A DNA stretch of 64,000 nt, taken from contig JAPLOA010000054.1 of the NCBI GenBank assembly GCA_026400835.1, forward strand, positions 62,001 through 126,000, written 5' to 3'. Origin of the DNA: Planctomycetales bacterium (GTDB lineage: Bacteria; Planctomycetota; Planctomycetia; Planctomycetales; Planctomycetaceae). The notes beneath the pieces are model-generated. The model made no database searches. It saw only the letters and a list, made by a program, of their open reading frames with translations, and had not been told where the DNA came from. A program made the translations under genes and the position numbers. Position 1 is the first letter of the stretch. Each line of letters starts with the position of its first letter. Of this stretch, positions 1 to 64,000 are shown in pieces.

Positions 1-24
1 CCAAAGCAGTTGGCTAAAGGGCGC

Positions 25-336
25 CTATTTCAGCAGAGTCGCCAATTTGCCGACAGAGCTGAGGGCTTTCTTTGAGTCGGAGCCGGTTTTTACCACCGAG
101 GTGGCAATCCGAACAAAATCACGACTGAGAGCGTCTTCCTGACTCGATCCAAACTGAGCGAGTGACTCCACTCCCATGATCACGTGTTCTTTTCCCGCCG
201 GGTTACGCACCGCCAGCGATGATGAGGCGAACGTTTCAACAACGTAAGGAACGACCGTGGGTTGCTCTTTTTTCCATTCCACTCGAAAAATGGTCTGACC
301 ACGACGAGGACGAATGAATGCAGATTTCCGAGGCAT
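25..336 (-). CDS. small basic hypothetical protein
   Basis: I do not recognise this 103-residue protein. It starts with a basic stretch (MPRKSAFIRPRRG) and has no signal peptide or membrane segment. The reading frame stays open for another 98 codons upstream, but the ATG at 336 is preferred because CTCAAGG lies just upstream as a ribosome binding site and the residues before it look like non-coding translation. It is divergent from prfB, so the two probably use separate promoters in the spacer. Function unknown; a real gene is likely but not certain. Confidence 0.6.
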   Translation of the reverse strand: MPRKSAFIRPRRGQTIFRVEWKKEQPTVVPYVVETFASSSLAVRNPAGKEHVIMGVESLAQFGSSQEDALSRDFVRIATSVVKTGSDSKKALSSVGKLATLLK

Positions 337-688
337 AGCGATACCTTGAGCAAATAATCGAATGAAAACCTGAACGTCAGGCCGAATCGCAGTTCGACAG
401 ACAGATACCTGAGGAAAGCTTACTGCTCCTGGTATCAAAGTCGTAAAATCTGGTGGAGTGTTCGCATGTTGGCACGCAAACAGGCAGGTGACAAGCCGTT
501 TACCTTGACTTTTTTGTAGGCGATGCAGAATATCGACTCGCCCGTACTGATGAGTTCTGCTTCCGAATGTGACATTACTCAACCCCCGATTGCATCGGAT
601 GGCCGCCTGTGGTGAAATCCGCGGCCCCACTTTGGGGCGTTGCTGAAGTTTGTAAGTTTACGACCGTTTACGAAGAAGCTGTTTCACA
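337..688. other. divergent intergenic spacer upstream of prfB
   Basis: This 352-base stretch separates the leftward hypothetical gene from rightward prfB. It should carry both promoters. I see no recognisable gene, strong hairpin or repeat in it; the leftward open frame that crosses it looks like chance extension. Confidence 0.5.
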
Positions 689-1823
689 ATGGATCCTGAG
701 TTTCGCGCACACTGCAATGAATTACTGAAGCGTATCGTTCACCTTCGAGACTGTCTTTGACCTTGCTGGCAAGACGACCCGCATCGAAGAAATTAACGAC
801 CGAATGTCTGCCAGCGACTTCTGGTCTGACCAGGAACGCGCCAGAACTCAAATGGAAGAACTGCGAAAGCTGAAAGGCACCGTGGGGCCTCTGAAAAAGC
901 TGTCCAGCAGTGGCGACGATATGCTGGTGCTGATGGAGTTCGCGGCTGACGATGATTCCGGTGAAAGCGAAGCCGAGCTGAAAGCACTGGTGGATCCGCT
1001 CGCCGCAGAAATTGATCGTGTCGAGCTTCAGGCGACGATGGCCAATCCCGAAGACGTTTGTTCAGCCTATCTGACTGTACAAGCTGGAGAAGGAGGAACC
1101 GATTCGGCCGACTGGGCTCAAATGTTGCTGAGAATGTATGCGCGCTGGGCCGAACGCAGCGGCTTCAAAATCGAAGAGATTGATTTGTCGCCGGGCGAAG
1201 AAGCCGGAATTCGCAACGCCACGATTTTGATCACTGGTGATTTCGTCTACGGCTATCTGCGTGGCGAAACGGGCAATCATCGCCTGATTCGTATCAGTCC
1301 GTTTGACTCGGCCGGACGTCGTCACACGGCGTTCGCGGCTGTGGATGTGGTTCCGGAAATCGACGACGAAGTCAACATTGATATCAACTGGGAAAAGGAT
1401 ATCAAAGAAGACACGTATCGATCCAGCGGAGCGGGCGGACAGCACGTCAATAAAACTGACTCGGCTGTACGACTGACTCATATTCCCACAGGCGTCGTAG
1501 CGGCCTGTCAGAACGAACGCAGTCAGCATAAGAACCGAGCCACCGCGAAGAAGATGCTGACCGCAAAACTGTTTCAGATTGAAATCGAAAAGCGCGAAGC
1601 CGAAGTTTCTGCGCGACGCGGTGAGAAATCAAAAATCGGTTTCGGCGGTCAGACGATTCGAAACTACGTTCTGCATCCGGATCAGTTCGTGAAGGATACT
1701 CGCACCGGTACAAAGGTCGGGAATCCTCAACCAGTTCTTGATGGCGATCTCGATTTGTTCCTTGAGTCGTACCTTCGCTGGACGCTCAACGAACAGGTGG
1801 CTCAGCCGACGGATCTGGAGTAG
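689..1823 (+). CDS. prfB: peptide chain release factor 2 (programmed +1 frameshift)
   Basis: Release factor 2 reads UAA and UGA stop codons and triggers release of the finished peptide at the ribosome. The gene is in two frames. A first frame of 23 codons from the ATG at 689 ends in CTT TGA C (755-761), and the rest continues in the +1 frame from GAC at 759, giving about 377 residues, close to the family's usual 365. The tripeptide anticodon SPF is at about residues 203-205 (RISPFDSAG) and the catalytic GGQ at about 249-251 (GAGGQHVNK). An ATG at 804 opens the second frame but would drop the conserved N-terminal helix region. Low RF2 would favour the shift, so the protein limits its own synthesis, as known in other bacteria. 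Confidence 0.96.
755..761 (+). promoter_or_regulatory. prfB recoding site CTT TGA C
   Basis: The in-frame UGA after codon 23 sits in the classical slippery context CUU UGA C. A ribosome that pauses for lack of RF2 slips forward one base and reads GAC. The frame after the shift matches RF2, and translation without the shift gives only a 23-residue peptide. I did not find a perfect internal Shine-Dalgarno sequence a few bases upstream; the local sequence there is CGAGACTGT. Confidence 0.93.
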
Positions 1824-1845
1824 TGGCTGGTATGGCCCAAAAACC

Positions 1846-1874
1846 CAGGTTGGACATTCCTGTCCGACAAACCT
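1846..1874. repeat. dispersed repeat, TTGGACATTCYTGTCCGA family, copy 1
   Basis: A short palindromic element just after prfB: AGGTT GGACA TTCC TGTCC then AAACCT, so GGACA pairs with TGTCC and AGGTT with AACCT. The core TTGGACATTCCTGTCCGA recurs in reverse orientation at 26280-26308 with one change. It could serve as a weak terminator for prfB, but there is no T tract, so I class it as a repeat. Confidence 0.6.
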
Positions 1875-1982
1875 GCGACGGGCCGGAATGACTATCCTGC
1901 TGTAAACATAGACGTGACGAAGCGCTAGTCACCAGTGGTTGTCTGGAAAGCGCAATGGCATCTATCGCGGAGTGTTGAATGA

Positions 1983-2053
1983 CTCGTTTAACGGCAAACT
2001 GCAGGCGACGGTGCCCCTGTCTCGCATACGCCTGCGGCTCGCCGTTAAACGAG
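1983..2053. repeat. inverted repeat CTCGTTTAACGGC...GCCGTTAAACGAG
   Basis: Two 25-base arms (1983-2007 and 2029-2053) are complementary except for three positions, around a 21-base centre. The element lies between prfB and the DUF1080 gene. A half-copy with the same GTTTAACGGCAA...CAGGCG core is at 31949-31979, so this looks like a dispersed repeat family of the genome and not a gene-specific signal. Confidence 0.75.
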
Positions 2054-2169
2054 AACGCTCAGTGACCCAACAGGGCAACAGCCCGCTGTTGACCTACAGA
2101 CGATTCATCGCATTTCAAAATCTGTTTCTCTGTTTTGCTCTGTATGTCCTGCGACTCAGGATCAGTCAT

Positions 2170-3519
2170 ATGAACTCTGGCTCACGAAATCTGTTGGCGC
2201 CGCTCGCGGTAGTTCTGATCTTTGGATGCAGTCCGGCCTCGGTCGAACAACCGTCGGCAAAAGACGCTGTGACAGCTCCGGCCGCGGATGCAAAGCTTGC
2301 TGTCTCCACAAAAACTCCCATCGCCGAAAGCCCTCAATCAGGCAGCGTGGCTGCGACAATGGACGTTGTTGAGTTTGTTGCTCCGCCTTTATCAGCCGAT
2401 GAGATCAAAGAAGGCTGGATCAGTCTGTTTGACGGAAAATCGCTCTTCGGATGGGACGTACCAGCGATCTCAAACTGGCATGTGGAAGACAATGCGATTG
2501 TGGTCGACAGCGGCGAAAAGAGCCTTCTGTTAACTCCTTATGATCTGGATGACTTCGAACTTCGCTGCGACTTCCATTTGTCTGCGGGTGGCAACAGCGG
2601 ACTCTTCCTGCGAACCGCATTGAACGCAGCCAATCCAGCAACGGACACTTATGAATTGAATATCTGCGACAGTCATCCGACTCATAAAACCGGCAGTCTG
2701 GTGGCTCGACATATTGCGGAGAATGTTCCCGCTGTTGAAGGCGCGTGGCATAATTTTCGAGTGCTTTGCGACGGACCTCGAATTCAGGTCTGGCTTGATG
2801 GTCAGCAGATCGTGGACTTTACGGATCCATCAGAGGCCGTGCGTCTCACAGGACGGCTCGGGCTGCAGATGAATCAGGGGCGAGCTGCCTATCGAAACGT
2901 CTGCGTTCGCCCGCTGAAGTTAAGACCTCTGCTAAATGGTCAGGACACAACCGGCTGGCGAGTCGTCCCCGGCTCGAAGAGCGAATTTGCCGTTAAGGAT
3001 GGGTTGCTGCATGTATCCAACGGGCCTGGTTTTCTGGAAACTGAAGAGACGTTTTCTGACTTCGCGATGAAGGTGGAAGCGAGAATAAACGGCGATGGCC
3101 TGAACAGCGGAGTCTTCTTTCGAGCACAGCCCGGGACGGAAGCCGCTCCATCGCATGGCTATGAAATGCAATTGCATAATGGGGTAAAGGGCGGAGATCG
3201 TTCAAAGCCGGCCGATTCCGGAACTGGTGCGATCTTTCGCCGCGTAGCGGCTCGCTATGTCCCGGCGAATGATCGAGAATTCCTGACAGCGGTGTTGATC
3301 GCTCAGGGTGATCGGTTTGCTTCCTGGGTCAACGGCTATCAGGTTGTCAACTGGCAGGATACTCGCGAGCCCAATCCAAATCCACGTGCGGGCAAACGAC
3401 TGGAAGCCGGTCACCTTAGTCTGCAGGGGCATGACCCGACGACAGATTTGGACTTTAAAGCGGTTGATGTTCACACATTTTCCGGAGAGGCTGCACCTGC
3501 GACGGCTCCGGCAAAGTAA
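2170..3519 (+). CDS. lipoprotein with two DUF1080 (3-keto-disaccharide hydrolase) domains
   Basis: DUF1080 domains have a laminin-G/concanavalin-like fold and in planctomycetes and Bacteroidetes are linked to cleavage or binding of sugars, some as 3-keto-disaccharide hydrolases. This 449-residue protein has an N-terminal signal (LLAPLAVVLIFGC) whose cysteine could be lipidated. Two copies follow. The first starts near GWISLFDGKSLFGWD (about residues 80-245) and the second near LRPLLNGQDTTGWRV (about 250-435). The frame is open further upstream, but that part runs through the dispersed repeat, so the ATG at 2170 beside the signal peptide is chosen. It ends three bases before glnE; that closeness probably reflects packing and not shared function. 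Confidence 0.82.
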   Translation: MNSGSRNLLAPLAVVLIFGCSPASVEQPSAKDAVTAPAADAKLAVSTKTPIAESPQSGSVAATMDVVEFVAPPLSADEIKEGWISLFDGKSLFGWDVPAISNWHVEDNAIVVDSGEKSLLLTPYDLDDFELRCDFHLSAGGNSGLFLRTALNAANPATDTYELNICDSHPTHKTGSLVARHIAENVPAVEGAWHNFRVLCDGPRIQVWLDGQQIVDFTDPSEAVRLTGRLGLQMNQGRAAYRNVCVRPLKLRPLLNGQDTTGWRVVPGSKSEFAVKDGLLHVSNGPGFLETEETFSDFAMKVEARINGDGLNSGVFFRAQPGTEAAPSHGYEMQLHNGVKGGDRSKPADSGTGAIFRRVAARYVPANDREFLTAVLIAQGDRFASWVNGYQVVNWQDTREPNPNPRAGKRLEAGHLSLQGHDPTTDLDFKAVDVHTFSGEAAPATAPAK

Positions 3520-3522
3520 CTC

Positions 3523-6500
3523 ATGTTTCCTCGCTTCGAAAACCTGACAGAAGAACGGTTCGACGCCAACTGCGAGAAACTTGCGCAGTTCGGAATTACT
3601 GATCCGCCTTCCGGTGTCAGAATTCTGGAACGACTGCGAGACGCGTGGCTGGCGTCGGAGGGGTATCGATCTTCGAAGATCCCTCCAGCGACTCCGCCAG
3701 CAGCTCCACATTGGTATGAGACGCTGGAACGAGTCGTGCGCGAAGCTCCTCTGCGGGGCATCGTACTGAATGTAGTGGACCAGTATGTTCGTAATGCGAG
3801 CGAACAACTGGATGCGTTTGCGTTGTTTGAACAGTCACGACGCTCGCTGGAGATTCTGGCGAGACTGGCCTGCGGCAGCCCTTTTCTGACTCAGATTCTG
3901 CTGGCAGATCCGTCATGGTTAACCAACATGACGCTGCATGGTCGTACGGCGGAAATGAAATCGCGGGAACAGTTTGTTTCCGAAGCCATGACGGTAGCCG
4001 ATCAACACACCCGTCGAACAGCGCGGCTGACAGAACTGCGGCGATATCAGCGTCGGCAACTTCTGCGAATCGGTATGTGCGACGCTTTCGGATTGCTGGA
4101 TCTGCGATTCGTCACATTGCAGCTTTCGCTTCTGGCCGATGCGATGGCCCAGTGCTGTTTGAACATTGCTTACTCCGAGATAAAAAAATCTGACTGTCGC
4201 CTCGCAATAATTGCCCTCGGCAAACATGGTGGCGAAGAACTCAATTACAGTTCCGACATCGATCTGGTGCTCATCACCGATCGTGATAACTCCGAAGTTC
4301 AGCGCATTGCACGTCTCACGATCGATGGCCTGGCCGAAGATATCCCGCCCGGGTTTCTTTATCGAGTTGACCTGCGACTGCGACCGTGGGGAGAAGCCGG
4401 GCCGTTGGTGAGTACGATTGATTCCTACGCAGACTATCTGTTGCACGACGCTGCCATCTGGGAAAAGCAGGCGATGCTGAAAGCTCGTCTGGTGGCTGGG
4501 GATCTGGCAATCGGTCAGCAGTTTTTGAGGACGATGGAGCCCCTGCTGTTTTCCGGCACGGCGGCTCAGGTTCGCAGCAGCATTCAGCAGATGAAGGAGA
4601 AGATCGAATACCGTCTGCGCCAGCGTGGCAAACTGAATTCAGAAGTCAAACTGGGAATCGGATCGATTCGTGATGTTGAGTTTCTGGTGCAGAGTCTGCA
4701 GTTGATTCATGGTGAAAAGGAACCTCGAATCCTGAGCTTTAACACGCTCGACTCGCTGGTGCGACTGGCGGAGTTTGGTCTGATCACGGCCGCCTGGTAC
4801 CGTCAATTGCGAGCCGGTTACGTCTTCCTGCGCACGGTGGAGCATTCTTTGCAGTTGCTGCATAATCAGCAGACGCATGAACTTCCCGAGGACCGTCGCC
4901 AGCTGGAATGGCTGGCTCATCGACTGGATTATCCCGATGCCGACACCTTGATGCATCGTTTCGATGAACACCGTCGAGCGGTCCGAGCGATCTTCGACGA
5001 GTGCCTGCATGGCGAACGATTGCAGGATATCAAAGTGCAGTCTGCCGAATCGCGGACTGTCGGAGAGCTGATGCCGATTCCGGCGAATCCCAAGCCTTTG
5101 ACCGATCGTCAGCGTCAGCATCGTCAGGAAACCCTGGCCGGGATTTTTCAGCGTCTGGATAATGGTGAATCGGCTGTCGTAACCAGTCAGCAGGTCTCAG
5201 AGGCTGATGACGATCTATGGGAACTGACGATTGCCGGGATTGAGTTTTCCGGATGGCTGGGAGCTATTTGCGGGCTGCTTTCCATTTGTCGTCTTGACAT
5301 TCGTCGAGGAGACGCGGTGACGGGAGAAGGCGTAAACGGCTTTGGTGATCGTTGCGTCAGCGGCAAGTTTCTCGCCTGTTTTGATGTGCGTCTTGATCGC
5401 TCAGTTGTGCCCATGGCTGCGAATGCGAATGCCGAAGAGCTGGCGCTGTCACTGCAGGAAGAAATCTCACGCCTCGGCCAGTTATCACGGGCTGGACGGA
5501 TAGACGAAGTCCGAAGTGAATTGCTGGCACGATTCTGTGATGCCGTTCCCGATCAGGCAGAACGCGAATCGGGGTCTGACGATGTTGAGGTGGAACTGGT
5601 GCCTGTCCCGGGTTCTGTTCTGACTCAGATGAATATCACCGGAGCGGACTCGTGGGGCTTCCTGTATGAACTGGCCAGCGCGTTGTCGCTAAGTCGTTTT
5701 CGCGTCCGTCGCGCCATTATTGATGCAGAAGGAGATCGTGTTCGAGATGTTCTGTATGTGCGCGAACGTAACGGTCGACCAATTGAAAGCGAAGAACGAC
5801 TGCAGGAGCTGCAGCTTGCGGCAACGTTGATCAAGCAGTTTACTCACTGGCTGCCTTCGACCAGCGACCCTCACCATGCTCAGGCACGATTTCGCGAACT
5901 GGTGTCACGGCTTCAGCCAGCCTCGGCATGGCCCGACAATATGCAGTCATTGCTGCGGCCTAACGTTTTGCATGCCGTCGCGCGTGTTCTGGGGATCAGT
6001 CAGTATCTGTGGGAAACTTTCCTGCAGTCACGTCATCAGGAGCTGTTTCCTCTGCTGGCCAACGCGGAGGCCTTGGCAATTCGTGAGTGTCGTGAATGGC
6101 TTTCTTTGGAATTGGACGAAGTCATCAGCCATGCCACAACGGATGACATGGCCTGGGCGACTCTGAACAACTTCAAGGATCGCCATCTCTTTCGCATCGA
6201 CATGCGTCACGTGCTCGGCCACTGCCGACCTTTTGGCGCGTTTTCGGAAGAGATTACGGAGCTGGCGGAGATTGTGGTTTGTCGCGGTCTGGAAATCTCG
6301 TGGCAACGACTGGTTCGTGATCACGGAGTTCCAAAGAGCGAAGACGGGCTGACCGATTGCCGCTGGACAGTCGCCGGCCTCGGAAAATTTGGCGGTGTCG
6401 AGATGGGATTTGCCTCCGACATTGAATTGATTTTGATCTACGAATCCCCCGGCCGTACCTCGGGCCACGACAGTATTTCCAATTCAGTCTTCTTTGATCA

Positions 6501-7260
6501 AATGGTCGGCGGAGTCGCCACCGGAATTCGCGCAGCTCAGAACGGCATTTTTCATGTCGACCTGCGTATGCGACCATTCGGTCAGGCCGGTTCGTGTGCC
6601 GTGGCGCTGATGGACTTTGTAAACTATTACGGGATGGATGGCCCCGCATGGCCTTATGAACGCCAGGCGATGGTGAAGTTTCGATGCTTTGCGGGCGACA
6701 GGGACTTTGGCCAGACTGTGACTTACGCCTGTCACACGGCCATTTACTCTGCTGGCTGGTTCGATTTTTCTTCCATGCGTGCCATGCGAGAACGTCAGGT
6801 TCGGCAACTGGTTCGTGGCGGTTCCATCAACGCAAAGCTCAGCGATGGCGGCATTGTGGACTGCGAGTATGCTCTGCAGGCGCTGCAGTTGACGTTTGGC
6901 CGCGATCTCCTGACGCTGCGACATCCGAATACGCTGATGGTTTTGCACGAGGCGTCGCGACTCAGTCTGATTCGCCCGCAGGATAAGGACACGATCGAAG
7001 GCGCTTACGTGTTTCTTCGCGAGCTGATCGACTGCCTTCGTATGGTCCGCGGCAACGCTCGAGATCTCACTGTTCCACCGCAGGGCAGCCACGACTGGCA
7101 TCAGCTTTCCCGACGAATGCGGTCGATTCACGATTCAAGGATTGCTCTTGAACGTATCGAAGAACAAATGCAGCTTGTTCGTGATTTTTCGCATACGATC
7201 GAACAGCATTGCCGCAAAATGCGCCAGCATAAAGAGCGGCGAATTCAGACTGAATCGTGA
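3523..7260 (+). CDS. glnE: glutamine synthetase adenylyltransferase/deadenylase with ACT-like insertion
   Basis: GlnE adds AMP to, or removes it from, glutamine synthetase in response to PII and glutamine, setting ammonia assimilation. Both nucleotidyltransferase halves are visible: LGKHGGEELNYSSDIDLVL at about residues 230-250 (deadenylase half) and GLGKFGGVEMGFASDIELIL at about 950-970 (adenylylase half), each with the metal-binding DxD/DxE. The protein has 1245 residues against about 950 in E. coli. Much of the excess lies between the halves, where about 565-640 (LWELTIAGIEFSGWLGAICG) and 700-780 (ITGADSWGFLYELASALS) read like ACT domains, as found in GlnD. No glnA or glnB is in the window. 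GlnE identity is secure; the ACT assignment is by eye. Confidence 0.93.
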   Translation: MFPRFENLTEERFDANCEKLAQFGITDPPSGVRILERLRDAWLASEGYRSSKIPPATPPAAPHWYETLERVVREAPLRGIVLNVVDQYVRNASEQLDAFALFEQSRRSLEILARLACGSPFLTQILLADPSWLTNMTLHGRTAEMKSREQFVSEAMTVADQHTRRTARLTELRRYQRRQLLRIGMCDAFGLLDLRFVTLQLSLLADAMAQCCLNIAYSEIKKSDCRLAIIALGKHGGEELNYSSDIDLVLITDRDNSEVQRIARLTIDGLAEDIPPGFLYRVDLRLRPWGEAGPLVSTIDSYADYLLHDAAIWEKQAMLKARLVAGDLAIGQQFLRTMEPLLFSGTAAQVRSSIQQMKEKIEYRLRQRGKLNSEVKLGIGSIRDVEFLVQSLQLIHGEKEPRILSFNTLDSLVRLAEFGLITAAWYRQLRAGYVFLRTVEHSLQLLHNQQTHELPEDRRQLEWLAHRLDYPDADTLMHRFDEHRRAVRAIFDECLHGERLQDIKVQSAESRTVGELMPIPANPKPLTDRQRQHRQETLAGIFQRLDNGESAVVTSQQVSEADDDLWELTIAGIEFSGWLGAICGLLSICRLDIRRGDAVTGEGVNGFGDRCVSGKFLACFDVRLDRSVVPMAANANAEELALSLQEEISRLGQLSRAGRIDEVRSELLARFCDAVPDQAERESGSDDVEVELVPVPGSVLTQMNITGADSWGFLYELASALSLSRFRVRRAIIDAEGDRVRDVLYVRERNGRPIESEERLQELQLAATLIKQFTHWLPSTSDPHHAQARFRELVSRLQPASAWPDNMQSLLRPNVLHAVARVLGISQYLWETFLQSRHQELFPLLANAEALAIRECREWLSLELDEVISHATTDDMAWATLNNFKDRHLFRIDMRHVLGHCRPFGAFSEEITELAEIVVCRGLEISWQRLVRDHGVPKSEDGLTDCRWTVAGLGKFGGVEMGFASDIELILIYESPGRTSGHDSISNSVFFDQMVGGVATGIRAAQNGIFHVDLRMRPFGQAGSCAVALMDFVNYYGMDGPAWPYERQAMVKFRCFAGDRDFGQTVTYACHTAIYSAGWFDFSSMRAMRERQVRQLVRGGSINAKLSDGGIVDCEYALQALQLTFGRDLLTLRHPNTLMVLHEASRLSLIRPQDKDTIEGAYVFLRELIDCLRMVRGNARDLTVPPQGSHDWHQLSRRMRSIHDSRIALERIEEQMQLVRDFSHTIEQHCRKMRQHKERRIQTES

Positions 7261-7959
7261 TACGAATCGTACCGTGCCGAAAGCCATTGCGTTTCCGGCA
7301 CGCTTCCGGATCGCCTTCAACACTGATGGGTTGGCGGCAGTTCACAGGCATTTCTACCACTTTCATCAGTGTTATCCTGGCTGAGGCCGCGCCCTGCGAC
7401 CTCGTCCGCGAGTGTCAGGTTCTTCAGGAGTGTGCCCGACGATGATTTCTTGCCTCGACTAAGGCAGCGGCGAAGAAATAAGAGACCAGCTCGGCGAGCG
7501 GCCCGGTGTGAACCGGCCGGTAGAACGGCATACCGGTCGGCTAACGCCAACCGCTCGCCATGAGTTGGTGGGTAGGTTATTTGTTCGCTGGGGCGTTAGA
7601 TGCATGCTAAGATACTATGCAGCCTGCAATACTCACCAAAGTACAGACAAGGTTCGCCTTGCGGCGAAAGTCCTTTCCGGCAGAAAGTACCTACTTGGAC
7701 AACCATTGGCGACTAGACCATTGAAACGTCAGAGTCCTGAAAAGAAACGGCTGGATCAGCAATGAACTCGCCCCTCTTCCAGCCAATCAGCGTGATGTGA
7801 ACCCCGCCGCAAACAGAAAGAGCCGTTCGTATCCCGTTCTTTCTTGTATTGTCCCTTAGCGTGGACTTCAGTCTGCGTTGCGTTTCCACCGGCTAACCCG
7901 GAACCGGCGTGCCCCACGAAGATCCTGCGCGTAACTCACAAGCCCTTCCACGCCCGGCG
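7261..7959. other. 700-bp intergenic region with dispersed repeats
   Basis: Between convergent glnE and the permease gene I see no credible coding frame. Just after glnE a hairpin (CGTGCCGAAAG...TTTCCGGCACG, about 7273-7304) could end the glnE transcript, although no T tract follows. Bases 7378-7600 look like a composite repeat element (see the separate entry). The remainder holds short frames on both strands without recognisable motifs. An ATPase partner for the permease would be expected here in many bacteria and is absent. Confidence 0.55.
7493..7599. repeat. nested inverted repeat GGCGAGCGG...CCGCTCGCC with CTAACGCC...GGCGTTAG
   Basis: GGCGAGCGG (7493-7501) pairs with CCGCTCGCC (7551-7559), and a palindrome around ACCGGCCGGT lies inside. 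Overlapping this, CTAACGCC (7541-7548) pairs with GGCGTTAG (7592-7599). The style (GGCGAGCGG-TTGGCGTTAGCC read on the minus strand) matches the dispersed palindromes I associate with planctomycete genomes. The GTTAG end resembles an integron attC core, but the inner boxes do not fit attC. Confidence 0.6.
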
Positions 7960-9159
7960 TCAAAACAACAACCGCCTTAACGAATCACTGGCCAGCACAA
8001 ACGTCAGCCAACTGGCGGAAGTCGCGAGGATTGTCGCGGTAAGCATCGTGATGGCGATTTCGGAGATTTGCAGTATGGCGATCGTCAATCGACTGCACCC
8101 CAGACGAAACATGGTCATCATCTCGGCGGCTCGCAGTCGCATCGATAGCGACAATACCAGGGCCAGCAAAAGTCCGGTCACCACGGCTGCGGCAATTGAG
8201 CACAGCCACACCATTTGCTCGATGCGGAACACAATGCTGAGCAGTTCCTCCACAACCTCCGGTGGTTTCAGGCATTGAGCTGTCGAGTCGGCCGATGCGT
8301 AACGTCCCAGAATTCGTACTCGGGATTTTTCATCTTTCGGGACCACAACCACGGCCGTTAACGGAAACGATTCCGGTTCACCGTGAAAATGAAACGAATC
8401 GATGTTTCCCGGCGTGATTTCTGTGAACGGAAGAACTCCTGCATTGGCTGTAACAGAAGTCTTATCATCAGAATTCAGCAACAAGGCAGGATCGGTCTGC
8501 GGACTGACTTCCTGATGCCCGTGCCCAATGCCAGCGATAACCCAGGCCGTTCGCACATCGGTGAAGACAGCGTCGTCATCCGGCGAGTGCGATGGCAGCA
8601 GAACGCCTGTGACTTTCATCTTTAACGGGTAATCGCCGGCCAGATTAAACGCGTTTTGTGGTGCAGAGAAAATTGAATCGCCGGGCTTGAGCGACATCGC
8701 GGCGGCCACACGAGATCCGAGGACACAATCGCCAAGCAACGACAACATTTCTCCTGATTGAATTCGCAGATCTCGAAATTCAAAGTACTCGGGCGATGTC
8801 CCAACGATCGGAGCACCGTCAATTCCCGGCTGCGACTGTGTTCGAAATCGGACATGCAGAGGAATTGCGATCCCTAAATCCGACGACGTTAACTGATCAA
8901 CCTGCGCCATCGTGGTTTCGGCCGGCGGCATGACTTCGAAGTAAAGTGCATGCAGAGCCAGATCGACTCGACTTCCCGGAGCTCCGACAATCAACGGTGT
9001 CCTGGCAGCTCGAGCAGAGATTTCACTGCGAAACTGATTCAGCACAAGATGCACTGTGACCGGCAGCCAGATCGTAATCGCGAGGCTGAGCACTATGATC
9101 AGCGAACGACCGCGATGCCACAGCAGAGATCGCCACGCGAGAAACAGAGCATGCTTCAT
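7960..9159 (-). CDS. FtsX-like ABC transporter permease
   Basis: A 399-residue membrane protein with the layout of MacB/LolC-type permeases. It has one N-terminal membrane helix (SLIIVLSLAITIWLPVTVHL), a large extracytoplasmic region of about 250 residues, and two or three helices at the C-terminus (CSIAAAVVTGLLLALVLSL and following). Such permeases transmit ATP hydrolysis to move lipoproteins, peptides or drugs, or to control cell-wall enzymes. The start at 9159 (MKHALFLAWRSLLWHRGRS) is chosen because it begins the typical basic lead into the first helix; an upstream extension would overlap the WD40 gene. It begins 10 bases after the WD40 gene stops, so the two are probably co-transcribed. 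No ATP-binding subunit is encoded next to it, which is unusual. Substrate unknown. Confidence 0.8.
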   Translation of the reverse strand: MKHALFLAWRSLLWHRGRSLIIVLSLAITIWLPVTVHLVLNQFRSEISARAARTPLIVGAPGSRVDLALHALYFEVMPPAETTMAQVDQLTSSDLGIAIPLHVRFRTQSQPGIDGAPIVGTSPEYFEFRDLRIQSGEMLSLLGDCVLGSRVAAAMSLKPGDSIFSAPQNAFNLAGDYPLKMKVTGVLLPSHSPDDDAVFTDVRTAWVIAGIGHGHQEVSPQTDPALLLNSDDKTSVTANAGVLPFTEITPGNIDSFHFHGEPESFPLTAVVVVPKDEKSRVRILGRYASADSTAQCLKPPEVVEELLSIVFRIEQMVWLCSIAAAVVTGLLLALVLSLSMRLRAAEMMTMFRLGCSRLTIAILQISEIAITMLTATILATSASWLTFVLASDSLRRLLF

Positions 9160-9169
9160 TGATTGGTCT

Positions 9170-12100
9170 CTACGGCAACTGATGAACACTGGCGGTCGCG
9201 TCTCCGTTAGCGACCACGACTCGACGTCCATCGGGAGCGAACTGAGCATAGTTGCCGACTCGCCCCACGCGAGTTTCATACAATAGACGTCCATCGGCCG
9301 TATTCCAGAGCTTCAATTGTCCCGAATAGCCATAGGACAGAATCTGCTCCCCGTTCGGGCTGAACGTCACGCAATGGATATAGTCCGTGTGACCGTCCAG
9401 AGTTCGCTGTTCTGTTCCCGTGATCATGTCCAGCACGTGAACCTTCCGATCGGCTCCGGCCGCGGCAATCAATGCTCCCTGAGGATGCACGGCAACAGAA
9501 TACATGGTCGATGTGTACGTCGTAAGCTGCTTCAGCTGGCGTCCGCCGACGATATCCCACAATCGTAATGTGCCGTCAGCTCCTGAGGACACCGCAAAGG
9601 TTTCATCAGGACTCATGGCAATCGCATGCACGGCACCAGTGTGTCCATTCAACTGAAACTTCTGTTGGCCTGTGACCGTATCCCAGACACGCACGGTCTG
9701 ATCGGTGCTGCAGGAGATGACCGTCGAGCCATCTCGATTGCTGTCGACACCATAAACCGGCCCGCCATGATTAAACTGTCGAAGTTGTTGCGGCCCGGCA
9801 TATGACCACTCATCAACTCGCCCGTTGGCCAGCGACGTCCAGATCGATCGACCGTCCGATGAGAACAGCAGGTCCGTGATCGCAGCTTCCGTTGTAAACT
9901 GCTGATGCAGCATAAGTTCGACGGGCGGCTGAACACCGGGCAGCGATGGCCCAAGAACTCGCACGACATTGTCGGATGTCGAGACAAGCAGGTTACGATT
10001 GTCGGTACTCCACGAGATCGCCGTGATCGGTGAACCGAAACTAAACGTGAGCAAAACCTGTTCGCCGTTGTTGGTATTCCAGATTAGTACATCCCCTGAA
10101 TCGAATCCGGCGGCAACTCGCTGATTATCCGGTCGGCTGGCCACCGTCGTCGGTTTGCGATCACCCACTGCAAAGTTGCGATCGACGTTTCCGTTTGTCA
10201 GATTCGTCAAAACGACTTTACCATCAACTCCGCACGTCAACGTCTGAGCCCCGCCATTGACCATGGCCAGATCCCGAATCACGCCGGCATGCACTGGCAG
10301 TGATCGAAGCACCGATGGTTTCATCGTCTGCAACGTTTTGTCATCGCCCGTGGAAATCAAGGTTGCACTGTCATTGACATAACGAACAGACTGCACGGCA
10401 GTCCCCGGAGCATGTTCACGAAAGGATTCCAACAACGCACCAGTCGCGATGTCGAACACTCGCACCAGACCATCAACGCATCCCGTGGCCACGCGAGTCG
10501 AATCGGCCGATACCGTCACCGATCGAACAATCTGCGGATGCTCCAGAGAAAACGTGCGGACGGCATCGGCCATCTTCCAGATCTGCAAAGTCTTAGCTTC
10601 GCCCACAGCACACAGCGTCTGGCCATTCGGAGTGACTGCAATCTCTGTAATCGACGCAGCAGATCCTTCAAAGGTCTTGATGTTTGCTCCGTCAGTTAAC
10701 GACCACAAGCGAATCCTGCCATCTGCTCCGGCTGTTACAATCTGCTGCTGATTGGGCACAAACGTAACGGAGGTCGCTCCGCCTGGCATATCCTCCCACA
10801 GCCGCAACAAGGATCGATGTGCCAGAGTCGCCTCGTTGGCAGTTCCGATTGCGATCACGGATTTCTGCTCTGCACCAATCCAATCAGCATCGGCAACAGG
10901 AGTTGCCAGAGAAATCTCTTCCTGCACACGGCCGGTTTCAATGGACATCATTCGAACACGCGGCTGGCCGTTGCAAATCAGCAGTTGTTTGCCCTCACGG
11001 TCGAATTTTGCCGACGTCAGGCCAGCAACTGGCGGGATCGATTTCTGAAGAGTTCCATCAGCCGCAAACACGTGAATGTGTCCGGCATCACTGGTCGCCA
11101 GGAATGTTGCGCCGCCAGGGGCGACATCCAATCGACGGATCGCTCCGGCCGGTGAATTGATGGCAGTTCCCGCTGTGCCGTCCCATGTGAGTCGCAGAAT
11201 TTGAGCACCACCGGCTGACACGACCAACAGTCCCTGATCCTGCGAGAGTCGCTTGAGCTGAGCCACGGCGGTACCATCCGGAACCTTGAACTCCCACTTC
11301 GGCTTAAGCGGTTCTTCACCAGCGGCGGGCTTCTGTTTTGGAAGAGGCAAGGTCCAGCTTCGGACGACTCCATCGGCCGCCGCAGTGATCAGGGTACTGC
11401 GATCCTGCGAAAACGCCAGAGCTGCGATCGCGGCTGGATGGGCCGCGACAACTCCCTCGGCTGCCCCATTCGCAGGATTCCAGAGCCAGACCGTTCCCTC
11501 GGCATCACCAGTCGCCAATAGCGCGTCGTCATCTCGCACTGCTATGGCTTTGACGGGCTGTGTATGGTTGCCCAGCTGAGCCACAGCGCCGCCGGATGCG
11601 TTCCAAAGTCGAGTTGTCATGTCATCCGAAAACGTTGCGGTCCATTGTCCACCGGCGGCACTCACAACACCGCGAATCGGCGCGGAGTGTCCTGGCATGG
11701 CGGTCGACGCAACCGGCGTCTTCCACAAACGAACGGTGCCATCTTTGCCAGCCGTTGCAAATCGCTGAGCATCCGAGAAAACAGCGGCATCAGTCACCGC
11801 ACCATCATGCCCCGCCACACTGCCGAGAACAGTGCCATCGTTGAAGTTCGCGAGCCGAGTTTTCCCGTCGGTGGTGCTCATCAGGACAAACGCATTGTTG
11901 GGAGCCAGCGCAAGATCGCTTAGGGCGACTTCAGGTTTCGGAAGTTCACGCAGCGTTTCTCCGGTCTGAAGATTTATCAGCCGTATTGATCCGGTCGCCG
12001 TCGTCATGATCGCCTGAGGCTGACCATTGACCAGCACAAGTTGCTGACCGGCCGCATCAGCAGTCGCCAGAACTTTGGGAAGCGTTGGCATCAGTTGCCA

Positions 12101-12844
12101 GACCCGGACCGAGCCATCATCTCCGGCCGTGACCAACTGCTGATTGTTGGCAGAGAACCCCATGAAAGCAAGATGGCCCTGATGACCGGACCAGCGTCCG
12201 AGCGGTGTCTCGAGGTCAGGGCTCCAGAGCACGATTTGTCCCGAAGCATCAGCCGACGCAAAACAAACACCATCATTACGATAAGCCACCAGTTCGACTT
12301 CGGAGACATGCCCCTGACGAATTGCTGCCGGAACAACAGCGGCTCCAGACGCGACTGGTGTGGCGATATCAATCAGGCGAACGGACTTGTCGACGGAACC
12401 AGCCAGCAGAGACTTTCCATCAGACGAATAAGCCAAATCTGAAACAGCAGGGCCAGGTTCAACGAGTCTCCGGATCGGATGACTTAGCGGAATGCTCCAG
12501 ACTCGCAGAGTATTATCCTGAGCACCCGTTACCAGAGTTCTCCCATCACCACTCACGGACAGACAATATAACGGCCCCGTGTGCTGGCCCCACGACTGCA
12601 GAGGCAGCCCTGTTTTGACATCCCACAGCTTTGCCGTGAGATCAGAACTGGCCGAGACAACACGATCATTATCCTCTGCAAACGCAGCCATCATCACTGC
12701 GCCGTTGTGGCCACTAAAGTAACCCGGTTCCTGCGCCAGAGCTGGCTGGTTTGATGGCAGATCGATAAAGAGAAGGGTGAAAATCGTTGCCGTCAAGAGC
12801 TGAAAAAAAACAGTCCGGCCGAATCGATCGATCATGGGATTCAT
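9170..12844 (-). CDS. giant secreted WD40-repeat protein
   Basis: A 1224-residue protein made almost entirely of WD40-type beta-propeller repeats. Examples are VVSASSDLTAKLWDVKTG near residue 70 and VISCSTDQTVRVWDTVTG near 1050; the spacing of about 40 residues suggests more than twenty repeats, hence three or more propellers. An N-terminal hydrophobic segment (LLTATIFTLLFIDLP) ending near ALAQEP indicates export. Propellers of this type are protein-binding platforms; no catalytic domain is visible. Start at 12844 or, three codons later, the second Met. The gene lies directly upstream of the permease and may supply its extracytoplasmic partner. It sits between a palindrome at 12885-12920 and the permease. 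Confidence 0.9.
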   Translation of the reverse strand: MNPMIDRFGRTVFFQLLTATIFTLLFIDLPSNQPALAQEPGYFSGHNGAVMMAAFAEDNDRVVSASSDLTAKLWDVKTGLPLQSWGQHTGPLYCLSVSGDGRTLVTGAQDNTLRVWSIPLSHPIRRLVEPGPAVSDLAYSSDGKSLLAGSVDKSVRLIDIATPVASGAAVVPAAIRQGHVSEVELVAYRNDGVCFASADASGQIVLWSPDLETPLGRWSGHQGHLAFMGFSANNQQLVTAGDDGSVRVWQLMPTLPKVLATADAAGQQLVLVNGQPQAIMTTATGSIRLINLQTGETLRELPKPEVALSDLALAPNNAFVLMSTTDGKTRLANFNDGTVLGSVAGHDGAVTDAAVFSDAQRFATAGKDGTVRLWKTPVASTAMPGHSAPIRGVVSAAGGQWTATFSDDMTTRLWNASGGAVAQLGNHTQPVKAIAVRDDDALLATGDAEGTVWLWNPANGAAEGVVAAHPAAIAALAFSQDRSTLITAAADGVVRSWTLPLPKQKPAAGEEPLKPKWEFKVPDGTAVAQLKRLSQDQGLLVVSAGGAQILRLTWDGTAGTAINSPAGAIRRLDVAPGGATFLATSDAGHIHVFAADGTLQKSIPPVAGLTSAKFDREGKQLLICNGQPRVRMMSIETGRVQEEISLATPVADADWIGAEQKSVIAIGTANEATLAHRSLLRLWEDMPGGATSVTFVPNQQQIVTAGADGRIRLWSLTDGANIKTFEGSAASITEIAVTPNGQTLCAVGEAKTLQIWKMADAVRTFSLEHPQIVRSVTVSADSTRVATGCVDGLVRVFDIATGALLESFREHAPGTAVQSVRYVNDSATLISTGDDKTLQTMKPSVLRSLPVHAGVIRDLAMVNGGAQTLTCGVDGKVVLTNLTNGNVDRNFAVGDRKPTTVASRPDNQRVAAGFDSGDVLIWNTNNGEQVLLTFSFGSPITAISWSTDNRNLLVSTSDNVVRVLGPSLPGVQPPVELMLHQQFTTEAAITDLLFSSDGRSIWTSLANGRVDEWSYAGPQQLRQFNHGGPVYGVDSNRDGSTVISCSTDQTVRVWDTVTGQQKFQLNGHTGAVHAIAMSPDETFAVSSGADGTLRLWDIVGGRQLKQLTTYTSTMYSVAVHPQGALIAAAGADRKVHVLDMITGTEQRTLDGHTDYIHCVTFSPNGEQILSYGYSGQLKLWNTADGRLLYETRVGRVGNYAQFAPDGRRVVVANGDATASVHQLP

Positions 12845-12884
12845 ATCGTCCGTCTTTCGTTCAAAGTTCCGACCTGATCAAAAC

Positions 12885-12920
12885 GGGACATTCTGCTTTA
12901 TGTAAAAAGTAGAATGTCCC
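12885..12920. repeat. palindrome GGGACATTCTGCTTT...AAAGTAGAATGTCCC, terminator-like
   Basis: Arms of 15 bases (12885-12899 and 12906-12920) pair with one G-T type mismatch around a six-base loop. A T-rich run (CTTTTTACTT) follows on the plus strand and GTTTTG on the minus strand. It lies 20 bases beyond the stop of the RDD gene. A second, more decayed copy sits at the 3' end of the next gene (13633-13674), so this is a repeat family that may also terminate transcription. Confidence 0.75.
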
Positions 12921-12940
12921 CTTTTTACTTCCAGCACAGA

Positions 12941-13498
12941 TCAGCGTGGCTGATAAACAATGACTTTCGTCCCCGCGATGTCATCATGCAGGCATTTCCG
13001 ACTTGCTCGAAAAATCATCAACGCATCAATCAGGGCAATGAAGTTCCCCACAATCGGGATCATTGCTAATACCTGCATGGAAACATTTCGCTTTAGAAAC
13101 AGCGGCAACAGTGGCACAAGCGCCCCTGTCTGAGCGTCCACGATCTGAGTGCCCACAGCCATTTTGCCAATCGTCTGCCCCTTCGTTGCCAGTAAGTAGC
13201 CGTGCAGAATCAGGAACCAGACAATGGATATGGGGACGATCATCAGCGTGACCAGGATTGGTACAGCCGGTTCGGCACCTCCGGGAGCGATAACTGCTGT
13301 ATTGACAGTCAGATAAAACACTACAGCGATGAGTGGCAGCATCAACAACCCATCGATAAATGCTCCACCGAACCGCTGGCTAAGAGTCGCCAGTGGTGGC
13401 CCGTTCGCCGAGTTCTCTATTGCAAATCCAGTAGTTTCCGGCGCTGCGTACGGATTGAAGGGATCGTTCGCAAACGGATTCTGATTTGATGTGCTCAT
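12941..13498 (-). CDS. RDD family membrane protein
   Basis: RDD proteins are small integral membrane proteins of mostly unknown role, some linked to ion exchange. This one, 185 residues from the ATG at 13498, has a proline- and asparagine-rich cytoplasmic lead (NPFANDPFNPYAAPE), then RFGGAFIDGLLMLPLIAVVF, where R, D and D of the family name can be traced. Two further membrane segments follow (ILVTLMIVPISIVWFLIL and VSMQVLAMIPIVGNFIALI) with the conserved loop KGQTIGKMAVGTQIVD between them and HDDIAGTKV at the end. An alternative start lies ten codons upstream. It stands alone between two copies of the same palindrome. Confidence 0.85.
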   Translation of the reverse strand: MSTSNQNPFANDPFNPYAAPETTGFAIENSANGPPLATLSQRFGGAFIDGLLMLPLIAVVFYLTVNTAVIAPGGAEPAVPILVTLMIVPISIVWFLILHGYLLATKGQTIGKMAVGTQIVDAQTGALVPLLPLFLKRNVSMQVLAMIPIVGNFIALIDALMIFRASRKCLHDDIAGTKVIVYQPR

Positions 13499-13632
13499 AC
13501 CGAAGTATTCCGATGAGTAGAATGACACAAAACGAAACAGCTGTTCAGTTCAAACAGAGGAGGTTAAGACTTTGCCCTGCTTCCGGCAATCAACATGTGC
13601 TCGAGGATCGTGGTCGCGAACTGGACTACAAA

Positions 13633-13674
13633 GGGGACATTCTACTTTAAGCAATAAGTAGTATATCACCTTTT
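13633..13674. repeat. second, decayed copy of the GGGACATTCTACTTT palindrome
   Basis: GGGGACATTCTACTTTAA (13633-13650) faces a degenerate right arm ATAAGTAGTATATCACC followed by TTTTT. It abuts the stop codon of the decarboxylase gene at 13675. The left arm is nearly identical to the copy at 12885, while the right arm has lost much of its pairing. Confidence 0.65.
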
Positions 13675-15369
13675 TCAGACGCGAGTTGCCAGGCGTGCGG
13701 CGAGACGCTTGAGGGCGGGGCTGACATCGAGCTTATCCAGATGGACATTCAACAGGCTGAAGGAGTCCTGATTGGCAAATGCCGCCTTGAAGGCTTTCTC
13801 CAGATCGCCTTCGGTATGAACTTCAAAGCCCCAGCCGGCGCCGAGCAATTCCGGCATCTTGTGATACTGCCAGTTGTGGATATCGTTAAACGGGCCTTCC
13901 TGAATGAAACGCTCAGTGGAGTAGCCCTTGTTATTCAATACGATCACGATCGGGTTGAACTTCTGGCGAACCGTCGTGGACAGCTCCATGCAGGTCATCT
14001 GAAACGCACCGTCGCCGACCAGGACCAGCGGCCGAAGCTGGCGATTCGCGACCTGGACTCCAACACTCGCCGGGATCGCGAAGCCCATCGACGTGTAGTA
14101 CGCAGTGCTTAAAAACTCTGTGTGCTGAGTGATCGAAAGATCAGCAGCGGCGAACAGAGAATCCCCGGTATCTGAAACAACAACCAGCTTCTCATCCAGC
14201 ACCGAATTGATCTTCTGGAACAGCCGCTTCATCGTAATCGTTGTTGCTGAGCTGGGTTTCCATGCCGAAATCTCGGGCTGGCTGACTTTCGGGGCTGCTC
14301 GCCGAATCGCAAACTTCCTGTCACTGATCGCATTCATGAAGTCCGCGAACTGCACTTCGTGAAAATGATGATAACGAATCCGCAACTTCTCACTGGTCGC
14401 GTAAATGCACTTGCCCGGGTCAAGCTGAGCTGTAAAGCCGCCCAGATTGATATCACTCATGAACGCACCGAGCAGAATGATGCAGTCGCTGTCTTCAACA
14501 TAGCGGCGCACCTCTTCGCGTCCCATCGCCCCCTCATAAACACCCAGATAAAGCGGATGACGTTCGCTGACGACGGACTTGCCCAGCAGCGTTGCACAAA
14601 TCGGGATGTTGTTATGTTCCGCAAACTTCAGTAACTGATTCTGCAAAGCAAACCGATGCAGTTCTATTCCCGCGATAATCACGGGTCGACGAGCTGCCCT
14701 GATGGATTCGCGAGCTTCCTCCAGAGCTTCGCGCAAGGCGTCCGGATCGCTTAAATGAACCTCGGTCAGAGGCTGATGTTCATGATTCGGAACGGCCAGC
14801 ACCTTGTCGCGTGGCAGCTCCAGAAATACAGGGCGTTTAAAACGAACGCACGCTGCCAGACATCGATCAATCTCACGAAACGCTGTCAGCTCATCTTCCA
14901 GCGACGCGGAGGCAACGGTGATCTTTTCGAAGACTTCACGCTGAGTATTGAAGTCCTTAACGCGATGATGCAGCAGGGGATCACTACGACGTTCGCTCAT
15001 TCCCGGCGAACCACTGATCACGATGACCGGGCTCTTTTCTGCATAAGCGCCGGCCACCGAATTGCAGAGACTCAATCCGCCCACACAGTACGTCACACAG
15101 ACTGCGCCGATGCCGTTGATGCGAGCGTAACCATCGGCCGCGTATCCAGCACAGGCTTCGTTTGTGGTCCCGATGACTCGAATGGGACTCTCTTCCAGCA
15201 TGCCATAAAACTGCAGAACAAAGTCGCCGGGAATCCCAAAGAGATCGCGAACCCCGTGGTCCTGCAGTCGCTGAATTAAATAACTGCCGATCGAATGACG
15301 CGTTGTCTTTGCGACCGACTGATCTTTCCCTGACGCTGCCGATGGACGAACACCCTTATTCTTCGCCAT
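13675..15369 (-). CDS. thiamine-diphosphate 2-oxo acid decarboxylase (indolepyruvate/pyruvate decarboxylase type)
   Basis: Enzymes of this family use thiamine diphosphate to decarboxylate pyruvate, indolepyruvate or phenylpyruvate to the aldehyde. The 564-residue product has the N-terminal cofactor glutamate ([17 protein letters not shown]), the paired histidines typical of pyruvate/indolepyruvate decarboxylases ([12 protein letters not shown]), and the C-terminal metal/diphosphate motif GDGAFQM followed by LNNKGYSTE. The size fits the family's 550-610 residues. ATG at 15369 is preceded by GCAGGAGC at a good distance, so the upstream extension of the frame is rejected. The substrate cannot be fixed from sequence. 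The hypothetical gene upstream on the same strand is separated by 135 bases. Confidence 0.88.
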
Positions 15370-15504
15370 GGAAATAGCTCCTGCGACAACTTCGAGCAAT
15401 CGAATTACGTGAAAGAAGCCCGAACGCCAACCGGCGACGAGCTTCGAAGTCATCAGGGTATCCTCATCCGCGAGTACCAGACTGGCGGGTCAGGCCGATC
15501 GAAA

Positions 15505-16002
15505 TCAGTTACCCACGGAATCGGCGAACTTGAAGAAGTCCATCTTCACCATTTCCAAAGTTCCCACGTTGCGATTGTTCGGGCGAGGAAATCCGTAGGC
15601 TATGACATTCCCGGAAGAAAGTTCAGCAATGTACAGCACTCCAAAGGCAGGAGCGTTGGGGCCGCTACTCTGCAGATTCGCGGGACCGCTGACGATTGCG
15701 TACTTCGGATCCTTGGAACCGGTCTGGAAATCTGCTGCCACATTATGCAGATATCGGTGAGTAAACGTGCCGGTTCGTTCGTTCAGCGCGCTACCAACCA
15801 GGGTTCCGGTCAGGTGATTCAGGACAAAGACTGCTTCGTTTAAGCCAGTTTCGAGCAATGGAACCGTGGCCATGGAAAACTTGTCATTTCCGTGTGCCAC
15901 CGGGGCCTGAGCCGGCTTGGCTGGCACCGCGTACATAACGGCCGCCATCGCGATGGCTCCCGCCGTAAACATCATCGCCGAACGCAGAATGTGATTTTTC
16001 AT
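15505..16002 (-). CDS. exported hypothetical protein
   Basis: A 165-residue protein with a clear signal peptide (MFTAGAIAMAAVMYAVPAKPAQA) and a globular domain containing VPLLETGLNEAVFVLNHLTG and NVAADFQTG. I do not recognise a named family, although proteins with similar sequence feel common in planctomycetes. The ATG at 16002 follows a TTAAAGGCG ribosome binding site. It is transcribed away from cysE and could share a transcript with the decarboxylase downstream. Function unknown; location is periplasm or outside the cell. Confidence 0.75.
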   Translation of the reverse strand: MKNHILRSAMMFTAGAIAMAAVMYAVPAKPAQAPVAHGNDKFSMATVPLLETGLNEAVFVLNHLTGTLVGSALNERTGTFTHRYLHNVAADFQTGSKDPKYAIVSGPANLQSSGPNAPAFGVLYIAELSSGNVIAYGFPRPNNRNVGTLEMVKMDFFKFADSVGN

Positions 16003-16209
16003 ACTATCGCCTTTAAGTTTTGCTCGACAACGTGGCACCGCAACCGTGACGATACCCTCCCGAATGATCATACTCTGTCGACAACACCTCGACCAGACAG
16101 ACGGCGGGCTCCTTTTTTGGCCCGCCCCAATGACGGTGATATAAACGCAGACTGCGTGGAGTGTTCCGTCAGCTGTTCCGTAAAACTTCGCCGGATTCTG
16201 AATTCTTCA

Positions 16210-17019
16210 ATGAACAACCCTCCTGTTTCTGAAAACACCTGCATCTGGTCCTCCATCCGCGAACGCGCTCTGCAGCGAGCAGCGACGGAGCCCATGTTGG
16301 CCAGTTTTCTGCACGCGACCGTCCTTAACCATGATCGCTTTGAAGACGCGATCAGCTTCCACCTGGCGGGAAAACTGGCCTCCAGCACTCTGACAGCCAT
16401 GCAACTGCGAGAAGTGATTCAGGAAGCCATGACCAGGGATCCTTCGATTATCGACGCCGTCTGCGCGGATATTCGAGCTGTCCGGGAACGTGACCCGGCC
16501 ATTAAATGCAGTCTGGTGCCACTCTTGTTCCTGAAAGGAGTGCACGCCCTGACGGGGTATCGCATCGCCCATTGGCTCTGGGGACAAGGGCGAGAACTTC
16601 TGGCGTTGCATTTCCAGAATCGCATCTCGGAAGCCTTTGCCGTCGACATTCATCCGGCCGCCAAAATCGGGCGAGGAATCCTGATGGATCATGCGACTTC
16701 AATCGTGATCGGCGAAACCGCGGTGATCGAAGATGACGTGTCGCTGTTGCACGAGGTGACTCTGGGAGGAACCGGAAAAGCGACCGGTGATCGCCATCCT
16801 AAAGTTCGTCGCGGTGTTCTGATCGGAGCCGGCGCGAAGATTCTGGGGAACGTTGAAATCGGCGAAGGAGCGAAGGTCGGAGCCGGCAGCGTGGTGCTCA
16901 AAAACGTCGCGCCGCATTGCACGGTCGCCGGTGTTCCCGCCGTTGTTGTTGGCAAGCCGTGTTCTTCGTCACCGGCGTTGGATATGGATCATGAGATCAA
17001 TTCCGGGGAGTCAATTTGA
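16210..17019 (+). CDS. cysE: serine O-acetyltransferase
   Basis: CysE makes O-acetylserine from serine and acetyl-CoA, the first step of cysteine synthesis. The 269-residue protein has the N-terminal helical domain (about 1-140) and the left-handed parallel beta-helix of hexapeptide repeats (about 150-250). Catalytic histidines are in DIHPAAKIGRGILMDHATS and the signature VIGETAVIEDDVSLLHEVTL follows. The ATG at 16210 begins MNNPPVSENT; an open extension upstream overlaps the divergent exported-protein gene and is rejected. No cysK is adjacent. The C-terminal tail of about 15 residues after the repeat region is where feedback by cysteine normally acts. Confidence 0.95.
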   Translation: MNNPPVSENTCIWSSIRERALQRAATEPMLASFLHATVLNHDRFEDAISFHLAGKLASSTLTAMQLREVIQEAMTRDPSIIDAVCADIRAVRERDPAIKCSLVPLLFLKGVHALTGYRIAHWLWGQGRELLALHFQNRISEAFAVDIHPAAKIGRGILMDHATSIVIGETAVIEDDVSLLHEVTLGGTGKATGDRHPKVRRGVLIGAGAKILGNVEIGEGAKVGAGSVVLKNVAPHCTVAGVPAVVVGKPCSSSPALDMDHEINSGESI

Positions 17020-17081
17020 GGCAACCCTCTGCGAATGGTTGATAAAAAAAAACAATTCGAATGGCATGGTAATTTAATCAC

Positions 17082-17160
17082 AACCCGAAGCGTCAGCGAG
17101 GGATTTTTGGAAATACTCTCGAAACGCAAAAACGCAATCCCTCGCTTACGCAGCGGGTTG
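17082..17160. repeat. inverted repeat ACCCGAAGCGTCAGCGAGGG, copy A1
   Basis: The arm AACCCGAAGCGTCAGCGAGG (from 17082) is complementary, with few changes, to CCTCGCTTACGCAGCGGGTT ending at 17159. The same arms recur at 17228-17297 and 24132-24194. This GCGTCAGCGAGGG palindrome is a dispersed repeat family; here it sits between convergent cysE and the sugar kinase gene. Confidence 0.85.
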
Positions 17161-17233
17161 GGATGGCGGCAAACGCGCAACTTCAAAACTGACGCGTCGG
17201 GTTGGGATAGGCACAAACGCGCAACTTCAAAAC
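17155..17233. repeat. tandem 35-bp direct repeat GGGTTGGGAT...AACTTCAAAAC
   Basis: Units at 17155-17189 and 17199-17233 agree at about 31 of 35 positions, both ending in CAAACGCGCAACTTCAAAAC. They bridge palindromes A1 and A2, suggesting that the whole block 17082-17297 grew by duplication of a repeat end. Confidence 0.75.
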
Positions 17234-17297
17234 GCGTCAGCGAGGGATTCTACGTTCATAACACCGGCAAATTAATCCCTCACTGACGTTTTGGGTT
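17228..17297. repeat. inverted repeat ACGCGTCAGCGAGGGATT, copy A2
   Basis: Left arm 17228-17249 pairs with TAATCCCTCACTGACGTTTT at 17273-17292. It is the same family as A1 and A3 but with AAAAC replacing CCGAA at the tip. Confidence 0.8.
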
Positions 17298-17348
17298 GTG
17301 AGACCCCATTGAATCAACAGCCCGCAATCGCATGTTAGTTCTGACTCC

Positions 17349-18443
17349 TCACCGCACAACCCGTCCGCTGCCAGAGCCCTGCATCAGCTCCTCGATTTCC
17401 TGTTGAGTCGCGAAGTTGCAGTCGCCGACGATGGAGTGAGCGAGGCAGGCGGCTGACGTGGCAAACTCCAGCGTTCGCTGATGATCAAACTCGGGTTTGG
17501 TCAGCCCAAAGAGCAGCCCGGCATCAAACGCATCACCACTGCCAACTCGATCCACGATATTGCGAATCTCATAAGGGCGATATTCACCATCTTTGAGCGG
17601 GGCGAGATTCGTTTCGTCGGTCTTTGCGTTGAACAGCATCGCTCCCCAGTTGTTATGCGATGCCGAAAGTTGTTCTCGAAACGTCGTCGAAAAGAGGTCT
17701 ATGTTTGGGTATCGCTTCGTCATCGCTTTGGCAAAGCTGATGGCACGATCGATATGAAACTGTCTGCTGCCTGAACCGGCGTCTGTGGCCGGCGGCAGTG
17801 TGACACCGAGCAATTTTCCGTCCTCTTCGTTGGCCATCAAAAGGCTGACCAGAGGAATCAACTCCTGCAGAGTCTCCCCGGCCAGTTTCTGCGGTGAACG
17901 AGTATCATCCCAACGCCAGAGCTTGGAGCGAAAGTTCACGTCAAACGCGATGCGAACTCCCATGGCCTTTGCGACTTGAGCGGCCTCAATGGTCACCGCC
18001 GCCGCAGAAGCCGACAACGCAGGAGTAATTCCGGTCAGGTGCAGCCACTCCGCGTCCTTCAGAATCTCTCGCCAGTTGAAGTCACCCGGCTTTGAAAGGC
18101 TGATGGATGAACCTTCTCGATCATAGTACACGCGACTGGGCCGCTGATTGGCACCCATTTCGACGAAGTAAATTCCGAACCGTCCACGATCAGAAATCTG
18201 AAGATGTCGAGTACCGATTCCAAGGCTGCGGAGATCGGCGAGACAACCGTCAGTCAAAGGGTTGTCGGGCAACGCCGAGACAAATTCAACGTCCGTTCCG
18301 AGTTGAGCAAGGGAGGCCGCCACATTGGCTTCCGCGCCGGCAAAAGTAACATCCAGCGACCCCGGCAACACCTGACGAAGTCGCAGTACTCCCGACGGAG
18401 CCATTCGCGCCATGATTTCGCCGAAAGTTATGATCTTTGCCAC
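17349..18443 (-). CDS. kdgK: PfkB-family sugar kinase, probably 2-keto-3-deoxygluconate kinase
   Basis: PfkB kinases phosphorylate sugars or sugar acids with ATP. The 364-residue product starts MAKIITFGEIMARMAPSG, has the substrate lid motif FAGAEANVAASLAQLG at about 35-50, and ends with the catalytic signature VDRVGSGDAFDAGLLFG. Similarity to KDG kinases (KITFGEIMLR start, RVYYDREGS) points to 2-keto-3-deoxygluconate in the Entner-Doudoroff or pectin pathway, but other ketoacid or sugar substrates are possible. The start is GTG with GAGAGGTAAGG upstream. The isomerase-like gene 18590-19411 lies just upstream on the same strand, which fits a small sugar-acid operon. Confidence 0.85.
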   Translation of the reverse strand: MAKIITFGEIMARMAPSGVLRLRQVLPGSLDVTFAGAEANVAASLAQLGTDVEFVSALPDNPLTDGCLADLRSLGIGTRHLQISDRGRFGIYFVEMGANQRPSRVYYDREGSSISLSKPGDFNWREILKDAEWLHLTGITPALSASAAAVTIEAAQVAKAMGVRIAFDVNFRSKLWRWDDTRSPQKLAGETLQELIPLVSLLMANEEDGKLLGVTLPPATDAGSGSRQFHIDRAISFAKAMTKRYPNIDLFSTTFREQLSASHNNWGAMLFNAKTDETNLAPLKDGEYRPYEIRNIVDRVGSGDAFDAGLLFGLTKPEFDHQRTLEFATSAACLAHSIVGDCNFATQQEIEELMQGSGSGRVVR

Positions 18444-18589
18444 TGCGACCTTACCTCTCTCAATACAAAAGCTGTGGACGAATCATGTCGACACGCAGCC
18501 GGACAGAATTTGGTTCGACAACAAATGAAGTGGGCGGAACGGAGCCGCTTTCAAAACGCTGAGGAATGCTTATCGACTCAATCGCAGCC

Positions 18590-19411
18590 TCAAGCCCTCA
18601 ACCCCGCCGCCTTCATTAAAACGGCTGTCGCAGTGTAGGCTTCTCGCACCCATTCTTCGATGCGGTTTGGTTCGGGCGAATACTCCAGCTCAATCGACAT
18701 CGTTCCGCCCATGTTCAGCTTTGCTATTTCATCAAGATACGGAGCAAAGTTCACGACGCCATATCCTGGTGGCAGATCGCCATGTTTGATGCCATCGCAG
18801 TCGGAAATATGAACATGAATCGCACGATCTTTCAGGCGGCTCAATTCTTCCGGAGCCACTTTCGCCAGATGCAGGTGGGACACATCAATATTGGCCGCGA
18901 GAGCCGGATGATTTACGGCATCCAGAAAACGAACCATGCTGTCGACACTATTGACGAGGGACAGTGGAAACGGTTCCAGCTCCATGGCGATCTTAAGGCC
19001 GAGCGAATCGGCGTAGTCGGCCAGTCGCCGGCAATTGTCGGCACCGGTTTGCCACTGTTCTGCCGGCGGAATAACTTCCTGATTCCAGATGTACTCCCCT
19101 AAAACCAGCAGCAGATTTTCAGCTTCCAGTTCATAGCAGAGATCCAGAAAACTGCGGCAACGGTCGAGATGAAATCGCTGCACCGACGGATTGAAGTCGA
19201 TCAGCCCTGTGGCCACGCAACACACGGACACAATTGGCAAGCCGGCTCGACTGCATTCGCGCCGAATCAACTGTCGCTCACGAACATCAATATCCAGTGG
19301 ATCAGTAAAGATGTCGATGGCATCAAAACCAATCTCGCGGGTCTTCTGAATTCCCCACGCGGTGTCTCGTCCGGCCTGAGCCCAGGCACTATTAATCAAT
19401 CCTAAACGCAT
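18590..19411 (-). CDS. TIM-barrel sugar phosphate isomerase/epimerase
   Basis: A 273-residue protein of the xylose-isomerase-like AP-endonuclease-2 superfamily, whose members isomerise or epimerise sugars with a bound metal. Visible barrel features are IGFDAIDIFTDP, SVCCVATGLIDFN, GLKIAMELEPFP, ANIDVSHLHLAKV, HVHISDCDG and MSIELEYSP; the E, D, H and E residues at strand ends fit metal ligands. I chose the ATG at 19411 with AAGGGAAGA upstream over a TTG two codons earlier. It precedes the KDG-type kinase on the same strand with a 146-base gap. Confidence 0.85.
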   Translation of the reverse strand: MRLGLINSAWAQAGRDTAWGIQKTREIGFDAIDIFTDPLDIDVRERQLIRRECSRAGLPIVSVCCVATGLIDFNPSVQRFHLDRCRSFLDLCYELEAENLLLVLGEYIWNQEVIPPAEQWQTGADNCRRLADYADSLGLKIAMELEPFPLSLVNSVDSMVRFLDAVNHPALAANIDVSHLHLAKVAPEELSRLKDRAIHVHISDCDGIKHGDLPPGYGVVNFAPYLDEIAKLNMGGTMSIELEYSPEPNRIEEWVREAYTATAVLMKAAGLRA

Positions 19412-19526
19412 CGCCAAAGTCTTCCCTTGTTAATCGTCCGGAGCGATTTGCTCCCTGCCCAATTCAGGCAGAGAAAACCTGGCCTGTCGGCCACGGGTTA
19501 AACGAAGGAACTGGTCGGACACGACA

Positions 19527-22091
<2,565 letters not shown>

Positions 22092-22161
22092 TCAACCGAG
22101 AACCTTCGGGAGATTTGAGATTCAAATTTGAAATCTCAAATAACCCACTCTTCTTATGAAT

Positions 22162-22473
22162 CTACCGAGCACGCACGTATCGAATTGATCGAATGTTGGA
22201 CTGAGGCAAATTGGTCTTCATTTGCTCCAGTACGGTTTCATGCATGAAGCCCCGCAACTCCTCAAGAGTTGCACTGTTGGTGACCACCACTTCCACAATG
22301 CCATCACGAACTTTGCGAGCTGTACTGCGTCGACCCAGGTCCGGGCCAACGATTCGCTTCCATTCGGCATCCAGGCTTTCCGCCGCCGAGCGGTTAACAA
22401 CGCCTGTACTGCGAATAAAACGCATCAAAGCGTTCTTCAGGGTTGACGGCGATGACAACATTTCATCAGACAC
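22162..22473 (-). CDS. dciA: DciA-like DUF721 protein
   Basis: DUF721/DciA proteins are thought to recruit or load the replicative helicase DnaB in bacteria lacking DnaC/DnaI. The 103-residue product has the conserved domain core SLDAEWKRIVGPDLGRRSTA followed by DGIVEVVVTNSATLEELRG and the terminal NLPQSNIRSIRYVRA. The GTG at 22473 is preferred because AAAAGGACTT precedes it; an ATG four codons later is possible. Position between dnaN and gyrB matches the place of this family in actinobacteria. It is probably co-transcribed with gyrB, 88 bases downstream. Confidence 0.82.
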   Translation of the reverse strand: MSDEMLSSPSTLKNALMRFIRSTGVVNRSAAESLDAEWKRIVGPDLGRRSTARKVRDGIVEVVVTNSATLEELRGFMHETVLEQMKTNLPQSNIRSIRYVRAR

Positions 22474-22573
22474 GCAGGGAAGTCCTTTTCGGGCGGGATA
22501 AAGCAGAAGTTTTAGTTTTGAAGTTTTCGGTTTTCGAACAAGCCTCAACCAACACTCATCATGGTGGCGATTT

Positions 22574-22601
22574 ACCGAACACTGAAAACCGAACACTGAA
22601 A
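22574..22601. repeat. perfect tandem 14-bp repeat ACCGAACACTGAAA
   Basis: Two exact copies (22574-22587, 22588-22601) lie just beyond the dnaN stop, in the dnaN-dciA spacer. A further GTTTTCGGTTTTCGA stretch nearby is partly complementary, so the spacer RNA could fold. Role unknown. Confidence 0.7.
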
Positions 22602-22612
22602 ATCGGCTTTTC

Positions 22613-23725
22613 CTATCGATCCTGTGACAATGGCATGATGACATATGTGTACGAATCTTCGACTCGGAAGACCGCCGCGGTATCCGAATCCGTCAGTTGC
22701 AGATCAACCAGAGTTTCCGGAGTCAGCACCTTCAGGAAATCCGCGACGTACTTCGGATCGAAAGTGATTTTTACTTCCTCGTGGTCATACTCGATCGGCA
22801 GTTCAATTTTTGACTCACCAATCGTGCTGGCCTGACTGCTGAGCGTCAGCATGGACGAACCAAACTGGAAGTCGACGCCTCGACTTTCTTCGTCGGTGAT
22901 AATCTGTGACTGACGAACAGCCGCGAAGAACGGAGCCACCGGCAGCGGAACATTCACGTTGCCGCTGCGAGGAATCACGTCGCGATAGCGCGGGAACCGG
23001 CCTTCCACAAGTCGACTGTAAACGGTACAGGCTCCGGATCGCATCATCACGTCGTTATCGTGAACGGCGATGTCAACAAACTCCGCCTGAGGATCAATCG
23101 AACGCTCCAGAAGAGACATCGCCTTCGTCGGCACGACGGTCGTCTTTGTCGGAGCCATCGGGTTGCCTTCTTTTTCGCAGGCAGCCGTTGCCACAGCCAG
23201 GCGTCGGCTGTCTGTGGCGGCCAGAGTGACGGTGCCTTCACCGAACTCAAGCAACAGGCCACCAAGGGCGTAGCGAGTGCTCTCTGTATCCGTAGCAAAC
23301 GACGTCCGGCGAATCATCTGCCTGAATACTGGAGCAGGAATTCGGAAGTAGTTCTGTTCGCTGAAAGACGGGACAGGTGGGAACTCCCGAGGATCTTCGG
23401 ACGAAAGCCGAAACTTGGCAGACGCAGCTTTCAGCGTGATGTTCTTTTCGTCGATCGTCAGGTCGAGCTGTTCGTCCTGCAGCTCGCGAAGGATGGAGGA
23501 AATTCGCTGTGTAGGAAGCAGGGCGTCTCCCGTTGAACTGGTGGTCACCCCACCAACTTTGAAGCGAATGGCCATTTCCTGATCGGTGCCCACCAGTTCC
23601 ACGCCGGAACTGCTGACCGCCATGAATACGTTTCGCAGGATGTCTTTTGGCGTACGCGATGGCACTGCCGAAGCCGCAATGGAAAATGCCGACGAAAACA
23701 AGGCGCGATTACAAGACAACTGCAT
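22613..23725 (-). CDS. dnaN: DNA polymerase III beta sliding clamp
   Basis: The clamp encircles DNA and tethers the polymerase. The 370-residue product has the expected three repeated domains: MQLSCNRALFSSAFSIAASA at the start, the central TDTESTRYALGGLLLEF with AATDSRRLAVA, and the C-terminal end YVIMPLSQDR, matching the usual YVVMPMR type ending. The length fits the family. ATG at 23725 is chosen as it begins the conserved N-terminal strand; an upstream alternative adds 11 unlikely residues. First gene of the leftward dnaN-dciA-gyrB series. Confidence 0.96.
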   Translation of the reverse strand: MQLSCNRALFSSAFSIAASAVPSRTPKDILRNVFMAVSSSGVELVGTDQEMAIRFKVGGVTTSSTGDALLPTQRISSILRELQDEQLDLTIDEKNITLKAASAKFRLSSEDPREFPPVPSFSEQNYFRIPAPVFRQMIRRTSFATDTESTRYALGGLLLEFGEGTVTLAATDSRRLAVATAACEKEGNPMAPTKTTVVPTKAMSLLERSIDPQAEFVDIAVHDNDVMMRSGACTVYSRLVEGRFPRYRDVIPRSGNVNVPLPVAPFFAAVRQSQIITDEESRGVDFQFGSSMLTLSSQASTIGESKIELPIEYDHEEVKITFDPKYVADFLKVLTPETLVDLQLTDSDTAAVFRVEDSYTYVIMPLSQDR

Positions 23726-24337
23726 GGGGAAGGCTGCTCCGCAATTCAAAATAGTCAACGGCCTGACTCAATTCCTTGAGCCGACGTCCCGCTTCGGGAG
23801 TTCATTTTCGGAAGAGCGGAGTTTATCAGAATCGTTCGGAATGCGGTATGCTGACGGGCTGCCGTTTGCCACGTTCCGTAAAGGTTTGGAGCCTCCGGAG
23901 TCCCCTGTTCGAATCCGGGTCTTTTCGCCGCTTTTCAACGGCGAAATTCCTGCTGCCGGGGCAGTTTTCAGGTCGGATTTGTGGCGAATCGAAGAACGCT
24001 TTAGAATTCTGCCCCGGGAGACCCGCTGCGGTGTCAAATTGCGGTGGGAGTTCAGTCAAGAAAGCTGGTGCAAAGCCCACCCAGGGGCAGTCCCGGAAAC
24101 AATGCGCAAGTCAGCCGCTTTGTGGCATCATCACCCGAAGCGTCAGCGAGGGATGCGACTCTGTTGCACCCATCCCTCGCTCACGCTTCGGGTTATGTTG
24201 AAGCGGAGCCGGATTCCGGGATTGATATTGTAATCTGGGTGGTTCCAACAATCTTTTCGGCTCCTGATGGTTACGCGGCTCGTTTCTCGGCTAAGATCGC
24301 CGCAAAATAACTGATACTCCTGTCTCAAACTGTCTGA
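23726..24337. other. divergent spacer between dnaN and serC
   Basis: This 612-base region separates the leftward dnaN series from rightward serC. It carries repeat copy A3 (24132-24194) and a stretch near 23885-23940 with a T-arm-like GTTCGAATCC that does not fold into a full tRNA. Spurious frames cross it on both strands. I do not see DnaA-box clusters convincing enough to call an origin. Confidence 0.5.
24132..24194. repeat. inverted repeat ACCCGAAGCGTCAGCGAGGG, copy A3
   Basis: Left arm CACCCGAAGCGTCAGCGAGG and right arm CCTCGCTCACGCTTCGGGTT are almost perfectly complementary over 24 bases, with a centre of about 17 bases. It is the least diverged of the three copies in the window (others at 17082 and 17228). 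It lies 140 bases upstream of serC. Confidence 0.88.
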
Positions 24338-25438
24338 ATGAAAGTTGCATCCGCGATGACTCGTCGCATCTGGAATTTCTCCGCCGGTCCTGCTGTACTG
24401 CCCGAAACTGTTCTCGAGGAAGCTCGCGAAAACCTGCTTTCCCTGGGAAACACGGGCGTCGGCATCTGTGAACATTCGCATCGTGGCAAGCCGTTTATGG
24501 CCGTCGCAGCGGAAGCGGAATCACTGTGCCGCGAACTGGCCGGCATCCCGGACGACTACGCCGTGCTCTTCCTGCAGGGCGGTGCGTCGCTGCAGTTTTC
24601 GATGGTGCCGATGAATCTGCTGCCTGCCGATCGCACAGCCGATTATCTGATCACCGGCATGTGGGCCGAGAAAGCTCTGAAGGAAGCCAAGTCCGTCGGG
24701 AAGACTCATGTGGCCTGCACCAGCAAGGACGCGAACTTCAATTACATTCCGGAATCCTGCTCTTACAGCGACAATCCGGCTTACGTTCATTTCACATCGA
24801 ACAACACGATCTTCGGAACTCAGTTCCAGTCGGAGCCTGTGGCCATTCCCAGCTCCGCGTTTCTGGTGTGCGACGCCAGCAGCGATATCTTCAGCCGCCC
24901 GATCGACATTCGCAAGTACGGCCTGATCTACGCAGGTGCTCAGAAGAATCTGGGCCCCAGCGGAGTCACCCTGGTGATCATGCGAAAAGACCTTGTCGAT
25001 GCGGGCAACAAGAATCTCGCGACGATGCTGCAGTATCGAACTCATGCCGAAAATGAGTCGATGTACAACACGCCTCCAACATTCGGCATCTACCTGATGA
25101 TGCTGGTTTTCCGCTGGATCAAGGCTCAGGGCGGTTTGGCCGCTATGGAAACTCGCAACAAAGCGAAAGCCGCAGTTCTTTATGATCATCTGAAGTCCAG
25201 CAGCCTGTTTAAATCGACAGCGAAGCCAGGCAGCGGATCTATGATGAACGTTACGTTCGTCACGGGCAACGAAGACAAGGACAACGCGTTCGTCAAAGCA
25301 GCCGAAGCCAGGGGCTTCAGTGGCCTGAAGGGACATCGCAGCGTCGGCGGAATGCGTGCCAGTATCTACAACGCATTTCCCCCGGAAGGCGTTGAAGCCC
25401 TTGTGCAGTTTATGAAGGACTTTGAGGCCTCAGCGTGA
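24338..25438 (+). CDS. serC: phosphoserine aminotransferase
   Basis: SerC converts 3-phosphohydroxypyruvate and glutamate to phosphoserine in serine synthesis and acts in pyridoxal phosphate synthesis. The product (366 residues from 24338, or 360 from the ATG at 24356) has the N-terminal [15 protein letters not shown], the phosphate-binding [18 protein letters not shown], the PLP lysine in [12 protein letters not shown], and the C-terminal [18 protein letters not shown]. The second ATG may be the true start, since family members begin close to the NFSAGPA motif. The last codons overlap the next gene, so the two are co-translated. Confidence 0.96.
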
Positions 25439-26244
25439 GCAGCCCCGGAAACGATTCGTCCGCGAAAAAGAAGCCCGCGCCAGTGGAACCGGTTCCTGAC
25501 CGTTCCACTGCCGACGTGGGTATCGTGTGTACTCATAAGGGCGAGCTGAAGGCGTTTCTAAAGCGAGTTGACCGGCAGCGAAATTACACAGAAAAGAAGA
25601 TCACTGTTCGCGGCGGCTTTCTGGGCGAGACAATTCGCCTGGTGATTGCCGAAGCAGGTGAAGGCTACGCTTCTCATCGAGCCGCCACGGAACTTTTGAT
25701 CAACGAGCATCGTCCGGCATGGATTTTGGCGATAGGCTTTAGTTCATCGCTTACGGCCGACATCAAGCCGGGCGATATCGTGCTGTCGAATGAAATCAGC
25801 GATACGCACGTCAATAGCCTTCCCGTCAAGTGTACCCTGGCTCCTCGCAAACGAATTCACGTGGGTAAGCTGATTGTGGCGGATCGGCATCCGGTGACTC
25901 CAGCTGAGAAATTGGCACTCGCCGAAAAATTTCCAGGTCTCGCGGTCGACACCAGTAGCCTCGCGGTTGCTCAGGTTTGTCAGGAACGTAATGTTCGCTT
26001 CATGGCGATTCGAGGCATCGTGGATACTCTGGAAGAAGAAATCCCCGAGCAGTCCGCGTCAATGATTTTTCATCCGACCAGCCGAGCTCTGGGGTCCGCC
26101 ATCGGCACGATGTTCAAGGGACTTCGCAAGATGTCTGAAATGAACTCGTGGCGAGAACGAGCCAACACCGTGTCGGCCAATCTCGATCAATTCGCGTCGG
26201 GAATCATCGAGCAGATCGCAGAAGCCATCGAGCGGAAGCGATAG
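25435..26244 (+). CDS. nucleoside phosphorylase superfamily protein (MTA/SAH nucleosidase-like)
   Basis: A 269-residue protein with the fold of purine nucleoside phosphorylases and methylthioadenosine/S-adenosylhomocysteine nucleosidases. Features are [15 protein letters not shown] at the start, the glycine-rich [19 protein letters not shown], the segment [15 protein letters not shown] and the later [20 protein letters not shown], where family enzymes have the ribose-binding ME motif, here less clear. The first 25 residues are a basic, proline-rich tail. The GTG start shares four bases with the serC stop (GTGA), preceded by GAGG. Substrate unknown; some relatives only bind nucleosides or hopanoid intermediates. 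Confidence 0.75.
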
Positions 26245-26279
26245 TGTTTCCGTAGGATGGGCATTCCTCCCCGTCGAGA

Positions 26280-26308
26280 CCTGGTCGGACAAGAATGTCC
26301 AATCTACA
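26280..26308. repeat. dispersed repeat, TTGGACATTCYTGTCCGA family, copy 2
   Basis: GGTCGGACAAGAATGTCCAA is the reverse complement, with one change, of the element after prfB at 1846-1874. It lies between convergent genes (nucleosidase and purN), where it might help end both transcripts. Confidence 0.6.
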
Positions 26309-26378
26309 CGTTGGAGTTTGGCAATGACGTACGCACCCACGCCTTGAAGCGAACCCTCGCCACTGAAGTGCGGACAAG

Positions 26379-27065
26379 CTACGTTGCGGTTCGATTTCCC
26401 ACGATGCGTACCTTGCCCGACGCCAGCATTCGGATGGCCTCAGGATACGCGATTTTTTCCTGCTCAAAGACCAGCGATGCCAACTCATCCGCCGTACAGA
26501 GATCAGGAACGGCAACCGTGCGTTGCAGGACGATTGGACCCTGGTCGTATTCGTTGTTGGCGAAGTGAACGGTGCAACCGCTGACTTTCACGCCACGTTC
26601 AATCGCCGCTTCGTGAACATGATGGCCAAAGAATCCATGTCCACAAAAAGCCGGTATCAACGACGGATGAATGTTGAGCACTCTCCAGCGAAAATCATCG
26701 GGCACATGCAGCAGACTCAGGAAGCCGGCCAGAGTCACGAGATCCACATTTGCTGCCCGCAGTTCCGCAAAGACGGCTCGACTAAAATCACCGACACCTG
26801 AAAAATCGCGAGGACGAATCACCTGGCAATTAAGACCAGCCGCCAGAGAACGTTCAACGCCCTTGCAGGTTCGCTGACTGGCGATCACCAGCGGAACCTC
26901 AGCATTCAACTGCCCGCTGCGAATCTGATCCAAAAAATTCAGCAACGTTGTTCCGCCACCGCTGATCAGAACTCCCAGACGAATCGGACGATCTGTGATG
27001 GGCTTCAGAGGCTGAATGGCAGAGTTGTCTGTCTGAAAATTGCAGGCGTTAGCCGAAGTGGTCAT
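26379..27065 (-). CDS. purN: phosphoribosylglycinamide formyltransferase
   Basis: PurN transfers the formyl group of 10-formyltetrahydrofolate to GAR in purine synthesis. The 228-residue product has the phosphate-binding LGVLISGGGTTLLNFLD, the catalytic asparagine and histidine in VLNIHPSLIPAFCGHGFFG, and the catalytic aspartate in SGCTVHFANNEYDQGPIV. Family members usually have about 190-215 residues; the extra length is a short N-terminal tail. The start ATG overlaps the stop of the preceding large gene by four bases (ATGA), so translation is probably coupled. Confidence 0.95.
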   Translation of the reverse strand: MTTSANACNFQTDNSAIQPLKPITDRPIRLGVLISGGGTTLLNFLDQIRSGQLNAEVPLVIASQRTCKGVERSLAAGLNCQVIRPRDFSGVGDFSRAVFAELRAANVDLVTLAGFLSLLHVPDDFRWRVLNIHPSLIPAFCGHGFFGHHVHEAAIERGVKVSGCTVHFANNEYDQGPIVLQRTVAVPDLCTADELASLVFEQEKIAYPEAIRMLASGKVRIVGNRTAT

Positions 27066-29302
27066 CCGCGAGTAGGCTCAATTCTGGGATCAGCAAACGG
27101 GCCGGAAAATCGATCCTGCGAAGTTTGATGGAAATCAGGTCGTTCGTCCACCAGAGACAGCAGTCGCCTTCGCTCTCTCCGATCACGCTGCACTCGCCCC
27201 CATACAGTCATCGTGACCAGCAAAGTCAGAAAGCCCAGGAACAACACAAGCGTATCACTGATCGGACGCGTTTCACTTTTGGCCTGAGCCAGCAACGGCG
27301 AGTTGGCTCGGATATGTCCATCCTTCGCCAGAGTCAGAATATGTTTCGCGGACGGATTCCAGCTGACATGTCCGGCCAGCAGCAATGGAGCCAGGCGATT
27401 CTCCTGCTGTGAACGATACACATACATCTTGAAGAAGCAGCCTGTCACAGTCACAGAATCGATAAGCTCGCTTCCAACCGGAAACTCCGCTGGCAACGAA
27501 GGTGTCACGATCACCGCCGGATTGTTCTGCGAATCCTCCGTGAACAGCCACAGTTCATGCAAAGGTTGTCCATTGAACAGCGTCGAGTCACCGTTGTACG
27601 TGATGACACGACGCACATGGCCGCGAAGAGTCACCAACCGACCCTGCCAGTGGTCGGGATTTTGAAACACATCCACGAAGAGCGGAAACGTTTCCGGATT
27701 CCGCTGGTGCTCAAGGTACTTACTTTTTCGAAACCCGATCTGCCGCTCAAGCCTGCGGAGTTTTGTCTCGTAGCCTTCTTTTCCCGGCGTATCGGCTTTC
27801 GAAAGCGTTCCACCTCGAAGCTGATTGTCCAGCACGATTCGATCGGCTCCGGCCTTCTCAACCATATTCACCAGCAGCTTTTGAACTCGAATCTTCTGTT
27901 CCTCAGCAGCAATCGAAGCCTGCACTTTGCTGCTCGTTAACTGCAGCTGTCGCAACGTCTCGTGGTACAGCCAGCTCTCGTCGTCATTCACCTTGCGACG
28001 AGAACGCACATGATCACGAACATACTCATCATAAGGACGCGGCGTCAGTACTCGCACAACATCCGAAAACACCAGCGGCTGTCTCTGCCACAGTTTGACA
28101 AACCAGCCTTTCACCATCACCGGCATTGCAACGCGTTTATCAATCGGCCATGCAGAAGACGGCTGATTCTGAGATTGCGGATCGACGTAGCTGATCGCAT
28201 CTACCATCGCGATCATTTCCTGAGTCAGAAAGTTTCTCAGGATACCGCGTTGCAGAGTAATCAGCCGTTCTTCACCTTCCAGTGTGCGACGAGCCTGCAG
28301 CTCCTTTGGTCCAAGAGGCGTGAACATGCCGTAGAGCACAACCGGTCGCCCCACGAAATCTCGCGGATGTGATTGCATATCGAGCTGCAGTGAATAGTTC
28401 TTGATCTGCGGCAAGTCGCTGGAATGATCCGTGGTCGAGATAATACGGCGTGTCGCTTTGTCGTTTGGATCAGATAATTCCGGCAGAGACGCCGACAACT
28501 GTACCTTGCCATTCTCCCACGCCTGTCTGCGAACTTCTGCATAGCGATAGAAGGCGGTTTCCCAGGCACTGGTGACGTTAGCGTTTTCCGGCAACTGACT
28601 GGGAGCCAGCGTTCGTCGAGCCAGCGCAGCTCGGATCAGCTCGACGTAGTTGTCCTCTTCCGATTCTGAAAGGTTTGGTTTTCCATGCGAGAAATTCCAT
28701 TCCTTACCGATTTCAATATCAGCCACAGATACCGGCTGAAGCGACCAATTGAAGGCTCCTTCGGTCGTCAGGTCGTCGGCATTTTCTCCCGGCAGAACAC
28801 GGCGTTCTTCATCCGGATCAATGCCGGTTGACGGTCGCACTGCCCCGGAAGGTCTACGCGGACTAAACGGCGCGTCTTCATCAAGAGGCTGCAGGCGAAT
28901 TCCACCATCCGGATCCGTATCATTGTCGAGAGGATCCAACGCTGCGGGAAAACGAGGAGTACCGGGATCTCGCGTTTCGGGACGCATCCGTGGACGCGGC
29001 AGCACGCGTGGGTCCGGTTCCGACGGGCGACTCCGAGGAACCTCGTCGTCATTCAGCGACGGAAAATCGGGCAGCGGCGGGAAGAGTTCATCCCCGCCAG
29101 AAATTGTTGCCGAGCCGCGCGACGGTCTGCGTTCGTCGGCCAACAATTCATCGGCCAACAAAATGGACGAGGCAAAAAACGGCAAGCCAGCAAGCGCGGT
29201 CACATGGCCAAGCAAACAGAGTGCGAGAAACAGCATTCCCTGCTGTGCCTGTCGGCCTGAAGATTTGGGGGCGGCTGATTCCATCGGCGTTAACGTCTTC
29301 AT
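27062..29302 (-). CDS. large membrane-anchored hypothetical protein
   Basis: I cannot assign a function to this 746-residue protein. It has an N-terminal hydrophobic segment (MLFLALCLLGHVTALAGLPFFA), a long acidic, proline-rich low-complexity stretch (about 55-170), a globular middle and a C-terminal membrane helix (TLVLFLGFLTLLVTMTVWG) followed by a basic tail. Two internal segments look alike, FVGRPVVLYGMFTPLG and WQGRLVTLRGHVRRVI, each followed by strands resembling small OB-like beta barrels. This suggests a duplicated binding module in the periplasm. It overlaps purN by four bases; the link to purine synthesis may be only transcriptional. Start ATG at 29302. Confidence 0.75.
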   Translation of the reverse strand: MKTLTPMESAAPKSSGRQAQQGMLFLALCLLGHVTALAGLPFFASSILLADELLADERRPSRGSATISGGDELFPPLPDFPSLNDDEVPRSRPSEPDPRVLPRPRMRPETRDPGTPRFPAALDPLDNDTDPDGGIRLQPLDEDAPFSPRRPSGAVRPSTGIDPDEERRVLPGENADDLTTEGAFNWSLQPVSVADIEIGKEWNFSHGKPNLSESEEDNYVELIRAALARRTLAPSQLPENANVTSAWETAFYRYAEVRRQAWENGKVQLSASLPELSDPNDKATRRIISTTDHSSDLPQIKNYSLQLDMQSHPRDFVGRPVVLYGMFTPLGPKELQARRTLEGEERLITLQRGILRNFLTQEMIAMVDAISYVDPQSQNQPSSAWPIDKRVAMPVMVKGWFVKLWQRQPLVFSDVVRVLTPRPYDEYVRDHVRSRRKVNDDESWLYHETLRQLQLTSSKVQASIAAEEQKIRVQKLLVNMVEKAGADRIVLDNQLRGGTLSKADTPGKEGYETKLRRLERQIGFRKSKYLEHQRNPETFPLFVDVFQNPDHWQGRLVTLRGHVRRVITYNGDSTLFNGQPLHELWLFTEDSQNNPAVIVTPSLPAEFPVGSELIDSVTVTGCFFKMYVYRSQQENRLAPLLLAGHVSWNPSAKHILTLAKDGHIRANSPLLAQAKSETRPISDTLVLFLGFLTLLVTMTVWGRVQRDRRERRRLLSLVDERPDFHQTSQDRFSGPFADPRIEPTRG

Positions 29303-29437
29303 GGCTTAGGTTTTCCATTCCGCAAAATGCCAGTTCTGCGAAGTTTAGGAGTTCTGCGTGGTGATTTACCAGTGCGGAATCGATGAATCTGGACTACTGA
29401 TCACATCCGGCTCGCCGCAGTCTTGTTGACTTCGTGG

Positions 29438-29537
29438 CGCTGGCTTCAGCCAGCGAGCCTATAAATTTGTGGGTCCTGCGGACTGAAGTCCGCCCTGCAT
29501 GAGTGCCAAAATCAGGCTGAAGCCCGCACTACGAATG
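29438..29537. repeat. cluster of short palindromes with GCTGAAG/ACTGAAGTCCGC motif
   Basis: CGCTGGCT-TC-AGCCAGCG (29438-29455), GCGGACT-GA-AGTCCGC (29478-29493) and GGCTGAAGCCCGC near 29515-29527 are three related small hairpins in a row. The CTGAAG core is shared and the units are spaced by 25-40 bases. It looks like a dispersed repeat of the genome and not a gene feature. Confidence 0.65.
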
Positions 29538-29770
29538 CAATCGGCGACTGAATCTGCTGACCGTACGGACGCAAAACATGCTCATTTTCCGCCATTCACG
29601 TGATCGTCCCCGGGACGTCCATGGCGTTGTTTCCGTTACAGATCCGACAACCACGAATCGCCAGAATTCCCGGGACGCACTTCCGTGTGCACGACGATAT
29701 TGAAGTGGCCTATGGATGATTAGGCATTGAAAATCCGAACGTTAACCGTTATCCAACGGTTTCCAGCTGT

Positions 29771-29808
29771 CGCCGTCATCGTTCAACCCCCTCTGAACGG
29801 TGACGGCG
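29771..29808. promoter_or_regulatory. 15-bp stem-loop upstream of xerD
   Basis: CGCCGTCATCGTTCA (29771-29785) pairs with TGAACGGTGACGGCG (29794-29808) with one G-T position around an eight-base loop ACCCCCTC. It lies about 130 bases before the xerD start. It may be in the xerD leader or be a terminator of nearby transcription. No T tract follows. Confidence 0.55.
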
Positions 29809-29937
29809 ATCTTCATTGGCGGACTGCGGCATTTGTTGTCGGTTTCCTCCTTGTGGGTTTCCGCCCTCGCGGTGTCCATTTGTTGGTAGGATGTCAAAGT
29901 TTTTATCTCGTTACGCTGCTTGAAACAGGAGTCCTTG

Positions 29938-30894
29938 ATGACCCGTCGCAAGCGACCTCCGGAAGGTCGAACCTTCGCGGTCTCAACATTTCGGGATCCG
30001 GCGTCATGGCAGAATAGCTTCCTGAGCTATCTCGATGCCGAATGTGGTATGGCGAAGAACACGATTGACGCCTACAGACGAGATCTCGATCGATTCTTCG
30101 GCTGGAACAGAGATCACGCCAAGGTTGGCGTACACGACATTGGCGTTCCCACGATTACCGCGTTCCTGGAGTTTTTGCAGACGCTGAATCTGGCCGCCAG
30201 CAGTATCGGGCGTAACCTCGTCGCCATTCGCATGTTTTTTCGCTACCTCATGCTGGAAGGAATCGTCGCTGAAAGCACCGTGGATCTTGTGAGTTCTCCC
30301 AAGCTGTGGGAACGCCTGCCCAAAGTGCTCAGTCCAGACATGGTCGACGCTCTGCTGCTCGCGCCGCTGGGTTCCGTGGACCGCTATTACCGTCGAGATC
30401 GCGCTTTGCTGGCTGTGATGTATGCTACGGGTTGTCGAGTTTCCGAAGTTGTGGGAATGCGTTCGCAGGATATTCATCTGGAGGAGAACTACTGCCTCTG
30501 CACTGGCAAGGGCAATAAGCAACGCATCGTTTCGCTGAATCCGGTCGCTTCAGATGCGATCAGAAAGTATCTCGAACTGGAACGCCCGGACCTGGTTGTT
30601 GTTGCCGGAAATGATCCCGGCTATCTGTTTCTGACTCGCAGCGGACGACCGCTCAATCGCGAGTCTGTCTGGTCACTGGTGCAGCGCTATGCCAGTCGAG
30701 TCGGCTGCGGAGCTGAAGTAAGTCCTCACACTTTGCGTCACAGCTTTGCCACGCATCTTCTCGCCGGCGGCGCAGATATCCGAGCTTTACAGGAAATGCT
30801 GGGCCACTCCAGTATCCGCACAACTCAGGTCTACACGCACGTTGAACACAGCCGCCTCAAGGCGATTCACAAACAGTGCCATCCTCGCGGTTGA
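29938..30894 (+). CDS. xerD: XerD/XerC-type tyrosine recombinase
   Basis: Xer recombinases resolve chromosome dimers at dif. The 318-residue product has the N-terminal SAM-like DNA-binding domain (SYLDAECGMAKNTIDAYRRD) and the C-terminal catalytic domain with Arg167 (ATGCRVSEV), Lys in GKGNKQRIV, His264 and Arg267 (SPHTLRHSFATHLL), His290 (GHSSIRTTQ) and Tyr299 (VYTHVEH). This full set and the length of about 300 match chromosomal XerC/D and not integron or phage integrases. The ATG at 29938 has ACAGGAG seven bases upstream. No second Xer is in the window; the XerD label against XerC is by general resemblance. Confidence 0.93.
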   Translation: MTRRKRPPEGRTFAVSTFRDPASWQNSFLSYLDAECGMAKNTIDAYRRDLDRFFGWNRDHAKVGVHDIGVPTITAFLEFLQTLNLAASSIGRNLVAIRMFFRYLMLEGIVAESTVDLVSSPKLWERLPKVLSPDMVDALLLAPLGSVDRYYRRDRALLAVMYATGCRVSEVVGMRSQDIHLEENYCLCTGKGNKQRIVSLNPVASDAIRKYLELERPDLVVVAGNDPGYLFLTRSGRPLNRESVWSLVQRYASRVGCGAEVSPHTLRHSFATHLLAGGADIRALQEMLGHSSIRTTQVYTHVEHSRLKAIHKQCHPRG

Positions 30895-30902
30895 TGGGTG
30901 TC

Positions 30903-30935
30903 TTTCCGAGCGGACCATCGGTCTGCGTTCGGAAA
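30903..30935 (+). terminator. hairpin just after xerD
   Basis: TTTCCGA (30903-30909) pairs with TTCGGAAA (to 30935) and the inner CGGACC pairs with GGTCTG, giving an imperfect stem starting eight bases after the xerD stop. There is no T run, so efficiency as an intrinsic terminator is uncertain. Confidence 0.4.
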
Positions 30936-31159
30936 CGCTACGCCTGCTTTGACAGCGGCCTGCAGATTCGCCACCTTTCTTCTCATGCCATTAAGCCGGG
31001 CTGTTGACACGATCTGTTCTTCATCTGGCACAGATCGAGAACGGTTTCGTGTTGCATTATTCTCTGGCCGCGACACTGACACCACTCTCACGGTACAACG
31101 TGAGCTTCACTCGATTGAAGCTGCACTGCTCAATCGTCTTTTATCCTGGACTTTTCTTC

Positions 31160-31852
31160 ATGACACCACAACAAATGCAGGCCTTGATTTCTCAGTCATT
31201 CACCTTGCAGCCTCTGTCGCGAGCGGAAAAGGTGACTCTGGCAGAACAGCTTGCTGCGGGTCTTCCTGACGCGTCGGAAATTTCCGTTCTGCGAAGCCAG
31301 CTATTTCGCAAGGCTGAAGCCGCAATCAACGCTCAGAACATGAATGAGATTCTGCGATGGCTGGAAGACATGATGCGGCTGCTGGAACGCTTCGATGATG
31401 AGAAGTCGAACGGAACCGTGGAAGCATGGTTTAGTCCAAAGGCGGACTGCCCCGGGAGAATCCGCTCCTTCCTGGCTCAGGCGAAAAGTACGGTCGACAT
31501 TTGTGTGTTCACGATCACCGACGACCGACTCACCGCGGCTGTTCTGGAAGCCCATGCACGCGGAGTCAAAATTCGAATCATCACCGACAACGACAAAGCA
31601 GCTGATCTGGGCTCAGATGCTGATCGATTTCTTGAGGCCGGCGTTCAGTTGCGAGTCGACCGGACCCCATATCATATGCACCATAAATTCGCGGTTGCTG
31701 ACAGGAGTTTGCTGCTGAATGGCAGCTACAACTGGACTCGCGGTGCCGCTGAGAGTAATGAAGAGAACTTTGTTATCACCGACGACAAAAAACTGATCTC
31801 CGCGTTCTCATCCACCTTCGAAGAACTTTGGGAAGAGATAAAGGGTGGCTGA
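31160..31852 (+). CDS. single-HKD phospholipase-D-like nuclease
   Basis: A 230-residue protein with one HKD motif: His174, Lys176 and Asp181 in HMHHKFAVADRSLLLNGSY, followed by NWTRGAAESNEENF. Proteins with one HKD motif (Nuc endonuclease, MitoPLD/Zucchini-type) form dimers with a shared active site and cut nucleic acid or phospholipid. The first 90 residues are helical, possibly a separate binding domain (QALISQSFTLQPLSRAEKV). No signal peptide is visible, so a cytoplasmic role is likely. The frame is open upstream to 31004, but the ATG at 31160 begins the ordered region. Function could be DNA repair or defence; nothing nearby decides this. Confidence 0.82.
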   Translation: MTPQQMQALISQSFTLQPLSRAEKVTLAEQLAAGLPDASEISVLRSQLFRKAEAAINAQNMNEILRWLEDMMRLLERFDDEKSNGTVEAWFSPKADCPGRIRSFLAQAKSTVDICVFTITDDRLTAAVLEAHARGVKIRIITDNDKAADLGSDADRFLEAGVQLRVDRTPYHMHHKFAVADRSLLLNGSYNWTRGAAESNEENFVITDDKKLISAFSSTFEELWEEIKGG

Positions 31853-31948
31853 AAGCGGTCGCCCGGGACGTCGTTAATTCTGTCGCTTAGCCTTCACCTG
31901 CGCTTTGCCTTCACCTGCATAGTCTGTGATTGAATGTCCGTGATTGAA

Positions 31949-31979
31949 TCGTTTAACGGCAAGCCTCAGGCGTCGGCGT
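31949..31979. repeat. half copy of the GTTTAACGGCAA...CAGGCG repeat
   Basis: TCGTTTAACGGCAAGCCTCA followed by GGCGTCGGCG matches the left arm of the inverted repeat at 1983-2007. The right arm is missing here. It lies in front of the glycosidase-like gene. Confidence 0.55.
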
Positions 31980-32003
31980 TCATTTGGATCAGAAAGTTGG
32001 CTC

Positions 32004-33263
32004 ATGTTCCATCGCGGTTTAATGATCATCGGGCTTCAGATAATACTCGCAGTATCGACGTCTCCGCTTCTTGCCGATGAGATCCCTTCGCCATCGCAGC
32101 CAGTCGAGACTCCGACAGGCGCACTGGTCATCACTGATCCTGCTCAGGTTCGTCTTGCGGCCAATGCGCCGTTCGTGGGTGTGCCGGTCAGAACGAAAGT
32201 TGCTCAGCGCTTCGAAATGTACAGTCCACGCACGGAGGAGGCCGTGAGAGAACTGAAGGAAATGGGATTCACGCAGGTGATGCTGGATCGCCCGAATCTC
32301 CATCAGGCGGCAACGGACGTCGGTCTGCCATTTGTTTTGGCGCATTGGTGGAATCAGGAGACAAAGCCGGAAGAGATTACGGCGGCTGTTGAGCGAGCAA
32401 AGCAGGTTGATCGATCACTGCTGATTGGTTTCAGCATCATGGATGAACCAGAGAGGAATTCACCGGATACTCCATTTGGTTACTACATTGACGTCTATGA
32501 AAAGCTTCGGCCACAGTTCGAGATTGAATTCCCGGAAACTCGCCTTGAGATCTCCCACTGGGGGCCGCTGGCCGAATGGACTGACCAGCATTACGAATAC
32601 TTCTCGTTCCTGTATGAAGCCGCCGATGTGATGCGAATCATGCCTTACCCGGATTTGGGAGAAGGGCCTCTCGATGATGTGTACTTCATGATTCGCCGAA
32701 CACAACGTCCGATGGAACTTGCGGGGCGAAGCCTGCCCCTCGTTGTGATTCTGCAGGCATGGATCCTGCCACCAAAGAATCAACTGCCGGAAATCGATGA
32801 ACTGCGAGTCATGACTTATCAGGCGATGCTCTCGGGTTCTGAAACCGTTTCGTTCTTCGATCACAATCCCGAAGTATGGCGACAAAAGGAAGGTTTCGAG
32901 TCCGGCTTTCGAGATCTGATGCGAGAAATCACAACGTTTGCTCGTCGCTACAAAGACTGGGACGTAGAGACTGTGATGTCCGGGGACAGCGTTTTGACAT
33001 CGATTCTGAAATCGCCGTCCGGAGAACGTCATCAAGTTGTCGTTAATACTCAGCGTATTGCAGTGAATGATCTGGCGGCTCTGGAAGTTCGTGAGGAATC
33101 GATGGAATCATCCCCGATTCTCCTCACCGGTCAATGCTGTCCTCAGCAATGCAACCCGGCCCACGACCATCCGTCGGCACGTATTGGCGTCCGGATCAGG
33201 TCTGCTCGCGCGCATAAAAAATCCTGCCGAGTGTTCGGCAGGATCAGGACTCATCGAAGATAG
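32004..33263 (+). CDS. secreted glycosidase-like TIM-barrel protein
   Basis: A 419-residue protein with a signal peptide (MIIGLQIILAVSTSPLLA) and a barrel-like body: ELKEMGFTQVMLDRPNL, VLAHWWNQE, LIGFSIMDEPERN and EISHWGPLAEW. The acidic IMDEPE segment resembles the acid/base region of GH-type barrels, but I cannot assign a family. The start at 32004 begins the signal peptide. The last 25 or so residues are basic and run through the terminator of the opposite rimI gene (33216-33244), so the natural stop may have been lost by a frameshift near 33120, where VREESMESSPILLTG gives way to a cysteine-rich, non-globular tail. Confidence 0.65.
   Translation: MFHRGLMIIGLQIILAVSTSPLLADEIPSPSQPVETPTGALVITDPAQVRLAANAPFVGVPVRTKVAQRFEMYSPRTEEAVRELKEMGFTQVMLDRPNLHQAATDVGLPFVLAHWWNQETKPEEITAAVERAKQVDRSLLIGFSIMDEPERNSPDTPFGYYIDVYEKLRPQFEIEFPETRLEISHWGPLAEWTDQHYEYFSFLYEAADVMRIMPYPDLGEGPLDDVYFMIRRTQRPMELAGRSLPLVVILQAWILPPKNQLPEIDELRVMTYQAMLSGSETVSFFDHNPEVWRQKEGFESGFRDLMREITTFARRYKDWDVETVMSGDSVLTSILKSPSGERHQVVVNTQRIAVNDLAALEVREESMESSPILLTGQCCPQQCNPAHDHPSARIGVRIRSARAHKKSCRVFGRIRTHRR
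33216..33244 (-). terminator. intrinsic terminator of the rimI-type gene
   Basis: Read on the minus strand, ATCCTGCCGA-ACAC-TCGGCAGGAT forms a perfect 10-bp stem followed by six T residues. It lies 30 bases beyond the stop of the acetyltransferase gene, which fits a Rho-independent terminator. Confidence 0.88.
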
Positions 33264-33273
33264 CCGGCGCTAT

Positions 33274-33837
33274 TTAAGCGGCGTCGTATTCCGAAATGCG
33301 GTTGTGAGGAATAAACGGAATCGTTGAATCTTCTGTCAGACAGTATCGCATGTAGTACGCATCTTCGCAGGTGTCGTCGTAGTGCTTACGCAGAACCGTC
33401 ACAGCGCGGAAGCCGTTGTTGGCAAAGAAGAGTTGCGCAGGAACATTCGTTTCGCGAACTTCCAGAACAATCTCGCGGCGTCGTTGTTGCGACAACTTGT
33501 CGACAAGTCGCTGAACCATCTGGCGACCGATACCGCCGCGACGAACTTCCGGTGCGACCGCAAAGTTCAGGATTCGCAGCATGGACTTATGGAGTTCATA
33601 AATCATGAACCCGACAATTTTGTGATCCAGCTCGGCGACGGTTCCGATGCAGTTGCGTTGACGCAGGCAGCAAAGAAATTCTTCCTCGGTCCACGGAAAT
33701 TGAAAGCTGCCCCGTTCGATGGATAACACTTCATCCATATCCCGACGAATGAGCCAGCGAATCTGAGTTCGCATGGCATCCGGAACCGGGGCCGTCGCAT
33801 TTGATGCTGGTTGTTGATTTGTTCGCTTCAATCCCAT
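33274..33837 (-). CDS. rimI: GNAT acetyltransferase, RimI-like
   Basis: RimI acetylates the N-terminus of ribosomal protein S18; related GNAT enzymes acetylate other amines with acetyl-CoA. The 187-residue product has the typical SIERGSFQFPWTEEEF start, the substrate strand VGFMIYELHKSMLRILNFAV, the acetyl-CoA loop VAPEVRRGGIGRQMVQRL and the later VRETNVPAQLFFANNGFRAV, all in RimI order. ATG at 33837 is preceded by ATGGAGG. A 15-residue polar lead precedes the domain. Monocistronic with its own terminator. RimI is the best guess among GNATs. Confidence 0.85.
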   Translation of the reverse strand: MGLKRTNQQPASNATAPVPDAMRTQIRWLIRRDMDEVLSIERGSFQFPWTEEEFLCCLRQRNCIGTVAELDHKIVGFMIYELHKSMLRILNFAVAPEVRRGGIGRQMVQRLVDKLSQQRRREIVLEVRETNVPAQLFFANNGFRAVTVLRKHYDDTCEDAYYMRYCLTEDSTIPFIPHNRISEYDAA

Positions 33838-34259
33838 TGCGGCCTCCATGCCGATGAGAAACGCCAAAAACTTCACGCGCTCGGATCCCGATCAGGAGTC
33901 AACCTGCTTCGGCTTTCAGCGACCGCTCAATCGCTTCAAGACCGCTTACTGAACACCTCATTGTGTTCGCCGCGGTGATCACCAACGATCTCGCCCTGGA
34001 AAGGCTTTGACGCCGGAAAGTCGGAAGTTAACAGAGTTCGAAAGTCGAGTCTATGTTGATGGCCGTCTCCTTAGGAATCCAGGGAAAATCCGTGATCATC
34101 GGAGAACCTCAGCGGCACTTTCTGCCGTGGCCAGGACTCTTTTCCCCACGCGACCCCAATATCCTGTGGCTCGGTGTTGCCTGCTTCCGGCAATCCTTCT
34201 CGAAGCGAGCAATCTCTGCGCCATCATTTCTGCGTTGGATTTAGTGGTTTCAATGTCAT
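33838..34259. other. degenerate region upstream of the fhc relics
   Basis: No intact gene. Rightward frames here are short and break often. It may be decayed fhcB sequence, since a recognisable fhcB piece follows directly, but I could not align this part to the family by eye. Confidence 0.4.
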
Positions 34260-34345
34260 CGCGGTCAAGCCAATCGCGGATACGGCAACGTTTCTGGTTC
34301 GGAAAATGTCGTCTCGTGCGCACTGAATATCCGTTTGGTGTGACG
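34260..34345 (+). pseudogene. fhcB: fragment of fhcB (formylmethanofuran dehydrogenase B-like subunit)
   Basis: From 34284 the frame reads GNVSGSENVVS, and after a one-base deletion (TGCGCACT in place of TGGCGCACT) RTEYPFGVT. This matches the RGNxAGAxNVxxWxTGYPFxV stretch near the C-terminal third of FhcB/FwdB. Sequence on both sides has drifted too far to follow. In intact operons fhcB precedes fhcA, as here. Only the relic is visible, so the subunit cannot be made. Confidence 0.65.
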
Positions 34346-34470
34346 TTGATTCTGAAGTTGATGACAGCTCAAGTGACTCTTGTTCTTACCACTGCTCCGG
34401 AAAACATCAATTCCGGGCCCGCTCCCCACCAGTTGTCTCAAGCAAACGGCCAATCACATCATCCCACCAT

Positions 34471-34880
34471 ATCAGGATCTCACGAGAAACGGTCTATGAT
34501 CCCGCCAATGGTGTCGATGGAGAAGTTCGTGATCTGTGGGGTCTCAACGGACTTATAGTCGCAGCACAAGCCGATCCCGCGTTGCGTCCTTCGCGCACGG
34601 TTGATGCGGTCGGCCTTGTGGTCATGTCGGGTGGGAACGATATGCAATTTCATATCGCCGGGCCCAGACGCCGATGTTACGATTTACACACCGCATGAAA
34701 ACAGGGAAATCGTGTTCGAAATGCCGCGCGTGATGGTCAAATCCGGCGAGGTGCTTGTCGAACAGGGGGAGATCCGCAAAACTCTCATCGAGAACTGTGC
34801 ACGTCAGTCCCGACTACGAGATTGAAGTCGAACCAGAAATTAAAGAATGGTTCGAAAAATACGAATCGATTCAGCGAAGA
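34471..34880 (+). pseudogene. fhcA: fhcA relic with large internal deletion
   Basis: FhcA is the amidohydrolase-like subunit of the formyltransferase/hydrolase complex. From 34471 one frame reads IRISRETVYDPANGVDGEV, then LVVMSGGNDMQFHIAGP, the normal N-terminus of FhcA/FwdA. At about 34661-34670 (GGGCCCAGA) it switches to GPDADVTIYTPHENREIVFE and VMVKSGEVLVEQGEI, which belong near the C-terminus. After another frame change come VHVSPDYEIEVEPEIKEWF and EKYESIQ, the end of the protein. Around 400 central codons, including metal ligands, are gone. The junction and at least two frameshifts make it non-functional. Confidence 0.8.
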
Positions 34881-35076
34881 AGCGACTCTGTGGATTTGAG
34901 CTGTCTCAGTGAATCGTGTGTGATCCCGACGAAGTGATTTGGCAAAGTTCCTGATGCCATATTTCTGCATGGGGTCCAGTTCAGGCAATGTCATATGTGT
35001 TTCGCAGGGTGGAACCAGTTCAGCGTTGGCCCACCGCAACTGTCAACGAAGAGACTGTCAATAAAGAGTGTGATTA

Positions 35077-35994
35077 ATGTCTGAGGTTTCAACAACATCT
35101 TTGCAACTGCATGGCGTCGAAATCATCGATACGTTTGCAGAAGCCTTTCCCATCAAGGCTGCGCGGTTGATCATTACCGCCGACAGTCTCAAGTGGGCCG
35201 TCACCGGCGCGACTGTGTTGTGTGGCAACGCAACCAGTGTGATCGCTTGTGATGTGGAGGCGGCTATTGAGCGAACGCTCACGGCTGAGGAAACTCCGGA
35301 TATGCGTCCGGGTGTTTCTGTACTGGTCTTTGGCTTCGGCACCGAAGCCCTTGGGAAAGCACTACAGGGACGCGTTGGTCAGTGTATCCTGACTTGCCCA
35401 ACGACAGCCTGTTACAACGGCATTCTGGATTGTCCCAGGGAAAAACAGATCCGCATCGGAGGCGGTATTCGCTATTTCGGAGACGGTTTTCAGGTTGCCA
35501 AGAAGTTTGATCATCGACGCTTCTGGCGTATTCCGACGATGGATGGAGAGTTCGTCTGCGAAGACTATTTCGGAACCGTAACCGGAGTCGCCGGAGGCAA
35601 CTTACTAATCTGCGGCACTGATTCATCGTCAGCGTTGCTGGCGACTGAAGCGGCCGTCGAAGCGATTGGAAGAGGCACTGACGTCGCGTTGCCGTTTCCT
35701 GGCGGGATAGTTCGTTCGGGCAGCAAAGTGGGTTCTCGTTATCCCAAACTGAAGGCCAGCACAAACGACGCCTATTGCCCGACATTACGAGGTGTAACCA
35801 GGACTGAACTGCCCAAAGATTGTCAGGCGGTTTATGAAATCGTTATCGATGGTCTCTCGTTTGAAGCCGTGCAGTCCGCAATGAAACGTGGGCTCCATGC
35901 GGCGGCAGCGTCGAAGAATGTTCTTCGTATCACCGCTGGCAACTACGGCGGAAAACTTGGTAAGCATCATTTCCATTTGAAGGATCTGCTCTAG
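35077..35994 (+). CDS. fhcD: formylmethanofuran--tetrahydromethanopterin formyltransferase
   Basis: Ftr/FhcD moves a formyl group between tetrahydromethanopterin and methanofuran in the oxidation of formaldehyde to formate. The 305-residue frame is complete and of family length. It shows IIDTFAEAFPIKAARLIITA at the start, ATSVIACDVEAAIE, TPDMRPGVSVLVFGF, CPTTACYNGI, AGGNLLICGTDSSSALLATE and GKLGKHHFHLKDLL at the end. ATG at 35077 follows AAAGAG. Its usual partners fhcB and fhcA directly upstream are broken and no fhcC follows, so it is an orphan here. It may still work if other subunits are encoded elsewhere. Confidence 0.9.
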   Translation: MSEVSTTSLQLHGVEIIDTFAEAFPIKAARLIITADSLKWAVTGATVLCGNATSVIACDVEAAIERTLTAEETPDMRPGVSVLVFGFGTEALGKALQGRVGQCILTCPTTACYNGILDCPREKQIRIGGGIRYFGDGFQVAKKFDHRRFWRIPTMDGEFVCEDYFGTVTGVAGGNLLICGTDSSSALLATEAAVEAIGRGTDVALPFPGGIVRSGSKVGSRYPKLKASTNDAYCPTLRGVTRTELPKDCQAVYEIVIDGLSFEAVQSAMKRGLHAAAASKNVLRITAGNYGGKLGKHHFHLKDLL

Positions 35995-36117
35995 CCGGCT
36001 GAAGTGTTCAACGCAGAACCGAATCGCCGCCGGAATGGTGATCCGTGTGTTGGGGACATACTCCGTTTTGAGCTCCGCAATCCGGAGCCCGATTTCCACT
36101 CCGGCCATCAGACGCCG

Positions 36118-36304
36118 GAAAGACCCACAGCGTGACCAGAGACGTGTAGTTCCTGTCCTTCCAGCACGTATCAACCTTTTCAAACGCGTGAGTGATCGTT
36201 TCGACCGTCGAAACGTTGGTGAAAGGCAGCTTGCCATCCTGAAGAAATTGCCGTCTAAGGAACCTGAACTGCCGCGATGTTCGACCGTGACTGAAGCTTT
36301 CCAT
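36118..36304 (-). pseudogene. N-terminal fragment of an IS4-type transposase
   Basis: The minus-strand frame from 36304 reads FLRRQFLQDGKLPFTNVSTV, then ITHAFEKVDTCWKDRNYTSL and VTLWVF. This is the start of a group of IS4-family transposases common in planctomycetes (QLLQDGGLPFTDV...WRDRIYTPLVTLWVF). After WVF the similarity ends and the frame is lost, so none of the DDE catalytic residues remain. No terminal inverted repeats were identified. It lies 120 bases beyond fhcD and may be the agent of decay of the fhc locus. Confidence 0.7.
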
Positions 36305-36858
36305 CCCTGGCCTCCTTGCCGTTTATGGTGCCGTTGCAGGCAACATTATACTCAGGAGTGGGGTGTCGCCGTATGTTGTTGTGATTCAACAACCTGCGTG
36401 ATAATTAAGTTCTGTTCGTCGATGTGACCGGCGCGTCGAACGCCTTGGTGCGAACTCGCGTGGGTCGGTCTCACATCGGTCTCACCGACGCGGGTTAGTG
36501 ACATACTTCACCTGATTTACTTGTCGGACCGGCTGTCTCCTCGAATTCATAGACCGTACGGCTTTCATTATATCAGGAAAAGCGTGGCACGAATGCCCGA
36601 TCACAACTCCCGGGTCTGCTGAGAAACGATCCGAATACCATTTGTGGATAAAGGAATTGACCGGTTCATACAAACGGTGTTGACTTGATGGAGATCGGCG
36701 TACAAATCGGACCCGCTTCGGGAGAAAGATCGACGCGTAAAACGCACCCATTGCATCGGACCGCAGAATCTGCCTGCTTTGCGGGCAGCTGCAAGGTCAA
36801 GGATGGTGACGAGGCGGAGAAATCGTTGTCGCCGAACAGTGCTGTGAAGACACAGACT
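36305..36858. other. non-coding region between the IS fragment and the DUF1552 gene
   Basis: A 554-base stretch without a credible gene. It could hold the end of the long leftward operon, but I see no strong terminator directly beyond 36859. Long plus-strand frames that start here are the reverse-strand shadow of the DUF1552 gene. Confidence 0.45.
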
Positions 36859-38145
36859 TCATCCTCGGCTCAACTCCAGCCCCGTCAACGTCCCCGTACT
36901 TGTACCGAACTTGTCGGCTTCGATGCCGAGTCCCTGGAGCATATTGACAAACAAATTGCACAATGGCGGAGGGCTGTTGGCATCGAAGGCCAGGTGCTGG
37001 CCGTGTTGGAAGCCACCCCCAGCAACCAGAACAGGGAGATTCTTCGTCGAGTGACTGCTGCCGTCGCCCAGGTTGCTGCCAAGGAAGACCGTCGTGCGAT
37101 CGAGCAGACTGCTACTGCCTTCCTGCGATTGCCTGAGCTTGGCGAGCAGGTCGCGCACGGTCTTCATCGTTTCCAGTTCGACGATTTTAAGTTGCTCGAG
37201 TTTGCTCGGATCCTTGCCGTGGTGGGAGAGGTCGTGATGACCGAGCGACACACCTTTGATCGGTGGAGCAAAGCTGGAACCGGCAAGCATAATTGTGATC
37301 AGCCTGGTCGAGTCGGTTTGGATCGCCAGGTGGCTAAGATCGAAGAGCAGTCGCGTGCGGCCGATGAGGTCGGCGGCGTTGGGAATGTCTTTGGGGGGCT
37401 CGACAGTCACCTTAGGCTTCGGTTTCTTCGCCCAACTTTCATCAATGACCATGCGCTGCTCAAGTGCGCGAACGCTGGAAAGGTATTCATCCAGTTTGTC
37501 GCGGTCTTCGCTGCCGAGGTCCGAACGCAACGAATTGGCTTGATCACTGACGTCATCCAGAATGCTGCGCCCGTCTTCGAGACGACGAATCTGCTCCTGC
37601 ACATCTTCCGCCTTGCCTTCAAGGAACAAGCGGGCGAAGACTCTGGACGGTGAATTGTCGGCGGCGATCAATGCGCCGCTGCGAGTCCACGACAGGCCGC
37701 CGGAACCTTCACCGGATAAGGCAAGGCTGGAGAAACGCGTCCGGGTGCCGATGTGATCTGCGGCAAATTGGTCGAGCGAGATCGTATTGCGGAAGCCCGG
37801 TCGCCCTGCACCCGGCGCTCCTGTAAGAAAGCTGGCCGAGGCTTGATGCGCAAAGCTCGACCCCATGCCTGCATGTGCTAACCCTGAGATGACGGTAAAC
37901 TCATCGCGGTAATCCTTCAGAATGTCCAGGTAAGGAGAGAGTTCGTAATCCTTACCCGACTGCGTTGGGAAGAAATTGTCGGGATGCAATCCGAGTGGTG
38001 CACAGATGCAGATCATCCGACGTGGCGGTTGCCTGTCGCTGGAAGCTCCGGAAGCCCCCGTCGTGTCATCAGCGAAGGCATTGAGCCACGGGAGTGCAAG
38101 CGAGATTCCCGTGGCGCGAATGAAGGTACGGCGGCGGATGTTCAT
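36859..38145 (-). CDS. DUF1552 secreted protein
   Basis: DUF1552 proteins are found nearly always beside DUF1592/DUF1588 haem proteins in planctomycetes and relatives; their reaction is not known. The 428-residue product has a twin-arginine-like leader (RRRTFIRATGISLALPWLNAFA), then RRMICICAPLGLHPDNFFP, HAGMGSSFAHQASASFLTG, SLDQFAADHIG and VFLGSNLGDGSSHSTKNLPV, where conserved H, D and N could bind metal. ATG at 38145 is preferred over a GTG six codons upstream. It is the last gene of the leftward series, 24 bases after the DUF1592 gene. Confidence 0.88.
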   Translation of the reverse strand: MNIRRRTFIRATGISLALPWLNAFADDTTGASGASSDRQPPRRMICICAPLGLHPDNFFPTQSGKDYELSPYLDILKDYRDEFTVISGLAHAGMGSSFAHQASASFLTGAPGAGRPGFRNTISLDQFAADHIGTRTRFSSLALSGEGSGGLSWTRSGALIAADNSPSRVFARLFLEGKAEDVQEQIRRLEDGRSILDDVSDQANSLRSDLGSEDRDKLDEYLSSVRALEQRMVIDESWAKKPKPKVTVEPPKDIPNAADLIGRTRLLFDLSHLAIQTDSTRLITIMLAGSSFAPPIKGVSLGHHDLSHHGKDPSKLEQLKIVELETMKTVRDLLAKLRQSQEGSSSLLDRTTVFLGSNLGDGSSHSTKNLPVLVAGGGFQHGQHLAFDANSPPPLCNLFVNMLQGLGIEADKFGTSTGTLTGLELSRG

Positions 38146-38169
38146 GGTTGAGCTCGGTTTCACTAAAGA

Positions 38170-40653
38170 CTACTTGCTTTGAAACAGGGGACTCTGCACG
38201 ATCTCGTGGATTAACGCTTTGAATCCATAATTCTTTTCCCGGAGACGATTAACGATGGTTTCGATCTGCGGCTTGTCGGCATGAGTCGGTGCTGCCCCGG
38301 TACTGTAAGCGAGCAGCTTTTCAGTCAGGTTGCGGGCAAGTTGGTCTTTGTCTTCGAGCATGAGTTGCTTGTACTCGTCGATATCACGAAAACGTCGTCC
38401 ATCAGGCAGAAGATCGCCGGGATCCACGGCGGGACCATTCCAGTATCGCACTCGACGGCCGTTGACTTCTCTCGGCTCTCCGGTGGCACGGTAATGATCA
38501 CGCCAGCCACCAATAACGTCAAAGCTTTCGAGCGCGAAGCCGGGTGGATCGATCTTGCAATGACAACTTGCGCAGCTTTCGACATCGCGATGCCTGGCGA
38601 GTTGCTCACGAATTGTTGTGGCACCGCGAATGTCGGGCTCAATGGCTTCCACATCCAACGGCGGCTTGGGTGGCGGTGTGCCGAGGATGCGTTCCAGTAC
38701 CCAGGAACCGCGAATGATGGGCGAGGTTGTGGTGCCGTTCGCGGTGACTTTCAACACGCTGCCCATTGTGAGCAGTCCACCGCGGTGACTGTCGCTCGGC
38801 AACGTCACCTTGCGCATTTCCATTCCGTCGATCCCGGGAATGCCATAGTGTTTCGCCAGGCGCGCGTTCAGGAAAGTAAAATCCGAACTTACGAAGTGAG
38901 TCAGCGGCAGGTCGTTCCTGAGCACTTCGTCAAAGAACATTGAAGTCTCTTTGAGCATCGATGTCTTCAGGATGTCATCATACTCGGGGTAGAGTGTACC
39001 ATCGGGTAACGTCGCGTCGATGGCGCGGAGGCTGAGCCATTGACCGGTGAAGTTCGTGTTAAATGCCCGGGCCTTTGGATCACGGAGCAATCGCTCGACC
39101 TGTTCACTAAGCACATCTTGCTCATGAAGTTTGTTCTTTGCGGCGAGTTGAAAAAGCTCCTCATCGGGCATTGAACTCCACAGGAAATACGACAGCCGAC
39201 TGGCCAGCGCAAAGTCATTGAGCCTGGGCGTTTGTTCGCGAAGAAAAAGAAAATCGGGCGAAACCAAAATGCCCTTGAGACCGACTCGCATCGCCTGCTC
39301 AAAGCTATAGTTTTGGTCCAGCTTTGACTTCACACGCGCAAGGAACGGCTTAATATCCTCGTCGCTGACCTGACGACGAAATGCACGACGCGCGAATTCG
39401 CGAAGAATTCGTTCCGCGTCCACCATCGGCTGCTGCGAGACGACTTCGAACCGCTCCGGCGAAATGCGAGTCTGCTTCAGATCGCCAAAGATCGCTTTGT
39501 GACCTGGCGGTGGCCAGGACTCAAGAAGGGGACCTTCCACATCGACCCATTGAATCACAAGGCCAGGACCGGTGTACTTGTCGGCACCGATTTTTTCAAC
39601 AGCAGGCGGCAGCGCAGGCAGACCTTCGGCAAGGATGCGGATTCGGTTCTCCGGTTCGAGTTGCTCGGTGAATTCGACCACGGTCGGTGTATCGGCGGGT
39701 ACCGCGAAGTAGTCGATGAGTCGCTCTTCGGTCACTTCTTTGAGTGTGCCCGCGGTGACGCGAAATGTGATTGGTTTGCCTTCGCTTTGGAAACCATAGC
39801 CGGAGATGCGAAAGCGATATCTGCCGCGCACGTGGCTGCGGAAGTTCCACATGGTCACGCGGATGTTCGCAGACTCCCAGGTCGCGAAGATGGCGACGCC
39901 ATCATCAGTATGTCGGTAAACACTTCCCGTGGCTTTGACGGTTTTCTCTTCTCGGATGTCGAAACGCTTCTTCTGGATCCACGGCTCTGGCTCGTTCGCA
40001 ATGGCCTCGTCGAGTACTCGATCCGCGGCATCGAGATAGTTGCGCATCAAAAACGAAGATGTGTGCAAGAGCTCAGCGTTGTTATCGAAACCGTTGGTCG
40101 AAGTATCCAGCGGCAGCAAGTCCGTCAAATCCACCTCGACACCAAGCAAGTCTCGCACCGTGTTCGCATACTCTGCTCGATTCAGCCGCCGCATCACCAC
40201 GCGACCCTCTGTTTCCCTGCGGGCGATTTCTGCTTTTCCGGCTTGTGTGCTGATCCAGTCCATGACGCTTTGCACGTCCTTCACTGGCGGACGCGGCTCA
40301 TCCCTGGGCGGCATGGTGCCTTCTTTGAGCTGCTCCAAAACCGTCAGCCACCTCTCGCGGTTCTGTTTGTCATTGAAATCATCCGTCAGACTCGTGAGAG
40401 TGAAGTCACCTTCTGCTTTCGCCCCCGAGTGACACTTTTCGCAGTGCTGGGTGAACAACTGCCTGGCTGAAACCTCTTCCTGAGCAGCCGTGATGTTCGA
40501 TGAGACACATGCCAGGATTGCGCAGACAATTCGCATGCACATCGATCGCGCAGCGACCCGTGTCCAGAGTGCCGAGTAAGATGCTGAAGCTGGCATTGTG
40601 AGCGATTCCGTGATGACATCGGAAAGGGAACTAAATCGCGAAGTAGACATCAT
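38170..40653 (-). CDS. DUF1592-type haem-binding protein (DUF1587/1592/1588/1585)
   Basis: A planctomycete-type protein of up to 827 residues. A c-type haem motif C-E-K-C-H (QHCEKCHSGAKAEGD) lies at about residue 70, followed by the DUF1587 region (MRRLNRAEYANTVRDLLGV), DUF1592 (ASRLSYFLWSSMPDEELF), DUF1588 (HRGGLLTMGSVLKVTANG) and the C-terminal DUF1585 (VNRLREKNYGFKALIHEIV). A second cysteine pair (CASCHCKIDPPGFALE) may bind haem or metal. Such proteins probably act in the periplasm in sugar or polymer oxidation, but no reaction is proven. The start is unclear: 40653 gives a long lead, while ATG 40542 or 40536 would put the signal MRIVCAILACVSSNITAAQ at the N-terminus. Confidence 0.88.
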   Translation of the reverse strand: MMSTSRFSSLSDVITESLTMPASASYSALWTRVAARSMCMRIVCAILACVSSNITAAQEEVSARQLFTQHCEKCHSGAKAEGDFTLTSLTDDFNDKQNRERWLTVLEQLKEGTMPPRDEPRPPVKDVQSVMDWISTQAGKAEIARRETEGRVVMRRLNRAEYANTVRDLLGVEVDLTDLLPLDTSTNGFDNNAELLHTSSFLMRNYLDAADRVLDEAIANEPEPWIQKKRFDIREEKTVKATGSVYRHTDDGVAIFATWESANIRVTMWNFRSHVRGRYRFRISGYGFQSEGKPITFRVTAGTLKEVTEERLIDYFAVPADTPTVVEFTEQLEPENRIRILAEGLPALPPAVEKIGADKYTGPGLVIQWVDVEGPLLESWPPPGHKAIFGDLKQTRISPERFEVVSQQPMVDAERILREFARRAFRRQVSDEDIKPFLARVKSKLDQNYSFEQAMRVGLKGILVSPDFLFLREQTPRLNDFALASRLSYFLWSSMPDEELFQLAAKNKLHEQDVLSEQVERLLRDPKARAFNTNFTGQWLSLRAIDATLPDGTLYPEYDDILKTSMLKETSMFFDEVLRNDLPLTHFVSSDFTFLNARLAKHYGIPGIDGMEMRKVTLPSDSHRGGLLTMGSVLKVTANGTTTSPIIRGSWVLERILGTPPPKPPLDVEAIEPDIRGATTIREQLARHRDVESCASCHCKIDPPGFALESFDVIGGWRDHYRATGEPREVNGRRVRYWNGPAVDPGDLLPDGRRFRDIDEYKQLMLEDKDQLARNLTEKLLAYSTGAAPTHADKPQIETIVNRLREKNYGFKALIHEIVQSPLFQSK

Positions 40654-40701
40654 GGACTGGAATGATGGGCAATTCCGGGTCGGCGGTTTTGTTAACGGCC
40701 A

Positions 40702-41442
40702 CTATTGGCGTTTGTCTGCGTTCTGCTTGAGCTCCTGAAGTTCGGCTCTCAAACGCTCGTTCTCTTTTTTCAGCTTCGCGACAAGATCGGGATCACCGGC
40801 TTCATGGTGTTTAGAGTCTGCGTGCATCTCGGCTGACAAACGTAGTTTGGCGGCATGCACATCACGCTCGATGTCTTCAGCCTTCGTCATGAGTTTGTGA
40901 GCGAGATCATGCTCCTCGGCTAACTTGAGGTGTTCCGCTGCAACTCGCAGGTGATGCAAACGTTGACCTGCCCTTTCTAGCTTTTCGATTTGAGCTCGGA
41001 ATTCTGGCCGATGTTCGCCTTTCTCAGCATGTTGGGAATGAATTTTATGAAGTTCTCGTTCGATGTCGGCGATTTCTCCACGAACTTTCAACAGGTCCGA
41101 CTCAGCCGCTTGTTCCTCACGCATCGTTCGCTCTTTGTTCAGCAAATCCTGCAGCCGGTCCTTGAGATTCGTTGTTTCTTTGTCGATGCCAAAGCCAACT
41201 TCCTTTTCTGGCCTCCCGTTGGATTTCGCTTCGAGTCGTTCAGCCATTTCCAGCAGTTTTGAGGATTCCTTTTCGATCTCGTGGGCTTCATCCTTGTTGC
41301 CTTGTTCGGCCAGCAGTGCAGCTTTGGTTTGCATCGCTTTCGCCCGTTCCCTTAACTCGTCGATGTCAGATGCGAAGAGTGCTCCGCCGCTGCTGCCAAG
41401 CAAGAGTCCAAGAATCGCTTTCGAAAATGCTGTGAACTTCAT
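40702..41442 (-). CDS. secreted coiled-coil protein
   Basis: A 246-residue protein with a signal peptide (FSKAILGLLLGSSGGALFA) and an almost wholly helical, charged body with heptad patterns (DIDELRERAKAMQTKAALLA, IADIERELHKIHSQHAEKG, LVAKLKKENERLRAELQEL). No catalytic motif. It is probably a structural or tethering protein of the periplasm or envelope. ATG at 41442 starts the signal peptide; upstream extension is non-coding in character. It heads the last block of three genes, 331 bases after the double-esterase gene, and may have its own promoter. Confidence 0.78.
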   Translation of the reverse strand: MKFTAFSKAILGLLLGSSGGALFASDIDELRERAKAMQTKAALLAEQGNKDEAHEIEKESSKLLEMAERLEAKSNGRPEKEVGFGIDKETTNLKDRLQDLLNKERTMREEQAAESDLLKVRGEIADIERELHKIHSQHAEKGEHRPEFRAQIEKLERAGQRLHHLRVAAEHLKLAEEHDLAHKLMTKAEDIERDVHAAKLRLSAEMHADSKHHEAGDPDLVAKLKKENERLRAELQELKQNADKRQ

Positions 41443-41773
41443 TTGTTTGTCTTTCTGTTCAATTTTTGGAGGATGGAAGGAACAAAACCGTGGGCGCAGC
41501 GTTGAGCGGAAATCAACGGTCTGAAGTCGTATTGGGATTCGGCCGAATTCCATTCGCACGGGATTTCCGGCGAAATTCACGAGGACAGATATCGCACGCC
41601 AGTACTGAGAGACACTGTAACGTCTCAAACAACGTTTGTGAAAAAGTCTGATGTAAAAAGTCTGCTGCACTTCGGGCGTCCAGAGTCTTCCCATTCGGTG
41701 CACTTTGGCTCGGCGGGCTCCAGCACGAAGGTCAGGAAAAGGATTTTGAGTTCATGGCTTGATGATTCCAGAT
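41443..41773. other. 331-bp gap inside the leftward gene series
   Basis: The only gap of this size in the series from 60849 to 36859. It may contain a promoter for the coiled-coil, DUF1592 and DUF1552 genes. I see no repeat family or relic gene in it. Confidence 0.45.
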
Positions 41774-43600
41774 TCAGGGATTGCGTTGAATATCCTCGGG
41801 CCGGGCACTGTTCGGCAACCGCTGTTTGTCTTTGAAGAACGCCCAGACTCGCTCTGCGCCGGAAAATGACGCGATCGGCGCATTTCCTTCTCGGCGAGCT
41901 CGGGAGCCGGGCCAGCCGTGCCCTCCTTCTGAGTCTTCCAAGAAGATCGTCGTCGCTCCGTTGGGTGTGGCCTCATACGTGGCTGTAGTGACCGTCCCCG
42001 TCGTTTCGATCGCAGGATGCGGATCGGATTTATTCACGTCTACCCAGAACGCAACCACGTCCTTCAGGGGCTTGTATGGCGCATCCTGAGCGCGGCGCAC
42101 GATCGGATTTCGGCTCATGCCGCCCTCGATCGGCACTTCTTCGTCCTTCGCCCCGTTGATAATGAGGACCGGCAACGGAACTGTCGGCCTCGTGTCGAAC
42201 GTGAACATGGAGGCCACGACGGGAGCGATCGCTGCAAGGCGCTCGGGGCGTGTCACGGCGTAGACGAACGTCATCATCCCGCCATTGGATCCACCAGTCA
42301 TGGAGATTCGCGTCGGATCGGCACCATGGTCGTTCACGAGCGTGTCGATCAGCGTATCGAAGTAGGCGATGTCATCGGCGTCTTGTACCATCCGACGCAT
42401 GAGAAATCCTGTGTTCCAGGCATGGCGATCATTACCGAAGTCTGTTCCTTCAGCGTAGACCACCATGAAGCCGCTTTCCCTCGCGACGGCGTCAAAGCCC
42501 GAGTTGGCCCGCATGACTTCGGCGCTGCCCATTCCGCCGTGGAGTACGATCACCGCAGGTCGTTTGGCCGGATCTGAGGAGGAGTTGACGACGACGGCCC
42601 GACGATCCTGCTCCCTGATCTTCAATGAAACGATAACGTCAGGTTTTGCGGCCGTGGGCTTGATGCTAGCTTCGTCACCAAACGCCTCGCGATAGAACGT
42701 CCAATTGGAGTCACCCAGGGCTTCGAGCGTCTTCATGGGGTTATGGTCCACTCCCGGCAGCACTGTCCATGTGTGTGGGATCCTGAGGCTTTCAAGATGC
42801 TCATGAAAGTCACGGTTCGGGCCGAAGGTTTCGTCCTGATCGCCGCACACCTGCCGAACGAGCGAGTCCCTGATAATAGCGTCCGCATTTTGCTCGGCGA
42901 GTCGCCGTGGACTGACGCTCTTGAAATACTCCTGATCGCCTCCGTAAACCTGCTGCAAAACTTCTGCGGCTCGTTTCCTGCCAGCTCGCGGGGCCTGGAT
43001 GAGTTCAGCTTGCAGCGGACCGCCGCCCATGATTGACACCGCACGGAACAGATCGGTGTATTTGAATCCCAATCTTGCGGCACCGTAACCGCCCATGCTG
43101 TATCCATCGAGCAATCTGCCTTCACGTGTCGCAATGGTGCTATACGTTGCATCGATATGGGGCACGAGTTCTTTGACGATGATGGTTTCCATCGGCACCG
43201 ATCCGTCCTTCCAATCGACGTACATGCCTTCGACAAGTCCATTAACGAAAACCACAAAACACGGCAGAGTTTTGCCTGCTTCGATGGCGGCGTCAAAGTG
43301 AGCGGCGACTTTTGCTAACCCAGCAACTCCACCACCAGATCCATGCAGCCAATAGACGACGGGGAATCGCCGTTGTGGTTCGCGATCGTAGGCTGCTGGC
43401 GTGTAGAGATGGTAACTGACTTTGCCTTTGGCGGCAGCGCTGTCGAACGTATGAAATGTGATATGCGGAGCTTTCACTTCAGGCGTGACCCAGTCTAGTC
43501 CCGAATGCGATTCAACTTGCGGTGCTGTTGGCTGCGCCACGGTGGGCGTAAGCAGGAGCAGGAGAAAAAACAAGGCTACTGCTCGAGTTGCGTATTTCAT
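41774..43600 (-). CDS. secreted double esterase (two alpha/beta-hydrolase domains)
   Basis: A 608-residue exported protein (signal FFLLLLLTPTVAQP) with two hydrolase domains in tandem. The first, about residues 40-310, has PVVYWLHGSGGG and the nucleophile serine at 168 (LLDGYSMGGYGAARLG), like EstA/esterase D enzymes. The second, about 325-600, has PAVIVLHGGMGSAEVM and serine 437 (SMTGGSNGGMMTFVYA) with a late histidine in EDSEGGHGWPG, like LpqC/PHB-depolymerase and feruloyl esterases. The ATG at 43600 overlaps the stop of the upstream esterase gene by four bases. Likely removes ester groups such as acetyl or feruloyl from a polymer. Confidence 0.88.
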   Translation of the reverse strand: MKYATRAVALFFLLLLLTPTVAQPTAPQVESHSGLDWVTPEVKAPHITFHTFDSAAAKGKVSYHLYTPAAYDREPQRRFPVVYWLHGSGGGVAGLAKVAAHFDAAIEAGKTLPCFVVFVNGLVEGMYVDWKDGSVPMETIIVKELVPHIDATYSTIATREGRLLDGYSMGGYGAARLGFKYTDLFRAVSIMGGGPLQAELIQAPRAGRKRAAEVLQQVYGGDQEYFKSVSPRRLAEQNADAIIRDSLVRQVCGDQDETFGPNRDFHEHLESLRIPHTWTVLPGVDHNPMKTLEALGDSNWTFYREAFGDEASIKPTAAKPDVIVSLKIREQDRRAVVVNSSSDPAKRPAVIVLHGGMGSAEVMRANSGFDAVARESGFMVVYAEGTDFGNDRHAWNTGFLMRRMVQDADDIAYFDTLIDTLVNDHGADPTRISMTGGSNGGMMTFVYAVTRPERLAAIAPVVASMFTFDTRPTVPLPVLIINGAKDEEVPIEGGMSRNPIVRRAQDAPYKPLKDVVAFWVDVNKSDPHPAIETTGTVTTATYEATPNGATTIFLEDSEGGHGWPGSRARREGNAPIASFSGAERVWAFFKDKQRLPNSARPEDIQRNP

Positions 43601-44643
43601 TGCCTGGTTTCCTGCTTCGTTGCGTTGATCGTCGGACGCGGATGTTTCTGGAAAAATTCCCACATCAGGTCGTTTGCGGAAATATCCATGGTCGACTCGC
43701 CGAGACTCGACACGATCGGCTTCTGCCCTGGCCACGTGTGTCCACCACCTTCGATTTCGATAAGGACCACCTCGCTGTCTTCGCGGCCGCCGCTCCATGT
43801 CTTGCGGTTGACCTTCATGCCGTCGTCGGCCTTGTCCGGCAAGGGGGTGATTTCGGGGTCGTTCATGCAGCCATTTGCCTGCACCCATCTTTGAATCGTG
43901 TGATCCACCGATCGGAATTTCGTGATTCCATTTCGGCCGAGGAATCCCTTTCCGAAGCCACCCTTGAATGGGGCGAACTCGTCCTTTGTGCCATGAAAGT
44001 GCATCACCGGCACCGGCCGTTTGTTGCGGGGAGCCTCCATCATCAGCGGGCCGCCGACTGGGGCGATGGCGGCGATGCGATCAGAAAGTTCCGAAGCGAC
44101 GTAATGCGACATGATGGCACCATTCGAGAGCCCGGTCGCGAAGACACGATCTGCATCGACATTGGTCACCCTCGCGAGATCATCCAGCAATTCGCGAGTG
44201 AAGCCCACATCGTCAATGTTGTTTTGCATCGCGTAGCCGCAACATTCGCCACCGTTGAATGTGAGCAAAGTGTTGGCCAGCTTGCCGGTGCCATACGGAT
44301 AAACAACAATGAAACCCGCTTCGTCCGCCTTGGCGTTCATTCCGGTCAGTCGGATCATGCTCTCGGGATTCCCTCCGCCGCCATGATAGACCACAACTAC
44401 AGGCGCAGCCTTGCTCGCGTTGTATTTCTTCGGAATGTAGATGCGATACCGTCGTTCCAGATCACCGACAAGCAACGTCCGCGTGTGATCTCCAGCGCTG
44501 AGCTTGCCATCGCCGTTCTTGTCGCCGCGATAAGAGTTCTCAATTAGCTTTTCTTTTTGCTGTGCTTGCACGAACAGCCCAAGGGTCAAACAGGCGCAAG
44601 CCACCATCGGAACGAACAGCGATACGATCATTATTCTCGTCAT
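43597..44643 (-). CDS. secreted LpqC/PHB-depolymerase-type esterase with EF-hand motif
   Basis: A 348-residue alpha/beta hydrolase with a signal peptide (LFVPMVACACLTLGLFVQA). An EF-hand-like calcium loop DKNGDGKLSAGD lies at residues 41-52, followed by APVVVVYHGGGGNPESM, the nucleophile serine 173 in FATGLSNGAIMSH and the late histidine in EIEGGGHTWPGQ. The family includes acetyl xylan and feruloyl esterases and PHB depolymerases. It starts 12 bases after the mini EF-hand gene and overlaps the double esterase by four bases, so it is part of the same transcript. Confidence 0.9.
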   Translation of the reverse strand: MTRIMIVSLFVPMVACACLTLGLFVQAQQKEKLIENSYRGDKNGDGKLSAGDHTRTLLVGDLERRYRIYIPKKYNASKAAPVVVVYHGGGGNPESMIRLTGMNAKADEAGFIVVYPYGTGKLANTLLTFNGGECCGYAMQNNIDDVGFTRELLDDLARVTNVDADRVFATGLSNGAIMSHYVASELSDRIAAIAPVGGPLMMEAPRNKRPVPVMHFHGTKDEFAPFKGGFGKGFLGRNGITKFRSVDHTIQRWVQANGCMNDPEITPLPDKADDGMKVNRKTWSGGREDSEVVLIEIEGGGHTWPGQKPIVSSLGESTMDISANDLMWEFFQKHPRPTINATKQETRQ

Positions 44644-44655
44644 GGATTCACTCCC

Positions 44656-44865
44656 TTAACCATCCTTGTCCGCGTCCACGGCATAAAACCATCGCGGCTT
44701 GCCAGCCTCTTCTCGCGATACTTTCCCGTTCGCGTCTTTATCGAGCTGTCGAAAGAGGTCGCCGACAGACTGGAAGGTCAGCGTCGTCTGAGCCGTCAGA
44801 CTAGAGGCGGTTAAAACGGATACGACGATCAGTAATGCGATTGAGATAACAGACATTTTCATCAT
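44656..44865 (-). CDS. mini EF-hand secreted protein
   Basis: A 69-residue exported protein: signal peptide (MSVISIALLIVVSVLTASSL), one complete EF-hand loop (DKDANGKVSREE) and a second that stops right after DADKDG. The ATG at 44865 is preceded by TTTGGAGG and overlaps the preceding stop (ATGA), so translation is coupled to the serine hydrolase gene. The abrupt end in the second loop suggests either a shortened calcium-binding peptide or the left-over of a longer gene, perhaps once joined to the next esterase. Confidence 0.7.
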   Translation of the reverse strand: MMKMSVISIALLIVVSVLTASSLTAQTTLTFQSVGDLFRQLDKDANGKVSREEAGKPRWFYAVDADKDG

Positions 44866-46307
44866 TTCGTCCTCCAAAGTGCCTTGAGCTCGTTCTCCGT
44901 GACGAAGCCATCCTTGTCTTCATCCAGCAGGTCAAAGAGTGCGGCGGGCAGTTCGTCGCGGCTCAGCTTGCCGTCATTGTTTTTGTCGCGTTGTTTGAGA
45001 GGGCTGCTTGTGCCACCTGTGCCGCCGAGTGTGCTGTTCATGGAGGGTGCTTTGGCAACGATGCCGAGGGCTTCGCTAGCGAGGGCGAGGAAAGCGGGGT
45101 AAGTCGGGGCTTTATAGTGCTCGGTCTGGACCATGAAGAGTGTGAACGAGGTGTTCTTGCGGTCGATGACGAATTGTGTGCCGTCCGCGCCACCCCAGCC
45201 GTAGCTGCCCGCACCGTTCACGATGCCACCGAGGCCGTACTTCATCGTCGGATGCTTCAGGTGGTTCTCGAAGATCAGGTCGACCGTCTCGGGCTTGAGC
45301 ACGCGCACGCCGTCGAGTTCTCCGCGATTCAGGATCATGCGGCAGAGGCGTTCGTAATCGCCGATCGTTCCGAACAACCCGTGCCCGCCCAGGAACAATG
45401 TCGGTTTGGTGAAGACGCGGCTAAGGCTAAGATCGTTACCCGGCAAGAGCACGCCCGGTTTCGGTTGACCATAAATCCGACAGAGCCGATTGACCTTCGA
45501 CTTCGGCACATAAAAGTCGGTGTCCGGCATCTTGAGCGGCTTGAACAGCCGCTCCTGAAGAATGACGTCGAGCGGCTGGCCGGTGATCGCTTCGAGATAC
45601 CGCCCGAGGATGTCCAGCCCCAATCCATAGTTGTAGTTCGTGCCCGGCTGAAACATGAGCGGCTCTCTGGCGACAGCTTCTGAGAACTCTTTCAACGTCG
45701 TGCCCGGCTTGGTTATCGCCTGATATGCCATCGCGGCGGCTTGCTGACCGCCGCCGTAGCCGAGTCCACTGGAGTGGCTCATCAGCATGCGCGGCGTGAT
45801 GGCGAACTTCGCCGGGACGACGTTATCGCCATCTTTCACCGTGGGGCTGGCCCACTCCGGACAATGCTTCGAGATCGGATCATCCAGCCCGAATTTTCCC
45901 TCGTCGTAGAGTGTCAGCGCCGCCAGCGCGATGACCGGTTTGGTCATGCTCATCAACCGGAAGATCGCGTCATCGGTCATCGGGCGGTTCTGCTCGATGT
46001 CCGCCATCCCGAACGTCTCGAAGTAGCCGCGATGGCCGTTCTTGTGAATGATGGCTGAGATGCCCGCGACATTTTTCGCCGCGACATGCTGCTGCATTTG
46101 GATGTCGATCTGAGCCAACAACTCCGGCTTCATGCTGGCCATCGTCGCTTCCGAGCCGTGGGGGCGTGGTTTGAATTTCTCGGCAGGAGGCAACGGCGCA
46201 CCTTCCGAGACACCCAGGCCCTTCCACTGTGCAGCCTTGCCAGCAGATTGAGCGAACGCGTGAGTCGCAAGCGTCAAAATCAGAAGAAGTGGAAACAGGG
46301 TCTTCAT
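44862..46307 (-). CDS. secreted beta-lactamase-fold serine hydrolase with EF-hands
   Basis: A 481-residue protein of the class C beta-lactamase/family VIII esterase group. It has a signal peptide (LFPLLLILTLATHAFA), the SxxK catalytic pair at 120-123 (RLMSMTKPVIALAA) and the tyrosine near 227 (PGTNYNYGLGLDILG), then GGIVNGAGSYGWGGADG in place of KTG. The C-terminus carries two EF-hand loops, DKNNDGKLSRDE and DEDKDGFVTENE. Such enzymes cut esters, amides or peptides; resistance to beta-lactams is unlikely. It starts two bases after the TolB-like gene and overlaps the mini EF-hand gene. Confidence 0.9.
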   Translation of the reverse strand: MKTLFPLLLILTLATHAFAQSAGKAAQWKGLGVSEGAPLPPAEKFKPRPHGSEATMASMKPELLAQIDIQMQQHVAAKNVAGISAIIHKNGHRGYFETFGMADIEQNRPMTDDAIFRLMSMTKPVIALAALTLYDEGKFGLDDPISKHCPEWASPTVKDGDNVVPAKFAITPRMLMSHSSGLGYGGGQQAAAMAYQAITKPGTTLKEFSEAVAREPLMFQPGTNYNYGLGLDILGRYLEAITGQPLDVILQERLFKPLKMPDTDFYVPKSKVNRLCRIYGQPKPGVLLPGNDLSLSRVFTKPTLFLGGHGLFGTIGDYERLCRMILNRGELDGVRVLKPETVDLIFENHLKHPTMKYGLGGIVNGAGSYGWGGADGTQFVIDRKNTSFTLFMVQTEHYKAPTYPAFLALASEALGIVAKAPSMNSTLGGTGGTSSPLKQRDKNNDGKLSRDELPAALFDLLDEDKDGFVTENELKALWRTK

Positions 46308-46309
46308 TG

Positions 46310-47263
46310 TCAGTTCGGCGTCGCCTCTCCATGTGGGTAACGGTAGTCGGCCTTGTCGTCGGTCGAGACTTGCTTAGCCGAGCCGTCAGCCAACGTGTAG
46401 AGGAACAGCTTACCGCCGGCGTGATAGACGATAGCGGTGCCGCCTTTCGTCCAGCGTGGGTAGTCGAACCAGACCTTTTTTCCCTCGGCGTTGGCGAAGG
46501 GTTGGGCGTTGGAGATGGTGCGTGTCTTCACATCGAAGTCCGCAACGTAGAGCGTGCGGCCGGGAACCTCGTTCTTGAAGCCGGGGTGGTAGTCAAAGCA
46601 GATTTTTGTCTCATCTGGCGACACGCTGATGCGGTCGAGCAGGCCCGTCTTCGCCAAATCACAATCGATGCGTTCGAACTTGGCCTCGCCTCCGGGATTG
46701 GGCGTCATCAGGAAGTAGCCGTAACCGAGTTTTCCGGGAGCACCGGAGACGAAGAGCCTGCCATCACGCACCGCGGAGTGGACCCACGCATGCTGCTCGG
46801 GGCTGGTGAGCGCGATTTCCTCGCCCGGTTTGCCGCCGATTCTCCCGGCCAAGATGTGGAAGCCGCCTTTCTCGCCGTTCTTGCGGTTCCAGACCGGGGT
46901 GTTCTTGCCGTCGCGCGTCCAGGTGGGATTGAAGTCGGTAAAAGTGCCGTCGGAGAGCTGATGAAAGCCCGTGCCATCCGCGTTGATGATGCACATCGCG
47001 GTGATCCACTTGGTGACTTCCGGGTCGTCCTTGAGACGGCGGAAGAAGACGAGATGATCGCCAGTCTGCGACCACGACGGCTTGAAGTCCCAATGCCCGG
47101 TGGTGATCGGCTTTCCTTCCGGCTGGCCCAGCACATTCACGTGGATCTCACCGTTCTTGTAGTACGACGAACGGTGGCTTTCCTCTGCCAACGCTGACTT
47201 CATGCCGAGAGTGGTCAGCAACGCTGACAGGCAAATCAAGTTCAAGAACAGACGCGGCAACAT
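46310..47263 (-). CDS. secreted TolB/PD40-like propeller protein
   Basis: A 317-residue protein with a signal peptide (FLNLICLSALLTTLGMKSALA) and repeated beta-propeller blades such as KPSWSQTGDHLVFFRRLK, FNPTWTRDGKNTPVW and ISVSPDETKICFDYHPG, like the PD40 repeats of TolB and oligogalacturonate lyases. No catalytic residues were identified. A start at 47398 would overlap the previous stop by four bases but would place 45 extra residues before the signal peptide, so 47263 is chosen. It probably binds or recognises a polymer for the other enzymes. Confidence 0.8.
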   Translation of the reverse strand: MLPRLFLNLICLSALLTTLGMKSALAEESHRSSYYKNGEIHVNVLGQPEGKPITTGHWDFKPSWSQTGDHLVFFRRLKDDPEVTKWITAMCIINADGTGFHQLSDGTFTDFNPTWTRDGKNTPVWNRKNGEKGGFHILAGRIGGKPGEEIALTSPEQHAWVHSAVRDGRLFVSGAPGKLGYGYFLMTPNPGGEAKFERIDCDLAKTGLLDRISVSPDETKICFDYHPGFKNEVPGRTLYVADFDVKTRTISNAQPFANAEGKKVWFDYPRWTKGGTAIVYHAGGKLFLYTLADGSAKQVSTDDKADYRYPHGEATPN

Positions 47264-47394
47264 GGCAGGTTCTTTTCGTAGCAGTTCTGTGCCGAAATAC
47301 GGCAGCATCAGGCTAATGTCGCGAGCCGCCAAAACGTGAAAGCGAATGGAGCGCCCAGTGAGGACCGGAGTGCTGAAGTGGTGCGGTTTTGTGC

Positions 47395-49473
47395 TCATGG
47401 CTTTGCATCATAAATTGGTTGGGGTACCGCAATTGAACCGCTCACTGTCGCCGAATTCGGGGCATATCCCGCTTGGGTGGTCTCGCCAAAGTTGACCGTG
47501 ATCGCGACCTCGCCATCTGCATGCTGGAACGTAGTCCGTTGCACGAGCCTGTCTTCACTCAGGCAGGCGAAGCGCTTCAATGGCGCGGTTGCCAGCTCAC
47601 GGTGGAGCGGTCCCCAAAAGGCCAAATGTCTTAGAACGCGCTCGCGCCGTCTCGGCCACGTTTCCCGGTTGAGGTGGTACATAGGCGGCACCATGTAGAG
47701 GATTTCGAGCAACTCCCGAGTTTTCTCGACATCCGTGAGCTTCAAAGAGTCAAAGCTCCAGTGATGTGTGGCAATGAGTTCGTCGCCCACTGCAGCCTGA
47801 TAGAGCGGAATGCGAACCGTGGGATCGAAATACGGCGTTTTTAGCGAGGGCGGAATGGTGACTGGCGTGAAGGATTGATCTGGTCTGTCCGGTGGGTAGA
47901 AGCGGCCAAGAAAATGAGGGCTTTTCGTGTCTTTGAAGGAAGGTGACAGATGACCGATATACGGCGTGTGAACTCCGTGACCAAAGTGAATCACGTCGGC
48001 GAACAGGACCGATCCACCCTCGCTGCCGACAACCATCTTGTGTTCGGTCTTCAGCCACGCCAGACGCTGCCTTCGCAGTCGTGTGTCCTCGCTTTTTGCA
48101 GCTGAATGTTCGGGGCTGAAATCGTCGAAGCACTCAGCGGTGGCGTCGCAATCGATGAACCAGGCTGAGTAAGGTACTTGCTGGACAATGCCGCCAACAC
48201 GATTCTGCACATAGGGCCAGGCGGCTTTTGGTGAAAAGTGAAATCCCCGGCCCTTGAACCCCCCGTATCCCGATCCATCGGCATTGATGACGCGGCCTTG
48301 TTGATAAGCCGTGGCGTCGAACTGGGCTGTCTCCCAGGTGTTATCGGGACCGGCAGTTGGCGAGTGGACGGAATGGTAGGAGTCGTAAGGCCCAATCAGG
48401 AAACCAAGCTTCTCGGCGTGGGTCACAACATCTGGCCGGAATGACCGACCATACAAATCACTTAACAGCAGGAGCGCGCGGTCAATTCCCGCGTCGTGAA
48501 GCGAATCCAGCAGAGGCATGGAAAGTCCATCACCCCAGGACTCGGGCGGATTGACATAACTTCCGAACGCAGTCGCCAGCGCCTGCTGATTGCGCCGAAT
48601 TACGTCCGCTGCCGGGACATCTGGCGGAAGATTCAGGAGATCATTTCCCGACAGCACCACATCGATGGCCCCAGCAAGGCTGCCAGTCAGGTAGTCCATC
48701 GGCCACTCAGCAGCGGCCAGTTCCTGCAGATCACGGCGCTGGTCCTCTGGAAGGAGTGCTGCCAATTTGCCACCGAAGCTCTCGGGGGCGGCATCCCGGA
48801 GCGATTTGGCGAACAGCACCCATTTGTTCCTTGGAATATCGTGCTTGCTGAACAGGGCCGGTCCCCAAAGATAAAAATGGGGCGCACCCGGCAGGCGTTT
48901 TGCTTTCTCCAGGTCTTCCATTTTCTTTTTGAGCGAACGTGGAACTGGAATGGCACCAGTATCGGTGGCGCTGAGGCGCCATTCGCGAAAGGCCAGGGCG
49001 GTTTCCAGGGGATCATTGCCGCGACGCATCGCAACGATGTTGCACGGCGTCGCCAGGTGCCGGCCCTTGGGAAAGGAGTATCGGATGCCGATTCGGTCCT
49101 GCACAATCAATTCCGCGTAGTGCGGCCAGGGGACGATGACAACGATCGTTTCGTTGTCGAATCTTAGTCCCAGAACCGGCAGTTCCAGAAGAGACCACGG
49201 AGAGCCTTCTCGGAGCCAGCGCATCAGGTCCGGCCGGGAAGCATCCACAACAACTCCAGCGGAAATCGGCAGGACATATTCCCCGGCTCCCGCCGGCAGC
49301 CACCAGGTAAACTCGCCTGACTCGTCAACCTCGGAATTAAACGCAACCGGTTTGTCTGTGATCTCTTCACGGCGAAGCTCTTGCTGTCCGGGTTGGGCGA
49401 AGACAGCAACGGGCATGCTCAACGCTATGATCGTGATGCAGATCGTGGTTCTCAGCTGATCGTTGAAAGTCAT
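47395..49473 (-). CDS. large secreted glycosidase-like protein
   Basis: A 692-residue exported protein (signal TTICITIIALSMPVAVFA). Features are a beta-rich N-terminal part (FTWWLPAGAGEYVLPISAG), HFYLWGPALFSKHDIP and a barrel-like centre with RALLLLSDLYGRSFRP, LIGPYDSYHSVHS, SAWFIDCDATAECFDDFSPE and MVVGSEGGSVLFADVIH. The aspartates in the DCDATAECFDD segment and the glutamate in GSEGG fit a glycosidase active site, somewhat like the GH101/DUF5696 type. I cannot place it in a family with certainty. Start at 49473, seven bases after the sulfatase stop. Confidence 0.72.
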   Translation of the reverse strand: MTFNDQLRTTICITIIALSMPVAVFAQPGQQELRREEITDKPVAFNSEVDESGEFTWWLPAGAGEYVLPISAGVVVDASRPDLMRWLREGSPWSLLELPVLGLRFDNETIVVIVPWPHYAELIVQDRIGIRYSFPKGRHLATPCNIVAMRRGNDPLETALAFREWRLSATDTGAIPVPRSLKKKMEDLEKAKRLPGAPHFYLWGPALFSKHDIPRNKWVLFAKSLRDAAPESFGGKLAALLPEDQRRDLQELAAAEWPMDYLTGSLAGAIDVVLSGNDLLNLPPDVPAADVIRRNQQALATAFGSYVNPPESWGDGLSMPLLDSLHDAGIDRALLLLSDLYGRSFRPDVVTHAEKLGFLIGPYDSYHSVHSPTAGPDNTWETAQFDATAYQQGRVINADGSGYGGFKGRGFHFSPKAAWPYVQNRVGGIVQQVPYSAWFIDCDATAECFDDFSPEHSAAKSEDTRLRRQRLAWLKTEHKMVVGSEGGSVLFADVIHFGHGVHTPYIGHLSPSFKDTKSPHFLGRFYPPDRPDQSFTPVTIPPSLKTPYFDPTVRIPLYQAAVGDELIATHHWSFDSLKLTDVEKTRELLEILYMVPPMYHLNRETWPRRRERVLRHLAFWGPLHRELATAPLKRFACLSEDRLVQRTTFQHADGEVAITVNFGETTQAGYAPNSATVSGSIAVPQPIYDAKP

Positions 49474-49480
49474 GGCACGC

Positions 49481-51070
49481 CTAATCCTTCCTGAACGATG
49501 CTTTACTACGAATTGACTGGTAGTAGGCTCGGATTTCTTCGAGCGTTGCGAAGCCGTCTTTATCTGCGTCCACTGCGTTGAAGATTCCGGGCTGTGGATA
49601 CTCTTCGCGTGACAACTTGCCGTCGGCGTTTCGGTCGGCGTTCCTGAGAGCATCCTGGATTCGACTTCCCGCTTTCCCTTTCGCAGGGTATGCCTGTGTT
49701 CGTCCGTCCTGACGTGTCCATTGAGCGGGCTTTGTGATCTTCTCCCATTCGGCGAACGCGGTTTGAAGCTCTTTTAGCTTTTCAGGCTGTGTGGCGGCGA
49801 GGTCTTTGCTCTCGCTGATGTCCTCCTTCAGATTGAATATCATGGGAGGCTCGATTCGTGTATTGACCAGTTTCCAGTCACCGACTCGGGCCGCGTGCTG
49901 TTGACCAGCGCGCCAGAAGAGTTGGTCGTGGGGGCGACCGGTTTGCTGGCCGGTGAGATACGGAATGAGGTTCACGCCATCCAGCTGCCCCCAAGAGGGT
50001 TCTCCAGCCTGTCGTTCCTGATCTTCCGAGACAGGCTGAATGCCTGGCCCACTTTCAATCCCTGCGGCCGCAAGCGCCGTGGCATGGCAATCAAATCCCA
50101 TAACCATTTCGCGATAGGTTTGGCCAGCGGGAATGTGTCCGTTCCATTGCATCGCAAACGGCACGCGAATACCACCTTCAAACATCTGTCCCTTGAATCC
50201 CCGCAACGGTGTGTTCAGCGACGAGTTATCGCTTGTGGGGCCTCCGTTGTCGCTGTAGAAGATAAAAAGAGTGTTGTCTTCTTCGCCCATCTCGCGAACC
50301 TTTGCCATCACTCGACCGATGGCGGTATCGAGCCCCGTCAACATCCCAGCGAAGATCTTTCGTTTACCAGTGAGCTCCGGAAAACGATCCTGATAGGCAT
50401 TTTCATCCATCGGCGAATGGACAGCGTTGAATGCGAAGTAGAGAAAGAAAGGTTTGTCTTTGCTGCGTTCGACAAACCCGATCGCTTCGTCAGCGAATTC
50501 ATCGGTGAGATACTTCGTGGTCTTGACCGGCTGGCCATTGCGAACGATTGGGTCGTTGTCCTGCCGACCCGCGAGGTACGTGTGCGCGCCGCTCAAAAAG
50601 CCATAGTGGTAGTCGAACCCTCGTTCCTGTGGTCGCAGTCCCTCCTTAAAACCGATATGCCACTTGCCAATCATGCCAGTCGCATAGCCAGCTTCCTTCA
50701 ATTTTTCGGCCAGTGTCGGAACTTCACGCGGCTGACCAAAATTGGGATCGGCGAATCGCTCGGGCCCGGAGTTATGTTCAAACCCAAAGCGATGTTGGTA
50801 CATGCCGCTCATCAGACCGGCTCGCGATGGCGAGCAGACGCAATGGGTCGCGTAGCCATCTGTAAAACGCACACCGTTCTTTGCAATGGTATCGATATTC
50901 GGCGTTGGAATATCCTTGCAGCCGTTCACACCGATATCAGCGTAACCGAGGTCGTCAGCCAGAAAGATGACGATGTTGGGTCGCTTTGGCGCATCGGCAA
51001 TCGCACAATGGCTTTCGCTCCCGAATAGCGCGGCAAAAGATATCAGCAGGATCGTCCTGTTTGTCCGCAT
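49481..51070 (-). CDS. secreted sulfatase with C-terminal EF-hands
   Basis: Type I sulfatases cut sulfate esters using a formylglycine made from cysteine. The 529-residue product has a signal peptide, the metal-binding PNIVIFLADDLGYADIG, the modification motif C-S-P-S-R with Cys79 (ATHCVCSPSRAGLMSG) and IGKWHIG. Two EF-hand loops close the protein, DRNADGKLSREE and DADKDGFATLEE. Planctomycetes have many such enzymes for sulfated algal sugars. It lies between the frameshifted small gene and the glycosidase-like gene, suggesting they act on one sulfated polymer. The enzyme that makes formylglycine is not in the window. Confidence 0.94.
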   Translation of the reverse strand: MRTNRTILLISFAALFGSESHCAIADAPKRPNIVIFLADDLGYADIGVNGCKDIPTPNIDTIAKNGVRFTDGYATHCVCSPSRAGLMSGMYQHRFGFEHNSGPERFADPNFGQPREVPTLAEKLKEAGYATGMIGKWHIGFKEGLRPQERGFDYHYGFLSGAHTYLAGRQDNDPIVRNGQPVKTTKYLTDEFADEAIGFVERSKDKPFFLYFAFNAVHSPMDENAYQDRFPELTGKRKIFAGMLTGLDTAIGRVMAKVREMGEEDNTLFIFYSDNGGPTSDNSSLNTPLRGFKGQMFEGGIRVPFAMQWNGHIPAGQTYREMVMGFDCHATALAAAGIESGPGIQPVSEDQERQAGEPSWGQLDGVNLIPYLTGQQTGRPHDQLFWRAGQQHAARVGDWKLVNTRIEPPMIFNLKEDISESKDLAATQPEKLKELQTAFAEWEKITKPAQWTRQDGRTQAYPAKGKAGSRIQDALRNADRNADGKLSREEYPQPGIFNAVDADKDGFATLEEIRAYYQSIRSKASFRKD

Positions 51071-51091
51071 TTCCTTTGTCTCCCCGGCTTT

Positions 51092-51341
51092 TCAATGCTC
51101 TTTGTTGCGACTCTGTTCCATAAAGAACTTCATGATCTGCTCGGTCGCCGGATCGCCATCGATTCCGATGTTGTAAGCGAGCGTTTGATGGGTGCGGTCC
51201 TTCGCTTCATAGACCTCAGCCTTTTAGCGGTGCTCCTTCAACTTCGCTAACACGCCACAATCCATCCGCGTCCGCAGTGGATTGACCGTAAACCTTCGCG
51301 GAAAGCGTGATCATTCCGACGAGGATCATTCCAATCCTCAT
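51092..51341 (-). pseudogene. frameshifted small exported gene, remnant of a hydrolase
   Basis: The frame from the ATG at 51341 gives MRIGMILVGMITLSAKVYGQ (a signal peptide), then STADADGLWRVSEVEGAPLK before a stop. In the +1 frame the sequence continues AEVYEAKDRTHQTLAYNIGI, then DGDPATEQIMKFFME to a stop at 51092. A single frame change would restore about 83 residues. The second part resembles the C-terminal end of secreted alpha/beta hydrolases, so this is probably a deletion remnant of such a gene. It sits inside the operon between the sulfatase and the redoxin fusion. Confidence 0.55.
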
Positions 51342-51412
51342 GCCTTCGTACCGTTTTTGTCGCAATGCAGACAAGTGAAACATCATTCCTGAATTCCCAC
51401 GACACGGGTGAG

Positions 51413-53731
51413 TTAACGGTTTAGCATCTTCTGCAGGGCTTCGAATTCTTTCGGGGCGAGTTTATCATCGCTATTGCTGTCGAGTCGATCGAACACTGAT
51501 CCGGCCGCGTTGGGGTTATTCGGCATTTGCTCGCGTACTTCTTCGCGAGTGATCGAGCCGTCTTCGTTGACATCGAGTTGCTTGAAGAGAGCCAGGCCGG
51601 CGCCAGGGCCGCCCGCAGCTGCAGCGCCAGCCGTTCGCCCCCTGCCTCGTGGGAACAGTGAAGATCCTTCGCCGGGCTTCTCGCCAGGAACGATGTACTC
51701 AACATAGCCGAGATGCATTTCGTCCTGAGTCTGCGGTCCCCACCGGACGGTTTTCGTTGGATCCGGGTTGGCCGGGTTGTTGGCGCTGTTGTCGTACCAG
51801 GCAGTGAAACGCAGCGTATCCCCTGCTTTCAGGCTCACCGGCTCGGCATACTTGTAGAGCAACTGCCAGTTGAAATCATATCGGGGCACATCGAGCATGG
51901 TCTCGGTGCCTGACGCTGAAACCAAATCGTATCGAGCGGCTTTGGCTCGCAGGTGCATGTGGGGAAGAAAGCCAAGGACCTGCACATCCATCGGAAGCCG
52001 AATACTGGCCACCTCCTGATGATTGGCGGCCCCTGGCGGAATGCTGATCCGTGCGTTCACGATTCCCGCGACACGGACTTCATGTTTTGGTGGCTCCTTT
52101 GCAAAGATCAATCCGATCCGTGTGCTGTCTTCGGTCGCCGTTCCATTCGGTGTGTAGTGCATCTGGAAACGTAGCTTTGCTCCCTTGGGGATTTTCTTGG
52201 CATATCCATCGGGATAGACGAGCGTACTGTTCCCCGGAACATAGATCCCCCAATAGCCGGATCTTTCATCTGCTCCATCGTCACGTGGATCATCTTCTTC
52301 GTCTGCTGCCTGAACAAACACAAGGACATGATGCACAACGCTCAGGTTACCAGGTCGAACTTCGATGGCCTGAACCCATTTGTCTTCCGACAGATTCGTC
52401 TCGACGACCACGTTCTGATAAGGCATGGTACCGGTCGCTTTGATCTGGACCGGACTGGCGAACTGAAATTCAGCATCGGGTTGACCAATGAGCCAACCGC
52501 CGGGAAACGTTTTGGGTTCCGGTGAGTCTTTGGGATCACCCGCCACTTTGCCGTTCGCAATCCAGCCAAGGAGTTCTTCTTTCTCCGTGCCAGACAGAGA
52601 GCGATCGTTGATCCACGGAGAGGAATGCTCTTTTGTGTCGGTTGCTGCAAACCATGGCGGCATGATTCCTCGATCGATGACCTCGCGAATCATCGGAGCA
52701 TGGGCCACTGCATCTTCATAGGTGTCGAGTGCAAACGGTCCAACGCCTCCTTCGCGGTGGCATTCGACGCAGTGACGCTGAAGTAACCTGGAGATCTGCT
52801 GGTGATAGGTGACTTGGCTCTCACTCTGTTTCAGCGGATCGATATCGAGCATGCAGCCGGGTGCTCCTGTCGCGGTCACCAGAATTCTTCTGCCGTCAAG
52901 CAGCGCATCGAGAGCTTCGGCGAGATAGCGATGTCGCGGAGCGTCGATCGAGTATCCAAAGCCGTACTGATCATCAATCGCCCCGTGGTAGGCTACTGTT
53001 CGAGAAGGATCAAGCACGATGACATCGGTGGTGGTTTTGGCGTTGATAGCTCTTGTCATAGATTCTTCTTTGTCAAATACGTAGATCGCCGTGTTGCCGA
53101 ACAGCTTCTGAGCTTCCTGCATATCCGCCAGCTTGTCGGTTGCCACCGGGTTGACGAGGATGAACTGCACGTCTCGACTCGCGTTATGCTTCGCCAATTC
53201 GATCAGGCTCGGAAGATACTTCCTGCTGATTGGGCAACTCGTACTCGTCATCGCGAACACGATCGCTTTCCTGGTCGAAAATTCAGATAAGCGATAATGT
53301 TTCTCGGTCACATCTGTGAACTCAAAGTCAGCCACATAGTCGCCTATCCCATGTTCTCCGGGAACCAGCAACTTCGGCCCCTGACGAACCGGCGCAGCGA
53401 AGAGTTTGTCGGGCTCACTGGGCGTAGGCATCTCGCTGGTCGCTGTGCCGCCTGCCTTGCTCGATCCCGGAGCCTTCAATGCACCCTTGAGAAGTGCTTT
53501 CGCAGCCTCCGGCTTCGTGATCTCGCCGTTGCCATCGAGGTCCAGTTGCTTGAAGAATTCTGCGGCGGGAAGCTCATCGGGTGTGACCTTGCCGTCCTTA
53601 TTCTGGTCGAGTTGATCGAACCGCTTTTCAACCGCCTGCTGCGCCCATACGAGTCGCGAAGCGCCCACGATGACTCCGAGCGCCAGTAAAACGGAAACGC
53701 TCAGGAACAATCGACGTATCCAAATTCTCAT
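51413..53731 (-). CDS. EF-hand/redoxin/haem/copper-monooxygenase-like fusion
   Basis: A 772-residue exported protein with several modules in order: signal or anchor (LFLSVSVLLALGVIVGASRL), two EF-hands (42-53 DQNKDGKVTPDE, 64-75 DLDGNGEITKPE), an AhpC/thioredoxin-like domain (about 125-290) with one cysteine in TSTSCPISRKYLP, a c-type haem motif CVECH at 321-325, a domain like copper type II ascorbate-dependent monooxygenases (about 430-690) with VVHHVLVFV and LPHMHLRAKAARYD, then two more EF-hands (720-731 DVNEDGSITREE, 751-762 DSNSDDKLAPKE). It starts 17 bases after the DUF1501 gene. It probably performs a redox step in the periplasm; substrate unknown. Confidence 0.9.
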   Translation of the reverse strand: MRIWIRRLFLSVSVLLALGVIVGASRLVWAQQAVEKRFDQLDQNKDGKVTPDELPAAEFFKQLDLDGNGEITKPEAAKALLKGALKAPGSSKAGGTATSEMPTPSEPDKLFAAPVRQGPKLLVPGEHGIGDYVADFEFTDVTEKHYRLSEFSTRKAIVFAMTSTSCPISRKYLPSLIELAKHNASRDVQFILVNPVATDKLADMQEAQKLFGNTAIYVFDKEESMTRAINAKTTTDVIVLDPSRTVAYHGAIDDQYGFGYSIDAPRHRYLAEALDALLDGRRILVTATGAPGCMLDIDPLKQSESQVTYHQQISRLLQRHCVECHREGGVGPFALDTYEDAVAHAPMIREVIDRGIMPPWFAATDTKEHSSPWINDRSLSGTEKEELLGWIANGKVAGDPKDSPEPKTFPGGWLIGQPDAEFQFASPVQIKATGTMPYQNVVVETNLSEDKWVQAIEVRPGNLSVVHHVLVFVQAADEEDDPRDDGADERSGYWGIYVPGNSTLVYPDGYAKKIPKGAKLRFQMHYTPNGTATEDSTRIGLIFAKEPPKHEVRVAGIVNARISIPPGAANHQEVASIRLPMDVQVLGFLPHMHLRAKAARYDLVSASGTETMLDVPRYDFNWQLLYKYAEPVSLKAGDTLRFTAWYDNSANNPANPDPTKTVRWGPQTQDEMHLGYVEYIVPGEKPGEGSSLFPRGRGRTAGAAAAGGPGAGLALFKQLDVNEDGSITREEVREQMPNNPNAAGSVFDRLDSNSDDKLAPKEFEALQKMLNR

Positions 53732-53748
53732 TTTATCTTCCCGATCGC

Positions 53749-55137
53749 TTAAGAAAATATTTCCTCATGAACCATTCCTTTGACATCGGTCAGGCGCATG
53801 TCGCGCCCTGCGAAACGGTATGTGAGGCGTTCGTGGTCAAGACCCAGAAGGTGCAGAATCGTGGCATGCCAGTCATGAACATGCATTTTGTTTTCAACCG
53901 CTTCGTAGCCAAAGTCATCCGTCGCACCGTATCGCAGCCCGCCTTTCGCACCGCCGCCAGCCATCCAGGTTGTGAAACCAGTGTGGTTGTGGTCGCGACC
54001 GTCGGCGATCTGGGCGTACGGCGTCCGACCGAACTCACCGCCCCAGAGGACCAGTGTGTCTTTCAGGAGGCCGCGTTCGGCGAGGTCGCGGAGTAGTCCC
54101 GCGATCGGTTTGTCGGTCTCGCCAGCGTGCTTGCCGTGATCTTCCTTCAGGTTCCGATGCTGGTCCCAGCCACCGTGGCAGACTTCGACAAATCGCACGC
54201 CCGCTTCGAGCAATCGCCGGGCCATCAGGCATTGCCGACCGAAGTCGTCGGTTTCCGTGGGTCCGATGCCGTACAAAGCCTGGGTCTCGGATGATTCCTG
54301 TGACAGGTCGATCACAGGCGGCAATTCGCCCTGCATGCGGTAGGCCAGCTCGTGGGCTTCAGTGAGTCCTTCCAGGAAGGGGTTGTTCTGGTCGCGCTGC
54401 TGAGCAGATGCATTCAATGACTGAATGAAGGCGAGCTGTTCTTCCTGCGTTGGCTGTGACCGCGGACTCTTCAGATTGGCAACCTGAGCGCGGGCAATGG
54501 CCTGTCGATTCGTTCCGATCTTCGTGCCCTGATAAGAGGCCGGCAGAAAGGCGCTGCCATAGTTCGTGGAGCCGCCGACACCTGCTGGAGGGCTGATTGT
54601 TACGAAACCGGGGAGATTTTCGTTCTCCGTTCCCAGTCCATAGAGCACCCATGCTCCCATCGAGGGTCGCGGAGATGTCGAAATGCCGGTGTGCAACTGG
54701 ATAAAGGCAGGAGGATGAGCGGGAATGTCGGTCTGCATGCTGTTGATGACACACAGCTTGTCGGCGTGCTGGCGGATTTCGGAGAACAAGTCCGAGATCC
54801 ATAAGCCTGACTCGCCGTGCTGCCGAAACTCCCACGGCGACTGCATGAGTTTTCCATTGGGGACCTTGCCCTTGCCGATTGACTGACCGTCACGTTTCGC
54901 TAGTTCGGGTTTGTAGTCGAACGAATCGACGTGCGACGGTGCCCCTTCCATTGTGAGCATCAGCACACGTTTCGCTCGCGGTTCGAAATGTGGAGCTTTG
55001 ACCGCGAGGGGAGATTCTGCAGCGAACGAGACTTGCCGCATCATCGCAGTGTAAGCGACGGCACCGAAGCCATAGCTCACGCTACGGAGGAACGAGCGGC
55101 GGTTGGTCATGGAGTATTCGAGTGGTGACATGATCAT
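53749..55137 (-). CDS. DUF1501 secreted protein
   Basis: DUF1501 proteins have a sulfatase/alkaline-phosphatase-like fold and in planctomycetes are paired with DUF1549/DUF1553 proteins; their reaction is unknown. The 462-residue product has a twin-arginine-like leader (NRRSFLRSVSYGFGAVAYTA), RVLMLTMEGAPSHVDSFDYK, TGISTSPRPSMGAWVLYG, RFVEVCHGGWDQHRNLKEDH and LVLWGGEFGRTPYAQIADGR with the HNH tract DHNHTGFTTWMAGGG. ATG at 55137 is preceded by TAGGAAC, five bases after the stop of the 1351-residue gene, giving the usual DUF1553-DUF1501 order. Confidence 0.93.
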   Translation of the reverse strand: MIMSPLEYSMTNRRSFLRSVSYGFGAVAYTAMMRQVSFAAESPLAVKAPHFEPRAKRVLMLTMEGAPSHVDSFDYKPELAKRDGQSIGKGKVPNGKLMQSPWEFRQHGESGLWISDLFSEIRQHADKLCVINSMQTDIPAHPPAFIQLHTGISTSPRPSMGAWVLYGLGTENENLPGFVTISPPAGVGGSTNYGSAFLPASYQGTKIGTNRQAIARAQVANLKSPRSQPTQEEQLAFIQSLNASAQQRDQNNPFLEGLTEAHELAYRMQGELPPVIDLSQESSETQALYGIGPTETDDFGRQCLMARRLLEAGVRFVEVCHGGWDQHRNLKEDHGKHAGETDKPIAGLLRDLAERGLLKDTLVLWGGEFGRTPYAQIADGRDHNHTGFTTWMAGGGAKGGLRYGATDDFGYEAVENKMHVHDWHATILHLLGLDHERLTYRFAGRDMRLTDVKGMVHEEIFS

Positions 55138-55142
55138 CGTTC

Positions 55143-58100
55143 CTATTTCCTGACGAGGAATTCGCCGCTGGCCCACAGGCTTTGACAGAACGCGGTCCAC
55201 GCCGCGACTTCGGGGCCGCCCGTAACACGACCATCGTTTTTGGCCTTTTGCCGGTAACTTTCGAGGAAGGCGAGGGCTGCGATCCGCTCGGTTTCCGTAA
55301 CGGAACGACCAAACCACCGCTGGTAGGCGAGGTCGATGCGTGAGCCCGGCTCATCGGCATCTTTCATCAATCGCTGGGCTGCACTTTTGGCCAGCCCCAG
55401 CACATACTGGCTGTTGAGCAGATACAGTGATTGCGACGGGACCGTCGTCTCGGACCGTTGGCCGGTGACCACGCTGCCGTCGACGCCATCGAACTCTGCG
55501 AGAGACGCAAACACACGGCCGCGAATTGCGGGCAAATACACCGAACGGCAGTTGAAGCGTTGTTCAGCGAGTTGGCCACCGCGTTCCAATCCACCCGTGT
55601 AGCCTTCCCCGCCGATTGCGACCGCTGAACCGCCGGGCGGCTTCAGATCGAGTCGCCCCCCTGTCGCGAGCATCGCGTCGCGGATCGCTTCGGCGTCGAG
55701 ACGTCGCGGTGACATCCGCCATAGCCAAACGTTCTCCGGGTCCTTTTCGAAGTTCGCCTCCACGAATGTCGCATCCAGGCGATAGACTCGACTGAGCACC
55801 ATTCGGCGAATCAGTTTCTTCAACGACCAGTCGTCTTCGATGAATGTCACGGCCAGATGATCGAGTAACTCCGGATGGCTGGGAGCCTGTCCGGAGGCAC
55901 CGAAATTATCCGGGGTCGCGACGAGTCCGCGACCAAACAGATGAAGCCAGACGCGGTTGACAAACACTCGGGCGGTCAATGCGTTGTCCGGAGAAGAGAT
56001 CCAGTTGGCCAACTCGAGTCGACCACTTCCTGATGACACGGTCGGCGCGGTCGCACCACACAGTACCTGAACGAAGCCACGGGGCACCATTGCTCCGGGT
56101 TTCTCGACATCACCGCGAATGAAGAGTTCTGAGTCCTTCGCTGCCGTTCGGTCACGAACTCCCATCGCCAGCACTTTGGGCGTTCCGTCGGCTTCATACG
56201 CTTTGAGCTTTGCTTCAAAGGTGTTCAGCAGGATGCCATTCTGCACAAACTCCAGAGACGCGAATTGCTTCTTCTTCGCCAGTTCGGCTCGCTTGTCGCG
56301 GAGATCCGTAATCTGCTTTTCCAGCCGCGTCCGCTCGGCAGCGCTCAGGGGCGGCACGCCGGCCGACATTCCCGTGGAGTTCCCCAGCGTCAGCAGTTCC
56401 GACGGGTTGTTATTCTGAATGACCGGGATGGTGCCGTAGAGCGTTTCTGTGCTCCGAAAGATGCCCGCGAGGGCGTAATAATCGGTCTGCGGGATCGGGT
56501 CGAACTTGTGGTCATGGCAGCGTGCGCAGGCCACGGTCAAACCGAGAAACGCCTGACTGACCGCATCGATTTGCTCGTCGGCAAGGTCCATTTCGAACTG
56601 CTTTTTGTTCCGTTCAATGTGTGACTTCGGACCGAGTGCCAGGAATCCCGTGGCGATCATCCGTCTTGCCTGTTGAGTGTCGTTGTCCGGTGGCAACAAA
56701 TCACCGGCGGTCTGCTCTCGAATGAACTGGTCGAACGGCACATCGGCGTTGAACGAATCAATCACGTAGTCGCGGTAACGCCACGCCTGCGGGTAGCTGA
56801 AACTGGTTTCCTTACCGCTCGACTCCGCGTACCGAGCAACGTCCAGCCAATGCCGCCCCCAGCGTTCGCCAAAATGAGACGAGTCCAACAACCGATCGAC
56901 AGTGGACTCCAGGGTCTGCTGTGGAGAATTCTGCCAGTCGTTGACGAAAGCCCGCACTTCTGCCGGCGTGGGCGGCAACCCGATGAGATCAAAGTACAAC
57001 CGACGTACCATAGTGAGTGGTTCAGCATCGGCAACGACACTCAGACCGTTCTTTTCCTGAGCCGCCAGAACAAACCGGTCGACCTCAGTCAGTGGCCACG
57101 ATTCGTTCTGGATCGGCGGAAGCGGTGGCTTCACAGGTCGCTGAAACGCCCAGAACCTGCGTCCCTCCTCGATATCGATCGCGGAGGACGATTCGGCGGC
57201 GACTCCCTCGCGCGGATCAACGGCGCCCGTCCTGATCCACGTCACAAAGTCGGCAATCTGTTCCTCGGTGAGTTTTTGTTTTGGTGGCATTTCTAATCCG
57301 TCTTCGTGACGGATCGCCGCGATCAGCAGACTTGCCTTGAGGTCGCCGGGGACAACGGCTGGACCTGAGTCGCCGCCCTTGCGAATGCCGTCACGCGTAT
57401 CGAGTGCCAGGCCACCTTTGATCTCTTTCGCGTCTGCAGAATGACATGCATAGCACTGGGCGACGAGTACGGGGCGAATCTTCTTCTCGAAATGGGCCAC
57501 CTGGGCCGTTGTGGAAACTGCATCAGGCTTCAACTGCGTGGACTCATCTGAGGGCTTCGACTTCTTTTCCGGCTCTTCGGACTCGGGGCGGCGTGGCGCG
57601 TCTGGCTTTGGCTGTGCGGCCGATTGCTGCCGTTGAATCGTTGCAACCTTGCGGTATTCTTCCAGTGTCAACGTGCCATTCCCATCTGCGTCCAGTCGTT
57701 CAAAGAACTGGTTGAGAGCCGGGGCGTTGTCCCGGAAGATCGCGACCGACTCTTTGAGCTTCTCGACCTCTGTCTCGGTAAGCAGACCATCTTTGTCCGC
57801 ATCGAGAAACCTGAACGCAGTTTCGGGGTCGGCGCGGCGAGCGGTTCCTGTCGTCGGTCTGGTTGCGTCGACTGGTTTGTCAACTGGCATTACGGTTTTC
57901 GCAGGCGGTTCCGGTGTCGGCTTGTCAGCAGCCGTCTCTGAAGGCAACGTCCCAGCATCCGGCTTCCTCTGCAGATGTTTCTGGAAGAAGGCCAGTTCCA
58001 GCTTTGTCGCTTCCTCGAAGCCTTCGCGATAGATGCCATAGTGCGTGATCCCTTTGATCACGTGGTATTCCACAGGAACACCATTTTCTTTCAGGATCGC

Positions 58101-59198
58101 AGCGAACTTCTCACCATTCTCTTTTTGGTTGGATAGCTCTTCCTTCTCTGCGTCGATGAAGATCATCGGGACGCGGATGCGTCCCACGACCTCGAACTTC
58201 TCACCGAAGCCAACATTGCGCGCCGGATCGCGTCGCATGTTCTCATAGCGTTCCATCTTGCCGCCGAGCTTTCCGGTCTCCATGGGTACCGGTTCGATCT
58301 CGCCCCGCGCCTGCTGCGTGAGCAGTGCAAACCCCGCCTTGTCAGTCTGAGGGCCGATGCCTAATCCAGAGACCTGTGCCGCGGCACACTTCACTCGCGG
58401 GTCGATTGCCGCCATGAGTGTTACGAGTCCACCGCCATAGCTGCTGCCGAACAGACCAATCCGATTAGCATCAACTTCTGGTTCGCCCTGCAGGAACGAA
58501 ATCGCCGCACGGATATCATACGTCTGGTCCATCAGGTTCATCTGCCAGCGAATCGGCTTCCCTTTGATCGTGACAGCACCGTCAGTATCGGGCTCCGTCA
58601 GCTTTTCGATGACAAGGATCTCCGATTCACTTTCGCCCCACCCGCGATAGTCAAAGCCAAGACAGATGAAACCGTTTCTGGCCAGTATCGGACCGAGGCG
58701 AGTTGGCAGTCCCTTCTTCGTTCCACCGGTTCCTGCACAGAACACGATCGCGGGCAGCTTTTCACCAGGCTTGCGGCTTTTCGGGAGATAGAGGTCTCCC
58801 GCCAATTTGACGCCGTGACTCCAGATGGTGACCGCTCGTTGTTCGACGTCGTCAGGGGAGGGAGCGGCGTCAACTGGCTCCGCGGCAGCGGAGTTCGCAG
58901 TCGCCGGGTTGACGGCTACGCGCTGTCCTGGTGCCCGGCGTGGATTCTTCGCGAACCAGGCCTGCAACTCTTTGAGCGTCGCGAAACCATCTCCGTCCGT
59001 ATCGACTTTTGAGAAGCCGTCGGGATTCCAGAATTCCTCGCGGCTCAATCTGCCGTCGCCGTCTTTGTCGGCTTTGGTCAGCCACGGCGCACTCTGAGCA
59101 GAAGGAGTAGCTGACTTGCCTGCTTCATCGGCAGCGACGGTCGAACTTGCTGCAAGCAGGGAAACGAGGGATACAAAGAATCGAAATCGATTGTTCAT
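55143..59198 (-). CDS. seven-module EF-hand/hydrolase/EF-hand/PSCyt1/DUF1549/DUF1553 fusion
   Basis: An exported protein of 1351 residues. After a signal peptide come EF-hands at 44-55 (DKDGDGRLSREE) and 66-77 (DTDGDGFATLKE), and an alpha/beta hydrolase of dienelactone-hydrolase style (about 121-410, nucleophile Ser253 in IGLFGSSYGGGLV, histidine 386 in GITHYGIY). Two more EF-hands follow at 467-478 and 503-514, then a planctomycete cytochrome domain with QCYACH (haem at 582-586), DUF1549 (about 700-930, with a second CARCH) and DUF1553 (about 1040-1310). In most planctomycetes the PSCyt1-DUF1549-DUF1553 part is a gene by itself. The start overlaps the anti-sigma stop by four bases. Confidence 0.93.
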   Translation of the reverse strand: MNNRFRFFVSLVSLLAASSTVAADEAGKSATPSAQSAPWLTKADKDGDGRLSREEFWNPDGFSKVDTDGDGFATLKELQAWFAKNPRRAPGQRVAVNPATANSAAAEPVDAAPSPDDVEQRAVTIWSHGVKLAGDLYLPKSRKPGEKLPAIVFCAGTGGTKKGLPTRLGPILARNGFICLGFDYRGWGESESEILVIEKLTEPDTDGAVTIKGKPIRWQMNLMDQTYDIRAAISFLQGEPEVDANRIGLFGSSYGGGLVTLMAAIDPRVKCAAAQVSGLGIGPQTDKAGFALLTQQARGEIEPVPMETGKLGGKMERYENMRRDPARNVGFGEKFEVVGRIRVPMIFIDAEKEELSNQKENGEKFAAILKENGVPVEYHVIKGITHYGIYREGFEEATKLELAFFQKHLQRKPDAGTLPSETAADKPTPEPPAKTVMPVDKPVDATRPTTGTARRADPETAFRFLDADKDGLLTETEVEKLKESVAIFRDNAPALNQFFERLDADGNGTLTLEEYRKVATIQRQQSAAQPKPDAPRRPESEEPEKKSKPSDESTQLKPDAVSTTAQVAHFEKKIRPVLVAQCYACHSADAKEIKGGLALDTRDGIRKGGDSGPAVVPGDLKASLLIAAIRHEDGLEMPPKQKLTEEQIADFVTWIRTGAVDPREGVAAESSSAIDIEEGRRFWAFQRPVKPPLPPIQNESWPLTEVDRFVLAAQEKNGLSVVADAEPLTMVRRLYFDLIGLPPTPAEVRAFVNDWQNSPQQTLESTVDRLLDSSHFGERWGRHWLDVARYAESSGKETSFSYPQAWRYRDYVIDSFNADVPFDQFIREQTAGDLLPPDNDTQQARRMIATGFLALGPKSHIERNKKQFEMDLADEQIDAVSQAFLGLTVACARCHDHKFDPIPQTDYYALAGIFRSTETLYGTIPVIQNNNPSELLTLGNSTGMSAGVPPLSAAERTRLEKQITDLRDKRAELAKKKQFASLEFVQNGILLNTFEAKLKAYEADGTPKVLAMGVRDRTAAKDSELFIRGDVEKPGAMVPRGFVQVLCGATAPTVSSGSGRLELANWISSPDNALTARVFVNRVWLHLFGRGLVATPDNFGASGQAPSHPELLDHLAVTFIEDDWSLKKLIRRMVLSRVYRLDATFVEANFEKDPENVWLWRMSPRRLDAEAIRDAMLATGGRLDLKPPGGSAVAIGGEGYTGGLERGGQLAEQRFNCRSVYLPAIRGRVFASLAEFDGVDGSVVTGQRSETTVPSQSLYLLNSQYVLGLAKSAAQRLMKDADEPGSRIDLAYQRWFGRSVTETERIAALAFLESYRQKAKNDGRVTGGPEVAAWTAFCQSLWASGEFLVRK

Positions 59199-60325
59199 TG
59201 GGGATTCGCCTCCGGAGTTTTTATCCAGCGATCGGCAGCAGGGCCGAACCAGTTGGACATCAGTGTTCGTCGGTTGTCAGGCTGAGTCGTGCGAGTCAGC
59301 AGGCGGAAGGGTTCCGTCAAGTGACCTTCCGGACGGTATTTCAGTTTCTCTGCCGGGCGCGAGTCGATCAAACTGAACGTTACCGTCGACAGTCCCTGCT
59401 GCGGCAGTTCACGCTCGATGACAAGTCGACGAACGGCCTTGGTCTCGCGGTCGACTTCGATACGCGCAGACTTTACCCACCCTCCACGCCATCGATAACG
59501 CGGGGTTACAGTGATGACGTATGTTGAAAGACCTTCATCTTCACGTTTCAGCCGGCAGTGCTTAAGAAAGTTGGTAAGCAGCGTTTCCAGATTCAGTGTG
59601 TAGAGATTTGCGATGTACTCCAAGGGGACTCCGAGTTCATCTTGTTCGACGACAATTGCCTGGCGCGGCCCCAAGGTCAGCCAAATCCCGCCGCCGGACT
59701 CTCGGCCCCAGACCCATTGCCGCTGGCCTCGATTCATCTCCACGTAGAACTGATCCCCCTGAGTCATCACGCGGACTTCACGCGGAGCAGTGATTTCAGA
59801 GAGTCTCGGATTGACCTGCGGAACACTGCCTGATCGAGGATCAGTCGACGCTGCGGATCGATCCACTTCAACGAGATAAACACGCTCGATCGGCGCAGCA
59901 TGTGTTTCGGCCGCGGCGCGAACGATGTTGCTGGCATCTGCCAATGCGCTGTTCTCAAAACGACCGATCAGAAATGCGGCTGCAATCAGGACAACTGCGG
60001 CTGCAACACTACCGATGGGTTTCCAGAGTCGACTTGACGAGCGGACAGGCGAAGCGACCCGGCTCGCTGGTGAGACGACAATGCTCTGCTCTGCCAACTG
60101 CTGCGGCTCCGCGACCAGATCCACGAGTGCCGTTAACGACTCGGCCCCAACCTCTTCCGTCAACAGCGAATCGATCAGCAATTGGTCAATGATGATTTCC
60201 AGCCGCCCGGCATCGACCTGAGCAAGCAAGTTCAGTTCAGTGGCCTCTTCCGCCGACAATTCTCCGTCAATCAATTGCGTGATCAGATGCCTTGTCCGAT
60301 CTGCCGATTGTTCGTTGTTGTTCAT
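59195..60325 (-). CDS. membrane anti-sigma factor
   Basis: A 376-residue protein with a short cytoplasmic N-terminal part (RTRHLITQLIDGELSAEEAT), as seen in anti-sigma factors that bind sigma near the membrane, one membrane helix at about 104-121 (IGSVAAAVVLIAAAFLIG) and an extracytoplasmic domain (RVYLVEVDRSAAST, YVITVTPRYRWRGGWVKSAR). The latter could sense the substrate or be cut to free sigma. No zinc-binding ZAS motif is seen. It overlaps the sigma gene upstream and the fusion gene downstream by four bases each, so the three are translated as a unit. Confidence 0.85.
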   Translation of the reverse strand: MNNNEQSADRTRHLITQLIDGELSAEEATELNLLAQVDAGRLEIIIDQLLIDSLLTEEVGAESLTALVDLVAEPQQLAEQSIVVSPASRVASPVRSSSRLWKPIGSVAAAVVLIAAAFLIGRFENSALADASNIVRAAAETHAAPIERVYLVEVDRSAASTDPRSGSVPQVNPRLSEITAPREVRVMTQGDQFYVEMNRGQRQWVWGRESGGGIWLTLGPRQAIVVEQDELGVPLEYIANLYTLNLETLLTNFLKHCRLKREDEGLSTYVITVTPRYRWRGGWVKSARIEVDRETKAVRRLVIERELPQQGLSTVTFSLIDSRPAEKLKYRPEGHLTEPFRLLTRTTQPDNRRTLMSNWFGPAADRWIKTPEANPQ

Positions 60326-60849
60326 GTGGATTCGCCTCCCGGTGTCAATTGCGTCTGAACACAGGCTTCGAGAGCAGCTCGAATGCGGTACAGCGTCTGA
60401 CGGATCGATCCCGCCGGCCGACCGATTGACTCCGCGATCGACTCGACCGTCTGGCCACTCGCGTAACGCAGGTCAATGAGTTGCCGTTGAGCAGGCGGCA
60501 GTTGCTTAAGGCAGTGGTCGAGTGCGTCTCGTCGTCGGTCGAGGTCCTGCAGTTTTTGCTCCGCCATCGCCGCTAACTGTTGCAATACCGCATCGTCAAA
60601 CACGAGCCGTTCACGACCGTATTTCCGCACCTGGTTCAGCACTTTGAATCGAGCAATCTGGCTGGCCCAGGCCCAGAAATCGGACCCCGGCTGGAATTCA
60701 TCGCACTTCTCCCAGAGGACGACATTGATTTCCTGCAACAAGTCATCCACATCACTCGGCCGGACCATCAAACATCGCACGAAGGCTCTGAGCCGCGACT
60801 GGTGTCTGGCGATTTCCTGAACGACTGGATTTGGCGGTTTTTTGCTCAC
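60322..60849 (-). CDS. ECF-type RNA polymerase sigma factor
   Basis: A 175-residue sigma factor with region 2 (FVRCLMVRPSDVDDLLQEIN, then SDFWAWASQIARFKVLNQVR) and region 4 (LPPAQRQLIDLRYASGQTVE, SIAESIGRPAGSIRQTLYRI). It resembles the Rhodopirellula/Verrucomicrobium-type sigma-70 group (gvs1) found next to large secreted-enzyme operons. The start is GTG at 60849 with CTGGAG upstream. The stop overlaps the anti-sigma start by four bases. It most likely drives the leftward genes to 41.8 kb, and perhaps to 36.9 kb, when the anti-sigma factor lets go. Confidence 0.92.
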   Translation of the reverse strand: MSKKPPNPVVQEIARHQSRLRAFVRCLMVRPSDVDDLLQEINVVLWEKCDEFQPGSDFWAWASQIARFKVLNQVRKYGRERLVFDDAVLQQLAAMAEQKLQDLDRRRDALDHCLKQLPPAQRQLIDLRYASGQTVESIAESIGRPAGSIRQTLYRIRAALEACVQTQLTPGGEST

Positions 60850-61225
60850 AATTTGAATTCTCCAGTTGGCTAATGTCGTGATCAGTCAACTCGTCAACAG
60901 GAAAATCCGACCAATCTGCGAGAGATTCAAAATATAGCAATCCGTCCTGGATTCGTGTCACCCCCGTGGCTGAGAAGACCGTTCTCATCGACGGATCACT
61001 TTTCCTGCTCCACACGAGCCCACCACATCGTCGCCACTATGCTCTCCGGCATAAGTAAGCACGAGTCGGGCATCACGACCGAGGTGAGAAACGGCCACGT
61101 GCTTCGCCGCGTCGGTCCGACACACTGCTGCAGCATCAATCTGATCAGCGGCATTGCTCATATCCCATCCCGACGCGCGGTCAAAAAGACGACACAAGCC
61201 GATTGAAGTTAGCCGCATGAAATTC
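60850..61225. other. spacer upstream of the sigma gene
   Basis: The 376 bases between the sigma gene and the CRISPR-like repeats should hold the operon promoter. I see no hairpin or clear -35/-10 pair that I would assign. Frames crossing it show no recognisable protein. Confidence 0.45.
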
Positions 61226-61330
61226 GCACAACACCTTTCGGCATCAACGAAAGAATCACCCTTTGCCGGTTTTATTTGGGAGCAGGAAGTCGCAGTGCTC
61301 AACGCCTTTCGGCATCAACGAAGGAATCAC
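61226..61330. CRISPR. vestigial CRISPR array: two 34-bp repeats and one spacer
   Basis: Repeats at 61226-61259 and 61297-61330 share 31 of 34 bases, with common core CCTTTCGGCATCAACGAA. One 37-base spacer lies between (61260-61296), a period of 71. The GCC-TTTC-GGC centre of the second copy is a small palindrome, as in many CRISPR repeats. No third copy was found on either side. A cas4-like fragment ends 13 bases away, which supports the reading as a CRISPR remnant. Confidence 0.65.
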
Positions 61331-61343
61331 ACAAGCCGAGCGG

Positions 61344-61721
61344 TTAATGCGATCGCTGGAAGCATGTCCTCAGCCCCGATGTCTCGCTGGAGACTTGAAA
61401 AGATCGTTTCTCCGGGCTGATATCATCCTCTGGGACGACATCATCGTGCAGGCGGCGGCCCGCGTAGACGTCAGGATGAGCAACGGAGATTTGTTCAACT
61501 TCCTGAAAGTAGAACAGCCGCTCGCAGTATTTCATTGCGTGGAGGGACTCAATTCGGAGCGGCGATTCCGGGAAAGCAGCCCTTGCGTCGTCAGGATTTT
61601 CGCTCGAGTCTTCAAAAATCAACGTGTCAACGCGAAGATCATGCTGATCGCGACGTTGTTCAGTAGATATCTGCAGAGACTCTTCCGCAGCGTAGACCTC
61701 GATCGGAATTTGGCTGGCCAT
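61344..61721 (-). pseudogene. N-terminal fragment of cas4 or cas4-cas1
   Basis: A 125-residue frame with an intact start (ATG at 61721, TTTTTGGAG upstream) and, from about residue 52, ESPLRIESLHAMKYCERLFY, FQEVEQISVAHPDVYAGRRL and SFQVSSETSGL. This matches the start of Cas4 nuclease domains (LRxSALHxxxYCxRLFYLEEVE...YAGRxLH), with Cys66 the first iron-sulfur cysteine, and is most like the Cas4 half of Cas4-Cas1 fusions. The frame then loses similarity and stops beside the repeat array. The nuclease core, the other cysteines and any Cas1 part are missing, so it is dead. Confidence 0.7.
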
Positions 61722-61829
61722 AAAACGACTCCAAAAATCGTGGTGACGAATGGACCTCGCCGTGGTTACAATATTACTTCGTCCTATCGGGTTATCATCC
61801 AGTCAAGGTCTTGCAACCGGAGATCCATA

Positions 61830-62090
61830 ATGTCCGTGGTTATCCCCCCTGAGTTCCAGCCATTTGTGGTGGACGGAATTGCAAGTGGTCGGTTTCGGTC
61901 TGAAGAAGAAGCTGTGAAGGAAGGATTAACCTTGCTCCGCAGTCGCGAACAAAAACTTGATGCACTCCGTAAAGATATCCAAATTGGACTTGATGATCTC
62001 GAAGCCGGCCGGACTTCACCGTTCGACGTTGAAGACATCATCAAACGTGGTCGCCAGAGACTCGCAGCTTCCCAAGCGACTGAGTCATGA
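61830..62090 (+). CDS. parD: ParD-like antitoxin
   Basis: An 86-residue protein with a ribbon-helix-helix N-terminus (MSVVIPPEFQPFVVDGIASG, RFRSEEEAVKEGLTLLRSRE) and a C-terminal tail that in this family wraps the toxin (IQIGLDDLEAGRTSPFDVED). The ATG at 61830 has ACCGGAGATC upstream; the longer open frame reading through the CRISPR scar is rejected. Its ATGA end overlaps the toxin start, the usual arrangement. It would repress its own promoter. Confidence 0.9.
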   Translation: MSVVIPPEFQPFVVDGIASGRFRSEEEAVKEGLTLLRSREQKLDALRKDIQIGLDDLEAGRTSPFDVEDIIKRGRQRLAASQATES

Positions 62091-62371
62091 GAGAAGTTCA
62101 CAAATCGCGCGCGGCAAGTATCGATCTGGACAACATCTGGTATTACATCGCTGCTGATAATCCCGATGCCGCTGATGCGTTTCTTTACCGACTGTTTGCA
62201 CGGTGTGAATCGTATGCCCATCAGCCGAGCCTTGGGGAATCTCGCCCTGAATTTGGGCGTCAGGTTCGTTGTTTCTCCGTAGAAAAGTTCGTTGTCTACT
62301 ACAAGCCGGTCACGGAACGCATCGAACTCATCAGGGTGTTGCACGGAGCTCGCGATATTCAGCAACTCTAA
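62087..62371 (+). CDS. parE: ParE/RelE-superfamily toxin
   Basis: A 94-residue protein of the ParE fold. It begins with VHKSRAASIDLDNIWYYIAA, then DAADAFLYRLFARCESYAHQ, the mid motif LGESRPEFGRQVRCFSVEKF and the terminal IELIRVLHGARDIQQL, all in family order. ParE toxins poison gyrase; RelE relatives cut mRNA, and the lack of RelE catalytic residues favours the ParE type. Start overlaps the antitoxin stop by four bases. The pair lies just beyond the cas4 fragment start. Confidence 0.92.
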   Translation: MREVHKSRAASIDLDNIWYYIAADNPDAADAFLYRLFARCESYAHQPSLGESRPEFGRQVRCFSVEKFVVYYKPVTERIELIRVLHGARDIQQL

Positions 62372-62624
62372 GTTCTAATCTGATGTTGGACCGTTTTCAT
62401 CGCGATTCGCCGACCTGGATCCATGCATTGTCTGGAGGAGTCGCACTGGATTCTGTTGTCGGTGCGAACAGGCCGGATGTCGTTCACGAAAGGTCGGCTT
62501 GGTTCACGGTGATAGTCGAATCTCGCCGCCCGCTCCCGCATTCCGTCTCCTGATGCTGGTCCGAGTTGTTCGAGCCATCGCGTTGGAATGGCAGTAGGCA
62601 ACGATCCCCGCTGCTGACGTTCCA

Positions 62625-63161
62625 CTACGAGTTTCCGACGCCCCGGCCATAATCCGCAGGAGGAATAAAGTCGCGCCATTCGACGGGCCGCAGTTCACTG
62701 GTGCGACCTGGATACATCGCAAACGCCATGGTCGTCAGATAGACAGAGGACAAAACAACCCAAGCGATTCGGTCGGCGGTGGTGGCAAACAGGGCTCCCT
62801 TCGGCATTTCGTGAGCCAGAATAATAAGCGAGTCAATCAGAAGCAGCACGAGAATGGCAAGACACAGGGCGATGATCTGAAAACATCGAACAAGGTGCGT
62901 ACATTGATTCGAGTTAATGTGACGTTTGGCGACAAAGAACCGGACGAAGAATGCCGTGATGGGCAAAATCATAGCCATTACTTCCATGGCCTCGCGGCGA
63001 TTGGGGAACTGCTGTTCCACAACGGTTGGTGCAAGCAGGACAACGACGGGCAATACGCCATCCCAGGCAACAAGCTTCAGAAACCACCGACCATAGTGGA
63101 CGCGCCGGAGCGTCGTTGTCTCACTGGATCCCATGCGTTGATCGTTTGTAAAGTGATTCAT
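62625..63161 (-). CDS. multi-pass membrane hypothetical protein
   Basis: A 178-residue protein with about four membrane helices (LVAWDGVLPVVVLLAP, VMAMILPITAFFVRFF, CFQIIALCLAILVLLLIDSL, IAWVVLSSVYLTTMAFAMY). I do not know its function; the layout looks familiar from planctomycete genomes. Start at 63161, 15 bases after the stop of the next hypothetical upstream, so probably one transcript. The spacer contains GTTAGGCGAGCG as ribosome binding site region. Confidence 0.7.
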   Translation of the reverse strand: MNHFTNDQRMGSSETTTLRRVHYGRWFLKLVAWDGVLPVVVLLAPTVVEQQFPNRREAMEVMAMILPITAFFVRFFVAKRHINSNQCTHLVRCFQIIALCLAILVLLLIDSLIILAHEMPKGALFATTADRIAWVVLSSVYLTTMAFAMYPGRTSELRPVEWRDFIPPADYGRGVGNS

Positions 63162-63176
63162 TCGCTCGCCTAACAA

Positions 63177-63494
63177 CTACTCGTCCCCATACCCGGTGGC
63201 CCACGGTTGCGACTTGAGTTCTTCGAACTTTCCTGCGGCCAGAAGCCGCCACAGGCTGATGGCTTCTTCGGGCGACTTGCCACTCATGTGCCACGGGCCC
63301 TCCCCGGTTTCGACGTTCTCGAGTACCACCAAGCCGTTCCCGAAGACGCTGGCTGACCAGCCTGATTCATGGTTGAGCGACACATCCGGGTGTTCGGGAT
63401 CCTGCACCGCTAATGACCCGAGGAGATTACGCATCGCCACCTCATCCGGTGAAGCGATCGCGTTGCCCATCCGGTCGTACGCGAAGTAACTCAT
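63177..63494 (-). CDS. small acidic hypothetical protein
   Basis: A 105-residue protein (MSYFAYDRMGNAIASPDEVA, SGWSASVFGNGLVVLENVET, SPEEAISLWRLLAAGKFEEL). No signal peptide or membrane segment. The middle resembles short immunity-like or Imm-type proteins only in size and composition, so no function is proposed. ATG at 63494 is chosen with TTAGGCACC upstream; the frame is open for 33 more codons without coding character. Confidence 0.65.
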   Translation of the reverse strand: MSYFAYDRMGNAIASPDEVAMRNLLGSLAVQDPEHPDVSLNHESGWSASVFGNGLVVLENVETGEGPWHMSGKSPEEAISLWRLLAAGKFEELKSQPWATGYGDE

Positions 63495-63703
63495 GTGGTG
63501 CCTAACGACAGCCGTAACCGGGCGGCCGCCAAAAGACTTTAAATTCGAAAGCCGCGTTGTCGGCCGCTCCGGTTCACGGCCTGGTTCTACCACGTTTCAG
63601 CCGCCCCATTAATCTCCGGAGTAGTTGTACGAGTGGTTGTGAATGAAAGCGAGCGCCGCCAATAGCCGGACATCATCAAGCGCAGATTCAGTGAGCATCA
63701 CCC

Positions 63704-63994
63704 CTATGAATACATGCCGAACGAGGTTACCCACAGAAGTGCCAGTAATACGAGAGTCACAGCGCCAATAAGTGCCGACAGGCAACCGGCTGGCTTCGGA
63801 AGCCCATTGCGAATGATTCGTCCCGCTGTCGACTCGTATCCTATCTTGCGTTTGAACCTGCGTTTTAGATTGGTCCACCAGCGGAATGGTTTCAGTAGAG
63901 CGGTGATTCCCAATGCTTTCTTGACCTGCTTCTTCGCCTGCGTCAGGCCCAGAATTGTTTTCCAGGATGGTCGGCGATAGCGGAAGAATTTCAT
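63704..63994 (-). CDS. small basic membrane-anchored hypothetical protein
   Basis: A 96-residue protein with a strongly basic N-terminal part (FFRYRRPSWKTILGLTQAKK, RWWTNLKRRFKRKIGYES) and one C-terminal membrane helix (CLSALIGAVTLVLLALLWV). It may bind nucleic acid or acidic lipid at the membrane. Its sequence looks conserved among planctomycetes, which is why I take it as real. Start ATG a few bases from the window edge, so its upstream context is cut. Confidence 0.65.
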   Translation of the reverse strand: MKFFRYRRPSWKTILGLTQAKKQVKKALGITALLKPFRWWTNLKRRFKRKIGYESTAGRIIRNGLPKPAGCLSALIGAVTLVLLALLWVTSFGMYS

Positions 63995-64000
63995 GGGGTT

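Follow-up and report, generated by a model that had tools for sequence, protein, structure and literature searches.

Control of a PSD1 gene by an ECF factor has been proposed before in Rhodopirellula and is thus of a kind already known: in the available text of PMC2754498, the ECF factor RB10049 of R. baltica is put forward as regulator of the PSD1/PSC2 protein RB10051. For freshwater Verrucomicrobia, PSCyt genes have been described next to two families that recur with them, sulfatases often lying nearby, and a carbohydrate role has been suggested; the same account, as far as available, calls PSCyt/PSD function unknown, predicts PSCyt products to be periplasmic or cytoplasmic, and gives PSCyt density as inverse to GH gene density (PMC5615132). 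In the carrageenan locus of Zobellia, an S1_19 sulfatase occurs together with a GH129-like 3,6-anhydrogalactosidase, and carrageenan loci are reported in Planctomycetes; the accessible part of this work places DagB outside GH129 and leaves open the roles of its Asp486 and Glu517, which are spaced 31 apart (PMC5698469).

Within the 64,000-nucleotide stretch of planctomycete DNA analysed here (the window), positions 41774-60849 hold twelve genes, all on the (-) strand, running from an ECF sigma gene to the second of two esterase genes (est2; Table 1). All genes named in the first-pass annotation were found in place on this strand, including the sigma and anti-sigma genes described as overlapping each other and the next gene (gaps of -4 and -4 bp). 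After correction of the gene starts by eye, successive gaps between sigma and est2 measure -4, -4, 5, 17, 342, 7, 131, 2, -4, 12 and -4 bp. The tight spacing claimed earlier thus holds for nine of the 11 junctions, where the gap is 17 bp or less, and passes over the gaps of 342 and 131 bp, at which separate transcripts may start. A scan for conventional signals found four promoters versus 7.2 in shuffles, and 14 terminators versus 21.0, and is thus uninformative. The two short open stretches of the 342-bp gap had no relative among the proteins of the fetched loci, and the 40-aa stretch had no Pfam match; the gap may be the joint between a conserved core and a cassette. The unit may also extend past a 331-bp gap to 36859, and its PSD4 and DUF1552 genes are a possible end of the ancestral unit. 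Our favoured reading, which we consider reasonably probable from gene content and order, is a composite sigma-controlled utilisation operon, made up of a core and a lineage-specific cassette and acting outside the cytoplasm, perhaps on a sulfated glycan.

Table 1. Features of the row and of the genes 3' of it, in order of transcription.
Feature	Coordinates	Strand	Basis or remark
ECF sigma factor, TIGR02989 (Rhodopirellula/Verrucomicrobium family), GTG start	60322..60849	(-)	Pfam sigma r2/r4; TIGR02989
Putative membrane anti-sigma: head, one TM-like stretch, rare-family sensor domain	59195..60325	(-)	4-bp overlap with sigma
PSD1 fusion: EF pair, alpha/beta hydrolase, EF pair, PSCyt1, PSCyt2 (DUF1549), PSD1 (DUF1553); two CxxCH	55143..59198	(-)	Pfam; motifs
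DUF1501 protein	53749..55137	(-)	PF07394 E=1.8e-142; start corrected
Redoxin fusion: EF pair, redoxin, cytochrome c (CVECH), type II Cu monooxygenase, EF pair	51413..53731	(-)	Pfam; cytochrome below cut-off
342-bp gap	51071..51412	(-)	without called gene; short open stretches in two frames
S1-type sulfatase, C-terminal EF pair (loops 479-490 and 501-512)	49481..51070	(-)	PF00884
GH129-type glycosidase	47395..49473	(-)	PF11308 E=8e-94
PD40/WD40-like propeller candidate	46310..47263	(-)	PF07676 20.1 bits, below Pfam cut-off 20.9
Serine hydrolase with C-terminal EF pair	44862..46307	(-)	PF00144
Mini EF-hand protein, 69 aa, signal-like start, second loop ended early by stop	44656..44865	(-)	
Esterase est1, scl-PHA-depolymerase-type catalytic domain, one EF loop	43597..44643	(-)	NF050058 172.6 bits, cut-off 150
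Esterase est2, N-terminal PF00756 and C-terminal NF050058 domain	41774..43600	(-)	NF050058 160.4 bits, cut-off 150
Coiled-coil-like protein (by eye)	40702..41442	(-)	331 bp after est2; uncertain member of row
PSD4 protein, DUF1587/1592/1588/1585/1595 and cytochrome c	38170..40653	(-)	Pfam
DUF1552 (HXXSHH) protein	36859..38163	(-)	Pfam

The sigma factor scores 178.9 bits on TIGR02989, above the curated cut-off of 124.55, and three of the 12 sigma matches in its own genome have a PSD1 match at most 6 kb downstream on the same strand. The anti-sigma protein, whose TM-like stretch was identified by eye, had no Pfam or NCBIfam match; three matches to solved structures, all with E of 0.59 or worse, were rejected. 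Ten homologues of its sensor domain were found, each with a sigma gene directly upstream, and in 10/10 of these loci that sigma belongs to one clade, different from the clade of the window sigma; the three that were scored reached 35.7-42.9 on TIGR02989 (cut-off 124.55). For six of the ten anti-sigma relatives, neither PSD1 nor redoxin is a neighbour, and one locus (L062) carries both sigma types within one row. The head of the window anti-sigma gave 9.8 bits on a head model of TIGR02989 partners and 0.0 on the other head model, versus a maximum of 7.2 on the former for 500 shuffles. The segments compared were short and cut by eye, and in a leave-one-out run of the TIGR02989-partner model, built from six sequences, two of its own members scored 2.1 and 6.0, less than the best shuffle (7.2). 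The case for a swap therefore rests mainly on the identity of the sigma: that this sensor is accompanied in the window by a TIGR02989 sigma and another N-terminal head suggests a joint replacement of sigma and head, with the sensor domain retained. As judged against all ten other loci found, the joining of this sensor to a TIGR02989 sigma is new here and, if the exchange is true, it would be a concrete example of rewired ECF signalling.

The PSCyt1, PSCyt2 and PSD1 domains lie in a single protein, each above its Pfam cut-off. Relatives of the N-terminal part of this fusion were found in three of 391 other genomes (three candidates scored per genome) and sit in frames of 366-401 codons, hence are not fused there. 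PSCyt/PSD proteins are present in dozens of copies per planctomycete genome, with 96 PSD1 matches in the window's own, and a PSD1 tree joins the window protein to L054/L056 at 0.999 and then to L062/L064/L065 at 0.982. The DUF1501 gene lies directly 3' of PSD1 after the 5-bp gap, an order repeated in loci L037, L044, L054, L056, L062, L064, L029 and L023; a DUF1501 protein on another contig of the same genome (C67) is likewise close (52%). The start of the window DUF1501 protein, NRRSFLR, we take to be a twin-arginine-like motif. In the redoxin fusion, PF03712 was matched at 24.4 bits (cut-off 23), and C166, C321/C324/H325, H467, H468, H525, H591, H593 and M672 are invariant in all 16 sequences. 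Six candidate copper ligands (five His and one Met), running from H467 to M672 in this series and presumably belonging to Cu sites, are therefore kept, while a sequence-profile search of the PDB gave no solved PHM/DBH relative of the copper domain.

Compared across relatives, the row is a composite of a recurring core and a lineage-specific cassette. It recurs piecewise, as sigma/anti-sigma/PSD1, PSD1/DUF1501/redoxin and redoxin/hydrolase. Of the 22 redoxin-fusion neighbourhoods examined outside the window, five have PSD1/DUF1501 upstream (DUF1501 only in L046), 10 have a hydrolase downstream, one has sigma/anti-sigma upstream, and nine have none of these neighbours. The order sigma/anti-sigma/PSD1 occurs in three further genomes, in two of which DUF1501 and then DUF1552/PSD4 follow; in these two rows (L062 and L064) the PSD4 protein is 31% and the DUF1552 protein 33% identical to that of the window, with DUF1552 preceding PSD4 there and following it in the window. 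No locus examined outside the window holds sigma, PSD1, DUF1501 and redoxin fusion together, and the sulfatase-GH-propeller-serine hydrolase set, known from one genome, was absent from the 43 other neighbourhoods examined. The GH gene was matched in none of the 17 other members of the genus, and across 58 other relatives in all it had a single distant match. The only other window genes shared at E<=1e-8 by the 11 loci that carry GH relatives were PSD1/DUF1501 (L023), distant sulfatases (L021 and L025) and a sigma (L025). A search of relatives for the same gene order, proposed as a check in the first-pass annotation, thus recovered parts of the core and not the whole row.

Such a distribution, together with the gaps of 342 and 331 bp at two joints, would also fit separate neighbouring units, namely a core headed by the sigma gene (60849-51413), a stand-alone cassette (51070-41774) and the two genes PSD4 and DUF1552, as the other core loci examined lack the cassette. 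We regard this as possible, if somewhat unlikely, given the single strand throughout, the recurrence of a hydrolase 3' of the redoxin gene in relatives, and the presence of DUF1552/PSD4 after DUF1501 in L062 and L064. Under the composite reading, the core would comprise the sigma factor, the membrane anti-sigma, the PSD1 fusion, DUF1501, the redoxin/cytochrome/Cu-monooxygenase fusion, an esterase and possibly PSD4/DUF1552; the sulfatase, GH129-type glycosidase, propeller, EF-hand serine hydrolase and mini EF protein, between the redoxin fusion and est1, would form the cassette. The core would then be a known, poorly understood module, while the switch and part of the cargo look recombined.

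The cassette sulfatase has a CSPSR sequence, presumably the S1-type sulfatase motif, and its best solved relatives are 6PRM (4e-99) and 6PSM (1.1e-97), an exo-4S-kappa-carrageenan S1 sulfatase. In the glycosidase, D441, D443 and E485 are invariant in 11/11 sequences, and its profile weakly matched 5WZN (26.9 bits) and 5OPQ (25.7 bits). Matches to designed pentatricopeptides, ranked above 5WZN, were judged spurious repeats. The propeller named earlier is present as a gene, with a domain match that falls short of the cut-off. Carrageenan-type degradation, in which the sulfatase would remove a 4-sulfate and the GH129-type enzyme release 3,6-anhydrogalactose, would accord with kappa- and iota-carrageenan sulfatases as nearest solved relatives, with the match to 5OPQ, and with the enzyme pair and the planctomycete loci described in the available part of PMC5698469. 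Nevertheless, we consider it unlikely: the GH129 N-acetylgalactosaminidase 5WZN was matched about equally, the D441-E485 spacing of 44 differs from the 31 given for DagB, itself outside GH129 according to its authors (PMC5698469, as available), and no SusC/D, GH16 or GH82 Pfam match was found among the 15 genes scanned.

In the utilisation operon that we favour, the anti-sigma sensor domain would detect a signal outside the inner membrane and release the sigma factor, which would transcribe the row. The products would be exported by Sec, and DUF1501 probably by Tat, to act in the periplasm or at the surface. There, sulfatase and esterase domains would lay bare a glycan that is sulfated and acylated, an alpha-linked terminal sugar would be released by the GH129-type enzyme, and the proteins with haem or copper (PSD1 fusion, redoxin fusion, perhaps PSD4) would oxidise the products or relay electrons. 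The exported enzymes thus probably strip and oxidise a sulfated polymer. The earlier proposal of a regulated complex removing sulfate and ester groups and oxidising a polymer survives as a group of hydrolytic and oxidative enzymes, probably exported and encoded behind a sigma gene, supported by the carrageenan-sulfatase-like sulfatase, the GH129-type glycosidase, several esterase domains and the six candidate copper ligands, and loses its EF-hand docking. Through gene order in several relatives the row ties one PSCyt/PSD protein to a copper-monooxygenase fusion, and in the window genome also to a sulfatase and a glycosidase, making a substrate test possible. It is quite unlikely that the row is instead a stress response, in which the sigma would react to envelope or oxidative stress and the enzymes would reshape or shield the surface polymer of the cell itself. 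The redoxin domain, and the stress response reported for the PSD1-linked ECF factor of Rhodopirellula (PMC2754498, available text), would agree with this, but the sulfatase, glycosidase and several hydrolases fit catabolism better, as does the possible carbohydrate link read from PSCyt genes near sulfatases in the accessible account of PMC5615132.

As noted earlier, EF loops occur in at least six products: strict loops number four in the PSD1 fusion, three in the redoxin fusion (plus a degenerate one), two each in the sulfatase and serine hydrolase, and one each in the mini EF protein (plus a truncated one) and est1. The loops are locally dense: five of the 17 ORFs matching the EF-pair profile at E<=1e-3 in the 7.58-Mb assembly fall in the row, a count that is circular because the profile was built from the row's own tags, and the independent PF13202 placed two of eight matched ORFs at E<=1e-3 there (150/186 candidates scored). 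Matches of the EF profile to calmodulin-type proteins show the EF fold alone. A docking or sorting tag shared by these products of unrelated class, building a calcium-dependent multi-enzyme complex, had been suggested. Three tags, those of the sulfatase, the serine hydrolase and the PSD1 fusion (its first pair), are indeed alike (mean similarity 0.50) compared with EF pairs of their own genome (0.30, fraction 0.0005) and with all 78 background pairs (0.35, fraction 0.028), and the sulfatase tag may be a gain, since alignment over the whole tag was found in 0/95 sulfatase relatives. They are unremarkable beside EF pairs fetched from other planctomycetes (0.46, fraction 0.24), as are four tags together (0.408 versus 0.461, fraction 0.87), so the tags are not clearly one operon-specific subfamily. 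The DNA identity of the tag segments (0.43-0.62) rules out recent duplication or copying. Strict EF loops are absent from the GH, DUF1501, propeller and est2 products, and cohesin PF00963 had no match in the genome at E<=0.001. On these grounds, and in view of the sulfatase relatives, we set the shared tag aside as best reading and consider it very unlikely. Homologues of the redoxin fusion carry EF pairs at the same ends, and most likely such pairs bind calcium to stabilise or attach single proteins and do not dock them to a scaffold. Very unlikely, too, is a calcium-assembled, sigma-switched surface machine, in which separately acquired EF pairs would unite sulfatase, esterases, PSD1 cytochrome and copper monooxygenase, so that a single sulfated glycan is desulfated, deacylated and oxidised in a coupled way, and in which exchange of sigma and sigma-binding head, with the sensor kept, would connect the same input to another promoter set.

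Cellulosome cohesin/dockerin systems likewise bear calcium-binding loops as modules on secreted enzymes; the row differs in that no cohesin was found in the window genome and in a loop spacing of 21-22 in four of the six window tags. With the PHM/DBH copper type II monooxygenases the redoxin fusion shares the pattern HH...H...HxH...M, which we take to be their ligand pattern, and is additionally joined to redoxin, cytochrome c and EF pairs. The earlier statement that no described system has this set is right only in part, since ECF control of PSD1 has been proposed (PMC2754498) and PSCyt genes near sulfatases reported (PMC5615132). The Zobellia locus also combines a sulfatase with a GH129-like glycosidase, the window sulfatase being a candidate S1_19 member, but has an AraC-family regulator, and the available part of PMC5698469 mentions no PSD1, DUF1501 or Cu fusion. 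The PSCyt/PSD modules of Verrucomicrobia differ in that the available text of PMC5615132 mentions for them neither the sigma pair nor the EF tags of the window. In R. baltica, as described in the accessible part of PMC2754498, the situation is similar: RB10049/RB10051 and the window share an ECF sigma factor as proposed regulator of a PSCyt2/PSD1 protein, to which the window adds DUF1501, the redoxin/Cu fusion and the hydrolase cassette and, within the PSD1 protein itself, a hydrolase and EF pairs.

The best explanation of the row, and in our judgement a fairly probable one, is a composite, sigma-controlled utilisation operon, combining a core (sigma, anti-sigma, PSD1 fusion, DUF1501, redoxin fusion and esterase genes) with a cassette (sulfatase, GH129-type glycosidase, propeller, serine hydrolase and mini EF-hand protein genes). 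We observed gene order, domains, conserved residues and the recurrence of core parts. All 12 genes of the first-pass annotation were borne out, with the identities it described, in an assembly of 7.58 Mb that is planctomycete by its gene content and in which the window is G000:C10:62001-126000. The tight spacing it reported held for 9 of 11 gaps (≤17 bp, including four 4-bp overlaps, with gene starts corrected by eye), but not for a 342-bp gap between the redoxin fusion and sulfatase genes or a 131-bp gap preceding the propeller gene. GC3 is raised in the propeller (0.79) and serine hydrolase (0.76) genes compared to 0.53-0.67 in the remaining genes. Genes for coiled-coil-like, PSD4 and DUF1552 proteins lie 331 bp after est2 on the same strand. 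Within the 342-bp gap we also noted a pair of short open stretches lying in separate reading frames, one with a signal-peptide-like start; no relatives of either were found among proteins of the fetched neighbourhoods, and they are possibly a gene relic. Beside the sigma gene, an ORF with a ParD antitoxin domain is overlapped at its end by 4 bp by a 94-aa ORF, possibly a toxin-antitoxin pair.

Coordinates of the features discussed (L-numbers denote fetched neighbourhoods)
Feature	Location	Coordinates	Strand
Twelve-gene row, sigma to est2	window	60849 down to 41774	minus
342-bp gap	window	51071-51412	
ParD-domain ORF (strand as given) with the 94-aa ORF	window	61263-62371	plus
TIGR02989 sigma and PSCyt2/PSD1 protein	L028 (own genome, C52)	3032-5757	
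TIGR02989 sigma and sulfatase row	L031 (own genome, C65)	6623-14252	
Neighbourhood holding the 1562-codon frame	L033 (own genome)	G000:C68:17000-34000	
Row headed by non-TIGR02989 sigma	L062	4403-15850	
Further sigma relative	L062	2003-2701	
711-aa protein	L038	13174-15309	

The sigma scored 178.9 bits on TIGR02989 (NCBIfam cut-off 124.55). The anti-sigma has no Pfam or NCBIfam match and is named for its gene position and relatives. Pfam domains of the PSD1 fusion run EF pair, alpha/beta hydrolase, EF pair, PSCyt1, PSCyt2, PSD1, and the DUF1501 protein matches at E 1.8e-142. The redoxin fusion comprises an EF pair, redoxin, a cytochrome c stretch (CVECH) under the Pfam cut-off, a Cu2 monooxygenase C-terminal domain (24.4 bits, Pfam cut-off 23) and another EF pair. 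One redoxin cysteine, the CxxCH motif and H467, H468, H525, H591, H593 and M672 are invariant in 16/16 aligned homologues; the latter six we take to be copper ligands from the PHM pattern. A profile search of solved structures found no relative of the Cu monooxygenase domain. For the sulfatase, the top solved relatives are exo-4S-kappa-carrageenan sulfatases (4e-99). The glycosidase matches PF11308 (GH129; E 8e-94), with weak profile matches to 5WZN (alpha-N-acetylgalactosaminidase) and 5OPQ (3,6-anhydro-D-galactosidase) ranked under spurious repeat-protein hits. NF050058, an scl-PHA depolymerase-type catalytic domain, is matched above its cut-off by est1 and by est2 in its C-terminal half.

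Parts of the core recur elsewhere. We examined 22 redoxin-fusion neighbourhoods, namely the 20 best non-window matches (two fetched earlier) plus two more, one from genome G013 and another, partial, from G011, with G051 left out. PSD1 and DUF1501 lie upstream on the same strand in 5/22 (L037, L044, L046, whose contig stops within DUF1501, L054 and L056), and an est1/est2-like hydrolase lies downstream in 10/22 (L037, L044, L046, L048-L053, L058), several being near-alike neighbourhoods from one genus. Sigma and anti-sigma are upstream in one (L009), and nine, some ending at contig ends, have none of these neighbours (L042, L043, L045, L047, L055, L057, L059, L060, L061). Anti-sigma relatives were detected in 5/58 other genomes (E≤0.001) and in 5/391 (E≤1e-20, with five candidates from each genome scored). 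Among 10 anti-sigma loci, PSD1 is directly downstream in three (L062, L064, L065), the redoxin fusion is downstream in one (L009), and six have neither (L010-L013, L063, L066). Outside the window, none of the examined loci combines sigma, PSD1 and DUF1501 with the redoxin fusion. In a 12-sequence PSD1 tree, four from elsewhere in the own genome, the window groups with L054/L056 (support 0.999) and L062/L064/L065 join next (0.982). For DUF1501, the window clusters with L054, L056, L062 and L064 (0.980), the own-genome L032 copy (52% identical) being next outside. In L062 and L064, DUF1501 is followed by DUF1552 then PSD4, whereas PSD4 precedes DUF1552 in the window; since order differs and identities to these copies are only 31-33%, membership of PSD4/DUF1552 in the core unit is only possible.

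For the glycosidase of the cassette, the 17 other genus members gave no match, and a search of 58 other relatives yielded a single distant one. Eleven loci carry relatives (30-72% identity) in MAGs labelled Verrucomicrobia, Opitutaceae, Planctomycetes, Phycisphaeraceae, Acidobacteriota, Akkermansia and Robiginitomaculum; their neighbours vary, PSD1 and DUF1501 lying directly upstream in L023. The sulfatase-glycosidase-propeller-serine hydrolase set was seen in none of 43 neighbourhoods (22 around redoxin fusions, 9 additional anti-sigma loci, 11 glycosidase loci and L014). Relatives of the PSD1-fusion N-terminal part occur, unfused, in 3/391 other genomes (three candidates scored per genome). 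From these sequence comparisons, we infer that the cassette and the PSD1 fusion are lineage-specific additions.

A sigma lies directly upstream in 10/10 loci outside the window that carry the anti-sigma's sensor domain. With five of these sigmas as queries, the 10 are 36-82% identical, while the window sigma is 23-41% identical to the five (alignments of 49-142 residues, E from 0.04 to 3e-5) and 28% identical over 170 residues to that of L011. Three sensor-linked sigmas, those scored on NCBIfam, fell under the TIGR02989 cut-off (42.9, 42.0, 35.7). The window and L009 anti-sigmas are 38.5% identical over 353 aligned positions. The window head (first 98 residues) scored 9.8 bits on a model of six heads, cut by eye, with TIGR02989-like upstream sigmas, versus 0.0 on an other-heads model; maxima for 500 shuffles were 7.2 and 8.6. 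Leave-one-out scores were 2.1-21.4 and 13.1-43.9, respectively, with 2/6 left-out members of the first model under its best shuffle. The sigmas of L028, L030 and L031 belong to TIGR02989, and those beside L025, L029 and L032 were assigned by BLAST similarity only. Our reading is that sigma and head would have been replaced together, with the sensor domain retained. L062, where a TIGR02989 sigma and a FecR-domain protein sit between DUF1501 and DUF1552 in a row headed by a non-TIGR02989 sigma, shows how both types can meet; a further sigma relative lies nearby. At L028 in the own genome, the gene of a TIGR02989 sigma overlaps that of a PSCyt2/PSD1 protein; the N-terminal 220 residues of this protein have no Pfam match and may be a fused anti-sigma head. 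Another TIGR02989 sigma of the own genome shares a same-strand row with a probable anti-sigma and two sulfatases (L031).

The EF tags are real and locally concentrated, with strict loops in six products by motif scan, as first annotated. A seven-tag profile, circular in being built from the row's tags, detected 17 ORFs in the genome at E≤1e-3, five in the row; PF13202 detected eight, two in the row. Tags of the PSD1 fusion (first pair), sulfatase and serine hydrolase have a mean similarity of 0.50, compared (4000 random sets) to 0.30 for the own genome (fraction reaching 0.50, 0.0005), 0.35 for all 78 background pairs (0.028), 0.37 for pairs of spacing ≤26 (0.041) and 0.46 for relatives' pairs (0.24), the last fetched with the window profile and thus biased toward similarity. 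Adding the redoxin N-terminal tag gave 0.408 (fractions 0.003, 0.15, 0.24 and 0.87, respectively). Ranked by similarity to each of six window tags, the nearest of the remaining window tags stood at 2 to 21 of 79, in first place for none. With relatives' pairs similarly alike, no window tag having another window tag as its nearest, and no cohesin match in the own genome, the suggestion of one docking family is not clearly supported. The sulfatase loops lie at residues 479-490 and 501-512; none of 95 other sulfatases matched at E≤1e-90, with nine candidates from each genome scored, reaches past 494 in its alignment, seven stopping at 481-494, and this tag was perhaps gained. Other EF proteins include a frame with many EF loops in the own genome (L033) and the L038 protein, which carries an EF pair with a spacing of 22 at its C terminus; frames of 705-755 codons in several genus members have L038-like matches.

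In the mechanism we envisage, the anti-sigma would release the sigma, which would autoregulate the row; the products would be exported, the enzymes would act on a sulfated, acylated glycan, and the haem and copper domains would carry electron transfer. Literature searches on planctomycete EF-hands together with sulfatases or dockerins, and on sigma factors linked to PSCyt1, returned nothing useful, most subscription papers being outside their scope. In the text available for each source, the Rhodopirellula ECF factor RB10049 is proposed to regulate the PSD1 protein RB10051 (PMC2754498), PSCyt genes adjoin two recurring families, often near sulfatases (PMC5615132), and planctomycete ECF groups are treated in general (PMC8103513). 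The GH129 family suggests an alpha-GalNAc glycan as a possible substrate. Another possible substrate is a galactan resembling carrageenan, to which the sulfatase relatives point, as does the Zobellia carrageenan locus, which, in the available text of PMC5698469, pairs an S1_19 sulfatase with a GH129-like enzyme.
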